Positions 1 through 64,000 of a stretch of DNA of 64,000 bases are shown here, in pieces (the first letter of the stretch is position 1; every line of letters begins with the position of its first letter). A model generated the notes under the pieces. The model was not told where the DNA came from. It did not search any database and was given only the letters and a program-made list of their open reading frames with translations. Source of the stretch: Fibrisoma limi BUZ 3. GTDB taxonomy: Bacteria; Bacteroidota; Bacteroidia; Cytophagales; Spirosomataceae. The DNA lies in NCBI RefSeq assembly GCF_000296815.2, contig NZ_CAIT01000009.1, positions 372,001 to 436,000 on the forward strand, in the 5' to 3' direction. The position numbers were made by a program, and so were the translations under genes.

Positions 1-616
1 TTAGCTTCACCCATTGCTCATAAAAGAAGGGCAGCAGGCGCGCATCCATGTGCGGCCACGACAAACACTGAGCTTTGGTGTAAATCCAGCCGTTTACGAT
101 ACCCTGATACAGAATAGGCGCCGGATTGCCGCCGTCGTCGCCGGCCTGCAGGGGGTTGTAGCCGATGCCTTTCCAGCGGGGCGAATCGTCGGAGAACGGA
201 ATATCCTCGTGCCCGCTGTACGAGCTCATACCCGATTCGCGACCCTGGTCAAAAAAGTTGATCAGATACTGATTCGTTACCTTATCGAAGATTTGCAGCG
301 AGGCACCGTACTCTTTTCGCACCTCGATGCGTAGTACGTCCGACTCCTGCGTAAACATTTTGCCAATCTCCTTGTTATGGATGCGGTTTGTGTTGTATCC
401 ATTCCATTCGGTTTGTTCATTAGGAACCGGGTAAGTAAACGGCTCATCATCTAATTGAATTGGAGGTGGTTTTTGTACCGGTGGTTTTGGCACGTAGGGG
501 CCTCGCTTCACGATATAGGCAACACACCGAGACTGGCAGGGCAGCGTAATTTGCCCCCAAACACCCGTGCAGGAGCACATGATCAGCAAAACACAGAGCA
601 AGCGCGGATAGGCCAT
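1..616 (-). CDS. Secreted lipoprotein-like protein of unknown function (3' end outside window)
   Basis: The gene reads leftward off the window, so only the first 205 codons are present. It starts at ATG 616. The first 16 residues are hydrophobic and include Cys14 and Cys16, as in a lipoprotein or Sec signal. A proline-rich linker follows (residues about 45-55). From about residue 85 it is very close to the complete protein encoded just upstream on the same strand at 829-2454: both contain SPRWKGIGYNPLQAGDDGG and GWIYTKAQCLSWPH. The two are tandem paralogues. I do not recognise the family. The shared segment is rich in Trp, Tyr and Gly, which suits an extracellular beta-rich, possibly glycan-related protein, but that is only a guess. 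Confidence 0.75.
   Translation of the reverse strand, partial: MAYPRLLCVLLIMCSCTGVWGQITLPCQSRCVAYIVKRGPYVPKPPVQKPPPIQLDDEPFTYPVPNEQTEWNGYNTNRIHNKEIGKMFTQESDVLRIEVRKEYGASLQIFDKVTNQYLINFFDQGRESGMSSYSGHEDIPFSDDSPRWKGIGYNPLQAGDDGGNPAPILYQGIVNGWIYTKAQCLSWPHMDARLLPFFYEQWVKL
117..241. repeat. 125-base near-identical block shared by the tandem paralogues (copy 1)
   Basis: Positions 117-241 align without gaps to 1985-2109. By hand count about 119 of 125 bases match, including third codon positions. The sequence on the right side of the block matches clearly less well. This suggests recent gene conversion or strong constraint on this exon-like segment. Confidence 0.85.
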
Positions 617-828
617 AGCAATGTAGTGACACAGTCGTGACCGAAATGGTCATGGACATTGAATCTTTACTTCGACTGCAAACTAAAAGCGTGCCAATTA
701 TTCTATTGTGCGGCACTATCCGGTCTAACTTATTTATTTCATTGAATAAAAAGGGTTTAAACCGACTTTTTTGTAAACAAAACAAGTCTTTTATATACAC
801 TCCCGACCAATTGTTACTACATGTGAAA

Positions 829-2454
829 TTACTCACCCGGTTTGTTTACACCGAGGTAGTTTAGCTCAATAACCTCACCCGGTGGCACAAAATGCGAGTC
901 CCCGCTATGGGTGATCTCAAACTGCTGGACGATGTCCTTCCACATGGGATGCCCCGCAAAACTTACCTTGTAGGTGTGCATCTTCCCGTCGTTAATCACA
1001 TTGAAGGGAATAAACTGGTTGCGGTTTCGAATCCCGTTCGGAAACCGAACCTTGTTCTGGTTAGGATATCTGGGGTCCATGCCATCAGGGGCCTGCCCGT
1101 TGAGCAGCCACGTCAGATGCAACTGCGTCTGTGGACCCGAGTAGGCCATGCGGATGTAGACACTGTTGAACTCCGAGGCCAGAAAGCTGTGGTAGCCCGA
1201 CATGAGCTTGGTGCCCCAGGCGTTGGTCACCCCGTTCTCGGTCTTGCCCGTAAACGTCACCTTCCAGTTGTCGGCCACAAAGGGCTCCTGCTGGTCATAG
1301 CCCCCATCCCAGATGAACCAGCCGTTGCGGCCATCGGCCTTGCGGAAGTGGAAGTCGGGGGTGTTCTGGCGGGGCTGGGCGTAGACAAACTCACGGACCT
1401 GCTGTTCGGTGCCCACCACGTAGGTGTACTCCTTGAGCCATACGTTCTCACTGTCGAGGTGGTAGAAAGGCCGATTCGATACGTAGGTAGACGTGTTCCC
1501 CCCTTCCCAACTGTCATTCGCCGGAATCGACATCACGTTGTAATTAGCCCGAAAGTAGCCAGGTGTGTAGAGGCCGATCATACGCGGTGCCCCATCCGGG
1601 TTCTTACCGATTTCAACGCCCTGCCAGGGTTCGGTTTGCCCGTATATCGTTCCCTGGTGCAGAATGTAGTTACCCGGCGACACTGTTTGTTCAATAGCAT
1701 CCGTTACGGTCGTCGGAGCGTTGGTAAACGGGGCCGGACCATTGTAAAAATAGACTTTTCGGGCACCGTTTACGAACATCATGGGCCACTCCTGCTCGCC
1801 GGGTCCGTGAAACTTATTGTCGGCCCGGCGGTGAGTCAGCCGAACTTTCACATGGACCTTGTTGCCGTCGACACGTACCCATTGTTCGTAAAAGAAGGGC
1901 AGTAGTTTAGCGGTGGTATGCGGCCACGACAGGCACTGGGCTTTGGTATAAATCCAGCCATCGACAAACCCATGATACAGCACAGGCGCCGGATTACCGC
2001 CGTCGTCGCCGGCCTGCAGGGGGTTGTAGCCGATGCCTTTCCAGCGGGGCGAATCGTCGGAGAAGGGAATATCTTCCGGACCGCTGTACGAGCTCATACC
2101 CGATTCGCGGCCGAGATCATAAAAATTGATCAGATTCTGTTTGGTAACCTTGTCGTAGATCTGGACGGAAGCACCGTAATCCTGCCGAACCTCAATGCGC
2201 AGTACGTCAGACTCCTGCACTGAGCCAGGGCCAATAATTTTGTCGTAGATCTTGACACCGTTGTAATAAGTCCAGTTAGATTGATAGTTCGGCGTAACAT
2301 AGATGAATGGACCGGGCGGTGGGGGTGTTCTGATTGGTGGTATGGTGCGGGACGGGCCAACCACGGCAACAATTTCCTCGTGATTGCAGCTAAACGGAAC
2401 GGTGACGTTCATTAACGTAATACACAGGACTGTCCAGATAGAGTAGTGTTTCAT
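829..2454 (-). CDS. Lipoprotein-like secreted protein of unknown function, tandem paralogue
   Basis: This 541-residue protein has an N-terminal hydrophobic segment ending in a lipobox-like PFSC (Cys23), followed by a Pro-rich linker (residues 34-50), so it is probably a surface or periplasmic lipoprotein. The body is rich in Trp, Tyr, Gly and Asn with no membrane segment. Residues from about 80 to 195 closely match the truncated gene that follows at 1-616, so this is a tandem duplication. The C-terminal half contains aromatic clusters such as NGWFIWDGGYDQQEPF, as in beta-sandwich sugar-binding proteins. I cannot assign a family or catalytic residues. A reverse-strand reading at 892-1905 is a shadow of this gene. 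Confidence 0.85.
   Translation of the reverse strand: MKHYSIWTVLCITLMNVTVPFSCNHEEIVAVVGPSRTIPPIRTPPPPGPFIYVTPNYQSNWTYYNGVKIYDKIIGPGSVQESDVLRIEVRQDYGASVQIYDKVTKQNLINFYDLGRESGMSSYSGPEDIPFSDDSPRWKGIGYNPLQAGDDGGNPAPVLYHGFVDGWIYTKAQCLSWPHTTAKLLPFFYEQWVRVDGNKVHVKVRLTHRRADNKFHGPGEQEWPMMFVNGARKVYFYNGPAPFTNAPTTVTDAIEQTVSPGNYILHQGTIYGQTEPWQGVEIGKNPDGAPRMIGLYTPGYFRANYNVMSIPANDSWEGGNTSTYVSNRPFYHLDSENVWLKEYTYVVGTEQQVREFVYAQPRQNTPDFHFRKADGRNGWFIWDGGYDQQEPFVADNWKVTFTGKTENGVTNAWGTKLMSGYHSFLASEFNSVYIRMAYSGPQTQLHLTWLLNGQAPDGMDPRYPNQNKVRFPNGIRNRNQFIPFNVINDGKMHTYKVSFAGHPMWKDIVQQFEITHSGDSHFVPPGEVIELNYLGVNKPGE
1985..2109. repeat. 125-base near-identical block shared by the tandem paralogues (copy 2)
   Basis: Partner of 117-241; lies inside the gene at 829-2454 and encodes the segment around SGMSSYSG and SPRWKGIGYNPLQ. 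The match is ungapped. Confidence 0.85.
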
Positions 2455-2662
2455 ACGTGGTTAAGGCAGCTTGCTCACCTTCAGCCTGTAAAAATACAGT
2501 GTATCCTTTCAGAAGCTTGCTATGACCAAACTTTGTTATGAGTTATATTTTTATGAAGCCCTGACCAGCCCCGGACGAATTCGTCTTCAGTTAACGTTAT
2601 AACGTAGCGTTGCCCGCCCGGTAAATTGTACGTTGCCAACAGCATAAAGTGCTAAACTGCCG

Positions 2663-2670
2663 TACCTTTG
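2663..2670 (+). promoter_or_regulatory. -7 promoter box of mltG (TACCTTTG)
   Basis: A perfect TAnnTTTG box lies 21 bases before ATG 2692. No good -33 TTG is seen 19 bases upstream. The box contains the TTG at 2668 that would otherwise be an in-frame start codon, so that start lies at or before the expected transcription start. Confidence 0.6.
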
Positions 2671-2691
2671 CTGGGTAATTCCCAACGTATC

Positions 2692-3732
2692 ATGTCACGT
2701 AACTTTAAGATTGGGGCGTTTCTGACCATTTGCATTCTGGCCACTACGTTCTCGTTTTATTTCTGGCAAGTGTTCAAAACTCCCAACCTGAATGCAAAGG
2801 AAGGCGCGAACGAACCCTTTGCCCTACTGATTCACAAAGGATCGACGTTTGACTCCGTTGTCGATTCGCTGAAAAAGCACGACGCCCTCGAAGATGAAGT
2901 TTCGTTTCGGTTTCTGTCCCGGCTCATGAAATACAACCAGCGGGTCAAGGAAGGCCGCTACGAAATTCCACCGAATACTGGCAACTACAACGCGATTGTT
3001 AAACTCCGCAGCGGCAATCAGGACCCGATGACCGTGACGTTCAACAACATCCGGCTCAAGAGCGATCTGGTACAGCGGCTCGGCAGCAAGTTTGAGTTCA
3101 GCACCGATACCCTCGCCCGGTTGCTCAACGACCCGGCGGTGTGCGCCCGATTTGGCTTCGATACGACCACCATCGTCTGCATGTTCCTGCCCAATACGTA
3201 CGAGTTTTTCTGGACCATCAAGCCCGACGCATTTCTGGAGCGGATGGGTAAAGAATACAAAAAATTCTGGACGCCAGAACGCCAGGCAAAGGCCAAAGCC
3301 CTTGGCCTAACCCAGACCCAGGCGCAGGTTCTGGCTTCGATTGTAGCCGCCGAAACCAACAAGCGCGATGAGCAGCCGCGCGTAGCAGGCGTTTACCTGA
3401 ACCGGCTGAAACGGGGTATTCGACTGGAAGCCGACCCGACACTGGTATTTGCCCACCGCGATTTTACCATCCGTCGGGTGCTAAACGTACATAAAGCCAT
3501 CGACTCCCCATACAACACCTATCGCTTTGCCGGGTTGCCGCCGGGGCCAATCAACCTGCCGTCGCCCGCGACTATCGACGCGGTGCTGAACCCAGAGGAA
3601 CATGACTATCTGTACTTTGTGGCCAAGGCAGACTTTTCGGGCTACCATACGTTTTCAAAAACCCTGACCGAACACATGGCAAACGCACGCATCTACCAAC
3701 AGGCACTTACCCAACGAAATATTATGAGATAA
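2692..3732 (+). CDS. mltG: Endolytic murein transglycosylase MltG (YceG family)
   Basis: MltG is an inner-membrane lytic transglycosylase that cleaves nascent peptidoglycan strands and so ends glycan elongation. The 346-residue protein has one N-terminal membrane segment (residues 7-25), a LysM-like region, and a C-terminal YceG domain with the conserved VAAETNKRDEQPRVAGVYLNR stretch that holds the catalytic Glu, followed by L.ADPTLVFA and the SPYNTYRFAGLPPGPI motif. Length fits the family. I start at ATG 2692 rather than the in-frame TTG 2668, because the TTG is inside the promoter box. Downstream comes an inverted repeat and then a thioesterase gene on the same strand. Confidence 0.93.
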   Translation: MSRNFKIGAFLTICILATTFSFYFWQVFKTPNLNAKEGANEPFALLIHKGSTFDSVVDSLKKHDALEDEVSFRFLSRLMKYNQRVKEGRYEIPPNTGNYNAIVKLRSGNQDPMTVTFNNIRLKSDLVQRLGSKFEFSTDTLARLLNDPAVCARFGFDTTTIVCMFLPNTYEFFWTIKPDAFLERMGKEYKKFWTPERQAKAKALGLTQTQAQVLASIVAAETNKRDEQPRVAGVYLNRLKRGIRLEADPTLVFAHRDFTIRRVLNVHKAIDSPYNTYRFAGLPPGPINLPSPATIDAVLNPEEHDYLYFVAKADFSGYHTFSKTLTEHMANARIYQQALTQRNIMR

Positions 3733-3785
3733 GGAGGAAGAGAGGAAAGGTATCAGCAATTCCCTCCTTTCCTCCCCTTCCTCCT
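3732..3785. repeat. Stop-proximal inverted repeat with purine/pyrimidine arms
   Basis: Left arm 3732-3750 (AGGAGGAAGAGAGGAAAGG) pairs with right arm 3766-3785 with one bulge; the loop is about 15 bases. It begins on the last base of the mltG stop codon. More C/T-rich sequence follows to 3815. It may act as a terminator or mRNA 3'-end hairpin, although there is no T-run. Confidence 0.7.
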
Positions 3786-3819
3786 TTCTCTCTTTCCTCA
3801 TTTTCTCCTCTTCTCCCCC

Positions 3820-4233
3820 ATGTTCACCTACGACGTAACCGACATTCGGGTCCGCTATTACGACACCGATCAGATGGGCATAGTGTATTACGGCAACTAC
3901 GCCCGTTTTTACGAAATTGGGCGGGTCGAAGCGCTGCGCGGCCTGGGTCTTAACTACAAAGACCTTGAAGATCAGGGTATCGGCATGCCGGTCTACGACA
4001 TGAAAAGCCGGTTTATCCGCCCCGCCCGCTACGACGATCTCCTCACTATCCGCGTCATAGTTCGCGAGTTGCCCCGCACTCGTGTCGTATTTCAGTACGA
4101 AATTTACAACCAGGAGGGTCACCTCCTCAACACCGGCGAAACTACCCTCGTTTTTCTGAAGAAGGGAAGCCGCCTGCCTGTTACAATCCCTGATGAATTG
4201 CTGGAAGTGGCAAAACCTTTTTTTCAAACATAG
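3820..4233 (+). CDS. Acyl-CoA thioesterase, YbgC/4HBT hotdog family
   Basis: This is a 137-residue single hotdog-fold protein predicted to hydrolyse acyl-CoA thioesters in the cytoplasm. The family active-site motif is clear near the N-terminus: YYDTDQMGIVYYGNYARFYE, where the Asp of DTD/DQMG is the catalytic residue and YYGNYxRxxE is the conserved helix. The protein has the length of YbgC-type enzymes. The tol-pal genes that often accompany ybgC are not nearby. It lies between mltG and a YihY-type membrane protein gene on the same strand and may be cotranscribed with them. The natural substrate cannot be told from sequence. Confidence 0.88.
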   Translation: MFTYDVTDIRVRYYDTDQMGIVYYGNYARFYEIGRVEALRGLGLNYKDLEDQGIGMPVYDMKSRFIRPARYDDLLTIRVIVRELPRTRVVFQYEIYNQEGHLLNTGETTLVFLKKGSRLPVTIPDELLEVAKPFFQT

Positions 4234-4320
4234 GTTAGATTTTTAGTCGCCTGTCCATTAGTAACCGAATGGACCAGACAGTTAAGGACTTAACCGAGCA
4301 ACGCAAAACGGCACAACGTT

Positions 4321-5283
4321 ATGTTTGAAAAACTGATGAATTTCAAGGCGCTGGAGGGAACGAAACAGTGGATGCGGAGGCACCAGGCGTTTAACTCCAA
4401 GCGAACCTGGTACGACTTTCTGAACAGTCTGATTGAGAAAATCAGCAGCAACGATTTCAGCGAACGGGCATCAGCCGTAGCGTTTAATCTCTTTCTGGCC
4501 GTTTTTCCGGCCATTATTTTTTTGTTTACACTGATTCCGTACGTACCGATTGATAACCTCGACGACCGGATTATGAACCTGCTGCGTCGGGCAATTCCGG
4601 CCGGAACGTACGAAGCTGTTTATACCACCATCCGCGACATCGTTAGTCGACAGCGGGACAGTGTTCTGTCATTCGGTTTTCTCCTGACTCTGTACGCAGC
4701 TACGAGCGGCATGGTTGCCCTGATGAATGCGTTCAACTCATCGCACGAATCGGCTGATCAACGTGGCTTTCTGAAAGTTCGGATGACGGCCGCCGGCCTG
4801 ACCTTTGTGCTGGCCTTTGGCCTGATCATAGCCATTGTTGTACTGGTGATTGGGGGAGTTGTTACCGATTACCTGCTGCAGTTTGGCATTCTGAACAACG
4901 TAGTAGTTGCCAACCTGCTCAGCATCGGCCGCTATCTGCTGGTGTTTGCCGTGTTCGTGGGCGTGGTATCGGTCATTTACCGGTTCGGGCCTGATGTGGA
5001 TATGAAGTGGTCGTTTGTGACGCCGGGGTCCATTTCGGCATCGGTGCTGATCGTGCTGGTCACCTTGGTCTTCTCCTTCTATGTGTCCAACTTTGGATCA
5101 TACAACAAGGTATACGGTTCGATTGGTACGCTCATTGCCCTGATGGTCTGGTTAAATCTGATTTGCCTGCTCCTTATTCTGGGCTTCGAAATGAACGTAT
5201 CGCTCTACAACCTGGAGGGCGACAAAGACCCGGATCCTGCCGAGAAGAAGACTGCAACGACAAACGCCACCCTCAATACGTGA
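4321..5283 (+). CDS. YihY/BrkB family integral membrane protein
   Basis: The 320-residue protein has a cytoplasmic N-terminus of about 55 residues followed by six hydrophobic helices, and the family hallmark near the first helix (ERASAVAFNLFLAVFPAIIF). A later conserved segment contains YNKVYGSIGTLIALMVWL, typical of the YihY/BrkB family (once called RNase BN, although that activity belongs to another protein). The molecular role is not settled; transport or envelope functions are proposed. The start is ATG 4321. The stop codon lies inside the loop of a terminator-like hairpin (5260-5295). Confidence 0.9.
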   Translation: MFEKLMNFKALEGTKQWMRRHQAFNSKRTWYDFLNSLIEKISSNDFSERASAVAFNLFLAVFPAIIFLFTLIPYVPIDNLDDRIMNLLRRAIPAGTYEAVYTTIRDIVSRQRDSVLSFGFLLTLYAATSGMVALMNAFNSSHESADQRGFLKVRMTAAGLTFVLAFGLIIAIVVLVIGGVVTDYLLQFGILNNVVVANLLSIGRYLLVFAVFVGVVSVIYRFGPDVDMKWSFVTPGSISASVLIVLVTLVFSFYVSNFGSYNKVYGSIGTLIALMVWLNLICLLLILGFEMNVSLYNLEGDKDPDPAEKKTATTNATLNT

Positions 5284-5295
5284 AGTGGCGTTTGT
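5260..5295 (+). terminator. Hairpin around the stop codon of the YihY/BrkB gene
   Basis: An 11-base perfect stem (ACAAACGCCAC at 5260-5270 with GTGGCGTTTGT at 5285-5295) encloses the stop codon. No strong T-run follows, so this is a probable rather than certain terminator. Confidence 0.55.
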
Positions 5296-5529
5296 AAACC
5301 CTAACCCATAAATGTACTTTTCCTCGCAGCGGTTTGCCCCGAAGCATTCGGCTGATTCTCCCAAAAAACCGTGCCAGATTTTTGGGCAACTTGGTTGTCA
5401 CTGATTTTGCGCTCCGTTTACTCAAAATGTTTACAATGCGATAGAATTATGATATATCATTACGGTACGCCGTCTTGATAAGGGATGCAACCTTGGCGGG
5501 ATACTTCATTAATAAGCCGTTAGTAACGC

Positions 5530-6573
5530 ATGATTTCGGTAACTGGGCAGTCCAACGACTTACCAATGAGTCCATACTTAAACCAGATTAAGCCCTGGGT
5601 AACCGTTATCTGTATCAGCTTCAACCACGAAGCCTACGTTGAAGAAGCGCTTCAATCGGTTGTGACGCAGACCTATCCGAACGTTGAATTAATCGTCATC
5701 GATAACGGCAGTACCGATCGCACACCTGAACGTATTGATGCCTTTGCGGCCAGACATCCGGGTGTTCAATTTATCAGAAATTCGGTCAACGTTGGCCTGA
5801 ACCGGGCGTTCAATCAGGGACTCAAACTTGCGGGAGGCCGCTACGTAATCGACCTTTCAGCCGACGACGTACTTCTTCCCGATCGCATTGCCCGGCAGGC
5901 CGATCTGTTCGAACGACTGGCCGGGCCGTATGCGGTAGTGTTCACCAATGCGCAGTATATCGACGAAAAAGGTCAATGTATTGGTTACCATTACCCGGTA
6001 GATAACCAGGGGAAAGCCCGCGTGAGCGTTCCGTCGGGCGATGTTTTCCGGAACGTACTGGAGTCGTATTACATTTGCACCCCAACCATGATGATGCGCC
6101 GTGACGTACTGAACGAACTGGGTGGGTATGACGAAGCCCTCGCGTTCGAGGATTTTGACTTCTGGGTCCGCTCGGCCCGGCTCTACCACTACGCCTACCT
6201 CGACGACGTTTTGACCTGCAAACGACGGCTTTCCGACTCCCTGTCTGCGCAAATCGCCAGGGCCGACAATCCGCTTTTACACTCGACGCTGGCCGTCTGT
6301 TACAAAGCGTTAGCCCGTTGCGAGACCCCCGACGAGCGCCAGGCTCTGGCCCGACGTACAAGGCGGTTCGTTCGCAAAGCGTTCTACGCCGAACAGTTTG
6401 ATCTGGCGCTGCGGTTTGGCCAGTTGTCGAGCCAGTTGGAACCACCGGATCTGTTGACCCGGTTCATCCTGGGCTTGAGCCGCCTTCACCTGCCTGTCAA
6501 TGGAATCTACCGGACGTACTTAAAATGGCGGGGAGCCGACTACGCCCTTAGCCCGGTCACAAAACTGGTCTGA
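5530..6573 (+). CDS. Family 2 glycosyltransferase
   Basis: The 347-residue protein is a GT-A fold glycosyltransferase predicted to transfer a nucleotide-activated sugar. The N-terminal domain (about residues 20-130) begins with VTVICISFNHEAYVEEAL, continues with QTYPNVELIVIDNGSTDRT, and has the nucleotide-sugar/metal motif LSADD around residue 115. A second conserved region, YDEALAFEDFDFWVR, matches the acceptor-side acidic motif of GT2 enzymes. There is no membrane segment. An ATG at 5566 (before SPYLNQIKP) is an alternative start that would remove a weakly conserved 12-residue leader. No polysaccharide cluster surrounds it, so the product glycan is unknown. Confidence 0.9.
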   Translation: MISVTGQSNDLPMSPYLNQIKPWVTVICISFNHEAYVEEALQSVVTQTYPNVELIVIDNGSTDRTPERIDAFAARHPGVQFIRNSVNVGLNRAFNQGLKLAGGRYVIDLSADDVLLPDRIARQADLFERLAGPYAVVFTNAQYIDEKGQCIGYHYPVDNQGKARVSVPSGDVFRNVLESYYICTPTMMMRRDVLNELGGYDEALAFEDFDFWVRSARLYHYAYLDDVLTCKRRLSDSLSAQIARADNPLLHSTLAVCYKALARCETPDERQALARRTRRFVRKAFYAEQFDLALRFGQLSSQLEPPDLLTRFILGLSRLHLPVNGIYRTYLKWRGADYALSPVTKLV

Positions 6574-6654
6574 GTCGATGAACGTAGGGGCTTTGTTTCG
6601 GTTGACGGCAAACATCTTTGGCTCCGAAACGTTGACCATGAAACTGCTGTTTCC

Positions 6655-7275
6655 ATGCCCGCTGAATTTATCCGACTATACCCTCAAAACCCCGACCCGC
6701 GCCGAATCCAGTACGTGGTCAATGCCCTGCGCGACGGCGCTGTGGTGATCTACCCCACCGATACGATCTACGGTATGGGCTGCGATATCCATAATGCCCG
6801 GGCGGTTGAGCGGGTAGCCCGTATTAAAGGCATCAAGCCGGCTAAGAACGATTTTTCGTTTATCTGCTACGACCTCAGCCACATCGCCGACTACGCCCGG
6901 GTGAGCAACCAGGCCTTCAAGCTGATGAAAAAGCTGTTGCCAGGGCCCTTTACGTTCATTCTCGAAGCCAGCAGCCGGGTGCCGAAGCTGTTGAACACCA
7001 ACAAAAAGACCGTGGGTATTCGCGTACCGGATCACGACATTCCAAGGCAACTGGTTCACGAACTCGGCAACCCGATCATCACGACGTCCATCCGCGATGA
7101 AGATGAAGTGATTGAATACTCAACCGATCCGGAACTGATTTTTGAAAAATTCCAGCACCAGGTCGACATTGTAATCGACGGCGGTTATGGCGGAAACGTC
7201 CCCTCCACCATTATTGACGCCACGGACGACGATTTTTCAATCATAAGACAGGGGTTAGGTGAACTGGCGCTTTGA
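6655..7275 (+). CDS. Sua5/YciO/YrdC family protein (threonylcarbamoyl-AMP synthase-like)
   Basis: The 206-residue protein has the YrdC fold that binds ATP, threonine and bicarbonate in making the t6A tRNA modification precursor. Visible motifs are [16 protein letters not shown] near residue 32, the [20 protein letters not shown] segment, [20 protein letters not shown] and the C-terminal [17 protein letters not shown]. The KGIKPAKND spacing and its length are more like the YciO branch than TsaC or long Sua5, so the enzymatic role is probable but not certain. Its final codons overlap the -33 element of the next gene's promoter. Confidence 0.85.
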
Positions 7276-7301
7276 AAAGTTAAGGCAAGATTCTATACTT
7301 G
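7271..7301 (+). promoter_or_regulatory. Bacteroidota-type promoter of the lipoprotein gene at 7376
   Basis: TTTG at 7271-7274, 19 bases, then TATACTTG at 7294-7301 (seven of eight matches to TAnnTTTG). The -33 element overlaps the stop codon of the preceding gene. The predicted leader is roughly 70 bases. Confidence 0.65.
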
Positions 7302-7375
7302 CACCGTAGGGTTAAGTTCCTGGTAGGGATCATAGCCCTTTTTTTTGTGACTAACCTCTAAATTCTTATCGCAGT

Positions 7376-8419
7376 ATGCGTTTTTCGTTGGCCGCTTTTA
7401 CGTTTCTTGCTCTGAGCCAGCTAACCGGCTGTTCGTCGCAGTCGAATCAGGATGGTTCTCAGCAAAACGGTAAGCTCACGACCGAGGCTTCGGCCGAACC
7501 CACCAAAGCCCAATCCACGACCGTAGCCCGGCCCGACTCATCGGCTACGCCCGTTGCCGCGGCCAAACCCATCCGTACAGACGGCGTCTCGACCGGCGAC
7601 CTCGAACTCGACTCGATGACGTATGCCCCCACGGAAGCGATTCTGCCCAAGAAGCGCATCTTCGCCTACTACGGTAACCCCCATTCGAAAAAGATGGGCA
7701 TTCTGGGCGAGTACCCCAAAGACGAAATGCTCCGGCGACTCGACAATGAAATCAAAAACTGGGAAAAAGCTGATCCTAAAACACCGATCCAGCCTGCCCT
7801 GCACCTGGTAGCTATTTCGGCGCAGGGGGCACCCGGCAAAGACGGTGGCTACCGGCTCCGGATGTCGGACAAGACCATCAAGAAAGTGCTAAAATGGGGC
7901 AATGAGCACAACGCCCTTGTCTTTTTGGATATTCAGCGGGGCCACGCCCCCCTGGGCCCGGAGATGAAATACCTGGAGAAATACCTTAAGCTGCCGTTTG
8001 TGCACCTGGGCATCGATCCTGAGTTCTCGATGGTGACCGGTGCCAAACCCGGCACAAAAATTGGCTCCTACGACGCGGCCGACGTGAACCAGGCGGTTAA
8101 CTTCCTCGCTCAGGTCGTGAAAGAAAACAACCTGCCGCCCAAGGTGCTGGTCGTTCACCGTTTTACGCAGGGCATGATCAAGAACTACAAAAACATCAAG
8201 CTCAACCCGAACGTCCAGATCGTGATGGATATGGACGGCTGGGGACCACCAGTTCTGAAGAAGGATTCGTACCACGACTACATTCAGAAAGAACCGGTGC
8301 AGTACACGGGTTTCAAGCTGTTCTACAAAAACGACTTCCGCAAGCCCGGCTCGCGCATCATGAAGCCGGAAGAAGTCCTGGCCCTAACCCCGGTGCCGAT
8401 GTATATTCAGTATCAGTAA
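7376..8419 (+). CDS. Lipoprotein of unknown function, possible TIM-barrel-like domain
   Basis: The 347-residue protein starts with a lipoprotein signal ending in LTGC (Cys19) and a low-complexity Ser/Gln/Ala/Thr tether (residues 20-75). The globular part (about 90-347) begins KKRIFAYYGNPHSKKMGILGEY and contains repeated short hydrophobic strands ending in acidic or aromatic residues (ALVFLDIQRG, FVHLGIDPEF, KVLVVHRFTQG, VQIVMDMDGWGPP, TGFKLFYKND), a pattern that resembles a beta/alpha barrel. I do not recognise a named family. It has its own promoter and is followed by a hairpin, so it is probably monocistronic. Confidence 0.85.
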   Translation: MRFSLAAFTFLALSQLTGCSSQSNQDGSQQNGKLTTEASAEPTKAQSTTVARPDSSATPVAAAKPIRTDGVSTGDLELDSMTYAPTEAILPKKRIFAYYGNPHSKKMGILGEYPKDEMLRRLDNEIKNWEKADPKTPIQPALHLVAISAQGAPGKDGGYRLRMSDKTIKKVLKWGNEHNALVFLDIQRGHAPLGPEMKYLEKYLKLPFVHLGIDPEFSMVTGAKPGTKIGSYDAADVNQAVNFLAQVVKENNLPPKVLVVHRFTQGMIKNYKNIKLNPNVQIVMDMDGWGPPVLKKDSYHDYIQKEPVQYTGFKLFYKNDFRKPGSRIMKPEEVLALTPVPMYIQYQ

Positions 8420-8459
8420 GATATAAGTTAGAATAACATTTAAGCCATAAAAGCTGGTG

Positions 8460-8491
8460 TTTGTCATCCTTCCGGGCGTTGGGATGACAAA
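8460..8491 (+). terminator. Hairpin terminator after the lipoprotein gene
   Basis: A 10-base perfect stem TTTGTCATCC (8460-8469) with GGATGACAAA (8482-8491) lies 40 bases past the stop codon. It is the first of three hairpins in the 344-base gap between two converging genes. Confidence 0.6.
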
Positions 8492-8581
8492 AAGAATCTG
8501 ACTTATACATCTATAGATCAAATATTTATCCGACATACATCCATAATTCACATTAGGTTGTAAGTTAAATTTTTTACGTAC

Positions 8582-8623
8582 AAACGCGACAGTCGGCCCC
8601 TCCTGGGGCCGACTGTCGCGTTT
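8582..8623. terminator. Perfect 19-base hairpin with a 4-base loop
   Basis: Left arm 8582-8600 and right arm 8605-8623 are exact reverse complements (core GCGACAGTCGGCCCC) with loop TCCT. The arms end in AAA/TTT, as expected of a bidirectional terminator. It lies between converging genes, but 160 bases from one stop and 140 from the other. Confidence 0.75.
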
Positions 8624-8705
8624 AGATTCTCTTAAGAACGTTAAGAATAAATGGCGCATCATCACTTTTGATTGACAAATTCAGCTAGCGAACGTATCTC
8701 AAAAG

Positions 8706-8737
8706 CAAAAGCCCCGTCATCGCGAACGGGGCTTTTG
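8706..8737 (-). terminator. Terminator of tig
   Basis: A 12-base perfect stem (CAAAAGCCCCGT at 8706-8717 with ACGGGGCTTTTG at 8726-8737) starts 27 bases beyond the tig stop codon. On the minus strand the stem ends in TTTTG, a normal intrinsic terminator form. Confidence 0.8.
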
Positions 8738-8763
8738 TAAAGTTATATAACTATTTAAAACAA

Positions 8764-10110
8764 CTACCGATTCTCAGCTACTGCTTTGAACTCGTCCAGC
8801 GATACGTCCTGGGTCACGATGGTCAACTGCGTTTTAGCGTACTCGATCACTTTGTCGTCGTAGACGCGATTGTACGTGCTGGTGTAGTTCTGGCCGTTGT
8901 TTTTCTCGTCCATCAGGTAGTTGCGGGCAATCCGGTCGATGGTCTGGTTCATCTCCTCGTTGTCGCCGGACATGAAACCAAACTGCTCACGTACCATCTG
9001 CCGCGTTACCTCCATCACCTCCTCAAATTCAACCTTGATGTCGGCCTGCTCAGCAATTTTGTTTTTAATCAGTTGAAGTTTCACCGACTTCGTGAAGTCG
9101 TCGTACTGCTCGTCGATCTGCTCGCGGGTAAATTTCCCTTCGTTCACTTCAGCCAGCCAATTCTTCAGGAACTCGTCGGGCAGCAGAATGGGCGTGTTAT
9201 CCAGCAGCGTCTTTTCAATGTCGAAACGTAGCAGTTGGGCCGACTCGCGGGCATAGTTTCCCTGAATAATTTCCTGCACCCGGGCACGGAATTGCTCCTC
9301 ATCTTCGACCGCACCGGCACCCAGCACTTTGTCGAAAAACTCCTGGTTCAGTTCAGCCGGCTCATGGCGCGTTACGTCTTCGATCGTGAACGAAAACTCT
9401 CCGGTCAGGTCAGCGGCTTCTTCCTTTTTAGCACCCGTAGCCAAGGCTCGGTCTTTTTCGTCCGGAAACGCCTTCTCCATATCGAACGTAAAGGTTTCGC
9501 CTTTCTTTTTGCCCACGAAGAACGGCAGATAGTCTTCGTCGACCTTGTTCAGCGGCAGTGCTGTTTTGGTTTCGAATGCCCCATCTACCTGCTTCAGTTC
9601 GCCATAGACCGTATCACCTTCGGCGGCTTCTTCGGCGTGCGTATGCGAGTGGAACTGCTGCTGGAGGTTAGCGATGGTTTCGTTCACCTCCTTTTCGCCG
9701 GCTACGATGTTATACTGCGTCACCGACGGCAGGTCGCTGAAATTAATGTCGAACTCAGAAGCCAGTCCCAGCGTATAGCTGAATGCAAATTCGGTCTGAT
9801 TATCCCAGTCGATGGCGTCGGCCTGTTCGCGGTCAGGAACCGGATCACCGACAACCTGTAGCTTATTTTCGCGGATATACTGACTGACCGTACGGCCCAG
9901 CAGGTTGTTGATTTCGTCGACCAGGATGCTTTTGCCGTACATCTTCTGAACGAGCGATGCCGGTACATGGCCCGGGCGGAATCCTTTCAGCGATACTTTC
10001 CGGCCGTATTCCCGCAACTTTTTATCAACCTCAGACTTATAGTCCTCCGGGGTCAGGGTAATTTTCAGCGACGCATTGGTTTCGCTGGCTTTTTCGAGTG
10101 CTATATCCAC
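8764..10110 (-). CDS. tig: Trigger factor
   Basis: Trigger factor binds the ribosome exit tunnel and shields nascent chains. The 448-residue protein has the N-terminal ribosome-binding domain with the signature GFRPGHVP at residues 43-50, a central FKBP-like region (about 150-245) that is weakly conserved, as is common in this phylum, and a helical C-terminal chaperone domain. The start is GTG 10110; the N-terminal sequence DIALEKASETNASLKITL aligns well with normal trigger factors, which supports that start. The clp genes that often follow tig are absent here; clpS is elsewhere in the window. Confidence 0.93.
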   Translation of the reverse strand: MDIALEKASETNASLKITLTPEDYKSEVDKKLREYGRKVSLKGFRPGHVPASLVQKMYGKSILVDEINNLLGRTVSQYIRENKLQVVGDPVPDREQADAIDWDNQTEFAFSYTLGLASEFDINFSDLPSVTQYNIVAGEKEVNETIANLQQQFHSHTHAEEAAEGDTVYGELKQVDGAFETKTALPLNKVDEDYLPFFVGKKKGETFTFDMEKAFPDEKDRALATGAKKEEAADLTGEFSFTIEDVTRHEPAELNQEFFDKVLGAGAVEDEEQFRARVQEIIQGNYARESAQLLRFDIEKTLLDNTPILLPDEFLKNWLAEVNEGKFTREQIDEQYDDFTKSVKLQLIKNKIAEQADIKVEFEEVMEVTRQMVREQFGFMSGDNEEMNQTIDRIARNYLMDEKNNGQNYTSTYNRVYDDKVIEYAKTQLTIVTQDVSLDEFKAVAENR

Positions 10111-10132
10111 AATCGTATCCGTTTAAAATGAT

Positions 10133-10196
10133 AAAGAGCGAAAGAGTGAAAGAGCGAAATGTTAACGGCTGGCGTTCTTTCACTCTTTCGCTCTTT
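10133..10196. repeat. Inverted repeat between tRNA-Leu and tig
   Basis: A 19-base perfect stem (AAAGAGCGAAAGAGTGAAA at 10133-10151 with its complement at 10178-10196) has a 26-base loop. Each arm is itself made of GAAAGAG-type direct repeats. It begins about 15 bases beyond the tRNA 3' end on the minus strand and may end tRNA transcription. Confidence 0.75.
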
Positions 10197-10211
10197 CACT
10201 CTTTACTTTCG

Positions 10212-10293
10212 TACGGGCGGAGGGACTCGAACCCCCATGCCTTGCGGCACCAGATCCTAAGTCTGGCACGTCTACCAATTTCGCCACGCCCGC
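10212..10293 (-). tRNA. tRNA-Leu (anticodon UAG)
   Basis: On the minus strand a full class II cloverleaf can be read: acceptor GCGGGCG pairs with CGCCCGU, D-arm GGCGAAATTGGTAGACG, anticodon stem CCAGA/TCTGG with loop CTTAGGA giving anticodon TAG, a long variable arm, and the T-loop GGTTCGAGTCC. The discriminator is A and CCA is not encoded. The size is 82 bases. Confidence 0.95.
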
Positions 10294-10340
10294 AGGTAGC
10301 TCAGTTTTCGGTCAGTTAACGGGCCGCAATGTACTGGTTG

Positions 10341-10365
10341 GCCGTAAACCGAATACCGTAAACCG
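10341..10365. repeat. GGTTTACGGT-family repeat word
   Basis: Two direct copies of CCGTAAACCG separated by AATA lie in the gap between tRNA-Leu and relA. The same word occurs in the inverted repeat at 18963-19031 and, in weaker form, at 16338-16440 and 48341-48372. No clean partner arm is present here. Confidence 0.6.
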
Positions 10366-10551
10366 TTTTTCGGTCCGCAAAGGTATGAATAAGTTTTGAC
10401 TCGTCAAGGCACCAATCAAAAGGATTTATTTTTCAGCGCTTCCTAATCAAATTTTGAGGTTTATTTTGTTATCTTGGTAGTACGAGTACAACCTAACAGA
10501 GGAGAGGGAAACAAACGCCCCGGCTCCTGACCATCAGACGCCAAACGTAAT

Positions 10552-12807
10552 ATGAACGCCACAACTGCCGAACCCGTCATTGACTTAGAGCAGGAACGAC
10601 AGGAAATCCTGAAACGCTATCGGCGCCTGCTGCGGGCTGCCAAACCGCTGTTGAAAGACAACGACGCCAAGCTGATCAAGAAAGCCTTCAATACCTCCGC
10701 CGAAGCCCACAAAAACATGCGTCGGCGGTCGGGAGAACCGTATATATACCATCCATTAGCCGTAGCGCAGATTGCCGTTGAGGAGATTGGACTCGGCACC
10801 ACCTCCATTGTGGCGGCCCTCCTGCACGACGTAGTGGAAGATACCGACATGACCATTGCCGACATCGAGCGGCTGTTTGGTCAGAAAGTAGCCCGGATCA
10901 TCGACGGGCTGACCAAGATCTCGGGCATTTTTGAATATGGCACCTCGCAGCAAGCCGAAAATTTCCGGAAAATGCTGCTTACGCTGTCGGACGACGTGCG
11001 GGTGATCCTGATCAAGCTCGCCGACCGGCTTCACAACATGCGGACACTGGATTCCATGCCCCGCGACAAACAGTTGAAGATTGCGTCTGAAACAATCTAC
11101 ATCTACGCTCCGCTGGCACACCGGCTGGGTTTGTACGCTATTAAGTCCGAGCTGGAAGACCTTTACCTTAAGCACGTAGAGCCGGAAGCCTACAAGGACA
11201 TTGCCCGCAAGCTGCGGGAGACCCGGCTGGCCCGCGACCGCTTCATCAATCGATTCATCGAACCAATTGAGCAGGATCTGGCTGAAACCGGCATTAAATA
11301 CATTGTCAAGGGACGACCGAAATCGATTTATTCCATCTGGAACAAACTGAACAAGTCGAAGAAGCCGTTCGAGGAAATCTACGACCTGTTCGCCGTTCGG
11401 ATTATTCTCGATATTCCGTCTGACGAGGAGAAAGCAGCCTGTTGGCGGGCTTACTCCATCGTAACGGACCATTACAAGCCCAATCCCGACCGCCTGAAAG
11501 ACTGGATCAGCACGCCACGCACCAACGGGTATGAATCACTGCACACCACCGTCATGAGCAAAACCGGCCAGTGGGTAGAGGTGCAGATACGTACTGAGCG
11601 GATGAATGAAATTGCTGAAAAAGGCTACGCGGCCCACTGGAAGTACAAGGGGAACGACACCCAGACCGGCGCGGGTATTGAAGCCTGGATCAGTCAGGTA
11701 CGCGACATGCTCGAAACCGCCACGAGCAACACCGACAAGAAAACCGCCATTGAGTTCGTCGATGATTTCCGCAGCAATCTCTACAGCGAAGAAGTCTTCG
11801 TGTTCACACCCAAAGGTGATCTGAAAGTGCTGCAGCGTGGCGCTACGGCACTTGATTTCGCGTTCGACATTCACACGCAGATCGGCGCTCACTGCATGGC
11901 GGCCAAGGTAAACAATACGCTCGTTCCGCTCAGCCACGTACTGCAAAACGGCGATCAGGTGGAAGTAATCACCTCGAATCGCCAGAAGCCGAGCGAAGAC
12001 TGGCTCCGGTTCGTGGTTACGTCGAAAGCCAAAACCAAGATCAAGGACCTGATCAAGGAGGATAATCGACGCTACGTTACGGATGGTCGCGATCTGGTTC
12101 AGAAGAAGTTGCGGGTGCTCCGGATGGAGATGACCAACGAAGTCATCAACCAGTTACGGGCTTACTTTGGCTCAAAAACCACCGACGACTTTTTCTACCG
12201 GGTGGGCAAGGGTCACATCGACGTTCAGGAACTCAAGAAGTTCAAAGCCGAAAAGGAAGCCCGCGAAAACCGCCAGAACAAGCTCAGCACCGACAACATT
12301 CAGGACGGCAAGACGTTCGAGAAAGAGCTGAAGAAGATCCACGGCGAGCGGGCTGATGCCGATATGCTCCTCATCGGTGAGGACATGGACAAGATCGACT
12401 ACACGCTGGCCAAGTGCTGCAACCCTATCTCGGGCGATGACGTATTCGGCTTCGTAACCATCAACGATGGTATTAAGATTCACCGCGTTACGTGCCCCAA
12501 TGCCGTCGAACTGATGTCGAACCACGGTAACCGCATCATCAAGGCGAAGTGGACATCGCAGAAAGAACTGGCCTTTCTGGCGGGTCTGCGCATCACCGGT
12601 ACTGACCGGGTAGGTCTGGTTAACGACGTTACCCGTGTCATCAGCAACGAGTTGCACATCAACATGCGTTCGGTGACGATTGACTCGAAGGATGGAATTT
12701 TTGAAGGCATTATTAAGCTATACGTAAACGACACCTCGCACCTGGAAACACTTATGCGCAAGCTGGAGCGGGTTCAGGGGGTGTTTGAGGTCGTACGATT
12801 TGATTAA
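10552..12807 (+). CDS. Bifunctional (p)ppGpp synthetase/hydrolase RelA/SpoT
   Basis: This enzyme makes and degrades the stringent-response alarmone (p)ppGpp. In order the 751-residue protein shows an HD hydrolase domain with HDVVED at residues 92-97, a RelA/SpoT synthetase domain (about 240-370) with PRTNGYESLHTTV, a TGS domain (about 415-480, VFVFTPKGDLKVL), a helical region, a conserved Cys motif LAKCCNPISGDDVFGF, and a C-terminal ACT domain (about 680-751). An intact HD motif indicates real hydrolase activity, so it is a Rel-type long enzyme. The start is ATG 10552. A large inverted repeat follows the stop codon and overlaps the fur promoter. Confidence 0.95.
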   Translation: MNATTAEPVIDLEQERQEILKRYRRLLRAAKPLLKDNDAKLIKKAFNTSAEAHKNMRRRSGEPYIYHPLAVAQIAVEEIGLGTTSIVAALLHDVVEDTDMTIADIERLFGQKVARIIDGLTKISGIFEYGTSQQAENFRKMLLTLSDDVRVILIKLADRLHNMRTLDSMPRDKQLKIASETIYIYAPLAHRLGLYAIKSELEDLYLKHVEPEAYKDIARKLRETRLARDRFINRFIEPIEQDLAETGIKYIVKGRPKSIYSIWNKLNKSKKPFEEIYDLFAVRIILDIPSDEEKAACWRAYSIVTDHYKPNPDRLKDWISTPRTNGYESLHTTVMSKTGQWVEVQIRTERMNEIAEKGYAAHWKYKGNDTQTGAGIEAWISQVRDMLETATSNTDKKTAIEFVDDFRSNLYSEEVFVFTPKGDLKVLQRGATALDFAFDIHTQIGAHCMAAKVNNTLVPLSHVLQNGDQVEVITSNRQKPSEDWLRFVVTSKAKTKIKDLIKEDNRRYVTDGRDLVQKKLRVLRMEMTNEVINQLRAYFGSKTTDDFFYRVGKGHIDVQELKKFKAEKEARENRQNKLSTDNIQDGKTFEKELKKIHGERADADMLLIGEDMDKIDYTLAKCCNPISGDDVFGFVTINDGIKIHRVTCPNAVELMSNHGNRIIKAKWTSQKELAFLAGLRITGTDRVGLVNDVTRVISNELHINMRSVTIDSKDGIFEGIIKLYVNDTSHLETLMRKLERVQGVFEVVRFD

Positions 12808-12814
12808 ACAGATT

Positions 12815-12885
12815 GCGTGGGGCAAGGAGCATAGGGCGTTGGCTACAATTAAAATCCCCCACGCCCTATGCCCCTTGCCCCACGC
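12815..12885. repeat. Stop-proximal inverted repeat between relA/spoT and fur
   Basis: Arms 12815-12839 and 12861-12885 are complementary at 24 of 25 positions, with a 21-base loop. It starts 8 bases after the relA/spoT stop. The right arm contains the -33 TTG (12875-12877) of the fur promoter. Confidence 0.85.
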
Positions 12886-12904
12886 TTAATAACCACTAAC
12901 TTTG
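12875..12904 (+). promoter_or_regulatory. Promoter of the fur-family gene; leaderless geometry
   Basis: TTG at 12875-12877, 19 bases, then TAACTTTG at 12897-12904. Only four bases (CATT) separate the box from ATG 12909, so transcription should start at or within a base or two of the start codon. Confidence 0.75.
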
Positions 12905-12908
12905 CATT

Positions 12909-13418
12909 ATGCCAGCGCCGAAACAATCAAACTTAGAAGCGGCCCGGACCATATTCACAGCCTACCTCGAAAGCAAGGGACTGCGAAAAACGCCTGAGCG
13001 CTTTGCCATACTGGAAGAGATCTACAACCGCGCCGATCATTTCGACGTGGATGAACTGTACATCTCGATGAAAAACAAGAAATACCGTGTCAGCCGCGCC
13101 ACGGTGTATAACACCCTGGATGTACTGGTCGACTGTGACCTGGTTACCAAACACCAGTTTGGCCGCAACCTGGCGCAGTACGAGAAGTCGTACGGCTATC
13201 GCCAGCATGATCACCTGATCTGCACCGACTGCCACAAAGTGATGGAGTTCTGCGACCCACGTGTACAGAACATCCAGAACATGGTGGGCGATATGCTCAA
13301 ATTCAACGTCATGCACCACTCGCTGATCTTTTACGGTAGTTGCGCCCGCGATCAATGCGAGAACCGGCAGCTAACCGGCAAAGATGCCCAGGGCGTTCAG
13401 ATACCTGTTGAAGAATAA
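12909..13418 (+). CDS. Fur-family metal-responsive repressor
   Basis: The 169-residue protein has the Fur fold: an N-terminal winged helix with [18 protein letters not shown] as the recognition region, then a dimerisation and metal-binding domain with [18 protein letters not shown] (a CxxC structural zinc pair and His/Asp/Glu ligands) and a second Cys pair near the C-terminus (CARDQCEN). It could sense iron, zinc or peroxide; the sequence does not decide, so I give no symbol. The start ATG 12909 sits four bases after the promoter box. The DUF3291 gene starts 4 bases after its stop and is probably cotranscribed. Confidence 0.9.
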
Positions 13419-13421
13419 ACT

Positions 13422-13913
13422 ATGCTGCCTATGCAGACCCATCATCTCGCCCAGATGAATATTTCGCGAATGCTCGCGCCCACAATCGACCACCCGATTA
13501 TGACCGAGTTTGTTGCTCAACTCAATATCATCAACACACTGGCTGAGCAAAGTGATGGGTTTATCTGGCGGCTTACCGGGGAGGGCAACAACGCAACCGA
13601 TCTGCGCCCTTACGACGACGAACGTATTATCGTGAACCTGTCCGTGTGGGAATCCGTCGAAAAGCTCCAGCAGTTTGTGTTCAGAAGTCTCCATACGGAG
13701 GTTATGAAAGACCGCCGGAAGTGGTTTGAGAAACCAAGTCAGCAAACAACCGTATTGTGGTGGGTCCCGGCTGGTCATATTCCAACCGTTGCCGAGGCCA
13801 AAGAACGGCTCACCCTACTCAATGCCAACGGCCCAGGGCCATTGGCATTCTCGTTCCGGGACATTCAGCCCGCACCGGACAGTCCAATCAATGTAAGTAA
13901 CGAATTAATATAA
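13422..13913 (+). CDS. DUF3291 family protein
   Basis: The 163-residue protein matches the DUF3291 family, a dimeric alpha/beta-barrel fold related to antibiotic-biosynthesis monooxygenases. Recognisable parts are HLAQMNISRMLAP near the N-terminus, DGFIWRLTGEG, the NLSVWESVEKLQQFVF region and the WWVPAGHIPTVAEAKERL segment. No function is established for the family. ATG 13431 (before QTHHLAQMN) is as likely a start as ATG 13422. Its spacing suggests translation from the fur transcript, and purA follows 28 bases later. Confidence 0.85.
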   Translation: MLPMQTHHLAQMNISRMLAPTIDHPIMTEFVAQLNIINTLAEQSDGFIWRLTGEGNNATDLRPYDDERIIVNLSVWESVEKLQQFVFRSLHTEVMKDRRKWFEKPSQQTTVLWWVPAGHIPTVAEAKERLTLLNANGPGPLAFSFRDIQPAPDSPINVSNELI

Positions 13914-13941
13914 CCAGTGCCGTATCAGCGGCCAAATCAGA

Positions 13942-15228
13942 ATGGTAGATGTTTTGTTAGGCCTCCAGTGGGGCGATGAAGGAAAAGGTAAAATCGTGGA
14001 CGTTCTGGCGCCACAGTATCAGGTCGTTGCCCGCTTTCAGGGTGGACCAAACGCCGGTCATACGCTGGAGTTCGATGGGTTTAAACACGTTCTGCACCAG
14101 ATTCCGTCCGGGATTTTCCGCAATGACATCCTGAATATTATCGGTAACGGGGTTGTGCTCGATCCCATCGTATTCAAGAAAGAAATTGATGGGCTATCTA
14201 AGTATAACCTTTCTCTAACGCAGAACCTCCAGATCTCGAAAAAAGCATCCATTATTCTGCCGACGCACCGCTTGCTGGACGCTGCCTACGAGCAGGCCAA
14301 AGGTGAGGCTAAAATCGGCTCTACCCTGCGGGGCATTGGTCCGGCGTATCAGGATAAGGTGGGTCGGCAGGGCCTGCGCGTTGGTGATATCCTGTCGCCA
14401 AACTTCCGCAAGAAATACGACACACTCACGTCGATCCATAAAACGATTCTGAATCAGAATAACTTCGATTACGCATCGACGCTGCCCCAGGCCGAAGCAG
14501 AATTCTTTGCCGCGGTTGAGTTCATGACGCAATTCCAACTGACCAATAGCGAGTATACAGTCAACCAGGCACTGAACGACGGTAAGAAGATCCTGGCCGA
14601 GGGAGCCCAGGGTTCACTGCTCGACATTGATTTTGGTTCCTATCCGTTCGTGACGAGTTCAAACACCATGACGGCCGGTGCCTGTACGGGCCTGGGTATA
14701 GCCCCCCGGCAGATTGGCGAGGTGTATGGTATTTTCAAGGCCTACTGTACCCGGGTAGGCAGTGGGCCCTTCCCCACCGAGCTGAACGACGAAACCGGGG
14801 AGCGGATGCGGAAAGCCGGTAATGAGTTTGGTGCCACAACGGGTCGCCCGCGTCGTTGCGGCTGGCTCGATCTGCCCGCGCTGAAGTACGCGATCATGAT
14901 CAACGGCGTTACGCAACTGGTCATGATGAAAGTAGACGTATTGAATATCTTCGACCAGATTGACGTCTGCACGCACTACAAACTGCCCGACGGTACGGTG
15001 ACCGAGCAGTTACCATACGATCTCTGCGACACGACGGTGACCCCGGTTTACAAATCATTTGACGGCTGGCAGACCGACCTCACCAATGTTCACGCGTTTG
15101 ATGAGATGCCATCGCAACTGGCAGCCTACGTCTCGTTCCTTGAGGAATCGCTTGGGCTTCCAATCAGCTTTATCTCAACCAGTCCCGACCGCGAAGCCAT
15201 CATCCATCGGCAGGCCCTGACGGTTTAG
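13942..15228 (+). CDS. purA: Adenylosuccinate synthetase
   Basis: PurA converts IMP and aspartate to adenylosuccinate with GTP in purine synthesis. The 428-residue protein shows the N-terminal GTP-binding motif GLQWGDEGKGKIVD, the following GGPNAGHTL, the QGSLLDIDFGSYPFVTSS loop, and the TTGRPRRCGWLDLPALKYA segment, all diagnostic of PurA. Length is normal. It ends in a clear intrinsic terminator (15259-15287). It may be cotranscribed with fur and the DUF3291 gene, since no promoter is evident in the 28-base gap. Confidence 0.97.
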   Translation: MVDVLLGLQWGDEGKGKIVDVLAPQYQVVARFQGGPNAGHTLEFDGFKHVLHQIPSGIFRNDILNIIGNGVVLDPIVFKKEIDGLSKYNLSLTQNLQISKKASIILPTHRLLDAAYEQAKGEAKIGSTLRGIGPAYQDKVGRQGLRVGDILSPNFRKKYDTLTSIHKTILNQNNFDYASTLPQAEAEFFAAVEFMTQFQLTNSEYTVNQALNDGKKILAEGAQGSLLDIDFGSYPFVTSSNTMTAGACTGLGIAPRQIGEVYGIFKAYCTRVGSGPFPTELNDETGERMRKAGNEFGATTGRPRRCGWLDLPALKYAIMINGVTQLVMMKVDVLNIFDQIDVCTHYKLPDGTVTEQLPYDLCDTTVTPVYKSFDGWQTDLTNVHAFDEMPSQLAAYVSFLEESLGLPISFISTSPDREAIIHRQALTV

Positions 15229-15258
15229 AACGTACCTTCTACGTTTCGCTTTGTTTGC

Positions 15259-15287
15259 AAACGCCCGCTTTTGGTGGGCGTTTTTTA
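15259..15287 (+). terminator. Intrinsic terminator of purA
   Basis: An 8-base stem AAACGCCC (15259-15266) with GGGCGTTT (15276-15283) is followed directly by a T-run (TTTTTTATTTTA). It lies 31 bases beyond the stop codon. Confidence 0.88.
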
Positions 15288-15373
15288 TTTTACGTAAAAT
15301 AAATACCTAAGTATTGCCGTAAAGGACTGATAATAAAGCTATATTTAACGCTCACCTACCTAACCTTAACCGT

Positions 15374-15583
15374 ATGCAGTTGAAGAAAAACGTTGGCTTT
15401 CTGGACCAACTGGTCCGGGCAATTCTGATTGTTGATCTCATTGTCCCCTGTCTGTTAGGGTTTGTCACCGGCTTTCTGGCCTATATCGTGATTACGCTGG
15501 CATTTGCGCTCGCCATTAGCTGCGTTACAGGCTATTGCTGGTTATACGGTGTCATTCATTTCTCTACCCGGCAGCCGACCTAA
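15374..15583 (+). CDS. DUF2892 family small membrane protein
   Basis: This 69-residue protein is almost entirely two transmembrane helices (residues 14-32 and 33-52) preceded by the family lead LKKNVGFLDQLVRAI. DUF2892 domains (also found fused to rhodanese in YgaP) are inner-membrane helical hairpins of unknown function. A conserved Cys-containing turn (TGYCWLYGV) near the C-terminus is seen. The gene is followed by a terminator and stands alone. Confidence 0.82.
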   Translation: MQLKKNVGFLDQLVRAILIVDLIVPCLLGFVTGFLAYIVITLAFALAISCVTGYCWLYGVIHFSTRQPT

Positions 15584-15603
15584 GATTTTATCCAGCTGTG
15601 ACG

Positions 15604-15638
15604 AAAGCCACGCCTTGGTATGGGCGCGGCTTTTTTGT
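15604..15638 (+). terminator. Intrinsic terminator of the DUF2892 gene
   Basis: AAAGCCACGCC (15604-15614) pairs with GGCGCGGCTTT (15623-15633) with one mismatch and is followed by TTTTTTGTATTTTT-like sequence. Confidence 0.82.
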
Positions 15639-15688
15639 ATTTTTGACCATTACGCATCAGCGGATGCTGACCGTTCGGCTTTGTCTAC

Positions 15689-16333
15689 ATGTCTCAGAAA
15701 GCGTTTTACCAACTGTTATATCAACAGGAACAATTGTATCGGCTACCCGACGACACGTGGCTGTCACCCTCGAGCCTACAGCAACATCAACCCCCAAACT
15801 TAGATACATTGCTGGTTGATACGCCGGACAGCGTCGTTATTGCTGTTGAGCCGACGCCTGCGCCAGTACTGCCCCAGCCCGAGCCACTTCCGCAGCCCCA
15901 GCCGCGCCCGATTGTACCGCCGATCGCCCAACCGGTGCTACCAGTCGTACCTGAGTCAACCAGACTGCCCCAGCTCAACCACAAGGTATTGCTACTGGCC
16001 GACGAAGAACTTGACCCGAGCAACCTGCTCTTTCTGGAAAAAATTCTGAAAGCGGTTAACCTGAACGTCGACGGGGTTGACCTGCTGAATCTACATGGCG
16101 TTCGGGATATGGACTTTGCTGAACTTCTTCGCGGAAAATTCATCAACCACTTTATCACCTTCGGCGTACCGTTCGAGCGTATTCACCTCGATATTATGAT
16201 GGATCGCTATCAGCCGGTCCGGTTCGAAGGCATTACGTTCTTAATGGCCGATTCGCTGCCAACTATCGAAGCCGACCAGAACCTGAAACGGCGGCTGTGG
16301 ACGGCACTCCAGCGCATTTTTCCCCAGCGATGA
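15689..16333 (+). CDS. Protein with a HolD (DNA polymerase III psi)-like C-terminal domain
   Basis: The 214-residue protein has three parts: an N-terminal helix (residues 4-25, AFYQLLYQQEQLYRLPDD), a Pro/Gln-rich linker (about 53-95) and a compact C-terminal domain (98-214). Compared from memory with E. coli HolD, the order of elements matches: a KVLLLADEEL strand (HolD VRLVMVANDL), a helix LEKILKAVNL, a second strand HFITFGVP, and the ending GITFLMADSLPTI then LKRRLWTALQRIFP (HolD ending ALWQQICTYEHDFFP). In HolD the N-terminal helix binds chi. I therefore infer a psi-like clamp-loader accessory protein; this rests on by-eye alignment and is not proven. No replication gene is adjacent. Otherwise it is a conserved hypothetical protein. 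Confidence 0.72.
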   Translation: MSQKAFYQLLYQQEQLYRLPDDTWLSPSSLQQHQPPNLDTLLVDTPDSVVIAVEPTPAPVLPQPEPLPQPQPRPIVPPIAQPVLPVVPESTRLPQLNHKVLLLADEELDPSNLLFLEKILKAVNLNVDGVDLLNLHGVRDMDFAELLRGKFINHFITFGVPFERIHLDIMMDRYQPVRFEGITFLMADSLPTIEADQNLKRRLWTALQRIFPQR

Positions 16334-16337
16334 AACA

Positions 16338-16440
16338 GGTTCACGGTTTACCGTAGCTGCCGCTTACTTCTGGCCATCCACAAACCGGGGAACACCGGTC
16401 GCCCAAAGCCGAAAACTTTGAACCGTAAACTGTACACCGT
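16338..16440. repeat. Degenerate inverted repeat of GGTTTACGGT-type words
   Basis: GGTTCACGGTTTACCGTAG at 16338-16356 and AACCGTAAACTGTACACCGT at 16421-16440 are imperfect inverted copies of the same word. They lie between the psi-like gene and the permease, starting 5 bases after the stop codon. An in-frame TTG at 16418 belongs to the repeat and is not the permease start. Confidence 0.55.
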
Positions 16441-16450
16441 AGCAACCGAC

Positions 16451-17767
16451 ATGCAGGAACCATCTCTCCGTAAAGTCATAACAACCACGCAGCTTTGGGC
16501 GATTGCGGTCGGCCTGGTTATTTCCGGCGAATACTTCGGCTGGAATTACGGCTGGGCCGTTGCCGGTACGGTCGGGTTTCTGATCGCTACGCTGCTGGTT
16601 ACGGTGCTGTATCTGGCGTTTATCTTTAGCTATACAGAGTTGACTACGGCCATTCCAGACGCGGGCGGACCGTTTGCATACGCATTCCGTGCGTTTGGAC
16701 CAACGGGTGGATTCATAGCCGGTTTTGCAACGCTGATCGACTTCCTGATGGCTCCCCCGGCGATTGCGGCTGCCCTCGGGGCCTATGCTCACTTTCTGAA
16801 CCCCGCCCTGCCGGTACTCGGCGTAGCGGCTGTCTCCTACGTTGTTTTTATCGGCATTAATATTCTGGGCATTCGGGAAGCCGCCAACTTCTCGGTGATC
16901 GTCACTGTACTTTCCGTGGTTGAACTGCTGGTATTCATGGCCCTCGTCGCACCGGCTTTCAAGATGGACAACGTACTGGCGCATAATGAGTCGTTCGGCG
17001 TCGGGGGCATCTTTGCTGCCCTGCCCTTCGCGATCTGGTTCTATCTCGCAATTGAAGGCGTAGCGATGGTGGCGGAAGAAGTAAAGGAGCCCAAAAAGAC
17101 CATTCCCCGAGGGTATCTGCTGAGCATCGGTACGCTGGTTGTCCTGGCACTGGGAACGATGCTGCTATGCGCCGGTGCCGGCGACTGGCGATTGATCAGT
17201 GAACTGGACTATCCCTTGCCTGAAACCCTCGCACTGACGCTGGGCCGTCAGAATGCCTGGGCAAAAATCTTTGCCGGGCTGGGTTTGTTCGGCCTGATTG
17301 CCTCATTTCATGCCAACACCATCGGGTATTCGCGGCAGTTGTATGCCCTGGCCCGGGCGGGCTACCTCCCCCGTTTTCTGGCACAGGTAAATCCCCGTTT
17401 TCGAACACCGCACTGGTCTTTAATTGTGGGTGGCCTGATTGGTTTGCTGGCCTTGTTTTCCGGCACCACCAGCCAGATCATCATTTTATCCGTAATCGGA
17501 GCGCTGATGATGTACATTGTCAGCCTGCTGAGTCTGTTAAGACTACGTCGGAAAGAACCGAGCCTTCCCCGGCCCTTCCGAACACCCTACTACCCCGTTA
17601 TCCCTCTGATTGCCTTAGCTTTATCGGTCGTTTGTCTGGTAGCTATTGCGTACTATAACCCGCTGCTGAGTGCCCTGTTCGCGGGGTTGATGTTCGGATC
17701 GTGGCTCCTTTTCCGCCTGTTCATCCTGCGAACAGTGCAGTCTACTGCAACCGGGTTATCCAAGTAG
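16451..17767 (+). CDS. eat: APC-superfamily permease, ethanolamine permease type
   Basis: The 438-residue protein has about 12 hydrophobic helices and belongs to the amino acid-polyamine-organocation superfamily. The N-terminal stretch VISGEYFGWNYGWAVAG, the following FSYTELTTAIPDAGGPFAYA and GFIAGFATLIDFLMAPPAIA closely match the ethanolamine permease branch, which imports ethanolamine by proton symport or exchange. No ethanolamine ammonia-lyase genes are nearby, so the substrate is inferred. I start at ATG 16451 because the in-frame TTG 16418 lies in a repeat. Confidence 0.85.
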   Translation: MQEPSLRKVITTTQLWAIAVGLVISGEYFGWNYGWAVAGTVGFLIATLLVTVLYLAFIFSYTELTTAIPDAGGPFAYAFRAFGPTGGFIAGFATLIDFLMAPPAIAAALGAYAHFLNPALPVLGVAAVSYVVFIGINILGIREAANFSVIVTVLSVVELLVFMALVAPAFKMDNVLAHNESFGVGGIFAALPFAIWFYLAIEGVAMVAEEVKEPKKTIPRGYLLSIGTLVVLALGTMLLCAGAGDWRLISELDYPLPETLALTLGRQNAWAKIFAGLGLFGLIASFHANTIGYSRQLYALARAGYLPRFLAQVNPRFRTPHWSLIVGGLIGLLALFSGTTSQIIILSVIGALMMYIVSLLSLLRLRRKEPSLPRPFRTPYYPVIPLIALALSVVCLVAIAYYNPLLSALFAGLMFGSWLLFRLFILRTVQSTATGLSK

Positions 17768-17873
17768 AATTTGCTTCTGTAGGGCAATATTCCGTTACTT
17801 ACGGGGTTTTTCATGATAAGACGTCCGCTTGTGTGACCCTTCAGTTGTCAATCGTCTGATTGTCACAGTGCAG

Positions 17874-18959
17874 ATGTCTTTTGCTCAATCTATGACACTT
17901 ATTGAACGCATACAAAATGTATTTCGGTCCGGTAAGCAACCCGTTACTACCCAGGTTGCGCCGGTTCTATCCGCTATTCCCTCAACTTCCGCGGTGCAGG
18001 CAACCGTACAACCCGACGTATTAATTGCTGATGTACCCTACGTAGTCGAGCCACTGCCTCACTGGATCGCCGATGAGGACGCGTTACGTGACGAGGGCGT
18101 GCTTTTTGGTCTATCGGAAGCCGGGCCTGAAGAGAAAGTGGCTGTTATTCGTTATCATTTTGCCCAACAAACCGCTCCCGTTGAGCAGGAAATCGAGCGA
18201 TACACTGAAAAAATTGGTGAACTGAACCTGCTCATTGAGCAGAAAGGAACCCGTATCAACGATCTGCGGCAGCAACTCGACAAACTCCGTACCCGCTCAT
18301 TTGTCGAGACGTACCTGCCGCGGACGTTGATCGGCCTATGCTTATCCATCGTGATGTGCATTGGTACGTTCTTTTTAATCGACGATACGCTCCAGCCGAC
18401 TTTCCCCAACAACCGGTGGATCGCGGTGGGTGTTTACCTTACGGGCATGTTTGGCCTGTTCAACCGCACGTCGGTATTTCATGATGCCGGAGCCCGGCTT
18501 TCGGGTCGTCGGCTCCTCGAGGAAATCGGGTTACCGCTGGCGACATCGCTGTTTGTGCTGGCGCAGGCCTGGTCAACGCGACCAGTCTGGTCGGCGCTTG
18601 CCCTGTTTGTTTTCGTCTTTTTCGTGTTTCTGCTGGCGGGTAAGCTAACGTTAGGGCTGTTCACCGTACTGGGCAATGATCTGGCGGGCCTTCAAACCAA
18701 TCGGCAGCTACGCCGTGATCGGGAGCAGCAAGTGCCCGTTCTGGAAGCCAGTCTCCATCAGCTTACCCAGGAAACTGATACCATCCGGGCGCAGAAGTGG
18801 CCGCTGGTGACGGCCCTCAACCGGACAGAAGCCGAGGTAACCCGATTGAACGCCCGGCGGGATCAGCTTGTTAACCTATTTATCAGCGAATTCGAATTGG
18901 CCCGCAGCCTCCGGGACCGGCTCACGGAACGGCAACGGGCGGAAATTTTGACCAGGTAA
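17874..18959 (+). CDS. Membrane protein with flanking coiled coils, unknown function (pair member 1)
   Basis: The protein has 361 residues from ATG 17874; ATG 17892 (before TLIERIQNVF) is an alternative. A variable N-terminus (1-60) leads to an acidic conserved-looking segment ADEDALRDEGVLFGL, a coiled coil (about 100-142), four hydrophobic helices (about 150-172, 181-197, 217-233, 238-266) and a second coiled coil (about 275-358) rich in Glu, Arg and Gln. Both coiled coils would lie on the same side of the membrane. I recognise no family. The next gene encodes a protein of the same plan, 86 bases downstream after a large inverted repeat, so the two probably form one membrane complex. Confidence 0.82.
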   Translation: MSFAQSMTLIERIQNVFRSGKQPVTTQVAPVLSAIPSTSAVQATVQPDVLIADVPYVVEPLPHWIADEDALRDEGVLFGLSEAGPEEKVAVIRYHFAQQTAPVEQEIERYTEKIGELNLLIEQKGTRINDLRQQLDKLRTRSFVETYLPRTLIGLCLSIVMCIGTFFLIDDTLQPTFPNNRWIAVGVYLTGMFGLFNRTSVFHDAGARLSGRRLLEEIGLPLATSLFVLAQAWSTRPVWSALALFVFVFFVFLLAGKLTLGLFTVLGNDLAGLQTNRQLRRDREQQVPVLEASLHQLTQETDTIRAQKWPLVTALNRTEAEVTRLNARRDQLVNLFISEFELARSLRDRLTERQRAEILTR

Positions 18960-18962
18960 AAA

Positions 18963-19031
18963 GGTATTCGGTTTACGGTTTTAGGCCTGACCATCTGGGC
19001 AGCGCTCACCGAAAACTGTAAACCGAATACC
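18963..19031. repeat. Stop-proximal inverted repeat with GGTTTACGGT words
   Basis: GGTATTCGGTTTACGGTTTT at 18963-18982 pairs with 19012-19031 over 20 bases, the only deviation being a G-U pair. The loop is 29 bases. It starts 4 bases after a stop codon, and a further CGTAAAC word follows directly. Confidence 0.85.
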
Positions 19032-19045
19032 GTAAACGCGCAACT

Positions 19046-20419
19046 ATGGAACCTACGAACAATCCCGACTTTCAGCACGGCTACACGAGTGGTGTGGAGG
19101 GCGTAAACCGGGAAACATACGAAGGCTATCTGTCGAGTCAGGTCAGCAACGAGTGGCTTACCGAACGGATTGGCGAAAAACGGGCCGAACTACAACGTAC
19201 GGACGATAAACTGACCGAGGCCACCGAAGCCCGGCGTACTGCCTATGCCGACCTTCAAACGCACGCACTGAAAGTCGAACAGCTATCGAAACAGGTCAGC
19301 CAGCGGGAACGCGACCGGCAAGCTCTGGAAGCCGACCGCGACCAGCTACGGGAGCGACGTACCAAAGCCGCGCCCGAGTACTCCCTGCTGGCGGGGCTGC
19401 TGTTTCTGATCGCGGGGATCTCGTTCCTGGCGGGCGATCTGATCATCTCGCATGAGATCGTAGCCTACGCCCTGAACATCCGCAACACGAACGAAGCCTG
19501 GGCGTTTGCGGTGGGTCTGGCGATGGTGTCTATCCTGCTGAAACCGGCCTACGACCGGCTCATTGAACAACCGTATCAGGAGAATCCCGAACGTAACCGG
19601 ACTAAATACGAACGCTTCAAGATAATTCTGGCCGTTTTTGCGGTGGTGACGCTGGCCGTTCTGGGCTGGTTCCGGTACGAAGCCTACCGCACCGATCAGT
19701 TGAAAGCAGCGATTAACAAGTCGATCCGGCAGATGCAGTTCAACAATACAGATCCGTCGGGCGCTACGCAGGCGCTGGACCCGGCAACACTGAATCGGAT
19801 TGAGAAACAGTTGCAGGAGTCCAACGAGCTGAACCTGACACTGGTGAATAGCCCCTGGGCATTGCTGTCGTTTGTGCTGAGTGGGATTTTGTTTGCGCTG
19901 GCCGGCGCGGTCTGTCTGGGTATTGCCCTGCCGGTGCTATCGGCGTTCTGGTTCCGCTGGTTACAGGCCGATATCAAGCTCTGGAAACTACGTCGGCGCC
20001 TGAAGCGGCTCGACAGGGAGCTGGCTCCGATTGAACAGCAACTGGCCGAAGAGCGTACCCAGCAGAACGTGTTGCAGCACAATCTCGACCTGTTGCCCTC
20101 ACTGGATGAACTGCGACAGGAACGTCAGCTCATTACGGCCCAGTTGAACGAATTAATGGCCGACCTGAAACTGGCCCAGACCGACAGCCGGATTCACAAC
20201 TTCAATGATGGCTACGGCCAGGGCGAAGCAGCCCGAAACGTGTTGAGTGCGGAAGAACAGCGGCAGTTGCAAAAGGAAATGCTGTCGTTGCAGAACAGCG
20301 GACGTAATGGCCGCACATCCGGTACTAACGGCAATCCGGCCGACAAAGCGCCGAACGGTAAGCCACAAGGATCACGACCGTTCCAGACAATCCGCAAGTT
20401 TCTGTCCGACGACCTGTAG
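19046..20419 (+). CDS. Membrane protein with flanking coiled coils, unknown function (pair member 2)
   Basis: The 457-residue protein repeats the architecture of its upstream neighbour: an N-terminal coiled coil (about 35-108), four hydrophobic helices (about 113-135, 150-166, 192-210, 270-300), and a C-terminal coiled coil (about 310-382), then a polar tail rich in Asn, Gly and Lys. Two related short motifs stand at opposite ends: FQHGYTSGVEGVNRETY (residues 9-25) and NFNDGYGQGEAARNV (about 387-401), both of the form GYxxG plus a downstream Arg. The motifs could be contact sites between subunits. No family is recognised. It ends at a perfect hairpin shared with a converging gene. Confidence 0.82.
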   Translation: MEPTNNPDFQHGYTSGVEGVNRETYEGYLSSQVSNEWLTERIGEKRAELQRTDDKLTEATEARRTAYADLQTHALKVEQLSKQVSQRERDRQALEADRDQLRERRTKAAPEYSLLAGLLFLIAGISFLAGDLIISHEIVAYALNIRNTNEAWAFAVGLAMVSILLKPAYDRLIEQPYQENPERNRTKYERFKIILAVFAVVTLAVLGWFRYEAYRTDQLKAAINKSIRQMQFNNTDPSGATQALDPATLNRIEKQLQESNELNLTLVNSPWALLSFVLSGILFALAGAVCLGIALPVLSAFWFRWLQADIKLWKLRRRLKRLDRELAPIEQQLAEERTQQNVLQHNLDLLPSLDELRQERQLITAQLNELMADLKLAQTDSRIHNFNDGYGQGEAARNVLSAEEQRQLQKEMLSLQNSGRNGRTSGTNGNPADKAPNGKPQGSRPFQTIRKFLSDDL

Positions 20420-20434
20420 ACTTACCTCTGATTG

Positions 20435-20477
20435 ATTCCCAGAGTCCAGAAAGTTGAATCTTCTGGACTCTGGGAAT
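20435..20477. terminator. Bidirectional terminator hairpin
   Basis: A 17-base perfect stem (ATTCCCAGAGTCCAGAA at 20435-20451 with its complement at 20461-20477) and a 9-base loop lie between two converging genes whose stops are at 20419 and 20484. Confidence 0.85.
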
Positions 20478-20483
20478 CACTGT

Positions 20484-21050
20484 TTATTTAATTCGGAAAT
20501 TAATACCAATGCTCGTACGCCACTGACTGGCATCCAGAGCCGGGCGTCCACTGTTGGTTAGCATACGTTCCGCCAGTCCTTCCAGCGACCAGCGCTTACC
20601 CAATCGGTAATGAATGCCTAGCCCCGCATGCGTCTGAAGCGTATTCGCATATTGCGGTGATCCAAATTGCTGTGGGCTGGGACTGGCGTAATCGGTGTAG
20701 TATTTAGTACGTCCATACATGGCTCCGGCCTGTGCAAACAAAGCAACCCGCTGACCTCTCACAAAATAATATCGCGTAGACAATCCGCCACCCCAGAACT
20801 TCGTCTGTGAACCATCGTTTGCGTCGTAACGGGCATCGAGCGCTACTGACCAGCCATCCTTCAGAAAGTACTGCACGCGCGGTGCAACATGGTATGAATT
20901 GCCAATGTACCCTGCATACCCAAAGCCCGTGCTAACGCCCAGATTAATACGTCCCTGCCCCAACAACGTTTGCTGCCGGTCATTGATGGCTGTTTGGGCC
21001 TGAACGGTCAAGGACAAACAGATCAGGAAAAGAATTGAAAAGTTTTTCAC
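20484..21050 (-). CDS. Outer-membrane beta-barrel protein (porin-like), unknown function
   Basis: From GTG 21050 the protein is 188 residues: a Sec signal peptide (KNFSILFLICLSLTVQAQ) and then eight or so amphipathic strands alternating aromatic and polar residues (INLGVSTGFGYAGYIG, WSVALDARYDAND, VALFAQAGAMYG), ending TSIGINFRIK, as in outer-membrane barrels. A longer reading from 21176 would start inside the neighbouring transporter and lacks a signal peptide, so it is rejected. Unusually, a TAATTTTG promoter box overlaps the GTG start, so the true start is uncertain. Confidence 0.8.
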   Translation of the reverse strand: MKNFSILFLICLSLTVQAQTAINDRQQTLLGQGRINLGVSTGFGYAGYIGNSYHVAPRVQYFLKDGWSVALDARYDANDGSQTKFWGGGLSTRYYFVRGQRVALFAQAGAMYGRTKYYTDYASPSPQQFGSPQYANTLQTHAGLGIHYRLGKRWSLEGLAERMLTNSGRPALDASQWRTSIGINFRIK

Positions 21051-21057
21051 AAAATTA
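21050..21057 (-). promoter_or_regulatory. TAATTTTG box overlapping the GTG start of the beta-barrel gene
   Basis: On the minus strand the box reads TAATTTTG with a TTG 18 bases upstream. Its last G is the first base of the GTG start codon at 21050. Either the transcript is leaderless and internal, or the box is not used. Confidence 0.4.
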
Positions 21058-21147
21058 TTGCAATTGGTTTGCAGGCAAGATACCGCCGAGGCCAGATTCG
21101 TTCGAATCCAGACGCATCTTTTAACACATTTTAGGATAACGTATCCC

Positions 21148-22386
21148 TCAGAACACAACGCCCGCCACCAGGCCACCGAGGATTAGCAGGAAAGGAGGAA
21201 CACGGGTAAATTCCTGCAAAACGATGGTGCAGATAACAATCATGACGGAGGGCCAGTGCGGAACCATCGGCTCAAACAGCACCAGAGCCGCAGCCGCCGT
21301 GAGCCCCGTGCTGGCGGCATTGATGCCTTCCAGCGACGCCCGAACGACGCGGTACCGCTTGAGTTGATCCCAGAACCGGTAGACAAAGAAGATTAGAAAC
21401 GTACCGGGCAGAAAGATTCCGGCCGTTGACACGCAGCTCCCCCAGAACTGACCGTACACACCCGTATCGCGCATAGACAATGCCCCAATGTACGATGAGA
21501 AGGCAAATACCGGCCCCGGAACCGCCTGCACCAGTCCCAGTCCCGACAGGAACTCCTCCCGGGTCAGATATTGCTTAAACGCGACGAACTCGTTGTAGAG
21601 CATGGGGGTCAGCACCTGCCCCCCACCAAATACGAGGCTACCGTTACGATAGAAGTTCTCGAACAGACGGACGGGCAACGACTGCGTAATAGCACCAAGG
21701 GTAGCAGCCGCAATCAGTACCCCCAGCCACAGAAAGAAATTGGCCCACTCGACCCGGAGCGGTATTTTGTCCATGCGCTGCTGCTTCTCATACGTCAGTG
21801 CCGTCGTAACGCCACCCACCACAATCACAACCGGCGTCATGTAGGGCGATCGGAACGCGTAGGCCGTCAGTGCAGCCAGTATCGCCAGGACCAGACTGGT
21901 TTGGTTTTTAATAACTTTCCGGCCAATCCGGTATCCGGCCACAATCAGAAAGCCGACGGCCATAGGTTGAATAAACCGGGCGAAATGCAGGGATAACTGC
22001 TTCTGTTCGAGGTAGTAGACGCCAATACCGGCAGCCGTCATAATTGATACGGCCGGCAGCACCCAAAGCAATAACGTCAGGTAAGCGAGGTTCGGACCAC
22101 CGATTTTGAAGCCCAGCGCCGTTATGGTCTGCGTGGAGGTGGGGCCCGGCAGCACTTGGCAGAGTGCGTTAAGCTCCATCAACTCCTCCTCAGTCAGGTA
22201 CCGGCGTTGCCTGACAAACCGATCGAACATCATCGCCAGATGCACCTGCGGTCCCCCAAACGTAGTCAGCGCCAGAATCAGCACATCCTTCAGGAAGATT
22301 ATGTACCGGATTCGGCGCACCGGCTTAACCGTCGTCAGGTTGGGAAGCATGCGGTTTGGTAAGCGAAAGAGGAGATGTCTGTACAT
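21148..22386 (-). CDS. chrA: Chromate transporter, ChrA family (two-domain)
   Basis: The 412-residue membrane protein has the duplicated CHR architecture. The first half shows TTFGGPQVHLAMM and QVLPGPTSTQTITALGF; the second shows LVFGGGQVLTPMLYNEFV and QAVPGPVFAFSSYIG. Around ten to twelve membrane helices are expected. ChrA proteins export chromate and confer resistance, but many chromosomal copies are untested. No other metal-resistance gene lies nearby. ATG 22350 (before LPNLTTVKP) is an alternative start that removes a short basic leader. Confidence 0.9.
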   Translation of the reverse strand: MYRHLLFRLPNRMLPNLTTVKPVRRIRYIIFLKDVLILALTTFGGPQVHLAMMFDRFVRQRRYLTEEELMELNALCQVLPGPTSTQTITALGFKIGGPNLAYLTLLLWVLPAVSIMTAAGIGVYYLEQKQLSLHFARFIQPMAVGFLIVAGYRIGRKVIKNQTSLVLAILAALTAYAFRSPYMTPVVIVVGGVTTALTYEKQQRMDKIPLRVEWANFFLWLGVLIAAATLGAITQSLPVRLFENFYRNGSLVFGGGQVLTPMLYNEFVAFKQYLTREEFLSGLGLVQAVPGPVFAFSSYIGALSMRDTGVYGQFWGSCVSTAGIFLPGTFLIFFVYRFWDQLKRYRVVRASLEGINAASTGLTAAAALVLFEPMVPHWPSVMIVICTIVLQEFTRVPPFLLILGGLVAGVVF

Positions 22387-22498
22387 GCCAACGCCAATTG
22401 TGACTTGTTGAGCTGAATTAACTACAAACTCAACAGTCTATCTCGGCATTGCCTTACTTTCTTACTAAATAATCAAATCTGATGTCAGTTTACAAAAA

Positions 22499-22532
22499 AA
22501 GGCTACCAATTTCTGTTAGAATCGATAGCCTT
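22499..22532 (-). terminator. Intrinsic terminator of the 2-oxoglutarate dioxygenase gene
   Basis: On the minus strand AAGGCTA and TAGCCTT pair over 7 bases around a 20-base loop and are followed by a run of T. It is 22 bases beyond the stop codon. Confidence 0.7.
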
Positions 22533-22554
22533 CCAGAGAATACTAACAATAGAG

Positions 22555-23529
22555 CTACGCTTTTTTCAGCCCTAGTTCGCGCAGGCGTTCATCCAGAAAC
22601 TCGCCAGCCGTCATATCGGTGTATAGTTTAGGATGTTCAGCGTCAACGCAACTCTCCAGACACGTCAGGTCCATGCTGCCCCGGGGGTGCATGAAGAACG
22701 GAATGGAATAGCGGGATGTGTTCATCAACTCGCGGGGCGGGTTCACGACCTGGTGAATCGTCGACTTCAGTTTGTGGTTTGTCAGCCGGTCCAGCATATC
22801 ACCTACGTTCACGATGACCTGATCAGGCAGCGCCGTGATCGGTATCCACTTTCCATCGCGACGAAGCACCTGAAGACCATCGGCGCTGGCACCCATCAGC
22901 AACGTGATGAGGTTAATATCCCCGTGCGCAGCCGCCCGCACAGCCCCGTCCGGCACTACGTTCGGATCGAGCGGGAAGTAATGCAGCGCCCGCAGGATGC
23001 TGTCGCCGTTCTGTACCTTGTCCTCAAAATAATCTTCCGGCAGTTTGAGGTACAGGGCAATGGCCCGCAGCAACGTCCGGCCCGCATTTTCGAGCGTCCG
23101 GTACGTCGACAGGGTATTTTCCCCAAAGGCCGGGTACTCGTCCGGGAACACATTGGCCGGCATATCCCCTACGGGTTCGGGCTGGCCAATGTGGTAAAAC
23201 TCTTTCAGATCAGCCACCTTAAATCCTTTGGCCGTTTCTTTTCCCTTGCCGACATAGCCGCGCTGGCCATTCAGTTCAGGGTGCTCATATTTCTGTTTTA
23301 CAGCATCGGGGGCCGAAAAGAATTCCTTGACGGCTGCGTATAAACGCTGGGTCATTTCGTCCGTCAGACCGTGGTTTTTTATTGCCACAAAGCCGATCTG
23401 ATTAAAAGCCCGGCCTAATTCCTGCACGAAACGCGCCTTACGCTCAGGATCACCGGATGTAAAATCGGCCAGATCGAGCGATGGTATCTCGTCGTATAGA
23501 GGCTGTTCAACAACTGCTTGCTCTGTCAT
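22555..23529 (-). CDS. 2-oxoglutarate/Fe(II)-dependent dioxygenase, isopenicillin N synthase family
   Basis: The 324-residue protein has the N-terminal DIOX_N region (residues about 15-125, EIPSLDLADF and GFVAIKNHGL) and a C-terminal double-stranded beta helix. The iron ligands are visible as His202, Asp204 (AAHGDINLI) and His259 (STIHQVV), and the 2-oxoglutarate carboxylate motif as RYS at 273-275 (RYSIPFF). It should hydroxylate or otherwise oxidise a small molecule in the cytoplasm; the substrate is not apparent. A TAATTTTG box lies 16 bases before the ATG. It stands alone between a transporter and a kinase gene. Confidence 0.9.
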   Translation of the reverse strand: MTEQAVVEQPLYDEIPSLDLADFTSGDPERKARFVQELGRAFNQIGFVAIKNHGLTDEMTQRLYAAVKEFFSAPDAVKQKYEHPELNGQRGYVGKGKETAKGFKVADLKEFYHIGQPEPVGDMPANVFPDEYPAFGENTLSTYRTLENAGRTLLRAIALYLKLPEDYFEDKVQNGDSILRALHYFPLDPNVVPDGAVRAAAHGDINLITLLMGASADGLQVLRRDGKWIPITALPDQVIVNVGDMLDRLTNHKLKSTIHQVVNPPRELMNTSRYSIPFFMHPRGSMDLTCLESCVDAEHPKLYTDMTAGEFLDERLRELGLKKA

Positions 23530-23545
23530 ACGTTAACAATTTATA

Positions 23546-23553
23546 CAAAATTA
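23546..23553 (-). promoter_or_regulatory. -7 box of the dioxygenase gene (TAATTTTG)
   Basis: A perfect TAnnTTTG match on the minus strand, 16 bases before ATG 23529. The -33 TTG is not clear. Confidence 0.55.
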
Positions 23554-23692
23554 CGAAAGTTTACGGAACCGACGGGCTAGCAGAGCGCCCCCTTATTGCG
23601 GAACTAATGAGGGGTAAGCTGAAACATCTCTCCAACCTGCTCTGTTTAGTTTAAACCATCTATTGCGGATTTTGAAGTAGGTACTCAACGGT

Positions 23693-25264
23693 ATGGAAAA
23701 GGATCTTGGCGACCGCCCCCGGTCATCTGACTCGCTCTGGCAGGTGGCCCTGGATCAGTCGGCCAGTGGTATAGTTATTTACGAAGCTGACCGTCGGGAT
23801 GATGGCCAGATCGATGCCCTATGGGTACGTCTGGTTAACCGACGGGCAGAGGATATAATTGGCCTGGCCAGGCAGGATATGATCAATCAGAAAGCCGCCA
23901 ATTTGTTTCCATCTGCTCAGCCCACTACCCTCTGGGAAAACATACATCACGTCATCAACACGGGCAAACCCCACCGTTCCGAGCTGTTTTACCAGGTCAG
24001 CCGAACGCACAAAGACCATTGGTTTGATCTGTGCATTGAACCCGTTGGCGACGGACAGTGTGCCGTGGTATCGTTTACGGATATTACAGCGTTGAAGAGC
24101 ACCACGCAGGCCCTAATGGGGGAAGCGATCCTCTTCGAGACCCTATCCACGACCGTACCGGGCATGTGCGTCGTGGTCGTTGACCACAATCAGCAAATAC
24201 TCTTTGCCAATGGAGAACTTCCGGGTCTCTACAGCAACCGGCACCCGGAAGAGATGATCGGTCAGCCGATTATCGATACGATCATACCCGAGTTCAAGGC
24301 TGACTGGAAACGCTACGTCGGTACGGCACTCAACGGCGAACAGCACTCGTTCAGCGACCATTGGGGCGGCTGGCGGTGTGAATGTTACGTTGGCCCGGTT
24401 CGTAATGAACTGGGCGAGATTACGATGGGCATCTGCGTGTACCGCAACGTATCGGAACAGTACCGACAGCAGCAAACCCTTCAGCGCATGAACAATGACC
24501 TTCAGCGTTCTAACAAAAGCCTGGAACAGTTTGCCTACGTAGCTTCCCATGACCTGCAGGAACCCTTACGTAAAATCAAATCCTTCGGCGATGTTCTGGC
24601 GGAACGATACGCAGACCAGCTCGATGAAGCTGGTCATGACCTGATCCGGCGTATGCAGTCGGCCGCCGACCGAATGAACACATTAATCCGGAACCTGTTG
24701 AATTACGCCCGGCTTACGCCCCCCACGGACGTATCCCAACAGGCAAATTATCGGCTGATTAGTCTGATTGATCTGCTGAACGATTTGCAGACGGATCTGG
24801 AGGTAATGGTCAACGAGCACCAGGCTATTCTGAAGGTAGGTACAACCATTCCGATGGTGCCGGGCGACCCGACGCAGCTACGGCAGTTGTTCCAGAACCT
24901 GATTGTAAATGCCATCAAATTCAGTCGGCCTGACATCCAACCCAAGGTAACCGTTTCCGGCAGCCTGATCAGGGGGGTCGACGTACCGGAATTCCCGACT
25001 GTTGATCGAACGCAGGAATATGCAATCGTCAGTGTGCAGGACAATGGGATCGGTATCGATCCGAAGGACTATGAAAAGATTTTTGGTCTGTTCAGCCGAT
25101 TGCACGGCCGCCAGCAGTTTGCCGGATCAGGGATTGGGCTCGCCACCTGCAAGCGGGTAGTTGAAAATCACGGTGGTACTATTGCGGTCGAGAGTAAAGT
25201 CGGGCGTGGTTCTACGTTCCGGGTTTACTTACCGCTACACGTACCCGAACAGATAGTTAATTAG
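23693..25264 (+). CDS. PAS-domain sensor histidine kinase
   Basis: The 523-residue protein has two PAS-like domains (about residues 14-135 and 148-255), a coiled segment, and a HisKA domain with phospho-acceptor His286 in VASHDLQEPLRKIK. The HATPase domain shows the N box NLIVNAIKFS (402-411), G1 box QDNGIGI (449-455) and G2 box GSGIGLATCKRVV (478-490). No signal peptide or membrane helix is present, so it is a cytosolic sensor, of the kind often related to phytochrome-type kinases. There is no receiver domain and no adjacent response regulator, so it is an orphan kinase. Confidence 0.92.
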   Translation: MEKDLGDRPRSSDSLWQVALDQSASGIVIYEADRRDDGQIDALWVRLVNRRAEDIIGLARQDMINQKAANLFPSAQPTTLWENIHHVINTGKPHRSELFYQVSRTHKDHWFDLCIEPVGDGQCAVVSFTDITALKSTTQALMGEAILFETLSTTVPGMCVVVVDHNQQILFANGELPGLYSNRHPEEMIGQPIIDTIIPEFKADWKRYVGTALNGEQHSFSDHWGGWRCECYVGPVRNELGEITMGICVYRNVSEQYRQQQTLQRMNNDLQRSNKSLEQFAYVASHDLQEPLRKIKSFGDVLAERYADQLDEAGHDLIRRMQSAADRMNTLIRNLLNYARLTPPTDVSQQANYRLISLIDLLNDLQTDLEVMVNEHQAILKVGTTIPMVPGDPTQLRQLFQNLIVNAIKFSRPDIQPKVTVSGSLIRGVDVPEFPTVDRTQEYAIVSVQDNGIGIDPKDYEKIFGLFSRLHGRQQFAGSGIGLATCKRVVENHGGTIAVESKVGRGSTFRVYLPLHVPEQIVN

Positions 25265-25314
25265 TTCAGGGTTTACAGTTTCCTGCCAGCGTCGAAACCT
25301 GTAAACCCTGAACT
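25263..25314. repeat. Inverted repeat between converging genes
   Basis: AGTTCAGGGTTTACAG (25263-25278) pairs exactly with CTGTAAACCCTGAACT (25299-25314) around a 20-base loop; the kinase stop codon overlaps the left arm. The arms contain a GGTTTACAG word like that of the other repeats. It probably serves as a bidirectional terminator. Confidence 0.8.
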
Positions 25315-25320
25315 GAATAC

Positions 25321-26022
25321 TTATTTCGCGCTGGCAAACAGTTGCCCTACTTTATCCCAGTCGTACACGTTCCAGGCAGCCGCAACGTAGTCGGGGCGCC
25401 GGTTCTGGTATTTGAGGTAGTACGCATGTTCCCACACGTCCAGACCCAGCAGGGGCGTACCTTTTTTGTCGGCCAATTGCATCAGCGGGTTATCCTGATT
25501 GGGCGTCGAGGTGATTTCCACGTCGTTACCCGTCTTAATCAGCCATACCCAGCCTGAGCCAAAGCGACCGCCGGCAGCTTTTGCCCATTCAGACTTAAAG
25601 TTGTCGAACGAGTTATACTTCCGGTTGATGGCCTCAGCGAGTGCGCCCTTCGGTGCGCCACCTCCTTTAGACGACAGAATGCTCCAGAAGAATGTGTGGT
25701 TCCAGTGCCCGCCCCCGTTGTTTCGGATAGCGGCCGGTGTACTGCTGTCGATACCTTTCACCAGATCATCAATATTCATCGATGCATATTTGGTACCGGC
25801 AACAGCCTTGTTCAGGTTATCCACGTAGGCTTTGTGGTGCTTATCGTGGTGAATTTCCATCGTCGTTTTATCGATGTGAGGTTCCAGCGCTCCTGCATCG
25901 AATGGCAGAGGAGCCAGTTTGAACGGCCCTTCAGCCTGGAAGGAGCTTAATCCATACGAACGAAGAGTAGTAAGGCCAAGGGATGCACCGAAAGCCAGTT
26001 TCAGAAACTCGGAACGATTCAT
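25321..26022 (-). CDS. Exported superoxide dismutase, Fe/Mn family
   Basis: The enzyme dismutates superoxide. The 233-residue protein carries an exported leader (residues 1-30, [19 protein letters not shown]), in which FLK follows Arg-Ser-Glu rather than the twin Arg of a Tat signal. The mature part shows both domains of Fe/Mn [30 protein letters not shown], and the metal-binding [15 protein letters not shown] with Asp and His ligands. I start at ATG 26022; a longer reading to 26238 overlaps recR and has no export signal, so it is rejected. Metal preference cannot be told. Confidence 0.93.
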
Positions 26023-26224
26023 GCGGAGTGTGTTGATTTGGGATGAAACTACATTCCTAAGCAAAACCGTCCTGTACGGCCGATGTTTGCGTCTCCGCAA
26101 AGAAAAGGAGTTTTTATGAAATGATAGTTTGCGAAAGGGGTAATTAAACCAGTACGCCCGCCGGCTTGTACTTTGTTTCAGCACAGACCGGCGGGCGTAG
26201 TGAGAAATGGTGTATAGTACCAGA

Positions 26225-26836
26225 TTAGTCGTAGGCAATTCGGCTCAGAATACTTCGGCCGAGGGTTACTTCGTCGGCATATTCGAGATCTCCACCGATG
26301 GGAACCCCCCGGGCGATGGTTGAGATCCGGAGGTTGAATGGCCGGAGTTTTTTTTGCAGATAAAACGCCGTCGTATCGCCCTCCATGGTTGGGCTGAGCG
26401 CCAGAATGATTTCCTTTACCTGCTCGCCATCCGGACTACGTAGCCGCGCCAGCAATGACTCGATCTGGAGATCGCTGGGTCCCACGCCTTCAACCGGCGA
26501 GATGATACCGCCCAGGACGTGATATAGCCCTTTGTATTGCGCTGTGTTCTCGATAGCCAGTACGTCGCGGGTATCCTCCACTACGCAGATCAGCGATTCG
26601 TCGCGCTTGCGGCTCGCACAAATGCTGCAAAAATCATGATCGGACAGGTTGTGGCACTTCTGGCAATATTTCGTTTGCGAACGCACGGCTTTCAGCGCGT
26701 TAGCCAGCGATTCGGTTTGATCTTCGTCGCGTTTTAGCAGGTGCAGCACGAGTCGCAGGGCGGTTTTCTTCCCAATCCCCGGCAACTTCGACACCTCGTT
26801 TACCGCGTCTTCTATGAGTTTGGATGGATACTCCAT
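26225..26836 (-). CDS. recR: Recombination mediator RecR
   Basis: RecR acts with RecF/RecO to load RecA at gaps during recombinational repair. The 203-residue protein has the N-terminal helix-hairpin-helix ([18 protein letters not shown]), a four-Cys zinc finger ([16 protein letters not shown]) and a Toprim domain with [13 protein letters not shown] and [15 protein letters not shown]. Length is standard. It lies downstream of clpS on the same strand with an inverted repeat in the gap. Confidence 0.96.
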
Positions 26837-26902
26837 TGAATGAGCGAATGAGTGAATGGTTCAATTAATGAATTTCAGCGTCGGTAATCGTTCGCTCATT
26901 CA
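26837..26902. repeat. Inverted repeat between clpS and recR
   Basis: TGAATGAGCGAA (26837-26848) pairs exactly with TTCGCTCATTCA (26891-26902), loop 42 bases. It spans from 19 bases past the clpS stop to the base before the recR start codon, so it could fold in the recR leader. Confidence 0.65.
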
Positions 26903-26921
26903 CTAATCAACTGATTCACAA

Positions 26922-27200
26922 TTAATGTAAGACTTCTGCGCTGATACCGCGCCGACAGATTTCGTTGCGCATGGGCACCAGTTCCTCCCACGATCCGTTC
27001 TTAACGGTGCATTTACCTTTGAAGTGAATCAGCAACGTGCACTGTTCGGCCTGTTCGGGCGTGTGGCCGCACACGTCAATCAGGGTTTCAATCACGTGAT
27101 CAAAGGTGTTCACATCGTCATTGAAGACCACGAGGTTATGGACATCCGTTTCGATGACTTCGTCGAGCACATCCACCGAGGTTTCTTCAAAAGGTTGCAT
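26922..27200 (-). CDS. clpS: ATP-dependent Clp protease adaptor ClpS
   Basis: ClpS delivers N-end-rule substrates to the ClpAP or ClpCP protease. The 92-residue protein shows the core LVVFNDDVNTFDHVIETL, where the Asn-Asp pair contributes to the N-degron pocket, then CGHTPEQAEQCTLLIHFKG and the terminal strand region. Length fits. A TAAATTTG box lies 25 bases before the ATG. It is followed by recR. Confidence 0.95.
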   Translation of the reverse strand: MQPFEETSVDVLDEVIETDVHNLVVFNDDVNTFDHVIETLIDVCGHTPEQAEQCTLLIHFKGKCTVKNGSWEELVPMRNEICRRGISAEVLH

Positions 27201-27225
27201 GAGCGGGTAAAGTGTGTTTATTTAG

Positions 27226-27233
27226 CAAATTTA
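27226..27233 (-). promoter_or_regulatory. -7 box of clpS (TAAATTTG)
   Basis: A perfect TAnnTTTG on the minus strand, giving a predicted leader of about 20 bases before ATG 27200. Confidence 0.6.
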
Positions 27234-27314
27234 CTGAAATTTGACTGCTTCTAAAAGCGGCCTGCATACGTAGAAATAACCTTATTCCGGGCTAAAAAGT
27301 TGCCCGTTTACCAA

Positions 27315-28778
27315 ATGAATAGCACCGTCGCGCTTACCATTCTGATTGCCTATTTCGGCATGCTGATCATTGTTTCGTACTATACCTCACGCGGAGCGGA
27401 TACGAACACTTTTTTCACAGCTAACCGCCAGTCGCCCTGGTACTTGGTGGCCTTTGCCATGATCGGTACGTCTCTGTCGGGCGTGACGTTCATTTCTGTT
27501 CCGGGGGCCGTCGGCACCAAGGGGTTTTCGTATTTTCAGGTGGTGCTCGGTTACCTGATCGGGTACTACGTGATCGGGGCCGTTCTGATGCCGCTTTACT
27601 ACCGAATGAACCTGATTTCGATTTACGGGTACCTGGAAAAACGCTTCGGGTTCTGGTCGTACAAAACCGGTGCCGGCTTCTTTTTACTGGCCCGGACGGT
27701 TGGGTCTGCCGTGCGGCTCTACGTTGCGGCCGGGGTGTTGCAACTCGCTATTTTCGGACCGCTGGGCGTACCGTTCGAGGTGTCGGTAGCCATCACGATC
27801 CTGCTGATCTGGCTGTATACGTTCAAGGGCGGGGTGAAGACCATCATCGTAACGGATACGCTGCAAACTACCTTTCTGATTACGGCCGTCGTGCTCACAA
27901 TCATCCTCATTGCCCGCGAACTGAATTACAGTTTCAGCGAAATGTCGGCTGCCATCAACGATAGTCCTTATTCGCAGATTTTCTACTGGGATACCAATGA
28001 TCCCAAGAACTTTGTCAAACAGTTTCTGTCGGGCATTTTCATCGCCATCGTGATGACCGGGCTGGATCAGGACCTGATGCAGAAAAACCTGACCTGCAAA
28101 AACATCGGCGAAGCCCAGAAGAACATGTTCTGGTTCACGATCACGCTGACGATTGTCAACTTCCTGTTCCTTAGCCTCGGTGCTTTGCTGTACTTATACG
28201 CCAACGCCAGGGGCATCGCAATTCCGGCCAAAACCGATGACCTTTACCCCATGCTGGCGCTTAATCACTTCGGCGTAGTGGTGGGCATTACGTTCCTGCT
28301 GGGCATCACGGCCGCTACATACGCCAGTTCAGATTCAGCCCTGACCGCCCTTACCACCTCGTTCTGTGTAGATTTTATGAATGTAGAGAAACGGCCCGAA
28401 ACGGAACGCGCCCGTATCAAGCACTACGTTCACATCGGTTTCTCGGTGCTGTTCTGGATTGTTATCGTCATTTTCAACCGCCTGAACAGCAGCGACGTTA
28501 TCACGGCGGTATTCGATCTGGCGGGGTATACTTACGGTCCCCTGCTGGGTCTGTATGCCTTCGGGCTGTTCAGCAAACGGCCGGTTATGGACCGCTTTGT
28601 GCCCTGGATCTGTATTATATCGCCCGTACTGACCTATATCGTCAACGCCAACTCAGCCGCCTGGTTCAACGGGTACCAGTTCGGTTTCGAGCGACTGATT
28701 TTGAACGGCTTGTTTACGTTCATCGGCTTATGGGCCGTATCGCGACCGGTACGGCAGGAAGAAGCCGTAGCGGTGTAA
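27315..28778 (+). CDS. Sodium:solute symporter (SSS family)
   Basis: The 487-residue protein has about 13 membrane helices with the LeuT-like SSS fold. The N-terminal part shows TNTFFTANRQSPWYLVAFAM and GTSLSGVTFISVPGA, characteristic of SSS members; GGVKTIIVTDTLQT and the TGLDQDLMQKNLTCKN segment are also typical. The substrate (sugar, amino acid or another organic solute) cannot be inferred, and no catabolic genes are adjacent. I start at ATG 27315; an in-frame TTG at 27300 would add five residues. Confidence 0.9.
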   Translation: MNSTVALTILIAYFGMLIIVSYYTSRGADTNTFFTANRQSPWYLVAFAMIGTSLSGVTFISVPGAVGTKGFSYFQVVLGYLIGYYVIGAVLMPLYYRMNLISIYGYLEKRFGFWSYKTGAGFFLLARTVGSAVRLYVAAGVLQLAIFGPLGVPFEVSVAITILLIWLYTFKGGVKTIIVTDTLQTTFLITAVVLTIILIARELNYSFSEMSAAINDSPYSQIFYWDTNDPKNFVKQFLSGIFIAIVMTGLDQDLMQKNLTCKNIGEAQKNMFWFTITLTIVNFLFLSLGALLYLYANARGIAIPAKTDDLYPMLALNHFGVVVGITFLLGITAATYASSDSALTALTTSFCVDFMNVEKRPETERARIKHYVHIGFSVLFWIVIVIFNRLNSSDVITAVFDLAGYTYGPLLGLYAFGLFSKRPVMDRFVPWICIISPVLTYIVNANSAAWFNGYQFGFERLILNGLFTFIGLWAVSRPVRQEEAVAV

Positions 28779-28793
28779 CTACGTCCTTCAGAT

Positions 28794-28832
28794 AACCACA
28801 AACGCCTGGCAACTTGCCAGGCGTTTGTGGTT
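28794..28832. terminator. Bidirectional terminator hairpin
   Basis: AACCACAAACGCCTGGCAA (28794-28812) and its exact complement (28814-28832) form a stem of at least 16 pairs with a short loop. It lies between the symporter stop (28778) and the stop of the converging small gene (28834). Confidence 0.88.
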
Positions 28833-28833
28833 A

Positions 28834-29049
28834 CTAAGCCGTTTTCTCGTAGTCTTCGCTCGTAAGGCCCATTGCACCGCTGGTTTCAATGGTACCATCT
28901 CCCCCATCCGTCAAACCACCCAGCGCAGCGTCGGCCTCATTGCCCGGATCACCGCTTTCTAACGCATCGTCGCGTTCTTTATCCTCGGCACCGTCTGGCG
29001 CTGAACCGCCATCATCACCCGGCGCATACATTCGTATCCACGTGTTCAT
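28834..29049 (-). CDS. Small acidic Gly/Asp-rich protein of unknown function
   Basis: This is a 71-residue reading frame of low complexity: mostly Gly, Asp, Glu, Ala and Ser, with MNTWIRMYAP at the N-terminus and TSEDYEKTA at the end. It is strongly acidic and likely disordered. The N-terminal aromatic residues and a good ATG, plus the terminator hairpin that directly abuts its stop, support it being real. No domain is recognised. It could be a spurious frame, since the opposite strand is also open over much of this span. Confidence 0.5.
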   Translation of the reverse strand: MNTWIRMYAPGDDGGSAPDGAEDKERDDALESGDPGNEADAALGGLTDGGDGTIETSGAMGLTSEDYEKTA

Positions 29050-29199
29050 ACTTGTCCCTTTTATTATGCATTAACCGGTTGCCGACTGCTAAGTTTAGGG
29101 TTTGATCAGCAAATAAGTAACTAGTCAATGCGGTAGTCCGAATGCTTATTTCTCAGCTTCTTTTTCGCAGCGTGCTTCTGCAAAAGAGGTACGCTGGAT

Positions 29200-29237
29200 A
29201 GCTCTGAAGGGGCTTTGGGTGATGGAGCCCAAGAGCT
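29200..29237. repeat. Two-part hairpin upstream of the TlpA-TPR gene
   Basis: Outer arms AGCTCT/AGAGCT (29200-29205, 29232-29237) enclose inner arms GGGCT/AGCCC (29210-29214, 29226-29230). It lies about 75 bases before the next gene and may be the end of an upstream transcript or part of a regulatory site. Confidence 0.4.
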
Positions 29238-29311
29238 TTCGGACGTATGAACGTAGCTAAGAAACGCAGATTCTTATTGACCGTTTCCGTAACCAATTGT
29301 ACTTTGTGCAT

Positions 29312-31204
29312 GTGAAAGCAGTTTTCAGTTTCTTACTCAGCGTAGCCGTAGTTCTACCAGCCGCGGCTCAGTTTACGTTTTCGCCCGAGAAGCCGCAGAT
29401 CGGGCAGGTGGTTTCGTTTACCTACACCCCCCAACGAACCCCACTGGCGGGCGACACCACCCTGGAAGGGCGCTACGTGCGATACAATGATCCGGGCAGT
29501 ATCAAGTTCAGCAAAGGCATTCCGGTGCCACTGGTTCGGCAGGGCGACTACTTTACGGGACAGCTTCCCGCGCAACGAGCCGGTACGGCCGGTATGATGA
29601 TCGCCTTCCGAAACCCCAGGGTGCCCAAACGGACCGACCTCAATAACGGACATTTGTACTCGATTCCTTTCTACGATGGTAAGGACTGTCTGGTACCCCA
29701 CGCGCTGGGTGGGCAGGCCTCCGTATTCAGCCGAACCGGATTTATGTACGATCTGGATGGCCGGGTCGATCCTAACTGGCTCGTGCTGCTGTACGAATGG
29801 GAATTGATTCAGTATCCGGAACACAAACCGCAGTACTGGTCCGACTATGCCCTGGCGATGATTAAGCAGCGGAAACCCGGCTATGGTCCCAAAGTGAAAG
29901 CGTATATAGACTCATACCTGGCGTCGCGACCCGAACCCACCGCCGACGAATTGACCCGGGCCGGGGGCCTGTACGAGCAAATGGGCGATTTTACCAAGGC
30001 CAATGCCCTGCGCGACCGGATGAAAAATCTGGACCCTAAAGGGCCGCTGATGCAGAAATCGCGCGCCGAGGCTGTCCGGAACGAACCGAACTGGGCCAAA
30101 AAGAAGGCAGCTTACGAAGCGTTCATTAAGGATTTTCCCAACTCGACGCATACGCCGGTACTGACCAACATGATAACCGACGGCTACTACAAGGCCGGCG
30201 ACCTGCGCGGTCTGGTCGCGTTCATCGACCCGTTACCCAATACCTCCGTTGATCCGCAATGGCTCAACAGCGTAGCGAATCAATTGGCCGAAGATCGGCG
30301 TGGTCTGACCGAAGCCGAGTGGATGATCAAACGGGCGCTGGCAGTTCTGGATGCACAGCCTAAACCTTCCCGCCCGTCGGCACAATGGCAAGCCGAGCAA
30401 CAAGCCCGCAAACGGCAATACATGGCAACGTATGCCTTCGCACTGGAACAGCAGGGCAAAGACAAGGAAGCCTACGATACGTACCTGCAAGCCATTAATA
30501 CGACCAATCCGGAGGACAGCGACATCAAAACCAACGAACGTTACTGGCTCTGTGCCCTCCGAACCGGCAATGGTGAAACAGCCCGCCCGAACGTCGAAGC
30601 GTTTGTACAGGAAGGCCGGTCCAACAACCGGCTTAAAAACGCCCTGCGCGATTATTACGCGAAGAAGACTGGTAATGCTGCCGAAGCGGAAACCTACGTA
30701 GCCAAACTCGAAGCCGACCTGCGGGCCGACCTGCGCGAAGAACTACGTAGTACGTTGATCAACGAACCAGCCCCGGCCTTCAGCATGACCGATCTTAAAG
30801 GTCAGAAGATTTCACTGGCTTCGCTACGTGGGAAGGTCGTAGTGCTGGATTTCTGGGCGACCTGGTGTGTACCCTGCATTATGTCGTTTCCGGCTATGCA
30901 ACAGGCCAAAGCGTATTTCAAAAACGACCCGAAGGTGCAGTTCCTCTTTGTCAATACCCGCGAGGGTGGACCGCTGCAACGCGTCCATGACTTCATGGCT
31001 AAACGTCCGTACGGCGATTTCGTCGTACCGGTCGATGCTGGTCAGCGGGTGGCCAATGCCTACAAAGTGCAGGGCATTCCGACCAAAGTTATCATCGATC
31101 CGCAGGGGCGTGTTCGCTACCGGGGCATTGGCTATTCTGGCGATGCCGAAGCTACCGCCAACGAAATGACACTGCTTGTTGAACTGCTGAAAGAAGGAAA
31201 GTAA
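29312..31204 (+). CDS. Periplasmic TlpA-like thioredoxin protein with TPR-like repeats
   Basis: From GTG 29312 the protein has about 630 residues: a signal peptide ending PAAAQF, an N-terminal beta-rich domain (about 20-115), a long helical region with TPR-like repeats (about 190-470) and a C-terminal TlpA/AhpC thioredoxin domain with FWATWCVPC (CxxC near residues 519-522) and the cis-Pro segment VQGIPTKVIID. It probably reduces or isomerises disulfides in the periplasm. The in-frame TTG at 29297 is upstream of a TTG-19-GTACTTTG promoter-like pair and is unlikely to be the start. Confidence 0.88.
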   Translation: MKAVFSFLLSVAVVLPAAAQFTFSPEKPQIGQVVSFTYTPQRTPLAGDTTLEGRYVRYNDPGSIKFSKGIPVPLVRQGDYFTGQLPAQRAGTAGMMIAFRNPRVPKRTDLNNGHLYSIPFYDGKDCLVPHALGGQASVFSRTGFMYDLDGRVDPNWLVLLYEWELIQYPEHKPQYWSDYALAMIKQRKPGYGPKVKAYIDSYLASRPEPTADELTRAGGLYEQMGDFTKANALRDRMKNLDPKGPLMQKSRAEAVRNEPNWAKKKAAYEAFIKDFPNSTHTPVLTNMITDGYYKAGDLRGLVAFIDPLPNTSVDPQWLNSVANQLAEDRRGLTEAEWMIKRALAVLDAQPKPSRPSAQWQAEQQARKRQYMATYAFALEQQGKDKEAYDTYLQAINTTNPEDSDIKTNERYWLCALRTGNGETARPNVEAFVQEGRSNNRLKNALRDYYAKKTGNAAEAETYVAKLEADLRADLREELRSTLINEPAPAFSMTDLKGQKISLASLRGKVVVLDFWATWCVPCIMSFPAMQQAKAYFKNDPKVQFLFVNTREGGPLQRVHDFMAKRPYGDFVVPVDAGQRVANAYKVQGIPTKVIIDPQGRVRYRGIGYSGDAEATANEMTLLVELLKEGK

Positions 31205-31256
31205 GCACGTAGTGTAGCGTATTGGTCTGTACACTCAAGAAGTTAACCCAAACCAG

Positions 31257-32171
31257 ATGCCCGGTAAACCCTCTCCGCGTTCCCAACGTAAAGTCCTGCC
31301 ACCGGCACCGCGTATGGTGGTGAAGGAAGCCAGTGAGCTAATGAGCTTTTTAGTAGCTCAGCTTCCGCATAAGAATCGAAACAACATTAAAACGTTGCTG
31401 CGCGACGGCCAGATTGTCGTAGATGGTCAGACCGTTACGCAGTATAATCACCTGCTTCAGGTTGGTCAACAGGTTGAAGTACGGCGCGAGAAAGGCCCGG
31501 CTACGAACGCATACAAAGGATTAACCATTGTATTTGAGGACGAACACCTCATCGTTATTGACAAGCAGGAAGGACTATTGTCCATTGCCACCGACACCCA
31601 GAAAACCAATACCGCCTACTACATCCTGAGCGGTCACGTCAAACGGCAGAACCCAGCCGCCAAAGTGTTTATTGTACACCGACTCGACCGCGATACGTCC
31701 GGCCTGATGGTCTTCGCGAAGAGTGAGCAGGCCAAGAAACTGTTGCAGGAATCGTGGCAAACCGCCGTAGAGCAACGGACGTACCTGGCAGTAACGGAGG
31801 GGGTTTTGAAACAGCCTGAAGGTACTATACGGTCTTATCTACAGGAAAGTAAAGCGCTGGTGATTTATTCAAGCCAGAACCCCAATGAGGGGCAGTTAGC
31901 CATCACCCATTACCAGACTCTGAAACAGACTTCGCGTTACTCATTAGTAAAGGTTGATCTGGAAACGGGGCGCAAAAATCAGATTCGTGTACACATGCAG
32001 GATTTGGGGCACCCCATCGTTGGCGATATAAAATATGGAGCCAGAACCAACCCGATCGGTCGGCTGGGACTGCATGCCTGGGTGTTGTCCTTCACGCATC
32101 CAATTACGGGCGAATCGCTCCGTTACCAAACGGCTGTTCCCCGAAAATTTGCTGGTTTATTCAGCGAATAA
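31257..32171 (+). CDS. RluA-family RNA pseudouridine synthase
   Basis: The enzyme isomerises uridine to pseudouridine in rRNA or tRNA. The 304-residue protein has an N-terminal S4 RNA-binding region (about 20-75, NIKTLLRDGQIVVDG) and the RluA catalytic domain with the signature HRLDRDTSGLMVFA (residues 141-154, catalytic Asp144), then GRKNQIRVHMQDLGHPIVGD. The exact site (RluC, RluD or other) cannot be assigned. It starts 52 bases after the TlpA gene on the same strand. Confidence 0.92.
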   Translation: MPGKPSPRSQRKVLPPAPRMVVKEASELMSFLVAQLPHKNRNNIKTLLRDGQIVVDGQTVTQYNHLLQVGQQVEVRREKGPATNAYKGLTIVFEDEHLIVIDKQEGLLSIATDTQKTNTAYYILSGHVKRQNPAAKVFIVHRLDRDTSGLMVFAKSEQAKKLLQESWQTAVEQRTYLAVTEGVLKQPEGTIRSYLQESKALVIYSSQNPNEGQLAITHYQTLKQTSRYSLVKVDLETGRKNQIRVHMQDLGHPIVGDIKYGARTNPIGRLGLHAWVLSFTHPITGESLRYQTAVPRKFAGLFSE

Positions 32172-32243
32172 CACCAAAACCAATTAATACTACCCGAATT
32201 TTTAGCACTAGAACAGGAAAAATACAATTTCTTAACATTGCAA

Positions 32244-32275
32244 TTTGTACAGGAACGATTTTCACCTTACTTTTG
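32244..32275 (+). promoter_or_regulatory. Promoter of the DEAD-box helicase gene
   Basis: TTTG at 32244-32247, 20 bases, then TACTTTTG at 32268-32275, an almost ideal Bacteroidota promoter. The predicted start is near 32280, more than 300 bases before the ATG. Confidence 0.75.
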
Positions 32276-32603
32276 TAATAGTACTATCAAGCAACATCCG
32301 TTGCGTCTCTGCATCTCTCCTGTAATTACGCTGAGTTAGGTCTGACAGAGCCAGTACGGATGTACGGATGGGTTTCTGTGTGGACGCTTCCCGGGTGGAA
32401 GTACCCCGAGAGGATTCTCTTGCGCGTGGGCTAATCGTCAATCGTTTTTTTGTTGTCTCGTTCCTCTGGTGGTAGGTTAGGGGTTTGGGCCTTGTTGGGT
32501 CAGTTGGGCAGCTTCGTTCGTTGGGCAATTCCGCAATCTCGCGCCGTTCACCGGCACACTCGTCTCGCTTGGATTTTCATCCATAATTCTTTTTTATTTT
32601 TTC
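32276..32603 (+). promoter_or_regulatory. Long 5' leader of the DEAD-box helicase gene
   Basis: The roughly 320 bases between the promoter and ATG 32604 contain no convincing gene. They hold short hairpin-forming stretches (for example GAGAGGATTCTC near 32409) and several T-rich tracts (32441-32460 and just before the ATG). Long leaders before cold-inducible DEAD-box helicases are known in other bacteria to control mRNA stability and autoregulation; a similar role is inferred here. Confidence 0.5.
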
Positions 32604-34595
32604 ATGCAAGTGGAACAAAATCAACCTGATGTTCAGGATACTTTCCTGACGACAGACGAAGTGGCAACCGAGGTTGTCCAGACTGAAACGGCTCCGGCTA
32701 ACCAACCTGAGGCCGTTGTTGCAGCCCCCAAAGCCGCCGATCCTAACCAGAAGACCTTTGCCGATCTTGACATTTCAGACGATCTGCTCCAGGCCGTAAC
32801 CGACATGGGCTTTGTTAGTCCCTCGCCGATTCAGGCCGAAGCCATTCCCCCGATTCTGGCCGGTCGCGACGTAATAGGCCAAGCCCAGACGGGTACGGGA
32901 AAAACGGCAGCCTTTGGTATTCCGGCGCTCGAAATGATCGACACGAGTGTTCGCTCCGTTCAGGTGCTGGTGTTGTGCCCAACCCGCGAACTGGCGCTGC
33001 AGGTGGCTGATGAGATTCGTAAACTCGCCAAATACAAGCGCGGTCTGCGGGTAGAAGCTATCTACGGTGGTGACTCTATCGAGCGGCAGATCCGGTCGCT
33101 GAAAGGCGGTGTGCATATCGTTATCGGTACGCCGGGCCGGGTTATGGACCACATGGAACGTAACACGCTGAAGCTCGACAACGTCCGGATGATGATTCTT
33201 GACGAAGCCGATGAAATGCTGGACATGGGTTTCCGCGAAGACATTGAGAGCATTCTGGAGGATATGCCCGAAGAGCGGCAGACCATCCTGTTCTCGGCTA
33301 CCATGTCGAAGCCGATCATGGCCATCACGCAGAAGTTCCAGAAGGACCCGGTGCTGGTGAAGGTGGTTAAGAAAGAACTGACCAACCAGAACATCGAGCA
33401 GGTATATTTCGAGGTGAAGCCGAAAGCGAAAGTGGAGGTGATGTGCCGCCTGATCGATACGTATGACCTGAAATTGCTTCTGGTCTTCTGTAATACGAAG
33501 CGCAAAGTCGACGAGATCGTTGAAGATCTACAGATTCGGGGCTACATGGCCGAGGGTCTGCACGGCGACCTGCGCCAGGCACAACGAAATAACGTGATGT
33601 CAAAATTCCGGGCTGGTACCACCAACATTCTGGTGGCTACGGACGTAGCTGCCCGTGGTATCGACGTGGACGATGTTGACGCCGTTATCAACTTTGACAT
33701 TCCGCTCGACGAAGAATATTACGTACACCGGATTGGCCGTACGGGCCGCGCCGGTAAGTCAGGTCGGGCGTTCTCGCTGGTGGGCCGCGACGAGAAATAT
33801 CGTTTCCGCGAAATCCAGACCTATACGAAAGTTAAGGTTGAAAAAGGTGTTATTCCGTCGTTCGAAGACATCGTTGGTATCCGCAAAGCCCGCTTCATTG
33901 AGCAACTACAGCAGACGATTAACGAGAGCGCAGACCTGAATCTATACGATGACCTGCTGACGCAGCTTCACCACGCCGGTTTCTCGACTGAGCAGGTGGT
34001 AGCCGCTCTGGTGAAACGCAGCATGGGTATCGAGAAGAACGAATTTGCCGACCAGAACCTTGGCCTGGAAGATGACCGTCGCGAACGGCGCGACCGGGGC
34101 TTTGGTGACCGGGATCGGGGTGGCCGTTTCGACCGCGACGACCGTCGGGGCCGCGGTGACAGCCGGTTCGGTGATCGTGACTCACGTTATAGCGACCGTC
34201 GCGACCGTAATGACGGGCCGCGTGGTTACGGCGATCGGGATCGGGGTGGCCGCTTTGACCGCGACGATCGTGGTTCCCGTGACCGTAACGACGGAGCAGG
34301 GGGTGGTCGTCGGGGTTATTTCGACAAGGATAACGACCGTCCGCAACGCGAACGCGATGCGAACATGACGCGTCTGTTCGTCAGCATTGGCCGCAAGGAC
34401 TATGTCCGTCCAGGCGACATCGTCGGTGCCATCGCCGGTGAAGCCAACATTCCGGGCAGCAGCATCGGTCACATCGACATCTTCGATAAGTTCACCTATG
34501 TAGACGTACCGAGCGATATGGCCAACCGCGTGGTTGACGCCATGGAAGGTAATACCATTAAGGGTCGCCGGGTAAACATAGAAGTAGCGCGGTAA
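32604..34595 (+). CDS. DEAD-box RNA helicase with RGG/DR-rich tail and DbpA-type RNA-binding domain
   Basis: The helicase unwinds structured RNA, as in ribosome assembly, RNA decay or cold response. The 663-residue protein has an acidic N-terminus (1-48), the Q motif region (FADLDISDDLLQAV to SPSPIQ), Walker A AQTGTGKT (94-101), LDEADEMLDMGF, LFSATMS, and HRIGRTGRAG. The C-terminal part is CsdA/DeaD-like, followed by a highly charged Asp/Arg/Gly repeat region (about 490-590) and a DbpA-type RNA-binding domain at the end (LFVSIGRKDYVRPGDIVGAI). A long leader and a strong terminator flank it, so it is monocistronic. Confidence 0.94.
   Translation: MQVEQNQPDVQDTFLTTDEVATEVVQTETAPANQPEAVVAAPKAADPNQKTFADLDISDDLLQAVTDMGFVSPSPIQAEAIPPILAGRDVIGQAQTGTGKTAAFGIPALEMIDTSVRSVQVLVLCPTRELALQVADEIRKLAKYKRGLRVEAIYGGDSIERQIRSLKGGVHIVIGTPGRVMDHMERNTLKLDNVRMMILDEADEMLDMGFREDIESILEDMPEERQTILFSATMSKPIMAITQKFQKDPVLVKVVKKELTNQNIEQVYFEVKPKAKVEVMCRLIDTYDLKLLLVFCNTKRKVDEIVEDLQIRGYMAEGLHGDLRQAQRNNVMSKFRAGTTNILVATDVAARGIDVDDVDAVINFDIPLDEEYYVHRIGRTGRAGKSGRAFSLVGRDEKYRFREIQTYTKVKVEKGVIPSFEDIVGIRKARFIEQLQQTINESADLNLYDDLLTQLHHAGFSTEQVVAALVKRSMGIEKNEFADQNLGLEDDRRERRDRGFGDRDRGGRFDRDDRRGRGDSRFGDRDSRYSDRRDRNDGPRGYGDRDRGGRFDRDDRGSRDRNDGAGGGRRGYFDKDNDRPQRERDANMTRLFVSIGRKDYVRPGDIVGAIAGEANIPGSSIGHIDIFDKFTYVDVPSDMANRVVDAMEGNTIKGRRVNIEVAR
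34105..34273 (+). repeat. Tandem-like duplication encoding the Asp/Arg/Gly tail of the helicase
   Basis: Near-identical stretches around 34109-34150 and 34229-34272 (core GGGATCGGGGTGGCCG) encode the same DRDRGGRFDRDDR segment. Such repeats tend to expand and contract between strains. Confidence 0.75.
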
Positions 34596-34651
34596 TCGCC
34601 TGCCGAAATCATACTATGTGCAATTGACACACTAGACTGTAAAGCCAGTCT

Positions 34652-34683
34652 GCAAAAAGCCACCTGAGAGGGTGGCTTTTTGC
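34652..34683 (+). terminator. Intrinsic terminator of the DEAD-box helicase gene
   Basis: A 13-base perfect stem GCAAAAAGCCACC (34652-34664) with GGTGGCTTTTTGC (34671-34683) and a 6-base loop; the right arm carries the T-run. Confidence 0.88.
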
Positions 34684-34823
34684 GTATGAATAGCGCTGAT
34701 GCTCAATGCCTACCACTCACTCAATTGGGAATAATCTATTTATTATTTTATGCCAATTCCAATACATTTAGTAGAAAAGTTGTAGCGTGCCTTAGCCCAC
34801 CTTTTACCTAACATACGATACGT

Positions 34824-36332
34824 ATGGGTAACCTGACCATTATTGATAACCTGCCCACTCAACCAGTTGCAGATACGCTTCAGGAGGTAGACCAATTTCT
34901 GAAGACCCAACCTGATCCGGACGCTGTTGCGCAATTGGTAAAAGACCTATATAGCTTTGGAACGAAGATCATGAATGATGATCCCGTTGCCGCCGAAAAG
35001 CTGTTTCGCAAGGTCACCGAATTAGATCCTAACTACGCCAACGGCTACATTAACTGGGGCTTTTCGCTTCACAAGCAAGGCCGTAACGACGAAGCCGTAG
35101 ACCAATACAAGATTAGCTTGACAAAATCTCCGGAGCCGTCTCTCGCCCTAGACGTATTAAAATGGCTCGGTGGAAAAGACGTCAAACGGTTTCAGGACGT
35201 TCTTGATGCCCTCCAGGCCCAACCTGATCTGGTTACTCCCCTAGACAAGGAAAAACTACTTGGCGATATGGAGTTCCAGTTGAAGCACTTTTCTAAAGCC
35301 GCTGAAGCGTATGAGCGTGCACAGCAACTAGCGGCTGCTGATCCATTTATACTAAAAGCGCTGGGCGACGTCTACTGCGCTCTACTTCAGGAACCCAAAG
35401 CCAGTCAATATTACACGCAAGCTATTACGCTGGCTACCGAGTCGGTTTATACTACTGAACAGGCAATTTCTGCGCTTCCCCAGGTTGCTTCCGGTCAAGT
35501 ACAACCCGACCGCAATAGCCTAGAAACTACGGTCACAGAGGCCCGCAAAACGTTAGCCAGGCTTCATTATGAGATTGGCGATACGTTATTAAGCTTAGAT
35601 GCTGATCTTGATCAGATCTGGGCTCACTGGAAGGAAGCCGTTCAGATAGCCCCGGGTGCCGAGTCAACGTTATCCATTGCTGACACACTTTACAACAACG
35701 GCCAGGCAAACAGAGACCGGCTGACCAAGGCAGTTGACACTTACACGACGTATAACCAGGCTTCACCTACACCAGACTCGGATGCATACGTTCTTTTAAA
35801 CCTTGGCTTGTGTCATTACTATCTATATAACTATCCGGCAGCAACAGAAACACTTACAAAAGCCGCTCAGTCTGCCGGTGATTATCAGCATTATGCCAAC
35901 TACTGGCTTGGAGTCCTGTACAGCGGCCAGCGCAAGTTTGAGGAAGCAGAACCCTATTACCAGAGAGCCTTCCGGCAAAAACCGGATGAATACTTTATCA
36001 TCGAAGGCCTGATTCTGTGCCTTACAGCCCTGGGTAAAAAAGACGAAGCACTAACTATATGCCAAAAAACGAAGGCCAGATACAGTACCGACCAAGAGCG
36101 GACAGCTGAAATTAGCTACCTCATCGGCAACATTCATCTTGATTTTAAAGAACTGGACAAAGCGCTTCTTTACTACAAAGAAGCACTCCAGCAGGATCCG
36201 CGTCATGTGTTCGCCCGGCACAATCTGGCTCATATACTGGAAAAAAAGGGTGAATATCAAAAAGCCCGCAACAATTGGAATAAAGCGAAATCTAATTATC
36301 TGGACCTGCTCATTAAATCTACACCTGTATGA
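34824..36332 (+). CDS. TPR-repeat protein, soluble (TPR pair member 1)
   Basis: The 502-residue protein consists of tetratricopeptide repeats with no signal peptide or membrane helix. Repeats are visible at about 50-115 (AEKLFRKVTELDPNYANGYI), 150-215 (KAAEAYERAQQL), 315-400 (YVLLNLGLCHYYLYNYPAAT; EEAEPYYQRAFRQKPDEYF) and 430-490 (DKALLYYKEALQQDPRHVFA). Its last four bases overlap the ATG of the next gene (ATGA), so the two are translationally coupled. Base composition is visibly lower in GC than neighbours, suggesting separate origin. The function is unknown; a protein scaffold working with the next product is the simplest reading. Confidence 0.85.
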   Translation: MGNLTIIDNLPTQPVADTLQEVDQFLKTQPDPDAVAQLVKDLYSFGTKIMNDDPVAAEKLFRKVTELDPNYANGYINWGFSLHKQGRNDEAVDQYKISLTKSPEPSLALDVLKWLGGKDVKRFQDVLDALQAQPDLVTPLDKEKLLGDMEFQLKHFSKAAEAYERAQQLAAADPFILKALGDVYCALLQEPKASQYYTQAITLATESVYTTEQAISALPQVASGQVQPDRNSLETTVTEARKTLARLHYEIGDTLLSLDADLDQIWAHWKEAVQIAPGAESTLSIADTLYNNGQANRDRLTKAVDTYTTYNQASPTPDSDAYVLLNLGLCHYYLYNYPAATETLTKAAQSAGDYQHYANYWLGVLYSGQRKFEEAEPYYQRAFRQKPDEYFIIEGLILCLTALGKKDEALTICQKTKARYSTDQERTAEISYLIGNIHLDFKELDKALLYYKEALQQDPRHVFARHNLAHILEKKGEYQKARNNWNKAKSNYLDLLIKSTPV

Positions 36333-37891
36333 ATCTCAAAAATTATAACCTCATTGATTTCAGTGCTTACCTGAGCAGCATTCTGTTTTCAATTGACTAT
36401 GATTTTGAAAAAGCTGAGAGTCAACTTCTGGATGTGCATGAAAAGGAGCCCGGCAACCTGCTTTACATCCTGCTTCTGTGCCAGCTCTATCAAAAGAAAA
36501 TCGAATACTGCTCGCTACCAAACGGCGACACCATGCGGGATGAAACCGAACTGGCCAACTATGCTCAGAAAGGATTGGACACGCTTGATAAAAAGCCTAG
36601 AACCGTCTGGATTGACAGCGATTTCCAGCAACAGGGGGCTTTTCTAACGTATAAATCAAATCTGGAAGAAGCCCTCAAAGCTTACCAGCAAGCAATTAGT
36701 ATTAATCCCAAAGCAACCGATCCCAGAATCGGTCTGGGAGTGGTTTATCAGAAACAGAAAAAATGGAACGAGGCCCGAGCGGCTTTCGAACAGGCTCGCC
36801 GGTTAGACCCTAACGATTTCACGTTACGGTGCAATCTGGTCGAAATCCTTATTGAACAGGATCAATTTAAGGAAGCCGAAGAGCATCTGGCCTTTGTCCG
36901 TCGGCTAACCAGCGAACGCCACCTTGACGCGCTGATTCTGTCGGGAAAGCTTTACGCCAGACTAGGTGACAAAGCGCGGGACAATGACGATACCGTTGAA
37001 GCCGATGGCCGGTTCGACAAAGCGATTTATTTTCTGGATAAAGCCGCCCAGGCTGGTAATTACGGTGATTTTTCCCGAAAGATTACCCCTGCTGAAAGTT
37101 GCACTGTACATTACCTGAGCGGCTACTGCCAGATTCGCCAGTTACAGGCCCGTGAGAAAAAAGGTAGCCTGATTGAGCGGTTTAATTTTGCAACGGAATC
37201 CCAACGAAACGTTGATAAAGCATTATTTAAATTCGGTCGGATTCCCGAATACGCCCACAATAGTTTTGAAGCAAATCAGGCCGTCCGGCAACTCAAAAAA
37301 TACAGAAAAGAATCCAGTCCGCTCAAAGAGGTCGGCGCACAGGTACCGAAAGGAACCGTGGTCGTCATCCTGGCCGTTCTGGTCCTCATCTCAGCCCAGA
37401 TTTTCTTCCTCTTTCGGGAAACGAGTCTGGTCAGGGCTATTACGCAGCCCGACGTCATTTGCTACATCCAGCCCAGTAAAATACAACCACTGCTTAAACT
37501 GGATTCGGTCGCCGATCTCAAGCTAACCCGGTTTGCCCGGCTTACCTTCAACCATCCGGACTCATTAATTGCCCGGTGGCAACGGGATATGGGAGAAACC
37601 ATCCGGATTGAGCGGAGCTGGATTGAAAACGCCGACGCTAAACATACTCCCCTGCTGACGGAAGGATTTTACGTGTTCATCACGTTTGCGTCCCTTTTGT
37701 TCATTATTGCGGGCTTAGCCTTGCCCGAGCTGACAAAGCTTAAGGTCGGCAGCATTGAACTGGAAAAAGCCAAACTCGAAACGATCACCACAATCACCAG
37801 TCTAAATATGCTAAATGGGATTAGCGACAATAGGTCAAGTGGTGCTGCTTCGGATTCACGCACCTCAGGTACGGGTCCGTCAGTAATTTAA
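36329..37891 (+). CDS. Membrane-anchored TPR protein, unknown function (TPR pair member 2)
   Basis: The 520-residue protein has an N-terminal TPR region (about 1-330, with ALKAYQQAISINPKATDPRI and ARAAFEQARRLDPNDFTLR), a membrane helix at about 348-367 (VVVILAVLVLISAQIFFLF), an external domain of about 85 residues, a second helix at about 450-470, and then LPELTKLKVGSIELEKAKLE, a membrane-proximal pattern I have seen in many uncharacterised membrane proteins. The TPR part should be cytosolic. It is coupled to the preceding soluble TPR gene by an overlap. The stop overlaps the stop of a converging gene by four bases. Confidence 0.83.
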   Translation: MNLKNYNLIDFSAYLSSILFSIDYDFEKAESQLLDVHEKEPGNLLYILLLCQLYQKKIEYCSLPNGDTMRDETELANYAQKGLDTLDKKPRTVWIDSDFQQQGAFLTYKSNLEEALKAYQQAISINPKATDPRIGLGVVYQKQKKWNEARAAFEQARRLDPNDFTLRCNLVEILIEQDQFKEAEEHLAFVRRLTSERHLDALILSGKLYARLGDKARDNDDTVEADGRFDKAIYFLDKAAQAGNYGDFSRKITPAESCTVHYLSGYCQIRQLQAREKKGSLIERFNFATESQRNVDKALFKFGRIPEYAHNSFEANQAVRQLKKYRKESSPLKEVGAQVPKGTVVVILAVLVLISAQIFFLFRETSLVRAITQPDVICYIQPSKIQPLLKLDSVADLKLTRFARLTFNHPDSLIARWQRDMGETIRIERSWIENADAKHTPLLTEGFYVFITFASLLFIIAGLALPELTKLKVGSIELEKAKLETITTITSLNMLNGISDNRSSGAASDSRTSGTGPSVI

Positions 37892-39258
37892 TTTTCCTCA
37901 ACATAGTACCCGAAAATAATTCCCATCTCATCCTCGCTGGTCAGGCCGAAGCGAACAGCTTTGTTCGTTGTGTTATTGTACGTGATTTCGGAGGTGAGCC
38001 CTTCACCTGACTTAATCGCGATTGGGGTGTTATACGTAATAATGTCGGGGTGCTCCCAATCCGTGGAGGTGTATACCACTTCACCGTCGCGGGAACCGCC
38101 TTTGATTTTGATCACGAACTTCTCTCCCAACTTGTGCATATGCGACGTCAACGCAATAATCTTACCCGGCTTATCAAACACAAACGCCCGGCTGAGCGTC
38201 ACACGGCTGTTGGCCGGGATATTCAGGTTCGTATTGCTCAGATCCAGCGTTTTCACCACGCGTTGCACGCTCGCCTTGTCGACAGTATACAGGTTAAGCT
38301 GGGCCTCCCCTTTCACGACAGCTTCTGTTTTGTTGACGTAGTGCGAGTTCAGGTCAAGGGACGTGCCGGCCGGTATCAACAGAGCCGTGCCCGCCGGAAA
38401 CGTGTAGTCCACGTAGGGCGACTGACTACCAGCCAGGTACACGTGGTTTGACATGGATACGGCTGTCAGCAAATTTAAGGAGTTGTCGGGGTTACGCAGA
38501 TCACGAACCTCGTCCAGAGTAGGCAGCAGGTTCTTGCTCCGAAAATCATAGGCCACAAAGTGGTGACTGCCACTGCGCATCTTTATTTCAAACCGATTGA
38601 CGTAGATATCCTGTGTGTTGCCGACGCTTTTACGCACGAACAGTTCACGTTCAAAATTTGGGGCGACATCGAAGGGACTAATGCTCATCTGCACGCCTTT
38701 TCCGGGACCAGGAGCAGGTAGCGGCTCATACGCAGTCGGAGCCGTGGCTTCGCCGTCAAGCAGTTTAGCGTCCGCTATAGTGCCCGTTTTAGGCGCACCC
38801 GCGTCGATCCAACGGCGTACAAATTCAAGCTGTCCTTCGGAGAGGAGCGGCATACCCAGTGGCATTGGGTTGCCGTACTGCTTACCCGTATGGTGATTGG
38901 CCTCGCCGGTCAGCTTGTGATACAACAGACTCTCCAGCGACGCAAACGCTTTCACCCGCAGCAACCCATCCGCCTTAGCCGAACTGTTTCTGGGCGCTAC
39001 GCCCACTAAATTCTGATAGGATACACCCTCTGCTAACACCAGACCATGCTGCGCAAACGATGGATCTTTTTCCGACGCATGGCATCCAGACGTAGCACAA
39101 GTTGGGGTAAGCAGCTTCTGCTGAAGCAGGTTAAACGACGATTCAGTCGGTTCCGGCTCTTCAGGAACAGCACTTGGCTCCTGGCAGGAAACGATTGTCA
39201 GCCCGAAACAAAACGCAGTCAATACAGAAAGTAAATGGTTATCAATCAACCGGTTCAT
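37888..39258 (-). CDS. Lipoprotein with c-type heme motif and PHM-like copper monooxygenase domain
   Basis: The 456-residue protein has a lipoprotein signal (TIVSC, Cys25), then a cytochrome-like segment (about 45-155) with a single CATSGCH motif (CX4CH, one or two residues longer than the usual CXXCH) and an MPLLSEGQLEFVRRWIDAGAP ending typical of planctomycete-type and Bacteroidota cytochromes. The C-terminal region resembles the two-domain copper type II ascorbate-dependent monooxygenase fold: GSHHFVAYD, SLDLNSHYVN and TSHMHKLGEKF supply His ligands, and EDEMGII a possible Met ligand. I infer a surface redox enzyme; substrate unknown. Confidence 0.82.
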   Translation of the reverse strand: MNRLIDNHLLSVLTAFCFGLTIVSCQEPSAVPEEPEPTESSFNLLQQKLLTPTCATSGCHASEKDPSFAQHGLVLAEGVSYQNLVGVAPRNSSAKADGLLRVKAFASLESLLYHKLTGEANHHTGKQYGNPMPLGMPLLSEGQLEFVRRWIDAGAPKTGTIADAKLLDGEATAPTAYEPLPAPGPGKGVQMSISPFDVAPNFERELFVRKSVGNTQDIYVNRFEIKMRSGSHHFVAYDFRSKNLLPTLDEVRDLRNPDNSLNLLTAVSMSNHVYLAGSQSPYVDYTFPAGTALLIPAGTSLDLNSHYVNKTEAVVKGEAQLNLYTVDKASVQRVVKTLDLSNTNLNIPANSRVTLSRAFVFDKPGKIIALTSHMHKLGEKFVIKIKGGSRDGEVVYTSTDWEHPDIITYNTPIAIKSGEGLTSEITYNNTTNKAVRFGLTSEDEMGIIFGYYVEEN

Positions 39259-39520
39259 TGTTGATAAAGGACTAAGAAGAGATATGGAAAGGTAACGATT
39301 TTTGAAGGGCTTTCTGGTATTGACCAGTTGAGGCTATTTAGGATCAGGAGCAACTATACCGTATCTATATTCACGTTTTTTATCCTATGTGTTACTGAAC
39401 AAGGCGCAACAATTACGATACAATTTCAAACAGAACCTTTTTGCTATTATGAATAACAAACCAGAACAACAAAATCGTAAAAATTTAATTAGCTCGTTAC
39501 GTAACGTAGCATGAATCTGA

Positions 39521-40300
39521 TCAAAAGCGCAACGTAAAATTCTGTTTGGGTTGCTCTCGTCGGAAGAATACCAGCCCAATCCAGAACAAATCAATCGTCA
39601 CGCTGACGGACGAATGCGCCTTGATATAAGCCCATGCCTGCTCCATCTCAGCCGACCAGTGAATATCATCGAAGATGAAGACTGTGTCATTATGCGCTTT
39701 GGTCAGGCATGTCTCAAAATACCGGACGGTTGGCTCAAAGCGGTGGTTCGCGTCGAAAAACGCTAAATCGATATGCTCCAGCGTAGCTACAGAGGGAGCC
39801 AGTGTATCGTCCAGATTGCCGACGATTACGTCAACGTTCTGAGCGTTTAAGTGCAACAAATTCTGCTGAGCAACGGCCGCTGTCTGCGGGCATCCTTCAA
39901 ATGTCAGCACACGCCCCTGCGTTAAGGCGGCAGCGTCAGCCAGATAGGCCGTCGTTACGCCCAGTGACGTACCGAGTTCGACGACTGATCGGGCATGAAA
40001 ACGCTGTATGAGTCGATACAACAGTCGAGCGAACCGGGCCGGTTTTTCGGCCGTGCGAACGATGTCCCGAATCATACGCCGGGGGGACGAACGGACTCTC
40101 GACCCCGCTCCAAAGTCAGTTATTTCAATTGAATCGGACCGCCGTAGCAACGACTGCCGCAACGAGGTGATGGCGGCAAAAGCCGGTTCGTTACGGTTGT
40201 CGACCCGAATTACTTCAGTATAGAGCTTGAAAAGAAACGGAGAATGTAGAGCGTGCTCATCGCGGGCGTTGAGCAGATAACGCAGATACGCAGGAATCAA
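39521..40300 (-). CDS. Class I SAM-dependent methyltransferase
   Basis: The 259-residue protein carries a Rossmann-type SAM site: motif I VVELGTSLGVTTAYLADAA (about 115-133), an acidic residue at the next strand end (VLTFEGCPQ), and IDLAFFDANHRFEPTVRYFE with FIFDDIHWS, which resembles O-methyltransferases of the class that include catechol and macrocin types. The N-terminus (YLLNARDEHALHSPF) is shared with other Bacteroidota members. The start is a TTG at 40300, one base after the apaG stop, so it is translated from the apaG transcript. Substrate unknown. Confidence 0.85.
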   Translation of the reverse strand: MIPAYLRYLLNARDEHALHSPFLFKLYTEVIRVDNRNEPAFAAITSLRQSLLRRSDSIEITDFGAGSRVRSSPRRMIRDIVRTAEKPARFARLLYRLIQRFHARSVVELGTSLGVTTAYLADAAALTQGRVLTFEGCPQTAAVAQQNLLHLNAQNVDVIVGNLDDTLAPSVATLEHIDLAFFDANHRFEPTVRYFETCLTKAHNDTVFIFDDIHWSAEMEQAWAYIKAHSSVSVTIDLFWIGLVFFRREQPKQNFTLRF

Positions 40301-40301
40301 C

Positions 40302-40688
40302 TTAATTCAACTTATACGGCACCACCATAGTAAATTCAGGGATGGTCACCCGAACCTGTTTGCCGTCGATAATCCGTTCGACAAGATAGGTACCTACCAT
40401 CTTGCCCATGCTTGACCGCAGGTTGCAGCCGGAAACGTATTGATGCACTTCGCCTGGCTCCAGCACAGGCTGCTGCCCCACTACGCCCTCGCCCTCAACT
40501 TCGCGGACGGTACCGTTGGAGTCAAAAATTGTCCAGTGCCGACGAAGTAATTGAATGGTATATTCGCTGGCGTTTTCGATTGTGATACGGTAGGTGAACA
40601 CATAATGGGCCTGCAACGGGCTCGAATAGTCCGACTGATACTCTGTCTTCACGCTCACCTTTATGCCTTCTGTTACTGCCGAAACCAT
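40302..40688 (-). CDS. apaG: ApaG domain protein
   Basis: The 128-residue protein is a complete ApaG/DUF525 beta-sandwich domain: KVSVKTEYQSDYSSP, then YTIQLLRRHWTIFDSNGTVREVEGEGVVGQQPVLEPGE, and the last strand GTYLVERI. ApaG is linked to divalent cation efflux and Ap4A levels by genetics in enterobacteria, but its biochemistry is unclear. It is the first gene of a two-gene unit with the methyltransferase. A TTG-20-TAATTTTC pair about 45 bases upstream could be its promoter. Confidence 0.92.
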   Translation of the reverse strand: MVSAVTEGIKVSVKTEYQSDYSSPLQAHYVFTYRITIENASEYTIQLLRRHWTIFDSNGTVREVEGEGVVGQQPVLEPGEVHQYVSGCNLRSSMGKMVGTYLVERIIDGKQVRVTIPEFTMVVPYKLN

Positions 40689-40832
40689 AAATTTAGCCCC
40701 TGTTTGACAACCTTAGAACGAAAATTAGGTTGATTAGTTTTGTTACGCAAGAACCATCATTAAAAAAATTTTCGGAAGTGGCCTTGCTTGTTCTTATGCG
40801 TACAATGCCTTTAAACCCGTATCAGTTCCCAC

Positions 40833-41498
40833 ATGAAAGTCACGATCGCCGAATCCTGGCAGCAACGGCTGCAACCTGAGTTCGATAAGCCCTATTTTCG
40901 CGATTTAGCCGAATTTCTCCGCGACGAATATTCTACCCAGCGCATCTACCCACCCGGCAAACTCATTTTCAACGCGTTCAACCAATGTAGCTTCGACGAT
41001 ACCCGTGTTGTCATTCTGGGCCAGGACCCGTATCATGGCGAAGGCCAGGCCAATGGGCTGGCCTTCTCGGTAGCCGATGGCATCACAAAACCGCCCTCGC
41101 TCATCAATATTTTTAAAGAAATTCAGGATGACCTGGGTAAGCCAATTCCTAAATCGGGCAACCTCGAACGCTGGGCGGTACAGGGGGTTCTGCTGTTGAA
41201 TGCAACCCTCACCGTACGGGCTGGTCAGGCCGGTTCGCATCAGAACAAGGGTTGGGAAACCTTCACCGACGCCGTTATCAAGCTCATTTCCGACGAGAAA
41301 GAGCACCTCGTGTTTATGCTTTGGGGCGCCTATGCCCAGAAAAAAGGGGCCGTCATTGATACCAGCAAACACCTGGTTCTAAAAGCCAAACACCCTTCCC
41401 CCATGGCTGCACAGTGGGGTGGCTGGTTCGGCAATAAGCATTTCAGCCAGGCTAACGAATACCTGGAAAGCAAAGGATTAGCTCCGATTAATTGGTAA
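40833..41498 (+). CDS. ung: Uracil-DNA glycosylase
   Basis: Ung removes uracil from DNA in base-excision repair. The 221-residue protein has the family-1 active site GQDPYHGEGQANGLAFSV, with the Asp that activates water, the LLLNATLTVRAGQAGSH segment and the HPSPMAAQWG motif with the catalytic His. Length is standard. It faces lepB across a long inverted repeat. Confidence 0.97.
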   Translation: MKVTIAESWQQRLQPEFDKPYFRDLAEFLRDEYSTQRIYPPGKLIFNAFNQCSFDDTRVVILGQDPYHGEGQANGLAFSVADGITKPPSLINIFKEIQDDLGKPIPKSGNLERWAVQGVLLLNATLTVRAGQAGSHQNKGWETFTDAVIKLISDEKEHLVFMLWGAYAQKKGAVIDTSKHLVLKAKHPSPMAAQWGGWFGNKHFSQANEYLESKGLAPINW

Positions 41499-41505
41499 AC
41501 GAGAA

Positions 41506-41563
41506 AAGGAAGGGGACGAAAGGAAAAAAGGTTTTACCCCTTCTCCCTTTCGTCCCCTTCCTT
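41506..41563. repeat. Stop-proximal inverted repeat between ung and lepB
   Basis: AAGGAAGGGGACGAAAGG (41506-41523) and its exact complement (41546-41563) form an 18-base stem around a 22-base loop. It begins 8 bases after the ung stop and ends 14 bases from the lepB stop. Confidence 0.85.
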
Positions 41564-41576
41564 CTTTCGTTCCTTC

Positions 41577-42749
41577 TTAATCAATGATTCGGAACAGACG
41601 GCTCCAGCGAATCTTGTTGAAGAAGCCATCCGGATTCGGGTCGATGGACATCCAGACAAATACGGCCTTGCCAACAATGTGGTCGGCCGGCACGAAGCCC
41701 CAGAAGCGCGAGTCCAGCGAGTTATGGCGGTTGTCGCCCATCATGAAGTAGTAATCCTGCTTGAACGTATACGACGTAATGGGCTTACCGTCAATCTTGA
41801 CGCTCGTCGGTGTTACCTCTACGTTCTCATTGCCTTCATACTTCTCGATGACGGGGCCGTAAAGAACAATTGTTTTCTCGTTCAGTTGAACCGTAGCGCC
41901 TTCTTTCGGAATGGTCAGCGGGCCAAAGTTGTCGCGGTTCCAGTTGTACACCGGCGATCCGTAAATACCCGGTGCCTGTTCGCCGGGCTTATCCATGATC
42001 GGTTCCACACTCTTCACCCAGTCGAACGACTTAAACTGATTGGCTACTTGCTCGGTCGTGTTGATCCGGTACCCAACCTGCACCGACGACTTCGTTGAGT
42101 CGTTGTATTCCTCCAGCGGCTGCCAGTTGTACGTAGGATTGCTTGGGTCCCGAAAATCGTTAACGATATTGTATCGCCGGAAAAACGCTTCGTCCATCAC
42201 CTGGCTGGTTTTCACGAAGTATTCGTGCTCGGCCTGAGGAGGGCGGGGGAACAGTTTGCCGTTTACGTACACATCCTGCCGACGGATCTCTATGACATCG
42301 CCCGGAATGCCAATGCACCGCTTGATGTAGTTGGTTTTCAGATCGACGGGGTAATCGATGTTGTCGTTCAGGTATTTAGGCGGTACGTTGAATACCACAA
42401 CATCGCCGTTCTTGACGTGGGTGAAACCCGGCAGCCGGTACATTGGTAACCGGATCGCATCGCTGTAGGAAGGGATGTTTGTTCCCCAGATTTTCTGGTG
42501 CGTGAGGGGTACCTGCAGGGGCGTAGACGTTGTCCGGGTACCGTAGTGCAGTTTACTCACAAACAGGAAATCACCAACCAGCAGACTATTCTCCATCGAA
42601 GGCGTCGGGATGGTAAAGGCCTCCATGAACAGCCACCGGATCAACGTAGCAGCTACAACGGCAAACAATATTGAATCAAACCACTCCCGCGCGGGCGATT
42701 TTTTTTTGGTCGCCGGTTTGGCGTCGGCTTTTGTTTTTGTTACAGACAC
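41577..42749 (-). CDS. lepB: Signal peptidase I
   Basis: LepB removes Sec signal peptides at the membrane. The 390-residue protein has a short Lys/Ala-rich N-terminus, one membrane helix (about 26-46), catalytic Ser51 in TPSMENSLLVGDFLFV, general-base Lys143 in YIKRCIGIPGD, a large insertion (about 160-330) that is common in this phylum, and the C-terminal box MMGDNRHNSLDSRFWG. The start codon is GTG 42749. It is the last gene of the parA-parB-DUF5683-dapB-lepB cluster. Confidence 0.96.
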   Translation of the reverse strand: MSVTKTKADAKPATKKKSPAREWFDSILFAVVAATLIRWLFMEAFTIPTPSMENSLLVGDFLFVSKLHYGTRTTSTPLQVPLTHQKIWGTNIPSYSDAIRLPMYRLPGFTHVKNGDVVVFNVPPKYLNDNIDYPVDLKTNYIKRCIGIPGDVIEIRRQDVYVNGKLFPRPPQAEHEYFVKTSQVMDEAFFRRYNIVNDFRDPSNPTYNWQPLEEYNDSTKSSVQVGYRINTTEQVANQFKSFDWVKSVEPIMDKPGEQAPGIYGSPVYNWNRDNFGPLTIPKEGATVQLNEKTIVLYGPVIEKYEGNENVEVTPTSVKIDGKPITSYTFKQDYYFMMGDNRHNSLDSRFWGFVPADHIVGKAVFVWMSIDPNPDGFFNKIRWSRLFRIID

Positions 42750-42823
42750 GTTAACTTCTGATGAATGTTGAATAATGACTAGTGGATAATCGACTTTTAA
42801 AGGTCAAATATCGCGTATCGTCA

Positions 42824-43570
42824 TCATTCCTCGTTAAAATTTAATAAATCATCCATACCAAATACCCCTTCGTGGCCCGGTAGCCATTCGGCCGCGACCA
42901 CGGCACCGAGCGCAAACCCCTGCCGACTATGGGCAGTATGCGTAATTTCTATTCGATCAACGTCCGAATCATAGCGGATGGTATGCGTGCCGGGCACGGT
43001 TCCCTCCCGTAGCGATTCGATGACAATCGCATCATCGTCAGCGGATTGAACGTCGCTTTTGTCAATCCAACGGCTTTTGTGTGGTAAGTGTTCAAGCACC
43101 CCCTGGGCGAGCGTTATGGCCGTACCACTAGGGGCATCTTTTTTCTCCGTATGGTGAATTTCGGTCATCGATACGTGATACGACGGGTAGTTCCGCATGA
43201 ACTTCGCCAGGATCTTGTTCAACCGGAAAAATAGATTCACGCCAATGCTGTAGTTAGACGCGTAGAAAAAAGAGCCTTTGTGTTGGCGGCATAGCTCTTC
43301 TACCTCGGCCAGCCGGCTCAGCCACCCGGTTGTTCCGCATACGACGGGCCAGCCACGCTGGAAGCAGTATGTAATATTCTCGACGGCTGATTCGGGTGTG
43401 GTAAATTCAATGACTACGTCAACGGCATCATCAGGCAGTTGGTCGGGATCGGTGCCGGAATCATCCTTTCGGTCAACCCGCCCAACAATCTGATGCCCCC
43501 GGTCCAGTGCAATCTGCTCAATTACCCGGCCCATTTTGCCGTAGCCGAATAGTAGTATGTTCATGCTCAT
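42824..43570 (-). CDS. dapB: 4-hydroxy-tetrahydrodipicolinate reductase
   Basis: DapB makes tetrahydrodipicolinate in the lysine/diaminopimelate pathway using NAD(P)H. The 248-residue protein shows the nucleotide-binding GYGKMGRVIE near the N-terminus, VVIEFTTPESAVENI, CGTTGW, and the active-site EIHHTEKKDAPSGTAITLA with its HHxxKxDxPSG pattern. Its first base overlaps the stop of the DUF5683 gene, so the two are coupled. Confidence 0.96.
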   Translation of the reverse strand: MSMNILLFGYGKMGRVIEQIALDRGHQIVGRVDRKDDSGTDPDQLPDDAVDVVIEFTTPESAVENITYCFQRGWPVVCGTTGWLSRLAEVEELCRQHKGSFFYASNYSIGVNLFFRLNKILAKFMRNYPSYHVSMTEIHHTEKKDAPSGTAITLAQGVLEHLPHKSRWIDKSDVQSADDDAIVIESLREGTVPGTHTIRYDSDVDRIEITHTAHSRQGFALGAVVAAEWLPGHEGVFGMDDLLNFNEE

Positions 43571-44262
43571 TAATTGAATGTCATGGCCAGCCGAACGCCC
43601 GGCACTATGCCCAGCCCGCCCGTCGGCTGAATACTTGGATGAATTTTTAAGGTTAAATCGTCCGACAAATCAAAGGTTTTCAGGTGTGCCGCTACGTTAG
43701 CCTCAACCGCGTTGAGGGCCCAACCGGCAGCCGTCAGGATAACGGTCAGATCCCGCTGCCGTCGAAACTGGTCAGATGCCCGCTTTAACTGGTCTACACT
43801 CAGCACCTGCCCCCGCACAACGGCCACTTTACTGGAAGTGGAGTTGAACGCTTCCCGATAACCTGATACGTATTGATTATATAGATCCTGGTTCCATCGG
43901 AACGCAATGATGGCTCCCGCCAGTCCGCCGTAAATGAATGGTAGTTTCCAGTACTGCCGGTTATAGATCTGGCCGAGACCTGGTACCAGTAACGACCGGA
44001 TCGTTGCTTTACGGGGAACAATTTTACGAATCTTCGCCTGCTGCGTCGGTGTGACCCGCAACGTATCAGTAGCTATCTGTGCTACGGAATCGGCTACAGG
44101 TATTAACTCAGATTCGCCTACCTTCACTGGAGATACCGGAACAGTTGCCGGTGGTAGCGTATCAATGGCTACCGGAGCGTTACCGACCTGAGCCGTACTG
44201 TTCGTCGTAGTCAGACCTATGCAGAATAAGGTAACGAGAGTCAGGTGAACAAAATGCTTCAT
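43570..44262 (-). CDS. DUF5683 family protein
   Basis: The 230-residue protein has an N-terminal signal peptide (to about residue 24), a Pro/Val-rich linker, and the DUF5683 domain starting RKATIRSLLVPGLGQIYNRQ, with hydrophobic helices at about 118-135 and 175-195. This family typically sits between parB and dapB in Bacteroidota, as it does here. Its role is not known; a link to envelope assembly is only suggested by context with lepB and dapB. Confidence 0.88.
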   Translation of the reverse strand: MKHFVHLTLVTLFCIGLTTTNSTAQVGNAPVAIDTLPPATVPVSPVKVGESELIPVADSVAQIATDTLRVTPTQQAKIRKIVPRKATIRSLLVPGLGQIYNRQYWKLPFIYGGLAGAIIAFRWNQDLYNQYVSGYREAFNSTSSKVAVVRGQVLSVDQLKRASDQFRRQRDLTVILTAAGWALNAVEANVAAHLKTFDLSDDLTLKIHPSIQPTGGLGIVPGVRLAMTFN

Positions 44263-44339
44263 AGCAGGAAAACGGAATCAGCGGCAGGTTTGGCCTTTAC
44301 TCCTACGCGTTTAAGATAATTTAACGCGCTGAGCGGCTG

Positions 44340-45266
44340 TTAAGCTGCCGTATGATTCAGCACTTCCAGAATCTTGTTGAGTTCCTCCTGCGATGTGAAT
44401 GGAATCTTAATCTCGCCTTTATGTTTTTCGTCGGCTTTAATGGACACCTTGGTACCAAACAGCGAAGAAAGCTTGAACTGAAGGCTGCGCATCTCCTGCT
44501 TGGGCAACGTAACGCGCCGGGCACTCGGTAGTTGGTCCTCGTCGCCATCGCCCAGATTCCGAACGGCTTCTTCAACCTTGCGGACCGACCAATCTTCGTC
44601 GATGGCGCGGTTGAACAACCGGATCTGCGTATCAGGATTTTCGATGTTGATGATAGCCCGGGCGTGGCCCATCGATATTTTATTATCCCGCAGCGCAGCC
44701 TGTATCACCGGCGGCAGTTTAAGCAGCCGAATGTAGTTATTGACGGTTGTCCGATTCTTGCCCACGCGTTCGCCCAGTTCCTCCTGCTTCAGACTACACT
44801 CGGTGATGAGCCGCTGGTAGCTGAGCGCAATTTCAATCGAATTGAGGTTTTCGCGCTGAATGTTTTCGATCAGCGCCATTTCGAGCATCTGCTGATCGTT
44901 GGCCGTACGGACGTACGCCGGGATATGCGTCAGCCCCGCGATCTTGGATGCCTGCAAACGGCGCTCACCCGAGATCAGCTGATAGCGATCCTTACCCAAC
45001 TGCCGAACCGTAATCGGCTGAATAATGCCCTGTGCTTTGATCGAATCAGCGAGTTCCTGCAACGCTTCCTCGTCGAAACGGGTCCGCGGCTGGAACGGGT
45101 TCGTTTCAATCAGCGTCAGGCTGATTTCGGTCATCGTACTGATGGACTCATACGGCGAGGGTTTACTCGGCCGGTTCACCGAATCGCTGTCCTGCAGCAG
45201 GGCGCCTAAGCCACGGCCCAATCCTATCATCTTCTTATTCGGCGCTTTGGTATTGGTGTTGTCCAT
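44340..45266 (-). CDS. parB: Chromosome-partitioning protein ParB
   Basis: ParB binds parS sites near the origin and spreads as a CTP-dependent clamp. The 308-residue protein has the CTP-binding N-terminal domain with PFQPRTRFDEEALQELADSI and the GERRLQAS motif, the helix-turn-helix ELGERVGKNRTTVNNYIRLL, and a C-terminal dimerisation region. It follows parA on the same strand 86 bases later. Parts of a parS-like site lie upstream of parA. Confidence 0.96.
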   Translation of the reverse strand: MDNTNTKAPNKKMIGLGRGLGALLQDSDSVNRPSKPSPYESISTMTEISLTLIETNPFQPRTRFDEEALQELADSIKAQGIIQPITVRQLGKDRYQLISGERRLQASKIAGLTHIPAYVRTANDQQMLEMALIENIQRENLNSIEIALSYQRLITECSLKQEELGERVGKNRTTVNNYIRLLKLPPVIQAALRDNKISMGHARAIINIENPDTQIRLFNRAIDEDWSVRKVEEAVRNLGDGDEDQLPSARRVTLPKQEMRSLQFKLSSLFGTKVSIKADEKHKGEIKIPFTSQEELNKILEVLNHTAA

Positions 45267-45352
45267 GAGGAAAGATTTTTGTCAAAAGCTGCCACCGCTA
45301 GCTATCCCTTAAAATTCATGAACCTGTTAATCGATGACGTACTACTGACTAA

Positions 45353-46138
45353 TTAAACGGTTTCCTGTGGCATCATCCCGTTTTTAGCCAGGATTTCGCG
45401 AGCAAGATTTAAATAGCTGATGGCTCCTTTGCTATCGGCGTCCTGCGCCAGCGCTGGTACGCCGAAGCTGGGCGACTCGCTCAGCCGGATGTTACGCGGA
45501 ATGATTGTATTAAAGACCATCTGCTGGAAGTGTGCGGTTACTTCACCGACTACCTGATTCGATAACCGTACCCGCAGATCGTACATCGTCAGCAGGATAC
45601 CTTCTATGGACAGATGCGTATTTAGCCGAGACTGAATAATCTTGATCGTATTGAGCAACTTACCCAGTCCTTCCAGCGCGAAGTATTCGCACTGAACCGG
45701 AATAATAACCGAATCAGCGGCCGTCAGACTGTTGATCGTAATCAGACCCAGGGACGGCGAACAGTCGATAATAATGAAATCATACTCGTCGCGGATCGAG
45801 CCCAGCGCGATTTTCATTTTATCCTCCCGGTTCTGAAGGTTAATCATCTCGATTTCTGCTCCGACCAGGTCTATATGCGACGGCAACAGGTCCAGATTGG
45901 GAAAATCCGTCTGGATGATGGCATCCTGTGGACGCACGCCCTCGACCATGCACTCATAGATGCTGCTCTCAATTTCTTTAGGATTATAGCCTAATCCAGA
46001 TGTCGAATTGGCCTGAGGATCAGCGTCGACTATAAGCGTTCTGAACTCAAGAGCTGCCAAACTGGCGGCCAGATTGATTGTTGTGGTGGTTTTACCGACG
46101 CCCCCCTTCTGGTTGGCGATAGCAATGACTTTACCCAT
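45353..46138 (-). CDS. parA: Chromosome-partitioning ATPase ParA
   Basis: ParA is a DNA-binding ATPase that works with ParB to segregate the origin. The 261-residue protein has the deviant Walker [18 protein letters not shown] (residues 10-26), [17 protein letters not shown], and [16 protein letters not shown] (Walker B), and lacks the N-terminal DNA-binding extension of plasmid ParA, so it is the chromosomal Soj type. It is the first gene of the conserved cluster; the 480-base gap upstream contains an AT-rich segment. Confidence 0.96.
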
Positions 46139-46620
46139 GGGTTTGTACGTTGCAGTCCCAAATATGCCGGATAGTTTTCACGATTCCAAGTAATGTTCCA
46201 CGGAATGTTTCACAGAAATAATCTTTTAGCTAACCTACTCTTTAAACCAGAGACTTATACATTCTCACCAACCGTTTCATCCTATAAATATTATATCATA
46301 TTATAATGTATACAGGTTAACACTCTTGCAACCTACAGGGTAGTAGATAAAATGACTCACATTGTGTGGAACCTTTTCTACACAAGCTCCAAATCATATG
46401 AATGCTTGCGTCTGTAAAAATTGTTGTTGACAAATAGTCCTGCTACAAATTCCCCATTAGAGCAGGTAAGAAGCGCGTTCTTCTTCCACAAGTTTACGAA
46501 GCCGCAAAATAAGAAACATACTCCTATCCTAATTGGCAGTAAAGTTGTCTGAATGATCGGGCACCAACCTTCATTCTGAAATTTTTTGACACAGAAATCA
46601 GCAACTTATCCTTATTGGCT
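46139..46620. other. AT-rich non-coding region upstream of parA; candidate parS or origin-like region
   Basis: No gene is seen in these 482 bases. It is clearly richer in A and T than the rest of the window, with a nearly pure A/T run at about 46281-46312. TGTTCCACGGAA (46194-46205) directly adjoins TGTTTCACAGAAATA (46206-46220); both resemble the parS half-site TGTTTCACGTGAAACA. An inverted repeat TGTGTGGAA/TTCTACACA lies around 46373-46395. I found no perfect parS and no clear DnaA box cluster. Confidence 0.45.
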
Positions 46621-46827
46621 ATGCGGCAAACATTAATTATTCTCGGGGTTATGTGCACGATTGGTTGTTTTTTGGGGTACTGTGCTGCACTGATTGACAT
46701 AGTACAGGACGTCAAAACCGGCGTATACAAGAACAACTTTCAAGAAGCGGTTTTAGAAGTATCGTGCTTTTCGCTCTACACGTTTCTGGCTTTCCGGTTC
46801 CTACGTAATAAAATTCCTCTGGTCTAA
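46621..46827 (+). CDS. Small two-helix membrane protein of unknown function
   Basis: The 68-residue frame from ATG 46621 begins RQTLIILGVMCTIGCFLGYC, a membrane helix, has a polar middle (DVKTGVYKNNFQE), and a second hydrophobic stretch (VSCFSLYTFLAFRFL) ending RNKIPLV with a positive flank. That pattern is believable for a small inner-membrane protein. No promoter box is evident and the composition is ordinary. I do not recognise the family. Confidence 0.5.
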   Translation: MRQTLIILGVMCTIGCFLGYCAALIDIVQDVKTGVYKNNFQEAVLEVSCFSLYTFLAFRFLRNKIPLV

Positions 46828-46893
46828 GCTTACGATCATTTTCTCCGGCTGATCCACGGCGTTCTGTCGGCGTATTGCTGTCCCTGACTCGCT

Positions 46894-46901
46894 TACGTTT
46901 G
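46894..46901 (+). promoter_or_regulatory. -7 box of the gene at 46931 (TACGTTTG)
   Basis: A perfect TAnnTTTG 29 bases before ATG 46931. A TTG lies 16 bases upstream, closer than the usual 19. Confidence 0.5.
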
Positions 46902-46930
46902 TACGTGCTTATCTCACTTTTCGAACCTAC

Positions 46931-47401
46931 ATGAAACACTCACTACGTTCACAACTGAACTACTGGCTGCTTGCGTCTATGTGTATCCTTTCGACGTACT
47001 CATACGGCCAGTATACCCCCTTCAAAGGGGCCAACATGATCTTGCTCGGCACCAGCCTTGCCGATAAGGAAGCCCTCACTGAAATCGCAAACGTCCTGAC
47101 GGACCAATCCATTTCCTTTTCTGTCGATAGAAATCTGGTATCGTTCCAGGCAAAGGATAAGTCGTCGGGCGGAAACGAACCGATTGTTTTCGAAGGTTTT
47201 CTATCCGTCAATGCAGGTCTGGTTAAACTGACGGGTAAAATGCAGAATGCTGCAAGCGGGTCTCAAACCGTGAGCTACATCCCTGTCGAATACACGACCA
47301 GCAAAGCTTCGTCGCAGCGCCTGGGGTTCCTGTACATGGACCAGCTCGCCAAGAAACTCCAGCCTGTTCTGCACGGCGTGATTATTTATAAATACCAGTA
47401 A
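46931..47401 (+). CDS. Exported protein of unknown function
   Basis: The 156-residue protein has a clear Sec signal peptide (LNYWLLASMCILSTYSYGQ) and a mature part of about 130 residues with alternating strands (NMILLGTSLADKEALTEIAN; SFSVDRNLVSFQAKD; LSVNAGLVKLTGKM) and the end VLHGVIIYKY. It resembles small periplasmic alpha/beta proteins, but no family is recognised. Its stop is 4 bases from the stop of the converging LysR gene. Confidence 0.75.
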   Translation: MKHSLRSQLNYWLLASMCILSTYSYGQYTPFKGANMILLGTSLADKEALTEIANVLTDQSISFSVDRNLVSFQAKDKSSGGNEPIVFEGFLSVNAGLVKLTGKMQNAASGSQTVSYIPVEYTTSKASSQRLGFLYMDQLAKKLQPVLHGVIIYKYQ

Positions 47402-47405
47402 TGGC

Positions 47406-48332
47406 TTAGTGGCGGTCTTTTCGCATTCCGGGCTGAGTCAGGTCGGCGTAATGACGCCGGGCAAAGCGCAGAAACGTCTCGGCTAGCTGTTCATTTGCCC
47501 CCTGTAGTTGAATAGCGTAAAAATCACGCCGGATGGTAAGCCCCTCAACATCCAGCACCCGTAGTACACCAGCCTGAAGTTCATTCTTTACGGCGTATAC
47601 TGATACCAACGCCAGGCACGACGATTGCGTCAGGTAGGCTTTGATGCTCTCGGTACTTCCCAAATACATTTCTACCGTCAGGTCGGTCAGGCGCACCCCG
47701 ACCTGACGTAATGCATATTCAATAACCTCCAGCGTTCCGGAGCCCCGCTCCCGCAGCAGAAGCGGCTGGGCTTTCAGTTCGTCAAGGGTAATTTCGTCGC
47801 GGCCGGCCAGCGGATGATCTGCCTTCGCAACCAGCACGATCTCGTCCTGGACAAAAGACGTATAGCGGATATCGTGATGGCGGGTGCGCCCTTCCACAAT
47901 TCCCAATTCAATGTCCTTGCTCAGCAGCTCGTGTTCAATCTGCTGGGTGTTACCGTTTAAGAGCGATACATTCACGTCGGCATATTGCTGATGAAACCGG
48001 GCCAGTACGGGCGGAATGACGTATTGCGCCACAGTAGAGCTGGCTCCCAGCCGCAGCAAACCGGCATACTGACCCTTTAGCGCGTTCAGGTCGTATTCCA
48101 GTTGGCGATACGTAGCCAGAATGGCTTCGGCATGGCGCAGGGTTATCTGGCCGGCCGGCGTCAGGCTGATCTGGTTGCCTTTCCGCTCAAACAGTGCAGT
48201 ACTAAGCTGTTGCTCCAGTTCGTGGATGTGCTTACTAACGGCAGGCTGCGTAATAAATAACTCAGCCGCTGCTTTCGTAAAACTCAGCCGCTTGGCTACG
48301 GTATAAAAAACCTTCAGACGAAAGTCGAGCAT
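47406..48332 (-). CDS. LysR-family transcriptional regulator
   Basis: The 308-residue protein has the LysR winged helix at residues 1-60 (FYTVAKRLSFTKAAAELFITQPAVSKHI), the linker helix, and a type 2 periplasmic-binding-like effector domain (about 92-295). It resembles the CysB/YeiE-like group that regulates sulfur or anion metabolism, but the ligand is unknown. No divergent target gene exists: the next gene upstream lies on the same strand, so targets are not evident. Confidence 0.93.
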   Translation of the reverse strand: MLDFRLKVFYTVAKRLSFTKAAAELFITQPAVSKHIHELEQQLSTALFERKGNQISLTPAGQITLRHAEAILATYRQLEYDLNALKGQYAGLLRLGASSTVAQYVIPPVLARFHQQYADVNVSLLNGNTQQIEHELLSKDIELGIVEGRTRHHDIRYTSFVQDEIVLVAKADHPLAGRDEITLDELKAQPLLLRERGSGTLEVIEYALRQVGVRLTDLTVEMYLGSTESIKAYLTQSSCLALVSVYAVKNELQAGVLRVLDVEGLTIRRDFYAIQLQGANEQLAETFLRFARRHYADLTQPGMRKDRH

Positions 48333-48340
48333 GATTATCC

Positions 48341-48372
48341 GGTGTTCGGATTACGGTTTTCTGTTTACGGTT
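48341..48372. repeat. GGTTTACGGT-family repeat words
   Basis: GGTGTTCGGATTACGGTTTT is followed by CTGTTTACGGTT, two direct copies of the word in the gap between the radical SAM and LysR genes. No complementary arm is seen, so it is a direct rather than inverted example. Confidence 0.55.
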
Positions 48373-48389
48373 CCTAACTGAATTGCAGC

Positions 48390-49427
48390 TTACGCCCACA
48401 CCTTTACCCCTTCGGTGCAGTTGCGGCACATCTCGATTTCGGAGCGGGACCGCAGGAGCGTTTGGCGGAAATCATTATATGCCGAACTATGCCAGAGTTC
48501 ACCAAACGACTGGGTTTGCAGATCGCCTAGCCGATGGTGGGCGTCTTTATCGAAGCAGCAGGGGACTACCCCTCCATCCCACGTAATAACGCACGAGTGC
48601 CACATCTTCCAGCAATGGTTTCCCAGACCACTTTTGATCGCATAGGTACCATCAGGCTGCGGAGCGTAGCGGCTGTAACGGTCAATGGTCGGGATGAGCT
48701 CTGAGCCGTGTTCGTAGTCGTAAATCTGTGCGGTTTTCAGCGCTACCTCATCCACGCCCAGCTCATGCGCCAACGCTTTGACTTCATTGATCTGGTGCTC
48801 GTTTGGCTTCACGACCAAAAACTGGAATACGACGTGGGGTGTCCGCGAACGTAATTCTTTTTTCCAGCGAATGATGTTGCGGGTGCCTTCAAGTACTTTC
48901 TCCAGCTTACCCCCTACCCGATATTGCTGGTATACCTCCTGGGTAGTGCCGTCGATGGAAATGATCAGCCGGTCGAGCCCGGACTCTACTGTTTTGCGGG
49001 CGTTGGCATCGGTCAGATAATGGGCGTTTGTCGACGTAGCGGTATATATCTTACGCTCAGTGGCGTAGCGAACCAGGTCCAGAAACTGGGGATGCAGGTA
49101 CGGCTCCCCCTGAAAATAAAAGATCAGGTAGAGCAGCGTTTCGTGCAGTTCGTCGATCGTACGCTTATATAGTTCCTCACCCAGCATACCCGTTGGGCGG
49201 GTGAAAGAGCGCAGTCCACTTGGGCACTCGGGGCAGCGCAGGTTACACGACGTAGTTGGTTCGAATGATACGGACATGGGCAGACCGGGCCGGGCGACCT
49301 TACCGGTTTGCCGGGCTGCGTAGTAGCTGTAAAGAACCTTCAGCGCATTGGCTACACGCTTCGGTGTCAATTTACCGAAAAAATTCAGGCCATCGTAGAT
49401 ACGACCGACCGAGAGGTTGCGGTTCAT
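48390..49427 (-). CDS. Radical SAM/SPASM domain protein
   Basis: The 345-residue protein binds SAM and a 4Fe-4S cluster through C61, C65 and C68 (CNLRCPEC), and its C-terminal SPASM region (about 265-341) provides further Cys ligands: NHCWKMWHSC, VVPCCFDKDAHHRLGDL and MCRNC. Such proteins modify peptides or other molecules by radical chemistry, but no small precursor peptide gene is visible nearby. The promoter box ends four bases before the ATG, implying a leaderless transcript. The next gene upstream on the strand encodes a membrane protein, 69 bases away. Confidence 0.92.
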   Translation of the reverse strand: MNRNLSVGRIYDGLNFFGKLTPKRVANALKVLYSYYAARQTGKVARPGLPMSVSFEPTTSCNLRCPECPSGLRSFTRPTGMLGEELYKRTIDELHETLLYLIFYFQGEPYLHPQFLDLVRYATERKIYTATSTNAHYLTDANARKTVESGLDRLIISIDGTTQEVYQQYRVGGKLEKVLEGTRNIIRWKKELRSRTPHVVFQFLVVKPNEHQINEVKALAHELGVDEVALKTAQIYDYEHGSELIPTIDRYSRYAPQPDGTYAIKSGLGNHCWKMWHSCVITWDGGVVPCCFDKDAHHRLGDLQTQSFGELWHSSAYNDFRQTLLRSRSEIEMCRNCTEGVKVWA

Positions 49428-49431
49428 ACCT

Positions 49432-49459
49432 CAAAGGTAGCAAGGAAGGGGGAAAACAA
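49432..49459 (-). promoter_or_regulatory. Promoter of the radical SAM gene; leaderless geometry
   Basis: On the minus strand TTG (49459-49457), 17 bases, then TACCTTTG (49439-49432). Four bases (AGGT) separate the box from ATG 49427. Confidence 0.65.
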
Positions 49460-49495
49460 GGCTGAAAACGACGGGGCGGCTTCTACAAGTATCAC

Positions 49496-50527
49496 TCAGA
49501 GCCGACGGAGCAGCACCTTACCACGTAGCGGCAACCGAAGACCGTTCAGCCGACCTGACAGCAGCCATAGTCCGGTGCCAACCAACACAGCCATGCTTAG
49601 GCAGGAGGCTTCGGCAACGGTCAGATAGAGTGCATCGGGAACCCCGAAGACGTAATAGCCTGGATACCGTAGGCTATCAAAATACAGCCGTAACGTGTTA
49701 GCGTAGTTACGACCAGACGTCAGCTCCAGCACGGTCGTTAAGGCGCAAAAACCCACTACGGCTACAAAGCCGTTTTGCAGCAGCAGGGCAAGCATAGCCC
49801 GCCAGCGCCGGAAAATCATGCCCAGCAATACCATTCCGATCAACGACATCCACCGACCCGTTTGCAGGTCGCTCAGCAGCCGCTGGTCCCAAACTGTTGC
49901 GTGGTACTCAGCCAGAGCACTATAGTTATGATCAATCCAGAATTGCGTTTCGGCCAGCCGCATCTGGCGGGATTGCCGTTGTCTCTGCTCAAACTGATTC
50001 ACCTGCTCCGACGTAGGCAAAGGTAAATTCTGGTTTGCCTGATACCACCGGCTGATCTGGATCGGTAGATTCAGGAGCAGGATAACCACCAGTAAGGCCA
50101 CCCATCGTCCCCGTAGCTGCCAAACGGACAATAAGGCTACAACGGCCAGAACCAACCCGATGAACGTACTATCGCCGGTGATCAGGTAGATAAACACCCC
50201 GGCCAGCGTCATACTCATAATGTGTAGCGCGAACCGGACAATCGATGCCGAAAACGGTTTTGTACTAAGTCGGGTGTACCAGCGGGTTATCATGTACCCG
50301 TATCCGATGGCCATGATCAATATAACCCGGCTGGTAATCCAGGCCATCATTTTCTCAACACCCGACGGAAAGAACTCATTCAGTAGAATTGTCTGGTATG
50401 TCAGCATAACTCCCACAATCCCAATAAAACTTAACCATCCAACAAACCGACCTACATTTTGTACGGTATAAGTGAGTGCCATAGTATATTCTATTGTAAG
50501 AGGAAGATATTGCCAAATAATCAGCAT
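49496..50527 (-). CDS. Polytopic membrane protein of unknown function
   Basis: The protein has about 343 residues from ATG 50527, or 328 from ATG 50482 (before ALTYTVQNVG). It has about eight or nine hydrophobic helices, a polar loop rich in Gln and Arg in the middle (QFEQRQRQSRQMR), and a basic C-terminus. I do not recognise a family. The longer reading from 50551 contains a TAAATTTG promoter box and is rejected. It is followed by the radical SAM gene, but that gene has its own promoter. Confidence 0.72.
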   Translation of the reverse strand: MLIIWQYLPLTIEYTMALTYTVQNVGRFVGWLSFIGIVGVMLTYQTILLNEFFPSGVEKMMAWITSRVILIMAIGYGYMITRWYTRLSTKPFSASIVRFALHIMSMTLAGVFIYLITGDSTFIGLVLAVVALLSVWQLRGRWVALLVVILLLNLPIQISRWYQANQNLPLPTSEQVNQFEQRQRQSRQMRLAETQFWIDHNYSALAEYHATVWDQRLLSDLQTGRWMSLIGMVLLGMIFRRWRAMLALLLQNGFVAVVGFCALTTVLELTSGRNYANTLRLYFDSLRYPGYYVFGVPDALYLTVAEASCLSMAVLVGTGLWLLSGRLNGLRLPLRGKVLLRRL

Positions 50528-50533
50528 GTTTAA

Positions 50534-50541
50534 CAAATTTA
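50534..50541 (-). promoter_or_regulatory. -7 box of the membrane protein gene (TAAATTTG)
   Basis: A perfect box on the minus strand. It is six bases before ATG 50527 and 51 bases before ATG 50482, so the start codon choice depends on where transcription begins. Confidence 0.55.
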
Positions 50542-50656
50542 CGAAAAACATACCGAATAATTACTATTCACTTATCCTGCGGAGGTGCACTGATGATAAA
50601 TCCGAGCTATTTGTATGTAAACAGAGCGTTTATTATATGGTAGCTGATCGTCAAGG

Positions 50657-52618
50657 CTAAAATACCGTTTGATAGATTCTGCACTGAGCTTCGTCGAACA
50701 GCCGATTACTGGCGAGTTCCCCTGGCAACGTATCAGGTAAAGCGCCTGTCATGGCCGCGGCAAATACGTACCCCGATGTTTCTTCATGGGTCCAGACAAC
50801 GTAGTCGGCTTCGCCCGGGGCAACCAACCACTGCGTTCGTTTGCCGGTAATCTGTGGCCAGATTTGCTCCGCCAGTTGCCGCATACGTTGAATTATGACA
50901 AATTGATCGGCGTTTTGCCCCCATTCGAATGGTCCGTGCGTCACTTTATCTGGCTGCCGGTCATCTTCAATCCGAAACACATACAGCTTTGTGTATTCTT
51001 CATTAGCCCCCCGCTGTTCGTGCAGGTTACGCACCTCGAAACCCAATCCAACGTAGCTGGGCATATCTGTCAGGAACAGGGCCGTAAAGTATCGGAATAG
51101 ATTACCCGTTCGGTAAAACTCATCGAATCGGGGATCGTCCTTGTCGGCCGTCATTACGGTAAAATTGGGCGCGAACTGACGCGTCTTTAGCCAGTGGTAG
51201 TACGTCTGGAAGCGATCGACAAACAAAGGTGATCCTATTACCGTCGATTGCAGATCGCCGAGGGTTGAGTCGGCCTCGATGGCTTCCAGGTGGTCGAGTT
51301 CGTCGCCGTAGCCCATTGTATCGGGCGGAGCCAGGAACGTTTCAGCAAAGAACGCGTAATGTGGTGTGCCATGCTGCCGGACATACTGCTTAATGGCCCG
51401 CAGCGGGTCGTAAAAGGGACCTGGCGTTAGCGGAACCCCCTCAGGCCGCATCTGGACATGGGCCATGTCGCCCCGCATAAAATCGAAGTTGTAGGCTCGC
51501 TGGCAATCGTGGTATTTATGGCAAACGTAGTCCCAGGCCGGGTGATTGGGCCGGTCGAAGTCAAGCGCCCACTGCTGGTTATCGTTTTCTGGCTCATAGA
51601 AGCGATACCGGGCCAGTGGCCCGAACACCCGCGACATCGTTTCGGGCTTATCGAAGGCGTATTGATACCAGATCTGCCCGAAGTCGTCGAGGACGTAGTC
51701 GGTCGGATCGATATGCAGCCCCCGGTAGGGTGGTGCCATCGTCATAGGTAGGGTTTCAAAGCCCTGGGCAGTCAGGTAGCGGATCAGCTCAAGCCGTCGG
51801 CTGAGTCGCCCTCCGTAATCGTTCGGATGGCCAAATAGAATACGCGTACGCTGTTCGTCGGTCAGGATACTTATATCCTGAGAGAAAAAAAAGTCTTTGG
51901 CAAACGTCAGGGGGGTTCCGTCGGCGGCTCCGTAAAATTTCAGGTATTGCCAGATCGCGCCTTCCACCTGTCGATACAGTGTAGCCGAGTGGCTGGTCAT
52001 CGTAGCCCCTTCGCGTTGTACCCATTCGAACAGCGACGGACAAGCCAGTACAATTTCTGAAAAACGGTCGGTATGCGGAATTACGTCCATGCCTACCGTT
52101 CGGCCCATTGTATGCAGCAGATTGACAACGATTTTAAGCTGTTTTTCAACGGTGTTCAAAGCGGGAACCGCCTGGGCCAGCTCAACACTGAAAAATTCGG
52201 GATTTATCTGCCAGCTCACCATCCCGTACAGACTACCAACCACACCCGGCTCCCAGATCGGCAGGAGGTGAATACTGTCGTGGCCGGCTGGTAGGGTGAA
52301 AACATAGTTGACTACATTCCAGAATGACCCAATGGTCCGTACGTTGACGCCGACCATGTTACTACGTTTTAGCCAGGTGCCATCGGGCTGGTCGGCAACG
52401 GGGCTGGCGATGGTTTCGGATGGGTCCAGCGCCCGTCGCAGCCTATCGGTCCCAAGTCGCTTGTGAAGGATTTCCAGCGTCTGGTACACCGGAAACTGCA
52501 CAGCCGTTTGAGGTAACAGATTAGGTATAAATGACTGTTGCCCCGATGTATAGGCTTCTGTATACACGCTGTAACGCTGCTGCCAGTCAGTCAGAAGGTT
52601 ATGGAAAGAGGTAGGCAT
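50657..52618 (-). CDS. Divergent GH13-like alpha-amylase family enzyme
   Basis: The 653-residue protein has the four conserved regions of the GH13 (alpha/beta)8 barrel in altered form: region I MDVIPHTDR (177-185), region II NFDFMRGD with the presumed nucleophile Asp384, region III FFAETF with acid/base Glu426, and region IV TADKDDPRF in which NHD is replaced by KDD (Asp494 or Asp495). There is no signal peptide, so it probably acts on alpha-glucans or related sugars in the cytoplasm. The subfamily cannot be given; it lacks the usual partner genes. The promoter box ends four bases before the ATG. Confidence 0.82.
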   Translation of the reverse strand: MPTSFHNLLTDWQQRYSVYTEAYTSGQQSFIPNLLPQTAVQFPVYQTLEILHKRLGTDRLRRALDPSETIASPVADQPDGTWLKRSNMVGVNVRTIGSFWNVVNYVFTLPAGHDSIHLLPIWEPGVVGSLYGMVSWQINPEFFSVELAQAVPALNTVEKQLKIVVNLLHTMGRTVGMDVIPHTDRFSEIVLACPSLFEWVQREGATMTSHSATLYRQVEGAIWQYLKFYGAADGTPLTFAKDFFFSQDISILTDEQRTRILFGHPNDYGGRLSRRLELIRYLTAQGFETLPMTMAPPYRGLHIDPTDYVLDDFGQIWYQYAFDKPETMSRVFGPLARYRFYEPENDNQQWALDFDRPNHPAWDYVCHKYHDCQRAYNFDFMRGDMAHVQMRPEGVPLTPGPFYDPLRAIKQYVRQHGTPHYAFFAETFLAPPDTMGYGDELDHLEAIEADSTLGDLQSTVIGSPLFVDRFQTYYHWLKTRQFAPNFTVMTADKDDPRFDEFYRTGNLFRYFTALFLTDMPSYVGLGFEVRNLHEQRGANEEYTKLYVFRIEDDRQPDKVTHGPFEWGQNADQFVIIQRMRQLAEQIWPQITGKRTQWLVAPGEADYVVWTHEETSGYVFAAAMTGALPDTLPGELASNRLFDEAQCRIYQTVF

Positions 52619-52622
52619 AGAA

Positions 52623-52653
52623 CAAATGTATCCGTAGTCAGTGGGTTTTCAAA
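52623..52653 (-). promoter_or_regulatory. Promoter of the GH13-like gene; leaderless geometry
   Basis: On the minus strand TTTG (52653-52650), exactly 19 bases, then TACATTTG (52630-52623). Four bases (TTCT) separate the box from ATG 52618. Confidence 0.75.
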
Positions 52654-52729
52654 CCGTTTGTTAGCACAGGCAGTTTGTAGATAGATAAACCAAATCAGTC
52701 GGATAAAGAATATAGAGTCCGTAGCGCCT

Positions 52730-53851
52730 ATGCAGGATGTCATCATTGCCGGTGGTGGGCTGGCGGGCCTTGTCAGCGCTCTGGAACTCGCGCAGGCGGG
52801 GCACCGTGTAACGCTGATCGAACGCAAAACGTATCCGTTTCACCGGGTTTGTGGCGAGTACGTCTCCAACGAGGTAAAGTCTTATCTTCAGTCTCTTGGC
52901 GTTGACCTGGGAGCGCTGGGAGTGGCCTCTATTGGACAGTTCTGGCTGTCGGCACCGTCGGGACGCTCTTTGCGGGCTCCGCTCGACCTGGGCGGTTTCG
53001 GCGTCAGCCGCTACACGCTGGATTATGAGTTGTTTAAACTCGGTGAAGAGGCAGGGGTTCAGTTTGTGCTCGGAAAAACAGTCGATGATATTGTCTTTAC
53101 GGATGAGGCTTTCATCGTCACACTGAACGATGGTGATACGATGACCAGTCGGTTAGTCATCGGGGCCTTCGGCAAACGGTCGAAGCTGGACAAAACCTTT
53201 AACCGGGCGTTCATGAACCAGCCGTCGCCCTACATTGGCGTCAAATATCACATCCGGACCGATTTTCCGACTGACCTGATTGCTCTGCATAACTTTCCGG
53301 ACGGCTATTGCGGCATGTCGGCCATTGAAGACAATAAATATTGTCTCTGCTACCTGACTACTCGCGATAATATCCGACGGTTCGGTAATATCCCTGACAT
53401 GGAAACGGCTGTTCTCCATCAGAATCCGCATTTGAAAGCAGTTTGGGCAAACTCCGACTTCTTATATGAAAAACCGGAGGTGATCAATGAGGTATCGTTT
53501 GCCGCCAAACAGGCCATCGAAAACCACATTCTGATGGTCGGCGATTCGGCTGGGCTCATTACACCCCTCTGTGGCAACGGCATGGCGATGGCGATCCACG
53601 GTGCCAAACTGGTCAGCAGCCTGGCCAATCTTTTCCTGGCGGACCAGTTGTCGCGGTCGGCGCTGGAAAACCACTACCAGTCGGCCTGGTCGCAACGGTT
53701 TGCGCGCCGGCTGTGGGTTGGCCGAACGGTCCAGCGCCTATTCGGCGACAGGTGGTTATCGGAAGCGGCCGTCAGCGTATTTGGGACGTTCAGACCCGCT
53801 CTTACGAGCGTTATGCGGCAAACCCACGGGGAAATGGTACCCGTTTACTGA
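52730..53851 (+). CDS. FAD-dependent oxidoreductase, geranylgeranyl reductase-like
   Basis: The 373-residue flavoprotein starts with the dinucleotide-binding motif VIIAGGGLAGLVSALELAQAGH, has the FHRVCGEYVS segment that is typical of geranylgeranyl reductase/lycopene-cyclase-like FAD proteins, and the FAD motif GDSAGLITPLCGNGMAMAI (about 270-288). It would reduce or hydroxylate a lipid or polyketide-type substrate. In other Bacteroidota such genes often accompany pigment or alkylpyrone genes, but none is seen here. Converges on the Lrp gene with a 3-base gap. Confidence 0.87.
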   Translation: MQDVIIAGGGLAGLVSALELAQAGHRVTLIERKTYPFHRVCGEYVSNEVKSYLQSLGVDLGALGVASIGQFWLSAPSGRSLRAPLDLGGFGVSRYTLDYELFKLGEEAGVQFVLGKTVDDIVFTDEAFIVTLNDGDTMTSRLVIGAFGKRSKLDKTFNRAFMNQPSPYIGVKYHIRTDFPTDLIALHNFPDGYCGMSAIEDNKYCLCYLTTRDNIRRFGNIPDMETAVLHQNPHLKAVWANSDFLYEKPEVINEVSFAAKQAIENHILMVGDSAGLITPLCGNGMAMAIHGAKLVSSLANLFLADQLSRSALENHYQSAWSQRFARRLWVGRTVQRLFGDRWLSEAAVSVFGTFRPALTSVMRQTHGEMVPVY

Positions 53852-53854
53852 CAG

Positions 53855-54307
53855 TCAGATCGGCACTACCGTCGAATTTTTCACTTCGGCCATCACAAAA
53901 AAACTGCTGATGTGCAGGATGCCCGGAATGACCGACAGCCGTTCCTGGTAAAACCGATTGTAAGACTCCATATCCTGGCTGATGATCTTAACGAGGTAGT
54001 CGAACGTACCGGACACCCGGTTGCATTCGAGCACTTCCGGCAACTGACGAATAGCCGCGTCGAAGTCGGCAAACGTATCCCGCGTCTGTTTGTCGAGTGT
54101 TACCTGGCAGTAAATCATCAGCAGGTTACCCAGCTTTTTCTTATCGAGAATCGTTACGTATCGGTCGATGAATCCTTCGCGTTCGAGCCGCTTGATTCGC
54201 TCGTGGACCGGTGTCTTCGACAGGTTGATCTGCTGCCCGATTTCCTGGATAGTCAGGCGGGCGTTTTCCTGCAGCAAAGCCAGAATCTGACGATCAATTT
54301 TATCCAT
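53855..54307 (-). CDS. Lrp/AsnC-family transcriptional regulator
   Basis: The 150-residue protein has an N-terminal winged helix (DKIDRQILALLQENARLT; IGQQINLSKTPVHERIKRL) and the RAM ligand-binding domain (about 65-145) with VSGTFDYLVKI. I start at ATG 54307, since the in-frame leader to 54367 is unlike Lrp proteins. It stands divergent to the alanine dehydrogenase gene, the classic arrangement of an alanine-responsive regulator and its target, so control of ald is inferred. Confidence 0.93.
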   Translation of the reverse strand: MDKIDRQILALLQENARLTIQEIGQQINLSKTPVHERIKRLEREGFIDRYVTILDKKKLGNLLMIYCQVTLDKQTRDTFADFDAAIRQLPEVLECNRVSGTFDYLVKIISQDMESYNRFYQERLSVIPGILHISSFFVMAEVKNSTVVPI

Positions 54308-54443
54308 TGTCGGGGATGACGGAAATTTTACGGTGGCCGGACAACATTTCTGCAATAGTAAGAACAAATTCCTGCTATGCAGCTGAAATTACATACAGTT
54401 TCCTAAATTAATAGGTACTCTTAGAAAATTTATACCATCAATT

Positions 54444-54451
54444 TAGTTTTG
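54444..54451 (+). promoter_or_regulatory. -7 box of ald (TAGTTTTG)
   Basis: A perfect TAnnTTTG 32 bases before ATG 54484. A TTA lies 20 bases upstream in place of a TTG. The 176-base gap to the Lrp gene should hold the regulator binding sites. Confidence 0.55.
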
Positions 54452-54483
54452 CTTTATTGATACCTTCAAACTCATTCAGCATC

Positions 54484-55614
54484 ATGGTTATTGGTGTTCC
54501 CAAAGAAATTAAAAACAATGAGAACCGGGTGGCTTTAACCCCGGCAGGTGTGGCCGAGCTGCGCAAGCACGGACATACGGTATACGTTCAGGTCAATGCC
54601 GGCGAAGGCAGTGGGTTCGAAGACGAGGAGTACATTGCGGCCGGGGCACAGATGCTGCCCACGATCGAGGACGTGTACGGCATCGCCGAAATGATCATGA
54701 AGGTGAAGGAGCCGATCGCGCAGGAATATGGTCTGATTAAAGAAAATCAACTGCTGTTCACCTACTTTCACTTTGCTTCGTCGGAGGAACTGACGCGGGC
54801 TATGCTGGCTAAAGGTGCTGTTTGCCTTGCCTACGAAACTGTAGAAAAAAACGATCGTAGTCTGCCGCTGCTGGTTCCAATGTCGGAAGTAGCCGGCCGT
54901 ATGGCAGTTCAGGAAGGGGCTAAGTATCTCGAAAAACCGCTGAAAGGCCGGGGTATTCTGCTGGGTGGCGTACCAGGTGTAAAACCAGCCAATGTCCTGA
55001 TTCTGGGCGGTGGTATCGTCGGCACACAGGCCGCCAAGATGGCTGCCGGTCTGGGCGCGCACGTAACGATCATGGACATCAGCCTGCCGCGTCTGCGCTA
55101 CCTGTCGGACATCATGCCGTCGAACGTACAGACGATGATGTCGAACGAATACAATATCCGCGAGATGATTAAGGTATGCGACCTGATCATAGGGGCGGTA
55201 CTGATTCCGGGAGCCAAAGCTCCGCACCTTATCACCCGCGATATGCTGAGTCTGATGCGGCCCGGTACGGTGCTGGTCGACGTAGCCGTTGACCAGGGTG
55301 GCTGCATTGAAACCTGCCAGCCGACCACACACGAAAATCCGACCTATATCATTGACGGCATCGTACACTATTGCGTGGCCAACATGCCCGGTGCAGTGCC
55401 CTACACAAGTACGGTTGCCCTCACGAACGCAACGCTGCCCTACGCGCTGCAACTGGCCAATAAAGGCTGGCAGCAGGCTTGCCGCGACAACATGGACCTG
55501 CAACTGGGTCTCAACGTAGTGGATGGCAAAGTGGTGTACAAAGGCGTAGCTGATGCATTCGGTCTACCGCTGACCGACGTTAAGGAAATCCTGCGCGACG
55601 AAGTCGAAGCGTAA
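54484..55614 (+). CDS. ald: Alanine dehydrogenase
   Basis: Ald interconverts L-alanine and pyruvate plus ammonia with NAD(H). The 376-residue protein begins VIGVPKEIKNNENRVALTP, with the N-terminal substrate domain, and has the NAD-binding site ILGGGIVGTQAAKMAAGLGA (about 171-190) and the GLPLTDVKEIL end. I start at ATG 54484; an in-frame TTG at 54457 lies right after the promoter box and is not likely. A large inverted repeat follows the stop. Confidence 0.95.
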   Translation: MVIGVPKEIKNNENRVALTPAGVAELRKHGHTVYVQVNAGEGSGFEDEEYIAAGAQMLPTIEDVYGIAEMIMKVKEPIAQEYGLIKENQLLFTYFHFASSEELTRAMLAKGAVCLAYETVEKNDRSLPLLVPMSEVAGRMAVQEGAKYLEKPLKGRGILLGGVPGVKPANVLILGGGIVGTQAAKMAAGLGAHVTIMDISLPRLRYLSDIMPSNVQTMMSNEYNIREMIKVCDLIIGAVLIPGAKAPHLITRDMLSLMRPGTVLVDVAVDQGGCIETCQPTTHENPTYIIDGIVHYCVANMPGAVPYTSTVALTNATLPYALQLANKGWQQACRDNMDLQLGLNVVDGKVVYKGVADAFGLPLTDVKEILRDEVEA

Positions 55615-55621
55615 GGTTTAG

Positions 55622-55718
55622 TTAAACGCAAGGGGCGTCAAGAAAACGTAGCGTTCGCAGAGGAAATAAGTATTGTTCCTTGCGAGCCTTGCGTCTTCTT
55701 GGCGCCCCTTGCGTTTAA
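55622..55718. repeat. Stop-proximal inverted repeat after ald
   Basis: Arms 55622-55648 and 55692-55718 match over 27 bases, with one G-U pair and one mismatch, around a 43-base loop that itself can form a smaller hairpin. The left arm begins 8 bases after the ald stop and the right arm runs 4 bases past the stop of the converging gene (55715). Confidence 0.85.
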
Positions 55719-56002
55719 AGATAGTGACTCACCAGGTCCCGCCACTCCTCTTCCAGCGAACCGCTGAAGACCGGTGCTTTGGCCCGACGATACCAATAGC
55801 CGGCATTCCACTGATCGCCCTCTTTCCGATGGAGGTATGCATGCAAGCGGTCATAATCGGCCACGCCCTCGCGGCTTTGCGCAATATCATGAGCTTTGCC
55901 CCACTGATCGCCGGCATCATACCAGAGCGCTTCAAGAATCGGGTGAAGACCCGCTGGGGGCTGAGGTTGCCCGAGCGTGGCAGTGAATTCGTCGATGGTC
56001 AT
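55715..56002 (-). CDS. Conserved small protein of unknown function
   Basis: The 95-residue protein has the conserved core LEALWYDAGDQWGKAHDIAQ and LHAYLHRKEGDQWNAGYWYRRA, which I recognise as a widespread uncharacterised family in several phyla. It is cytosolic and helical. The ATG overlaps the stop of the preceding membrane-protein gene by four bases (ATGA), so it is translationally coupled to it. Confidence 0.85.
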   Translation of the reverse strand: MTIDEFTATLGQPQPPAGLHPILEALWYDAGDQWGKAHDIAQSREGVADYDRLHAYLHRKEGDQWNAGYWYRRAKAPVFSGSLEEEWRDLVSHYL

Positions 56003-57516
56003 GGCAATGCTTGTTTCAGGTACGTTTCGTAGGCCGGGGTCACGTAAATGGTATACGTATTTAACCGAACGGCTCGGTAGGGCTGCTTCATCACCCGGGG
56101 CAACCGGTCGCTCAGTTTTTGAAAATCGTCGTTAGGGATAATGGCCACGTCGGCTCTTTCCCACTGTTTATCCGTTGGCCAGATGTTATAATGTTTGTGA
56201 AAAAACGGAATCAGAAAATCAAACACATATACATTGGAACGAGCCGGAATGGTTTTCGCTAGTTGCTCAACCACAGCTACGTCCGAATCGGGTAGCAACG
56301 GCATCTTCTGTGGATCATACCGATACGTAAATGTATCATGAAAGATGGTATCGAGCCGAAAATCGGAACGGGCAAAATGTACAATCGGTAGCTGAACCGC
56401 AAATAAGCCAACCGCCAGCGCCACGGGTTGCCAGGAGGGTGCCGGCACTACCTCATCTTTGAATACCAGCCATACGATAGCTACGTAGCACACCGAAAAT
56501 GCGTACATCAGTACGAACCGGGGTGGCCAGGTCAGCGATACCAGATCGAACGCGGGATTGGTGCCATAATAGTGTGACCCCTGTACCCAGTTCGACGCCA
56601 GCAGGGCCGCCTGCGCCACAGCGTAGATCAGCAGCAGACTACCCGCCTGCCGAAACCCAGTGCGATAGAGTACGTATACCAGCAGCAGGATCGAGGGCAG
56701 TAACAGCAGGAAGTTGTTCAAAAACAGGCGCAGGTTCCGGGCAATGAAATCGGCCTGATAAATACCGTCCCTGATCACCTGTAGAGCTTGTTGTAAGCGG
56801 GGTTCGGGCTCAGCCGCGTGGTTTTTATAGGACAGAAACAGCATACCCACCACGAACAAAACCGCCCATCCCCCCAGAATGAGCCAGAATCGACGACGAG
56901 CCAGAATACCAAAAACGGATCGATTAGCCCGGTGTACGTATTGCACGCATAAATAGGCCAGGTGGATACCACCGGCCAGCAACGCCCCGTCCTCCTTAAC
57001 CAGCACGATCAGAGCCGCAGTGAGCAGAAACCATCCTGTTCGTCCATTGAACAGCGCCAGCACAAACAGCACAGACAAAGGATAGTACGTCAGCTCCGGA
57101 TGCCAGCCGAAACCGGGGTGATCATTGAACCAGAACCAGACCGGCCCGAACAGCAGTACGACCAGGGCCACCCACGCAAACCAGCCGGTGGTACGTCGGC
57201 TCATCTCCCGAAGCAGCAACGTATAACTAAGCAGGTACAAACCAATCAGCACAATAAACGCTCCATAAGCGCCTAGTACGTAGATCAGCGGCCCCCACAG
57301 CAGCATCGCATAATTGTTATGAATCCGGTCGTCGTACCCCCATACGTTCTCGTAGAGCACCGGACGGCCGTCCATCCAGCTACACGACAGTTGCAGAAAC
57401 GCATACATGTCGTTGTAGGTGTAGTAAAGAGATTGAAACCGAATGACTTTAAAGGCCAGAAAAAGTAATAGCAGCACGCTACTCACGATGGTCAAACCAA
57501 TCCATCTACGCATCAT
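55999..57516 (-). CDS. DUF2079-family membrane protein, GT-C-like (copy 2)
   Basis: The 505-residue protein has about 12 hydrophobic helices. Near the N-terminus YTYNDMYAFLQLSCSWMDG and then HPGFGWHPELTYYPLSVLFV and KEDGALLAGG are DUF2079 signatures. This family is grouped, as I recall, with GT-C glycosyltransferases that use lipid-linked sugars, with an acidic residue in the first large loop; here NDM. A soluble C-terminal domain follows. Start is at ATG 57516, aligned to the paralogue; the earlier GTG 57603 would overlap it. It is paralogous to the gene at 57591-59090. Confidence 0.85.
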   Translation of the reverse strand: MMRRWIGLTIVSSVLLLLFLAFKVIRFQSLYYTYNDMYAFLQLSCSWMDGRPVLYENVWGYDDRIHNNYAMLLWGPLIYVLGAYGAFIVLIGLYLLSYTLLLREMSRRTTGWFAWVALVVLLFGPVWFWFNDHPGFGWHPELTYYPLSVLFVLALFNGRTGWFLLTAALIVLVKEDGALLAGGIHLAYLCVQYVHRANRSVFGILARRRFWLILGGWAVLFVVGMLFLSYKNHAAEPEPRLQQALQVIRDGIYQADFIARNLRLFLNNFLLLLPSILLLVYVLYRTGFRQAGSLLLIYAVAQAALLASNWVQGSHYYGTNPAFDLVSLTWPPRFVLMYAFSVCYVAIVWLVFKDEVVPAPSWQPVALAVGLFAVQLPIVHFARSDFRLDTIFHDTFTYRYDPQKMPLLPDSDVAVVEQLAKTIPARSNVYVFDFLIPFFHKHYNIWPTDKQWERADVAIIPNDDFQKLSDRLPRVMKQPYRAVRLNTYTIYVTPAYETYLKQALP

Positions 57517-57590
57517 AGGCAACCGAAATCCCTTCAGGGTAATGTAGTGATTATTAACAGAACTAATTTTTGGGGCAAATGGCCGTTTTG

Positions 57591-59090
57591 TCAACGAATA
57601 CACTGTTTTACGGCACGTTCGTAAGGAGCCGAAACGTACAGGTTATACGCCGTAAGCCGAATGACCTGATACGGTTGCCGCATCGGCAGTACCTTCCGTA
57701 ATCCCTGCGGATCGTCAATGGGCAGCAGCGCCACATCGGCCGGGCGATACTGATTACCCGTTGGCCAGATGCCGTAGTGCCGGTGAAAAAAAGGTACCAG
57801 AAAATCAAACGCAAAAACGTTGGAACGGGGCGGCAACCGATCGGCCAGGCAACGGACAACGGCCAGGTCTCCGGCCTGGAGATACATCGGATTTTTTTCG
57901 GCATGATACCGCCCCCGCAACGTAGCGGCCCACTCGCGGGGAGAGGGAAAATCCGGACGAGCCAGGTACAACAGCGGCACCTGTAACGCCAGCAGCCCCC
58001 CGCCTATCAAACCCAGGGGCAGCTTCACAACAGGTTGAAAGCTCCCCCCCATTTCGTACAGCAGGATTGTCAGAAAAGCGGCCGAAAACGCCCACAATAG
58101 TATGAATCGGGGGGGCCAGGTCAGTGAAACCAGATTGAACAACGGCTGACCGTAATAGTGGGAACTCTGCACAAAATTCAGGCCTGTCAGCACAAGGATT
58201 CCGACAAGCCACATCACCAGAACGTTGCTGACGACGGGGCTTCCCAGCGCACTGCCAAACCAAAACAGCAACCCCAGCACCGGCAGGAGCAGCAGCACCG
58301 ACTGCCCAACCAGTAGCAGCGTTTGCCGCCAGAATGGCAACGTCCCAATGTTAGTCTCAATCAGATTCAGAGCCTGTTGCAGCCGGGGCTCAGCAAAGTT
58401 GTTTTTGTAACCCAGCCAGGCCATACCCACAACGAATACGATTCCCCAGCCTAACCCGATCAGCCAGAATCGGGGCGTTGCCAGCCATTGCCACAGCGGA
58501 CGCTTTGGCTGACCATGCACGAACCTGACTCCCTCGTACGTAAGGTGAATTAATGCTCCCAGGATGGCACCATCTTCTTTAATCAGCACGACGGCTAGCC
58601 CTGCCACTATCGTAGCCGGGCGGCTTGTTTCAACAAGGGCCAGTGCAAACAGGATAGCTGCCGGCAGGTAGGTCAGTTCGGTATGCCAGCCAATATTTGG
58701 GTGATCGTTGAGCCAGAACGAAACCGGCCCCAGTAACATCACCCCCAAAAAGGCATAGCGCGCCCAGGTCGGTACATCCCGCCGGGCCAACCGTTCATTA
58801 GCCAGCCCATAGCTGACCAGCAGCAGCAGCGTCTGCACTGCAAACAGGCCATAGACGCCGAACGCCCGGCAGAGCGGCCCCCATAATACTACCGTGTAGT
58901 AATTATGAATTTTGTGATGATAGCCCCAGATATTCTCATACATGAACGGGCGTCCATCCATCCAGCTGCACGACATCTGCAAAAACGCGTACATATCATT
59001 GTACGTATAAGCGAGCGTCTGGAAGCGTAGTAGTTTAAAGGCAAAAAAAGCGAGCAGCAATAGCCCGATCCAGTAAGTTGAGCGTTGCAT
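57591..59090 (-). CDS. DUF2079-family membrane protein, GT-C-like (copy 1)
   Basis: The 499-residue protein has the same plan as its downstream neighbour: about 12 hydrophobic helices, YTYNDMYAFLQMSCSWMDG near residue 28, NIGWHTELTYLPAAILFALAL, IKEDGAILGALIHL, and a C-terminal soluble part. The two share whole motifs along their length, so they are a tandem duplication. A promoter box TAAGTTTG (59112-59119) lies 21 bases before ATG 59090; the longer reading from 59114 begins inside that box. A glycosyltransferase role with polyprenyl-phosphate sugar donors is inferred. Confidence 0.85.
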   Translation of the reverse strand: MQRSTYWIGLLLLAFFAFKLLRFQTLAYTYNDMYAFLQMSCSWMDGRPFMYENIWGYHHKIHNYYTVVLWGPLCRAFGVYGLFAVQTLLLLVSYGLANERLARRDVPTWARYAFLGVMLLGPVSFWLNDHPNIGWHTELTYLPAAILFALALVETSRPATIVAGLAVVLIKEDGAILGALIHLTYEGVRFVHGQPKRPLWQWLATPRFWLIGLGWGIVFVVGMAWLGYKNNFAEPRLQQALNLIETNIGTLPFWRQTLLLVGQSVLLLLPVLGLLFWFGSALGSPVVSNVLVMWLVGILVLTGLNFVQSSHYYGQPLFNLVSLTWPPRFILLWAFSAAFLTILLYEMGGSFQPVVKLPLGLIGGGLLALQVPLLYLARPDFPSPREWAATLRGRYHAEKNPMYLQAGDLAVVRCLADRLPPRSNVFAFDFLVPFFHRHYGIWPTGNQYRPADVALLPIDDPQGLRKVLPMRQPYQVIRLTAYNLYVSAPYERAVKQCIR

Positions 59091-59111
59091 GGGCGGTATT
59101 AATGCTGAGCG

Positions 59112-59119
59112 CAAACTTA
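59112..59119 (-). promoter_or_regulatory. -7 box of the DUF2079 operon (TAAGTTTG)
   Basis: A perfect box on the minus strand, 21 bases before ATG 59090. It lies in the divergent 149-base gap to the methyltransferase-GT2 fusion gene. Confidence 0.6.
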
Positions 59120-59179
59120 ATAGTTTAAGGTTGTATCTACCGAATTCTCAATCCACAACAACTGAATGTTTCTTTTTTT

Positions 59180-59187
59180 TATACTTG
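59180..59187 (+). promoter_or_regulatory. -7 box of the methyltransferase-GT2 gene (TATACTTG)
   Basis: Seven of eight matches to TAnnTTTG, the same variant as at 7294. It is 52 bases before ATG 59240. No -33 TTG is seen; a T-run occupies that place. Confidence 0.45.
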
Positions 59188-59239
59188 CGTAAGTATCTAC
59201 CTACACTATTGGTTACCTAATCATTTAACGATACCCACC

Positions 59240-60622
59240 ATGAACGGCCTGGAACGCGACCGCTGGATACGGCGTAATCGCTTTTATTACAAGAACTTAC
59301 TTGAGTTCTTACGCTACAACGTTCCCGAAAATCGCTCAGTGCTGGAAATTGGCTGCGGAACGGGATATGTTCTTAACCAGCTTCGCCCTGCCCACGGCGT
59401 CGGCATTGATCTAAATCCAAACTTTATTGAGCACGCCCGACAGCAATATCCAGCGTATACCTTCCTCGTCGGCGATGCCAAAAACCTGGAAATTCTGGAT
59501 GAGCAGTTTGATTATATTGTTCTTAGCGATACCATTGGCGCTTTTGACGACGTACAGCAGGTTTTTGCTCAGCTACACCGCGTTTGCCGGCCCGATACGC
59601 GTATCATCATTACCTACAAGAATTTTCTGTGGACGCCGGTTCTCAATCTGGCCGAAGCCATGCGGCTGAAGATGCCCGAAGAACGGCAGAACTGGCTCGA
59701 CCGGCAGGATATTACCAATCTGCTGGAAGTGGCCGACCTTGACGTTGTCCGAACGGGTCGAAAAATCCTGTTGCCCCGCTACATTCCCATCCTGTCCTGG
59801 CTGCTTAATCGCTACGTAGTCAATCTGCCGCTGATTAACCGCCTGGGGCTGCTTACGTTCATCGTAGCAAGGAGTGTACAGGGGCTTAAACCAGCTTATG
59901 ACTACACCGTTAGCGTGATTGTGCCTGCCCGTAATGAACTGGGTAACATTGAAGCCATTGTAAACCGTACCCCAAAAATGGGTCGGCATACCGAGCTGAT
60001 TTTTGTGGAAGGTAACTCGACCGACAATACCTGGGGGGAAATAAACCGGGTTTGCCAGCAGTACGGGCATCTGCGCGACATGAAGTGCGTCCAGCAGGAC
60101 GGCAAAGGTAAAGGGGATGCTGTTCGAAAGGGTTTCGCTATGGCAACCGGCGATATTCTGATGATTCTGGATGCCGATATGACCGTACCGCCCGAAGACC
60201 TGCCCAAGTTTTTCGACGCCATTGCAACGGGTAAGGGCGAGTACATCAACGGGACCCGGCTGGTCTATCCAATGGAGAAAGAAGCGATGCGGACGTTGAA
60301 CCTGATCGGCAACAAGTTCTTTTCAATTGCGTTTTCGTGGCTACTTAACCAACGCATTAAAGATACCCTCTGCGGTACCAAAGTATTATCCAAAGCCAAC
60401 TACGAACGGCTGATTGCCAACCGCTCCTACTTCGGCGACTTTGACCCGTTCGGCGATTTTGACCTGATTTTCGGAGCCGCTAAGCTCAATCTGAAGTTCG
60501 TTGAAATTCCGATCCGATACCGTGCCCGTACCTACGGCGAAACCAATATTTCTCGGTTTAAGCATGGCTGGTTGCTGCTGAAGATGACCTTCTTTGCCCT
60601 GAACAAGATCAAATTTGTCTGA
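59240..60622 (+). CDS. Fusion of SAM-dependent methyltransferase and DPM1-like GT2 glycosyltransferase
   Basis: The 460-residue protein has an N-terminal methyltransferase domain (1-215), motif I VLEIGCGTGYVL (34-45), followed by a GT2 domain (about 222-460) opening VSVIVPARNELGNIEAIV, with the metal/nucleotide motif LDADMTVPPEDLPKF and the later FGDFDLIFGAAKL and YGETNISRFKHGW that mark polyprenyl-phosphate sugar synthases. The GT part probably makes a polyprenyl-phosphate-sugar; what the methyltransferase modifies is unknown. The gene diverges from the two DUF2079 genes and is coupled to a GAF gene by a one-base overlap. Confidence 0.87.
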   Translation: MNGLERDRWIRRNRFYYKNLLEFLRYNVPENRSVLEIGCGTGYVLNQLRPAHGVGIDLNPNFIEHARQQYPAYTFLVGDAKNLEILDEQFDYIVLSDTIGAFDDVQQVFAQLHRVCRPDTRIIITYKNFLWTPVLNLAEAMRLKMPEERQNWLDRQDITNLLEVADLDVVRTGRKILLPRYIPILSWLLNRYVVNLPLINRLGLLTFIVARSVQGLKPAYDYTVSVIVPARNELGNIEAIVNRTPKMGRHTELIFVEGNSTDNTWGEINRVCQQYGHLRDMKCVQQDGKGKGDAVRKGFAMATGDILMILDADMTVPPEDLPKFFDAIATGKGEYINGTRLVYPMEKEAMRTLNLIGNKFFSIAFSWLLNQRIKDTLCGTKVLSKANYERLIANRSYFGDFDPFGDFDLIFGAAKLNLKFVEIPIRYRARTYGETNISRFKHGWLLLKMTFFALNKIKFV

Positions 60623-61218
60623 TGAGAAACGAAAATAGCTACCGTCAGAATACCGTATTTGGTGCAACGCCAAATCCACTGATGCCCGAACCCGATGCGA
60701 TCGATGAGGAATTCGCTGAGTCAGCTAACCAGATACTCAGCAACGCGGTCGAACTGGTACGAACCCTCATTGGAGCCCATCAGGCCGCTATTGCCATCGT
60801 TATTGACAAAGACTGGCGCTACGTCCGTAAGTATTTCTCGCTGTCCGAGAAGTACAGTGCCTGGGCCGATTATCAGACACCGGCCGTCGGCTTTGGCACC
60901 CATGCCTGGTTACTGGAGTATAATCGGTTAGTTCGGTATACGCAGGCTGAGCTGGAAGCCCATCCTCACTGGCATAATTTCGGTACAGAAAGCGATAAAC
61001 ATCCGCCCATGCGGGGTTGGATGGCTACACCACTTGTTGACAAGCAGGGAAAGAACTGGGGATTGATCCAGTTGTCGGACAAATACGAAGCCGGCCCGGA
61101 AGAAACCAACTTCAATGAAGATGATGAGGTTCTCTTTCAGCAGTTTGCTACGTTAATCTCACAGGCGCTGGATGCGATCTGGGAAGTACGTAACCTGAAA
61201 AAAGCAAAACAAGATTAG
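60622..61218 (+). CDS. GAF-domain protein
   Basis: The 198-residue protein has a GAF domain (about 25-190): helix EFAESANQILSNAVELVRTLIGAHQAAI, then strands and YVRKYFSLSEKYSAWADYQTP, GWMATPLVDKQGKNWGLIQLSDK and the final helix QFATLISQALDAI. GAF domains bind small ligands or act in dimerisation. There is no output domain, so it would act by protein contact. Its ATG overlaps the fusion gene's TGA by one base. Confidence 0.86.
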   Translation: MRNENSYRQNTVFGATPNPLMPEPDAIDEEFAESANQILSNAVELVRTLIGAHQAAIAIVIDKDWRYVRKYFSLSEKYSAWADYQTPAVGFGTHAWLLEYNRLVRYTQAELEAHPHWHNFGTESDKHPPMRGWMATPLVDKQGKNWGLIQLSDKYEAGPEETNFNEDDEVLFQQFATLISQALDAIWEVRNLKKAKQD

Positions 61219-62025
61219 TCAATCGGCCTGCCAGTCGTCGTTCAGAATAGCCTGCAACTGGCTGTAGGGCACTGTCACTTCAATGGGCCCTACGGCATAA
61301 GCGGCAATCTCGTACGGATTGTAGTAGAACAGTAAACCATCGCGAACTACCCCCACATTGGCCGGCAGAAAAAATTTGCCGTCCCGCAGAAAGTAGCCGC
61401 GCTCTTCTAGGTTATACTGCGGCAACAGTTCCTGGTGCTTTCGGAATGCTTTCTCAACAATGCTAATCAGGGCCGTTGTATCAGTGACCAAATCAGCCAG
61501 GGCCAGCGGCTTGCCAGTCGCCCTGTCGAAGGTATACAGACTGGTACTGGAATTTGGGTGAGCCCCACCCGTGTAGGCGTAGGTACTCACTTTCACACTT
61601 AGGATTTTTGGTGTAGCGTGAAGGGTATCGCCCGTTGTTTGCAATTCCCAGCACCCGCCCAGCGCCCCAATGTCATTGGCCATGCTATCGTAGCTGGCTG
61701 CCAGCAACGTAGCCGCTTTATTCAAATCCGTCTGTGCATCGGGGTGTTGAGCGATGGTAGCGCTATCAAGCCAGCTTGTGATGCTTTTGGCAGCCAGACC
61801 ACGCAGGGTTGCATTAATGGCGCTGGCTCCATCTGAGTCGTCGCGCAACTGAAAATACGTTACCGCTACGGTAATGCCCCGGCGGTTTGCCGTATCACAC
61901 TTACTTTCGCCGGCGAAATCGTATCGTTGTGGCTCCAGAACGGGTGGATTCGAATTCGTAATGGCGTGGCAAGCTATCCAGTATATGGAAGACCCGAGTA
62001 GAAAAGCCCATAGAAAATACCTCAT
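61219..62025 (-). CDS. DUF4163/DUF3298 lipoprotein
   Basis: The 268-residue protein has a lipoprotein signal with YWIAC (Cys19), then a DUF4163-like N-terminal domain (about 48-150, GITVAVTYFQLRDDSDG) and a DUF3298 domain (about 150-265) with SVKVSTYAYTGGAHPNSST and VGVVRDGLLFYYNPYEIAAYA. This pair of domains occurs in PdaC-like and RsiV-like proteins and binds cell-wall components or lysozyme in known cases. There is no hydrolase or anti-sigma domain here. Confidence 0.86.
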   Translation of the reverse strand: MRYFLWAFLLGSSIYWIACHAITNSNPPVLEPQRYDFAGESKCDTANRRGITVAVTYFQLRDDSDGASAINATLRGLAAKSITSWLDSATIAQHPDAQTDLNKAATLLAASYDSMANDIGALGGCWELQTTGDTLHATPKILSVKVSTYAYTGGAHPNSSTSLYTFDRATGKPLALADLVTDTTALISIVEKAFRKHQELLPQYNLEERGYFLRDGKFFLPANVGVVRDGLLFYYNPYEIAAYAVGPIEVTVPYSQLQAILNDDWQAD

Positions 62026-62124
62026 GCAACAACACCGGCCGCTTACAAAGACCGCTTTTTAGGGCTGTAAAAGACAATTTATCAGGTGATTAGTACCATC
62101 TCCATAACACGTATCACCAGATTA

Positions 62125-62859
62125 TCACAAACTTAGTAAATCTTTAAACCGGATTGCCTGTCGGCGGCTAATTTCGATTTTATCGCCCCCGCGTAAAGTC
62201 ACCAGCAAGCCACCACTAAACCAGGGTTCGATTTTTTCAATCCATTGCAAATTGATAATATGCTTGCGGTTCGCGCGGAAAAACGTAGCCGGATCCAGCC
62301 GATCTTCCAACGCATTCAACGACTTAAGCACCAGTGGTTTCTGATCGTCAAAGTACAAACGAACGTAGTTGCCCATCGACTCGAACAGCCGCACTTTGCC
62401 TAATTTGACAAACCAGCACTTCTCGCCGTCTTTAACGAACACCTGATCGTTTTCGCCGAGCATCTTGGCGGTAATATCGCGTGGCGCTGCGGCAGGTTCA
62501 TGATTGTGCTGCTCTTCCTCAACCCGATGGATAGCCTCCGACAGTCGGGCCAGTTCTACTGGTTTGAGCAGATAATCGAGGGCATTGAATTCAAACGCTT
62601 TAATGGCGTATTCGTCGTAGGCGGTAGTGAAAATAACTTCGGGCGTTTTACCTTCGATGGATTGAAGCAGCTCAAATCCGTTTTTACCCGGCATCTGAAT
62701 ATCCAGAAAAAGCAATTCCGGCTGCATCTCTTCAATCATGGTCAGGGCCTCGTCGGCATTGGCCGCTTCGCCAATAATTTCGATTTTAGGAAAGTTATCC
62801 AGCAAACGACGTAATTCATTACGAGCCAGCCGCTCGTCGTCAATGATAAGTGTTTTCAT
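62125..62859 (-). CDS. LytTR-family response regulator
   Basis: The 244-residue protein has a receiver domain (1-120) with phospho-acceptor Asp53 (LLFLDIQMPGKNGFELL) and conserved Thr and Lys (FTTAYDEYAIKAFEFNALDYLLKPV), and a C-terminal LytTR DNA-binding domain (about 145-240, RLFESMGNYVRLYF and RANRKHIINLQWI). It follows a LytS-type kinase gene on the same strand after a 90-base gap and is its cognate regulator. Confidence 0.95.
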   Translation of the reverse strand: MKTLIIDDERLARNELRRLLDNFPKIEIIGEAANADEALTMIEEMQPELLFLDIQMPGKNGFELLQSIEGKTPEVIFTTAYDEYAIKAFEFNALDYLLKPVELARLSEAIHRVEEEQHNHEPAAAPRDITAKMLGENDQVFVKDGEKCWFVKLGKVRLFESMGNYVRLYFDDQKPLVLKSLNALEDRLDPATFFRANRKHIINLQWIEKIEPWFSGGLLVTLRGGDKIEISRRQAIRFKDLLSL

Positions 62860-62949
62860 AGTTTGGTTTTACGGGTGACAGGCTGCCGGTCAACGAGCCG
62901 GGTTCTACGTCATGAGACCTTTATCAGCTACGTAGCGAAGGCGGCTACT

Positions 62950-64000
62950 TTACTGACTCAGCGACTGATCGGCCGTTTTTCGAAAAATAGTATCTGATTG
63001 AATTGGAATGATGATGTCGGCCCGAACGACGTTATCGTCTTCCTGCACAATATCGAAACTGGCCTCAGGTCCATAAAGCAGATCGAGCCGCTGCGACGTA
63101 TTTTTCAACCCGAATCCGCCCGATGCTTCTTTGTCGCCCAGTATACCGGTATTCCGGATGATAATATGCAGTTGATCAGTATTGTTGCTGCGGGAGCCTC
63201 CCGATGCATCGTCGCGGATGATCACTGTCGAACGCACCTCCACGAACCCACCACCCACGGCCTTTGACACCCCATGCTTGATCGCGTTCTCAACCAGGGT
63301 CTGGAGCATCATAGGCGGCACCTGCCAGTAAAGCGTCCGGGCGTCCAGATCGATACGTGATTTGAGCCGGTCTTCGTAGCGAACCTGCTCAAGGGCCAGA
63401 TAATCCTCAACGGTCTTGATTTCCTCGCGTAGCTCGACTGTTTTGCGCCGGTCGGCCAGCAGTGAGTTTCGGAGCAGATTGGAGAGCTGCGTAATGCCCT
63501 GCTGGGCTTTGATGGGATTTTCGTACACCAGCGCCCGAATGCTATTCAGCGCATTGAAAACGAAGTGCGGATTTAACTGCGACCGGAGTACTTTAGCCTC
63601 GGTCTCACGAATAGAGGTTTTAAGCAAAATTCGCTCAATCTCGGCATTGCGGCTTTGTTCAAAATAATGGTACGTCGTATAACTCAGTACCCACGTCAGC
63701 ATGGTCTTGCCGAAGTTCAACAAGTAGCCCAACACAACGGCGGGCTCGTTAACGAACAGTTCGGGCATGAGGTGTCGATCGGCCGGCAGGTTAACCACCG
63801 TCATGACCATCGACAACACGAGCACAGATACCAGCACACGAGGTGCCAACCGGAAAAACGGCAACCGCACCCAGTTCCAGCGCTTAATCATCAGCCGGTA
63901 CAGGTGGGTCAGGGTAATGCCGAGCAGGATATTGGCAATTCCCAGATACAATGTATCGGGCTGAAAACCAAAATCCAGCAGATAAGTCAGGTACTCTACC
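62950..64000 (-). CDS. LytS-type sensor histidine kinase (5' end outside window)
   Basis: The frame stays open to the right edge (adding VEYLTYLLDFGFQPDTLYLG upstream of the first in-window start candidate, a TTG at 63951), so the N-terminus is missing. At least two membrane helices remain, then a coiled stretch and the His_kinase domain with LNPHFVFNALNSIRALV and the HATPase box LVENAIKHGVSKA and GFGLKNTSQRLDLLYG. It pairs with the LytTR regulator downstream; the signal is unknown. Confidence 0.93.
   Translation of the reverse strand, partial: VEYLTYLLDFGFQPDTLYLGIANILLGITLTHLYRLMIKRWNWVRLPFFRLAPRVLVSVLVLSMVMTVVNLPADRHLMPELFVNEPAVVLGYLLNFGKTMLTWVLSYTTYHYFEQSRNAEIERILLKTSIRETEAKVLRSQLNPHFVFNALNSIRALVYENPIKAQQGITQLSNLLRNSLLADRRKTVELREEIKTVEDYLALEQVRYEDRLKSRIDLDARTLYWQVPPMMLQTLVENAIKHGVSKAVGGGFVEVRSTVIIRDDASGGSRSNNTDQLHIIIRNTGILGDKEASGGFGLKNTSQRLDLLYGPEASFDIVQEDDNVVRADIIIPIQSDTIFRKTADQSLSQ

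Follow-up and report, generated by a model that had tools for sequence, protein, structure and literature searches.

The window analysed here, a 64,000-nt stretch of the Fibrisoma limi BUZ 3 genome, contains a series of long inverted repeats placed directly behind genes, which raises the question of what kind of element they are. The original prediction, made from the letters alone, gave them one shared geometry of long stems and large loops anchored at stop codons. That geometry is supported for most of the sites, but the prediction mixed two kinds of hairpin. The hairpins of this genome fall into a short-loop class A and a large-loop class B, and eight of the nine sites originally listed belong to class B. 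The split (loop 8/12) was set after the first sites had been seen, and the periodicity and skew described below were then repeated in other genera. The hairpins of the window are listed here, with genes taken from our own codon-usage caller, not from a published annotation.

3732..3785, plus strand: class B hairpin with purine-tract arms (AGGAGGAAGAGAGGAAAGG); it begins on the final stop-codon base of a YceG-like gene (2668-3732)
8582..8623, no strand assigned: class A hairpin, 19-bp perfect stem and 4-nt loop, between convergent genes
10133..10196, minus strand: class B hairpin, arms made of the 8-mer AAAGAGYG three times; 14 nt behind the 3' end of a tRNA-Leu gene (10211-10293, minus strand)
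12815..12885, plus strand: class B hairpin with a 25-bp stem; the stop of a RelA/SpoT gene lies 7 nt before it and the next start 23 nt after it
18963..19031, plus strand: class B hairpin belonging to the GGTTTACGGTTT word family; stop codon 3 nt before, next start 14 nt after
20433..20479, no strand assigned: 19-bp perfect stem with a loop of 9 nt, between convergent genes; in form it falls between the two classes
25251..25326, no strand assigned: class B hairpin; GGGTTTACAGTTT arms; overlaps the stop codons of the two convergent genes beside it
26837..26902, minus strand: class B hairpin, arms made of GAATGAGY 8-mers; the upstream gene's stop precedes it by 19 nt and the recR start directly adjoins it
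28793..28833, no strand assigned: class A hairpin, 19-bp perfect stem and 3-nt loop, between convergent genes
41498..41571, no strand assigned: class B hairpin with purine-tract arms; its convergent neighbours are a uracil-DNA glycosylase superfamily gene and a signal-peptidase gene
55622..55718, no strand assigned: class B hairpin, 38-bp stem, between an alanine dehydrogenase/PNT gene and a convergent gene

The predicted repeats are present at all nine intervals. In a scan of the 64-kb window, nine hairpins score at least 36 and ten at least 28, whereas 10 local dinucleotide shuffles gave none at the higher cut-off and a mean of 0.1 at the lower. Seven of the nine predicted sites score at least 38; 26837 scores 28, and at 3732 the ungapped finder took another pairing (score 26) while RNA folding gives the predicted one. 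Folds of the nine sites have z values of -2.8 to -10.9 relative to shuffles, the weakest being 26837, where 1 of 200 shuffles was equally stable. The class A hairpins at 8582-8623 and 28793-28833 are among the nine strongest in the window and were absent from the original list. Over 384 kb of the same contig, 55 hairpins score at least 28; 2 are mostly coding and the other 53 lie in 53 different intergenic regions (IGRs), versus 0.2 hairpins per replicate of dinucleotide-shuffled IGRs. The repeats thus exceed chance both in the window and along the contig. Rfam at gathering thresholds returned tRNA as its sole match. The wider comparison set comprised 784 kb of the same genome, the sister species and other Spirosomataceae, scanned as stretches rather than as complete genomes.

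The 53 intergenic hairpins are distributed over 20 convergent, 31 co-directional and 2 divergent IGRs, whereas the same 384 kb contains 37 convergent, 161 co-directional and 50 divergent IGRs of at least 40 bp. In 784 kb plus 169 kb, the 144 long hairpins occupy 144 different IGRs. Placement at the 3' side of genes accordingly holds as predicted, except that the hairpin at 10133-10196 belongs to tRNA-Leu and has no stop codon; at 20433, 25251, 41498 and 55622, two stop codons of convergent genes adjoin each hairpin. Class B is found behind genes and hardly ever in promoter regions. Once the hairpin is subtracted, the median residual spacer is 27 nt for class B and 120 nt for class A, compared with 80 nt for hairpin-free co-directional IGRs, and many class B hairpins occupy otherwise short, operon-like spacers.

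The two classes differ sharply in their resemblance to intrinsic terminators, which also form stable hairpins behind stop codons. A G+C-rich hairpin followed by a U-tract, the canonical pattern, was found in co-directional and convergent IGRs for 44 of 65 class A hairpins and only 5 of 64 in class B, where loops are large, the U-tract is rare and the next gene often begins too close for a promoter to fit in between. Class A therefore consists mostly of long-stem intrinsic terminators, and the earlier statement that the large-loop repeats are not ordinary terminators is borne out. Canonical terminators beside class B hairpins are clearly rare in Fibrisoma (1/64 versus 54/390); in Spirosoma (2/39 versus 20/217) their rarity is not clear. 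Some Spirosoma genomes carry a canonical terminator directly before such a hairpin (L123, L134).

Many class B arms are built from degenerate tandem 7-8-mers. The Fibrisoma class B arms are self-similar at lag 8 (z = 7.3) and lag 7 (z = 3.9), with class A near zero, and the GC skew of the 5' arm exceeds 0.5 in 32 of 68 class B hairpins and is below -0.5 in 1 of 68 (class A, 6 of 67 and 2 of 67). The same pattern of periodicity and skew recurs in 41 class B hairpins from three Spirosoma genomes (lag 8, z = 6.4) and in 28 from four other genera (lag 7, z = 8.5). The original prediction took the arms to be unrelated between sites; we found instead that word families are dispersed over the genome. 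Ten-mers common to other sites occur in 34 of 56 class B arms versus 11.8 in shuffles, with the control using the same single arm as the data. The word AAAGAGTGAAAGAGCGAA is present in 25 copies in this genome and its backwards control in none; close pairs are word-first in 9 of 9 cases, and in 34 of 34 among the matches listed. Over 152 class B hairpins, word motifs occur 73 times in the 5' arm and once in the 3' arm. In class B the 5' arm is nearly always the one poor in C and rich in G. The named words are absent from 88 of the 152 hairpins (about 58%), in which the skew is weaker (59 positive, 22 negative), indicating that class B is mixed and includes REP- and MITE-like elements. No core is common to class B, which comprises several word families and many singletons. 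Among the 96 class B loops that have inner arms, 5 contain a candidate loop core, GGCTGACGC with at most one mismatch, against a shuffled mean of 0.8 and maximum of 4; this is weak, and the candidate was set aside.

Comparison with relatives indicates that structure in place is kept more than sequence, as had been proposed. At the 3732 and 41498 spots the sister species has different purine-tract arms; at 10133 it has GAATGATTGA-type arms, at 20433 a wholly different perfect 25-bp stem, and in the IGR of the class A hairpin at 8582 another perfect stem. The hairpins at 12815 and 18963 have decayed there, the latter spot carrying other words in several Spirosoma, and the 26837 hairpin has lost its right arm. 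The sister contig stops 83 nt past its copy of the alanine dehydrogenase/PNT gene that adjoins the 55622 site. Between the two Fibrisoma species, 19 of 97 syntenic IGRs have a hairpin in both, and for 10 of the 19 retained pairs the identity of the 5' arms lies within 0.07 of the value for shuffles; this comparison had a loop limit of 60 nt and missed one F. limi hairpin (129413) that is present in another comparison. A three-way comparison covered 19 IGRs. Among species at 85-90% identity, place is often kept while arms are rearranged or replaced, and dialect switches occur at 69545 and 122610 of G049/G029. Arms that differ between species rule out fixed conserved DNA sites.

The suggestion of a mechanism that writes inverted copies is partly upheld by these comparisons: at orthologous spots both arms give way together to another matched pair, and loops are inverted in 3 of 30 comparisons and in two further cases found by eye. 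Flipped loops are what inverted-repeat exchange or template switching would be expected to leave. The predicted compensatory change is clear in class A and weak in class B. Where class B arms can be aligned (28 sites), 50 broken and 22 G-U changes stand against 14 + 3 paired double changes, with 8.0 double changes expected from permutation. These arms mostly decay one side at a time; such one-sided changes indicate that pairing is not strongly maintained and count against strong constraint. Class B is a real and non-random set, and our comparisons show that its words recur between sites of a genome, its arms change fast and its place is often kept.

Could class B hairpins be unusual intrinsic terminators in which the pyrimidine-rich 3' arm replaces the U-tract? 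Their position behind genes, two-way use between convergent genes and strong stems are consistent with this, as is the polarity that sets the pyrimidine-rich arm on the 3' side of the RNA. T-runs occur at the 3' base in 19 of 79 cases versus 8 of 79 further downstream, and the RNA:DNA hybrid steps are weaker in the 3' arm (-1.35 kcal) than in the 5' arm (-1.50), although class A is alike in this respect. Against it, 31 of 49 co-directional class B hairpins lie fewer than 35 nt from the next start, a gap that would not hold a promoter; in class A this is so for 8 of 36. Both the scarcity of the canonical pattern and the weak covariation argue in the same direction. We regard this explanation as unlikely. 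We consider it decidedly improbable that the hairpins are by-products without function, made by slippage of tandem words and template switching, with selection only clearing genes and promoters. This account fits the near-neutral decay seen in aligned arms, the inverted loops and the replacement of arms in pairs, and clearing explains the lack of hairpins in divergent IGRs, but local template switching leaves unexplained both the words shared genome-wide and the single polarity across different words.

A further explanation takes class B hairpins to be REPINs, which as non-autonomous elements would depend for their movement on this genome's REP-associated tyrosine transposase (RAYT), with the words as degenerate REPs. 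The genome contains one RAYT-like gene (L161:11966-12661, minus strand; NF047646 at 79.8 bits, just below the cut-off of 80), and PF01797 matches in the genome are weak. Word copy number tracks the presence of this RAYT across 17 genomes. The existence of the gene speaks for REPINs, as do the REPIN-like location and inverted-pair layout; close RAYT relatives (E <= 1e-90) occur in 5 of the 17 genomes searched, including the four of the 17 richest in the AAAGAG word (25, 66, 73 and 77 copies), the fifth having 6. The same scan of 200 kb of E. coli K-12 gave 4 large-loop hairpins, three of which look like REP/BIME elements. In both Fibrisoma species, however, what stands on either side of the RAYT gene is a GGCCAAGC/GCTTGGCC palindrome pair and not the words, so that the GGCCAAGC family, rather than the word hairpins, has the arrangement of a palindrome beside its own RAYT. 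Three Spirosoma genomes with a close RAYT have no hairpin scoring at least 22 within about 1.5 kb of the gene, and 19 word copies occur in one genome (G005) in which this RAYT has no close relative. The GTAG and CGTC tags of REP/REPIN elements were found at 7 and 1 of 136 hairpin feet, against 2 and 1 in controls. On balance, mobilization by this RAYT appears quite unlikely.

Word hairpins resemble REP, BIME and REPIN elements in being dispersed intergenic palindromes, often spaced inverted pairs, near stop codons of co-directional or convergent genes, and differ in lacking a common core or tag, in having several 7-8-mer word families with a fixed C-poor 5' arm, and in the other palindrome beside the RAYT-like gene. 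For REP, BIME and REPIN palindromes, a role as RNA hairpins has been proposed (PMC3733652, PMC3116915). TAACTGA heptamer repeats, described in PMC4679880 from intergenic DNA of Beggiatoaceae, cyanobacteria and five Bacteroidetes, are likewise seven-letter tandem words in several copies per genome with an unclear route of spread, but as presented there they are direct, mostly just upstream of starts and without an inverted arm, whereas the words here are paired and degenerate. Mutation of RNA hairpins by template switching yields perfect stems in one event, paired changes and loop inversion; PMC8794818 describes it for microRNA and rRNA genes, not for dispersed word families. MITEs were rejected because 66 of 68 Fibrisoma class B feet lack a direct repeat of at least 4 nt (permuted mean 63.0), giving no excess of duplications. 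G033 contains a single clean insertion, accompanied by a duplication of 5 nt. Integron attC sites were dismissed by reasoning, the hairpins lying between syntenic genes and on both strands. Literature listings drawn mostly from outside the subscription journals showed no recognised description of such hairpins in Spirosoma or Bacteroidetes, and the word sequences used as text strings retrieved no related report.

Class B appears to be an atypical relative of the dispersed palindromes already described from bacteria. REP/BIME elements of enterobacteria act as intercistronic or 3'-end RNA structures. The interpretation we favour, to which we give an even chance, is that eight of the nine sites are dispersed polar word hairpins, REP/BIME-like RNA hairpins of an intercistronic kind, with inverted-repeat-templated mutation rewriting their arms. 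Lying in transcribed intergenic DNA behind a stop codon or tRNA, often just before the next start, the word hairpins would form an intercistronic or 3'-end RNA structure that may block 3' exonucleases, insulate cistrons or, where genes converge, act as a weak two-way terminator. Template switching or intra-hairpin exchange would renew the sequence, making arms perfect, flipping loops and letting tandem words slip in both arms, and words would spread between sites by some copying route; class A hairpins would be ordinary intrinsic terminators with long stems. More tentatively, and with a probability well below even, these could be self-renewing RNA hairpins without a transposase of their own, in which the tandem 7-8-mer words of both arms allow slippage and template switching to rewrite an entire stem in one step while place, structure and the C-poor-first polarity persist. 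Unrelated words would then share one polarity because selection acts on the RNA rather than the DNA.

For these bacteria, the results mean that hairpins behind genes are of two kinds and that terminator annotation fits only one of them. The origin and persistence of long perfect stems is a standing problem in the study of RNA evolution. This family of genomes offers many young hairpins, paired replacements and flipped loops in sister species, and a polarity rule that holds across words, making template-switch renewal and RNA-level selection directly testable.

All nine intergenic inverted repeats of the original prediction are present in the window (64 kb of contig C6; whole genome, 7.63 Mb), and their RNAs have folding energies far below those of shuffled sequence. 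Enrichment over shuffled sequence holds as well, with nine hairpins scoring at least 36 in the window and none in 10 shuffles. A scan of 384 kb of this contig yielded 55 strong hairpins, of which 53 fall between genes, no two of them in the same intergenic region (IGR). They lie in 20 convergent, 31 co-directional and 2 divergent IGRs, with 37, 161 and 50 such IGRs of at least 40 bp available; a site behind tRNA-Leu is one of the two divergent cases. At a slightly relaxed threshold, 144 hairpins occupy 144 IGRs in 784 kb of this genome and 169 kb of G001, a sister Fibrisoma species that is syntenic across nearly the whole window at about 84-86% identity. The longest hairpin of this genome is at 55622-55718 of the window; a G001 contig (C2:1-83) stops just behind the same gene, and the hairpin may have caused this assembly break.

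Divided on loop length, the hairpins form two populations: class A (loop ≤8, n=67) and class B (loop ≥12, n=68). The repeats had been proposed to share one geometry, and eight of the nine do belong to class B, the exception being the intermediate hairpin at 20433 with its loop of 9. Class A hairpins use all four letters and show a canonical terminator pattern in 44 of 65 co-directional or convergent IGRs; T-runs occupy their 3' base in 36 of 94 cases, versus 7 of 94 farther downstream. The 5' arms of class B are C-poor (GC skew >0.5 in 32 and <-0.5 in 1 of 68) and self-similar, with z=7.3 at lag 8 and z=3.9 at lag 7; neither feature is seen in class A. Four other genera yielded 28 class B hairpins, whose self-similarity is maximal at lag 7 (z=8.5); for the 41 from three Spirosoma genomes, the majority from a single genome, G049, the maximum is at lag 8 (z=6.4). 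We also observed GGCTGACGC/GCGTCAGCC recurring weakly in or beside class B loops, most commonly in comparison genome G009 (5 of 96 versus 0.8 in shuffles).

Between co-directional genes, the median distance from the stop codon to a class B hairpin is 5.5 nt, and that from the hairpin's end to the next start is 19 nt; the corresponding class A medians are 16 and 91 nt. Once the hairpin is subtracted, the remaining spacer is 27 nt for class B, 120 nt for class A and 80 nt for hairpin-free IGRs, and because the class B residue is so short, many of these hairpins occupy otherwise operon-like spacers. In Fibrisoma, 1 of 64 class B IGRs has a canonical terminator outside the hairpin, versus 54 of 390 IGRs without a long hairpin, a rarity that is clear there but not in Spirosoma (2 of 39 versus 20 of 217). 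Rho was found in all four genomes searched.

Many class B arms are built from degenerate tandem words of 7-8 nt, and the arms group into families comprising purine tracts, GGTTTACGGTTT, AAAGAGYG, GTTTGTAG, CGCARAG and GAATGATTGA. In the window's genome, 34 of 56 class B arms share a 10-mer with another site (11.8 in shuffles), as do 9 of 52 class A arms (0.9 in shuffles); at k=8, the class B excess (39 versus 29.6) lies inside the shuffle range, whose maximum is 39. The word AAAGAGTGAAAGAGCGAA has 25 copies in the window's genome, 6 in G001 and 19 in G005; overall, 5 of 29 relatives carry it, and the reversed word had no match in that search. Within G005's genus it is present in 28 of 36 genomes, copy numbers across the 36 running from 0 to 77, and it is absent from all 147 other genomes sampled across the phylum. 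GCAAAGACGCAAAG has 13 copies in the window's genome and none in G001, and is found in 7 of 29 genomes; its control matched once, in G021. Across 152 class B hairpins, the named motifs have 73 occurrences in 5' arms and a single one in a 3' arm. Their naming was itself based on 5' arms, which makes the skew test and the ordering of paired copies fairer evidence of polarity: the word comes first in 9 of 9 closely spaced pairs of exact copies in opposite orientation, and in 34 of 34 such pairs among the matches listed for the 36 genomes of G005's genus. The 88 class B hairpins without a named word have a weaker skew (59 positive, 22 negative).

Turnover between species is rapid. Among 97 IGRs syntenic between the two Fibrisoma species, 26 and 24 respectively contain a hairpin, and both species have one in 19. 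The likeness of the 5' arms is near the shuffled level in 10 of these 19; at two of the ten, 168934 and 246023, homology of the elements is doubtful. Spirosoma pairs share hairpins in 16 of 94 (92.6% identity), 10 of 64 (92.2%) and 24 of 75 (89.5%) IGRs. The word family has switched in place in two IGRs of G049 and G029 (69545 and 122610), and a stem at 44820 has been perfected in one of G032 and G033. In 30 comparisons of loops of at least 10 nt, the loops resemble each other in unchanged orientation in 16, are inverted in 3 and show neither relation in 11; inspection by eye added inversions at 148670 and in a palindrome beside a RAYT-like (REP-associated tyrosine transposase) gene. In a three-way comparison, pairing at 17914 and 34067 persists in two or more of the species, accompanied by several paired changes.

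The arms had been expected to be conserved as pairs. This is upheld for class A, where 28 aligned sites hold 26 paired double changes (6.8 double changes expected by permutation), 21 broken pairs and 14 G-U pairs; class A is thus maintained by selection on pairing. It holds weakly for class B (here all hairpins with loop >8; 28 sites), where 17 double changes still pair (8.0 double changes expected) versus 72 one-sided changes, 50 broken and 22 G-U. Given this predominance of one-sided changes, class B hairpins look to be perfect at birth, to decay afterwards and to be renewed frequently.

A relation to REP elements was considered. The same scan over 200 kb of E. coli K-12 found five hairpins of class A and four of class B, three of the latter presumably REP/BIME units. 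The window's genome carries the following on stretch L161:

11966-12661, minus strand: RAYT-like gene (NF047646, 79.8 bits; cut-off 80)
11888-11955 and 12615-12687: GGCCAAGC/GCTTGGCC palindrome pairs, one on each side of the gene

The gene is conserved in G001 at 87%, and GGCCAAGC pairs flank it in both Fibrisoma species. These few palindromes are REPIN-like, and one of their loops has opposite orientations in the two species. A RAYT may have a part in spreading the word hairpins, since the four genomes with the most copies of the AAAGAG word are all among the 5 of 17 that have a close relative of the gene. However, no word hairpins lie beside the gene in the window's genome or, in three Spirosoma genomes, in the roughly 1.5 kb around its relatives, and class B hairpins have neither a GTAG or CGTC tag at the foot nor a target-site duplication.

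Other palindromes were met in these comparisons. The G033 IGR matching 33177 of G032 contains a clean 80-nt hairpin insertion with a 5-nt direct duplication, missing from G032, which is MITE-like and unlike the word hairpins. A dispersed TGTAGAGACGCC...GGCGTCTCTACA family occupies several sites (IGRs 62941, 70192, 103584, 106288 and 121698 of G049/G029, and 168934 of F. limi), the set differing between G049 and G029. The G001 IGR matching window position -60747 has a hairpin, TTTGTCATGCTGACGCAGGAAGC..., resembling the TTTGTCATGC-armed hairpins of G049/G029.

The class itself, its polarity, its words, its placement, its turnover and the inversion of loops are direct observations, while the role in RNA and the route of copying are inferred. 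Set beside PMC8794818, PMC3733652, PMC3116915, PMC4679880 and PMC4060949, our reading, to which we give an even chance, is that class B hairpins would function in RNA as REP-like intercistronic structures and would be renewed through inverted-repeat-templated mutation.
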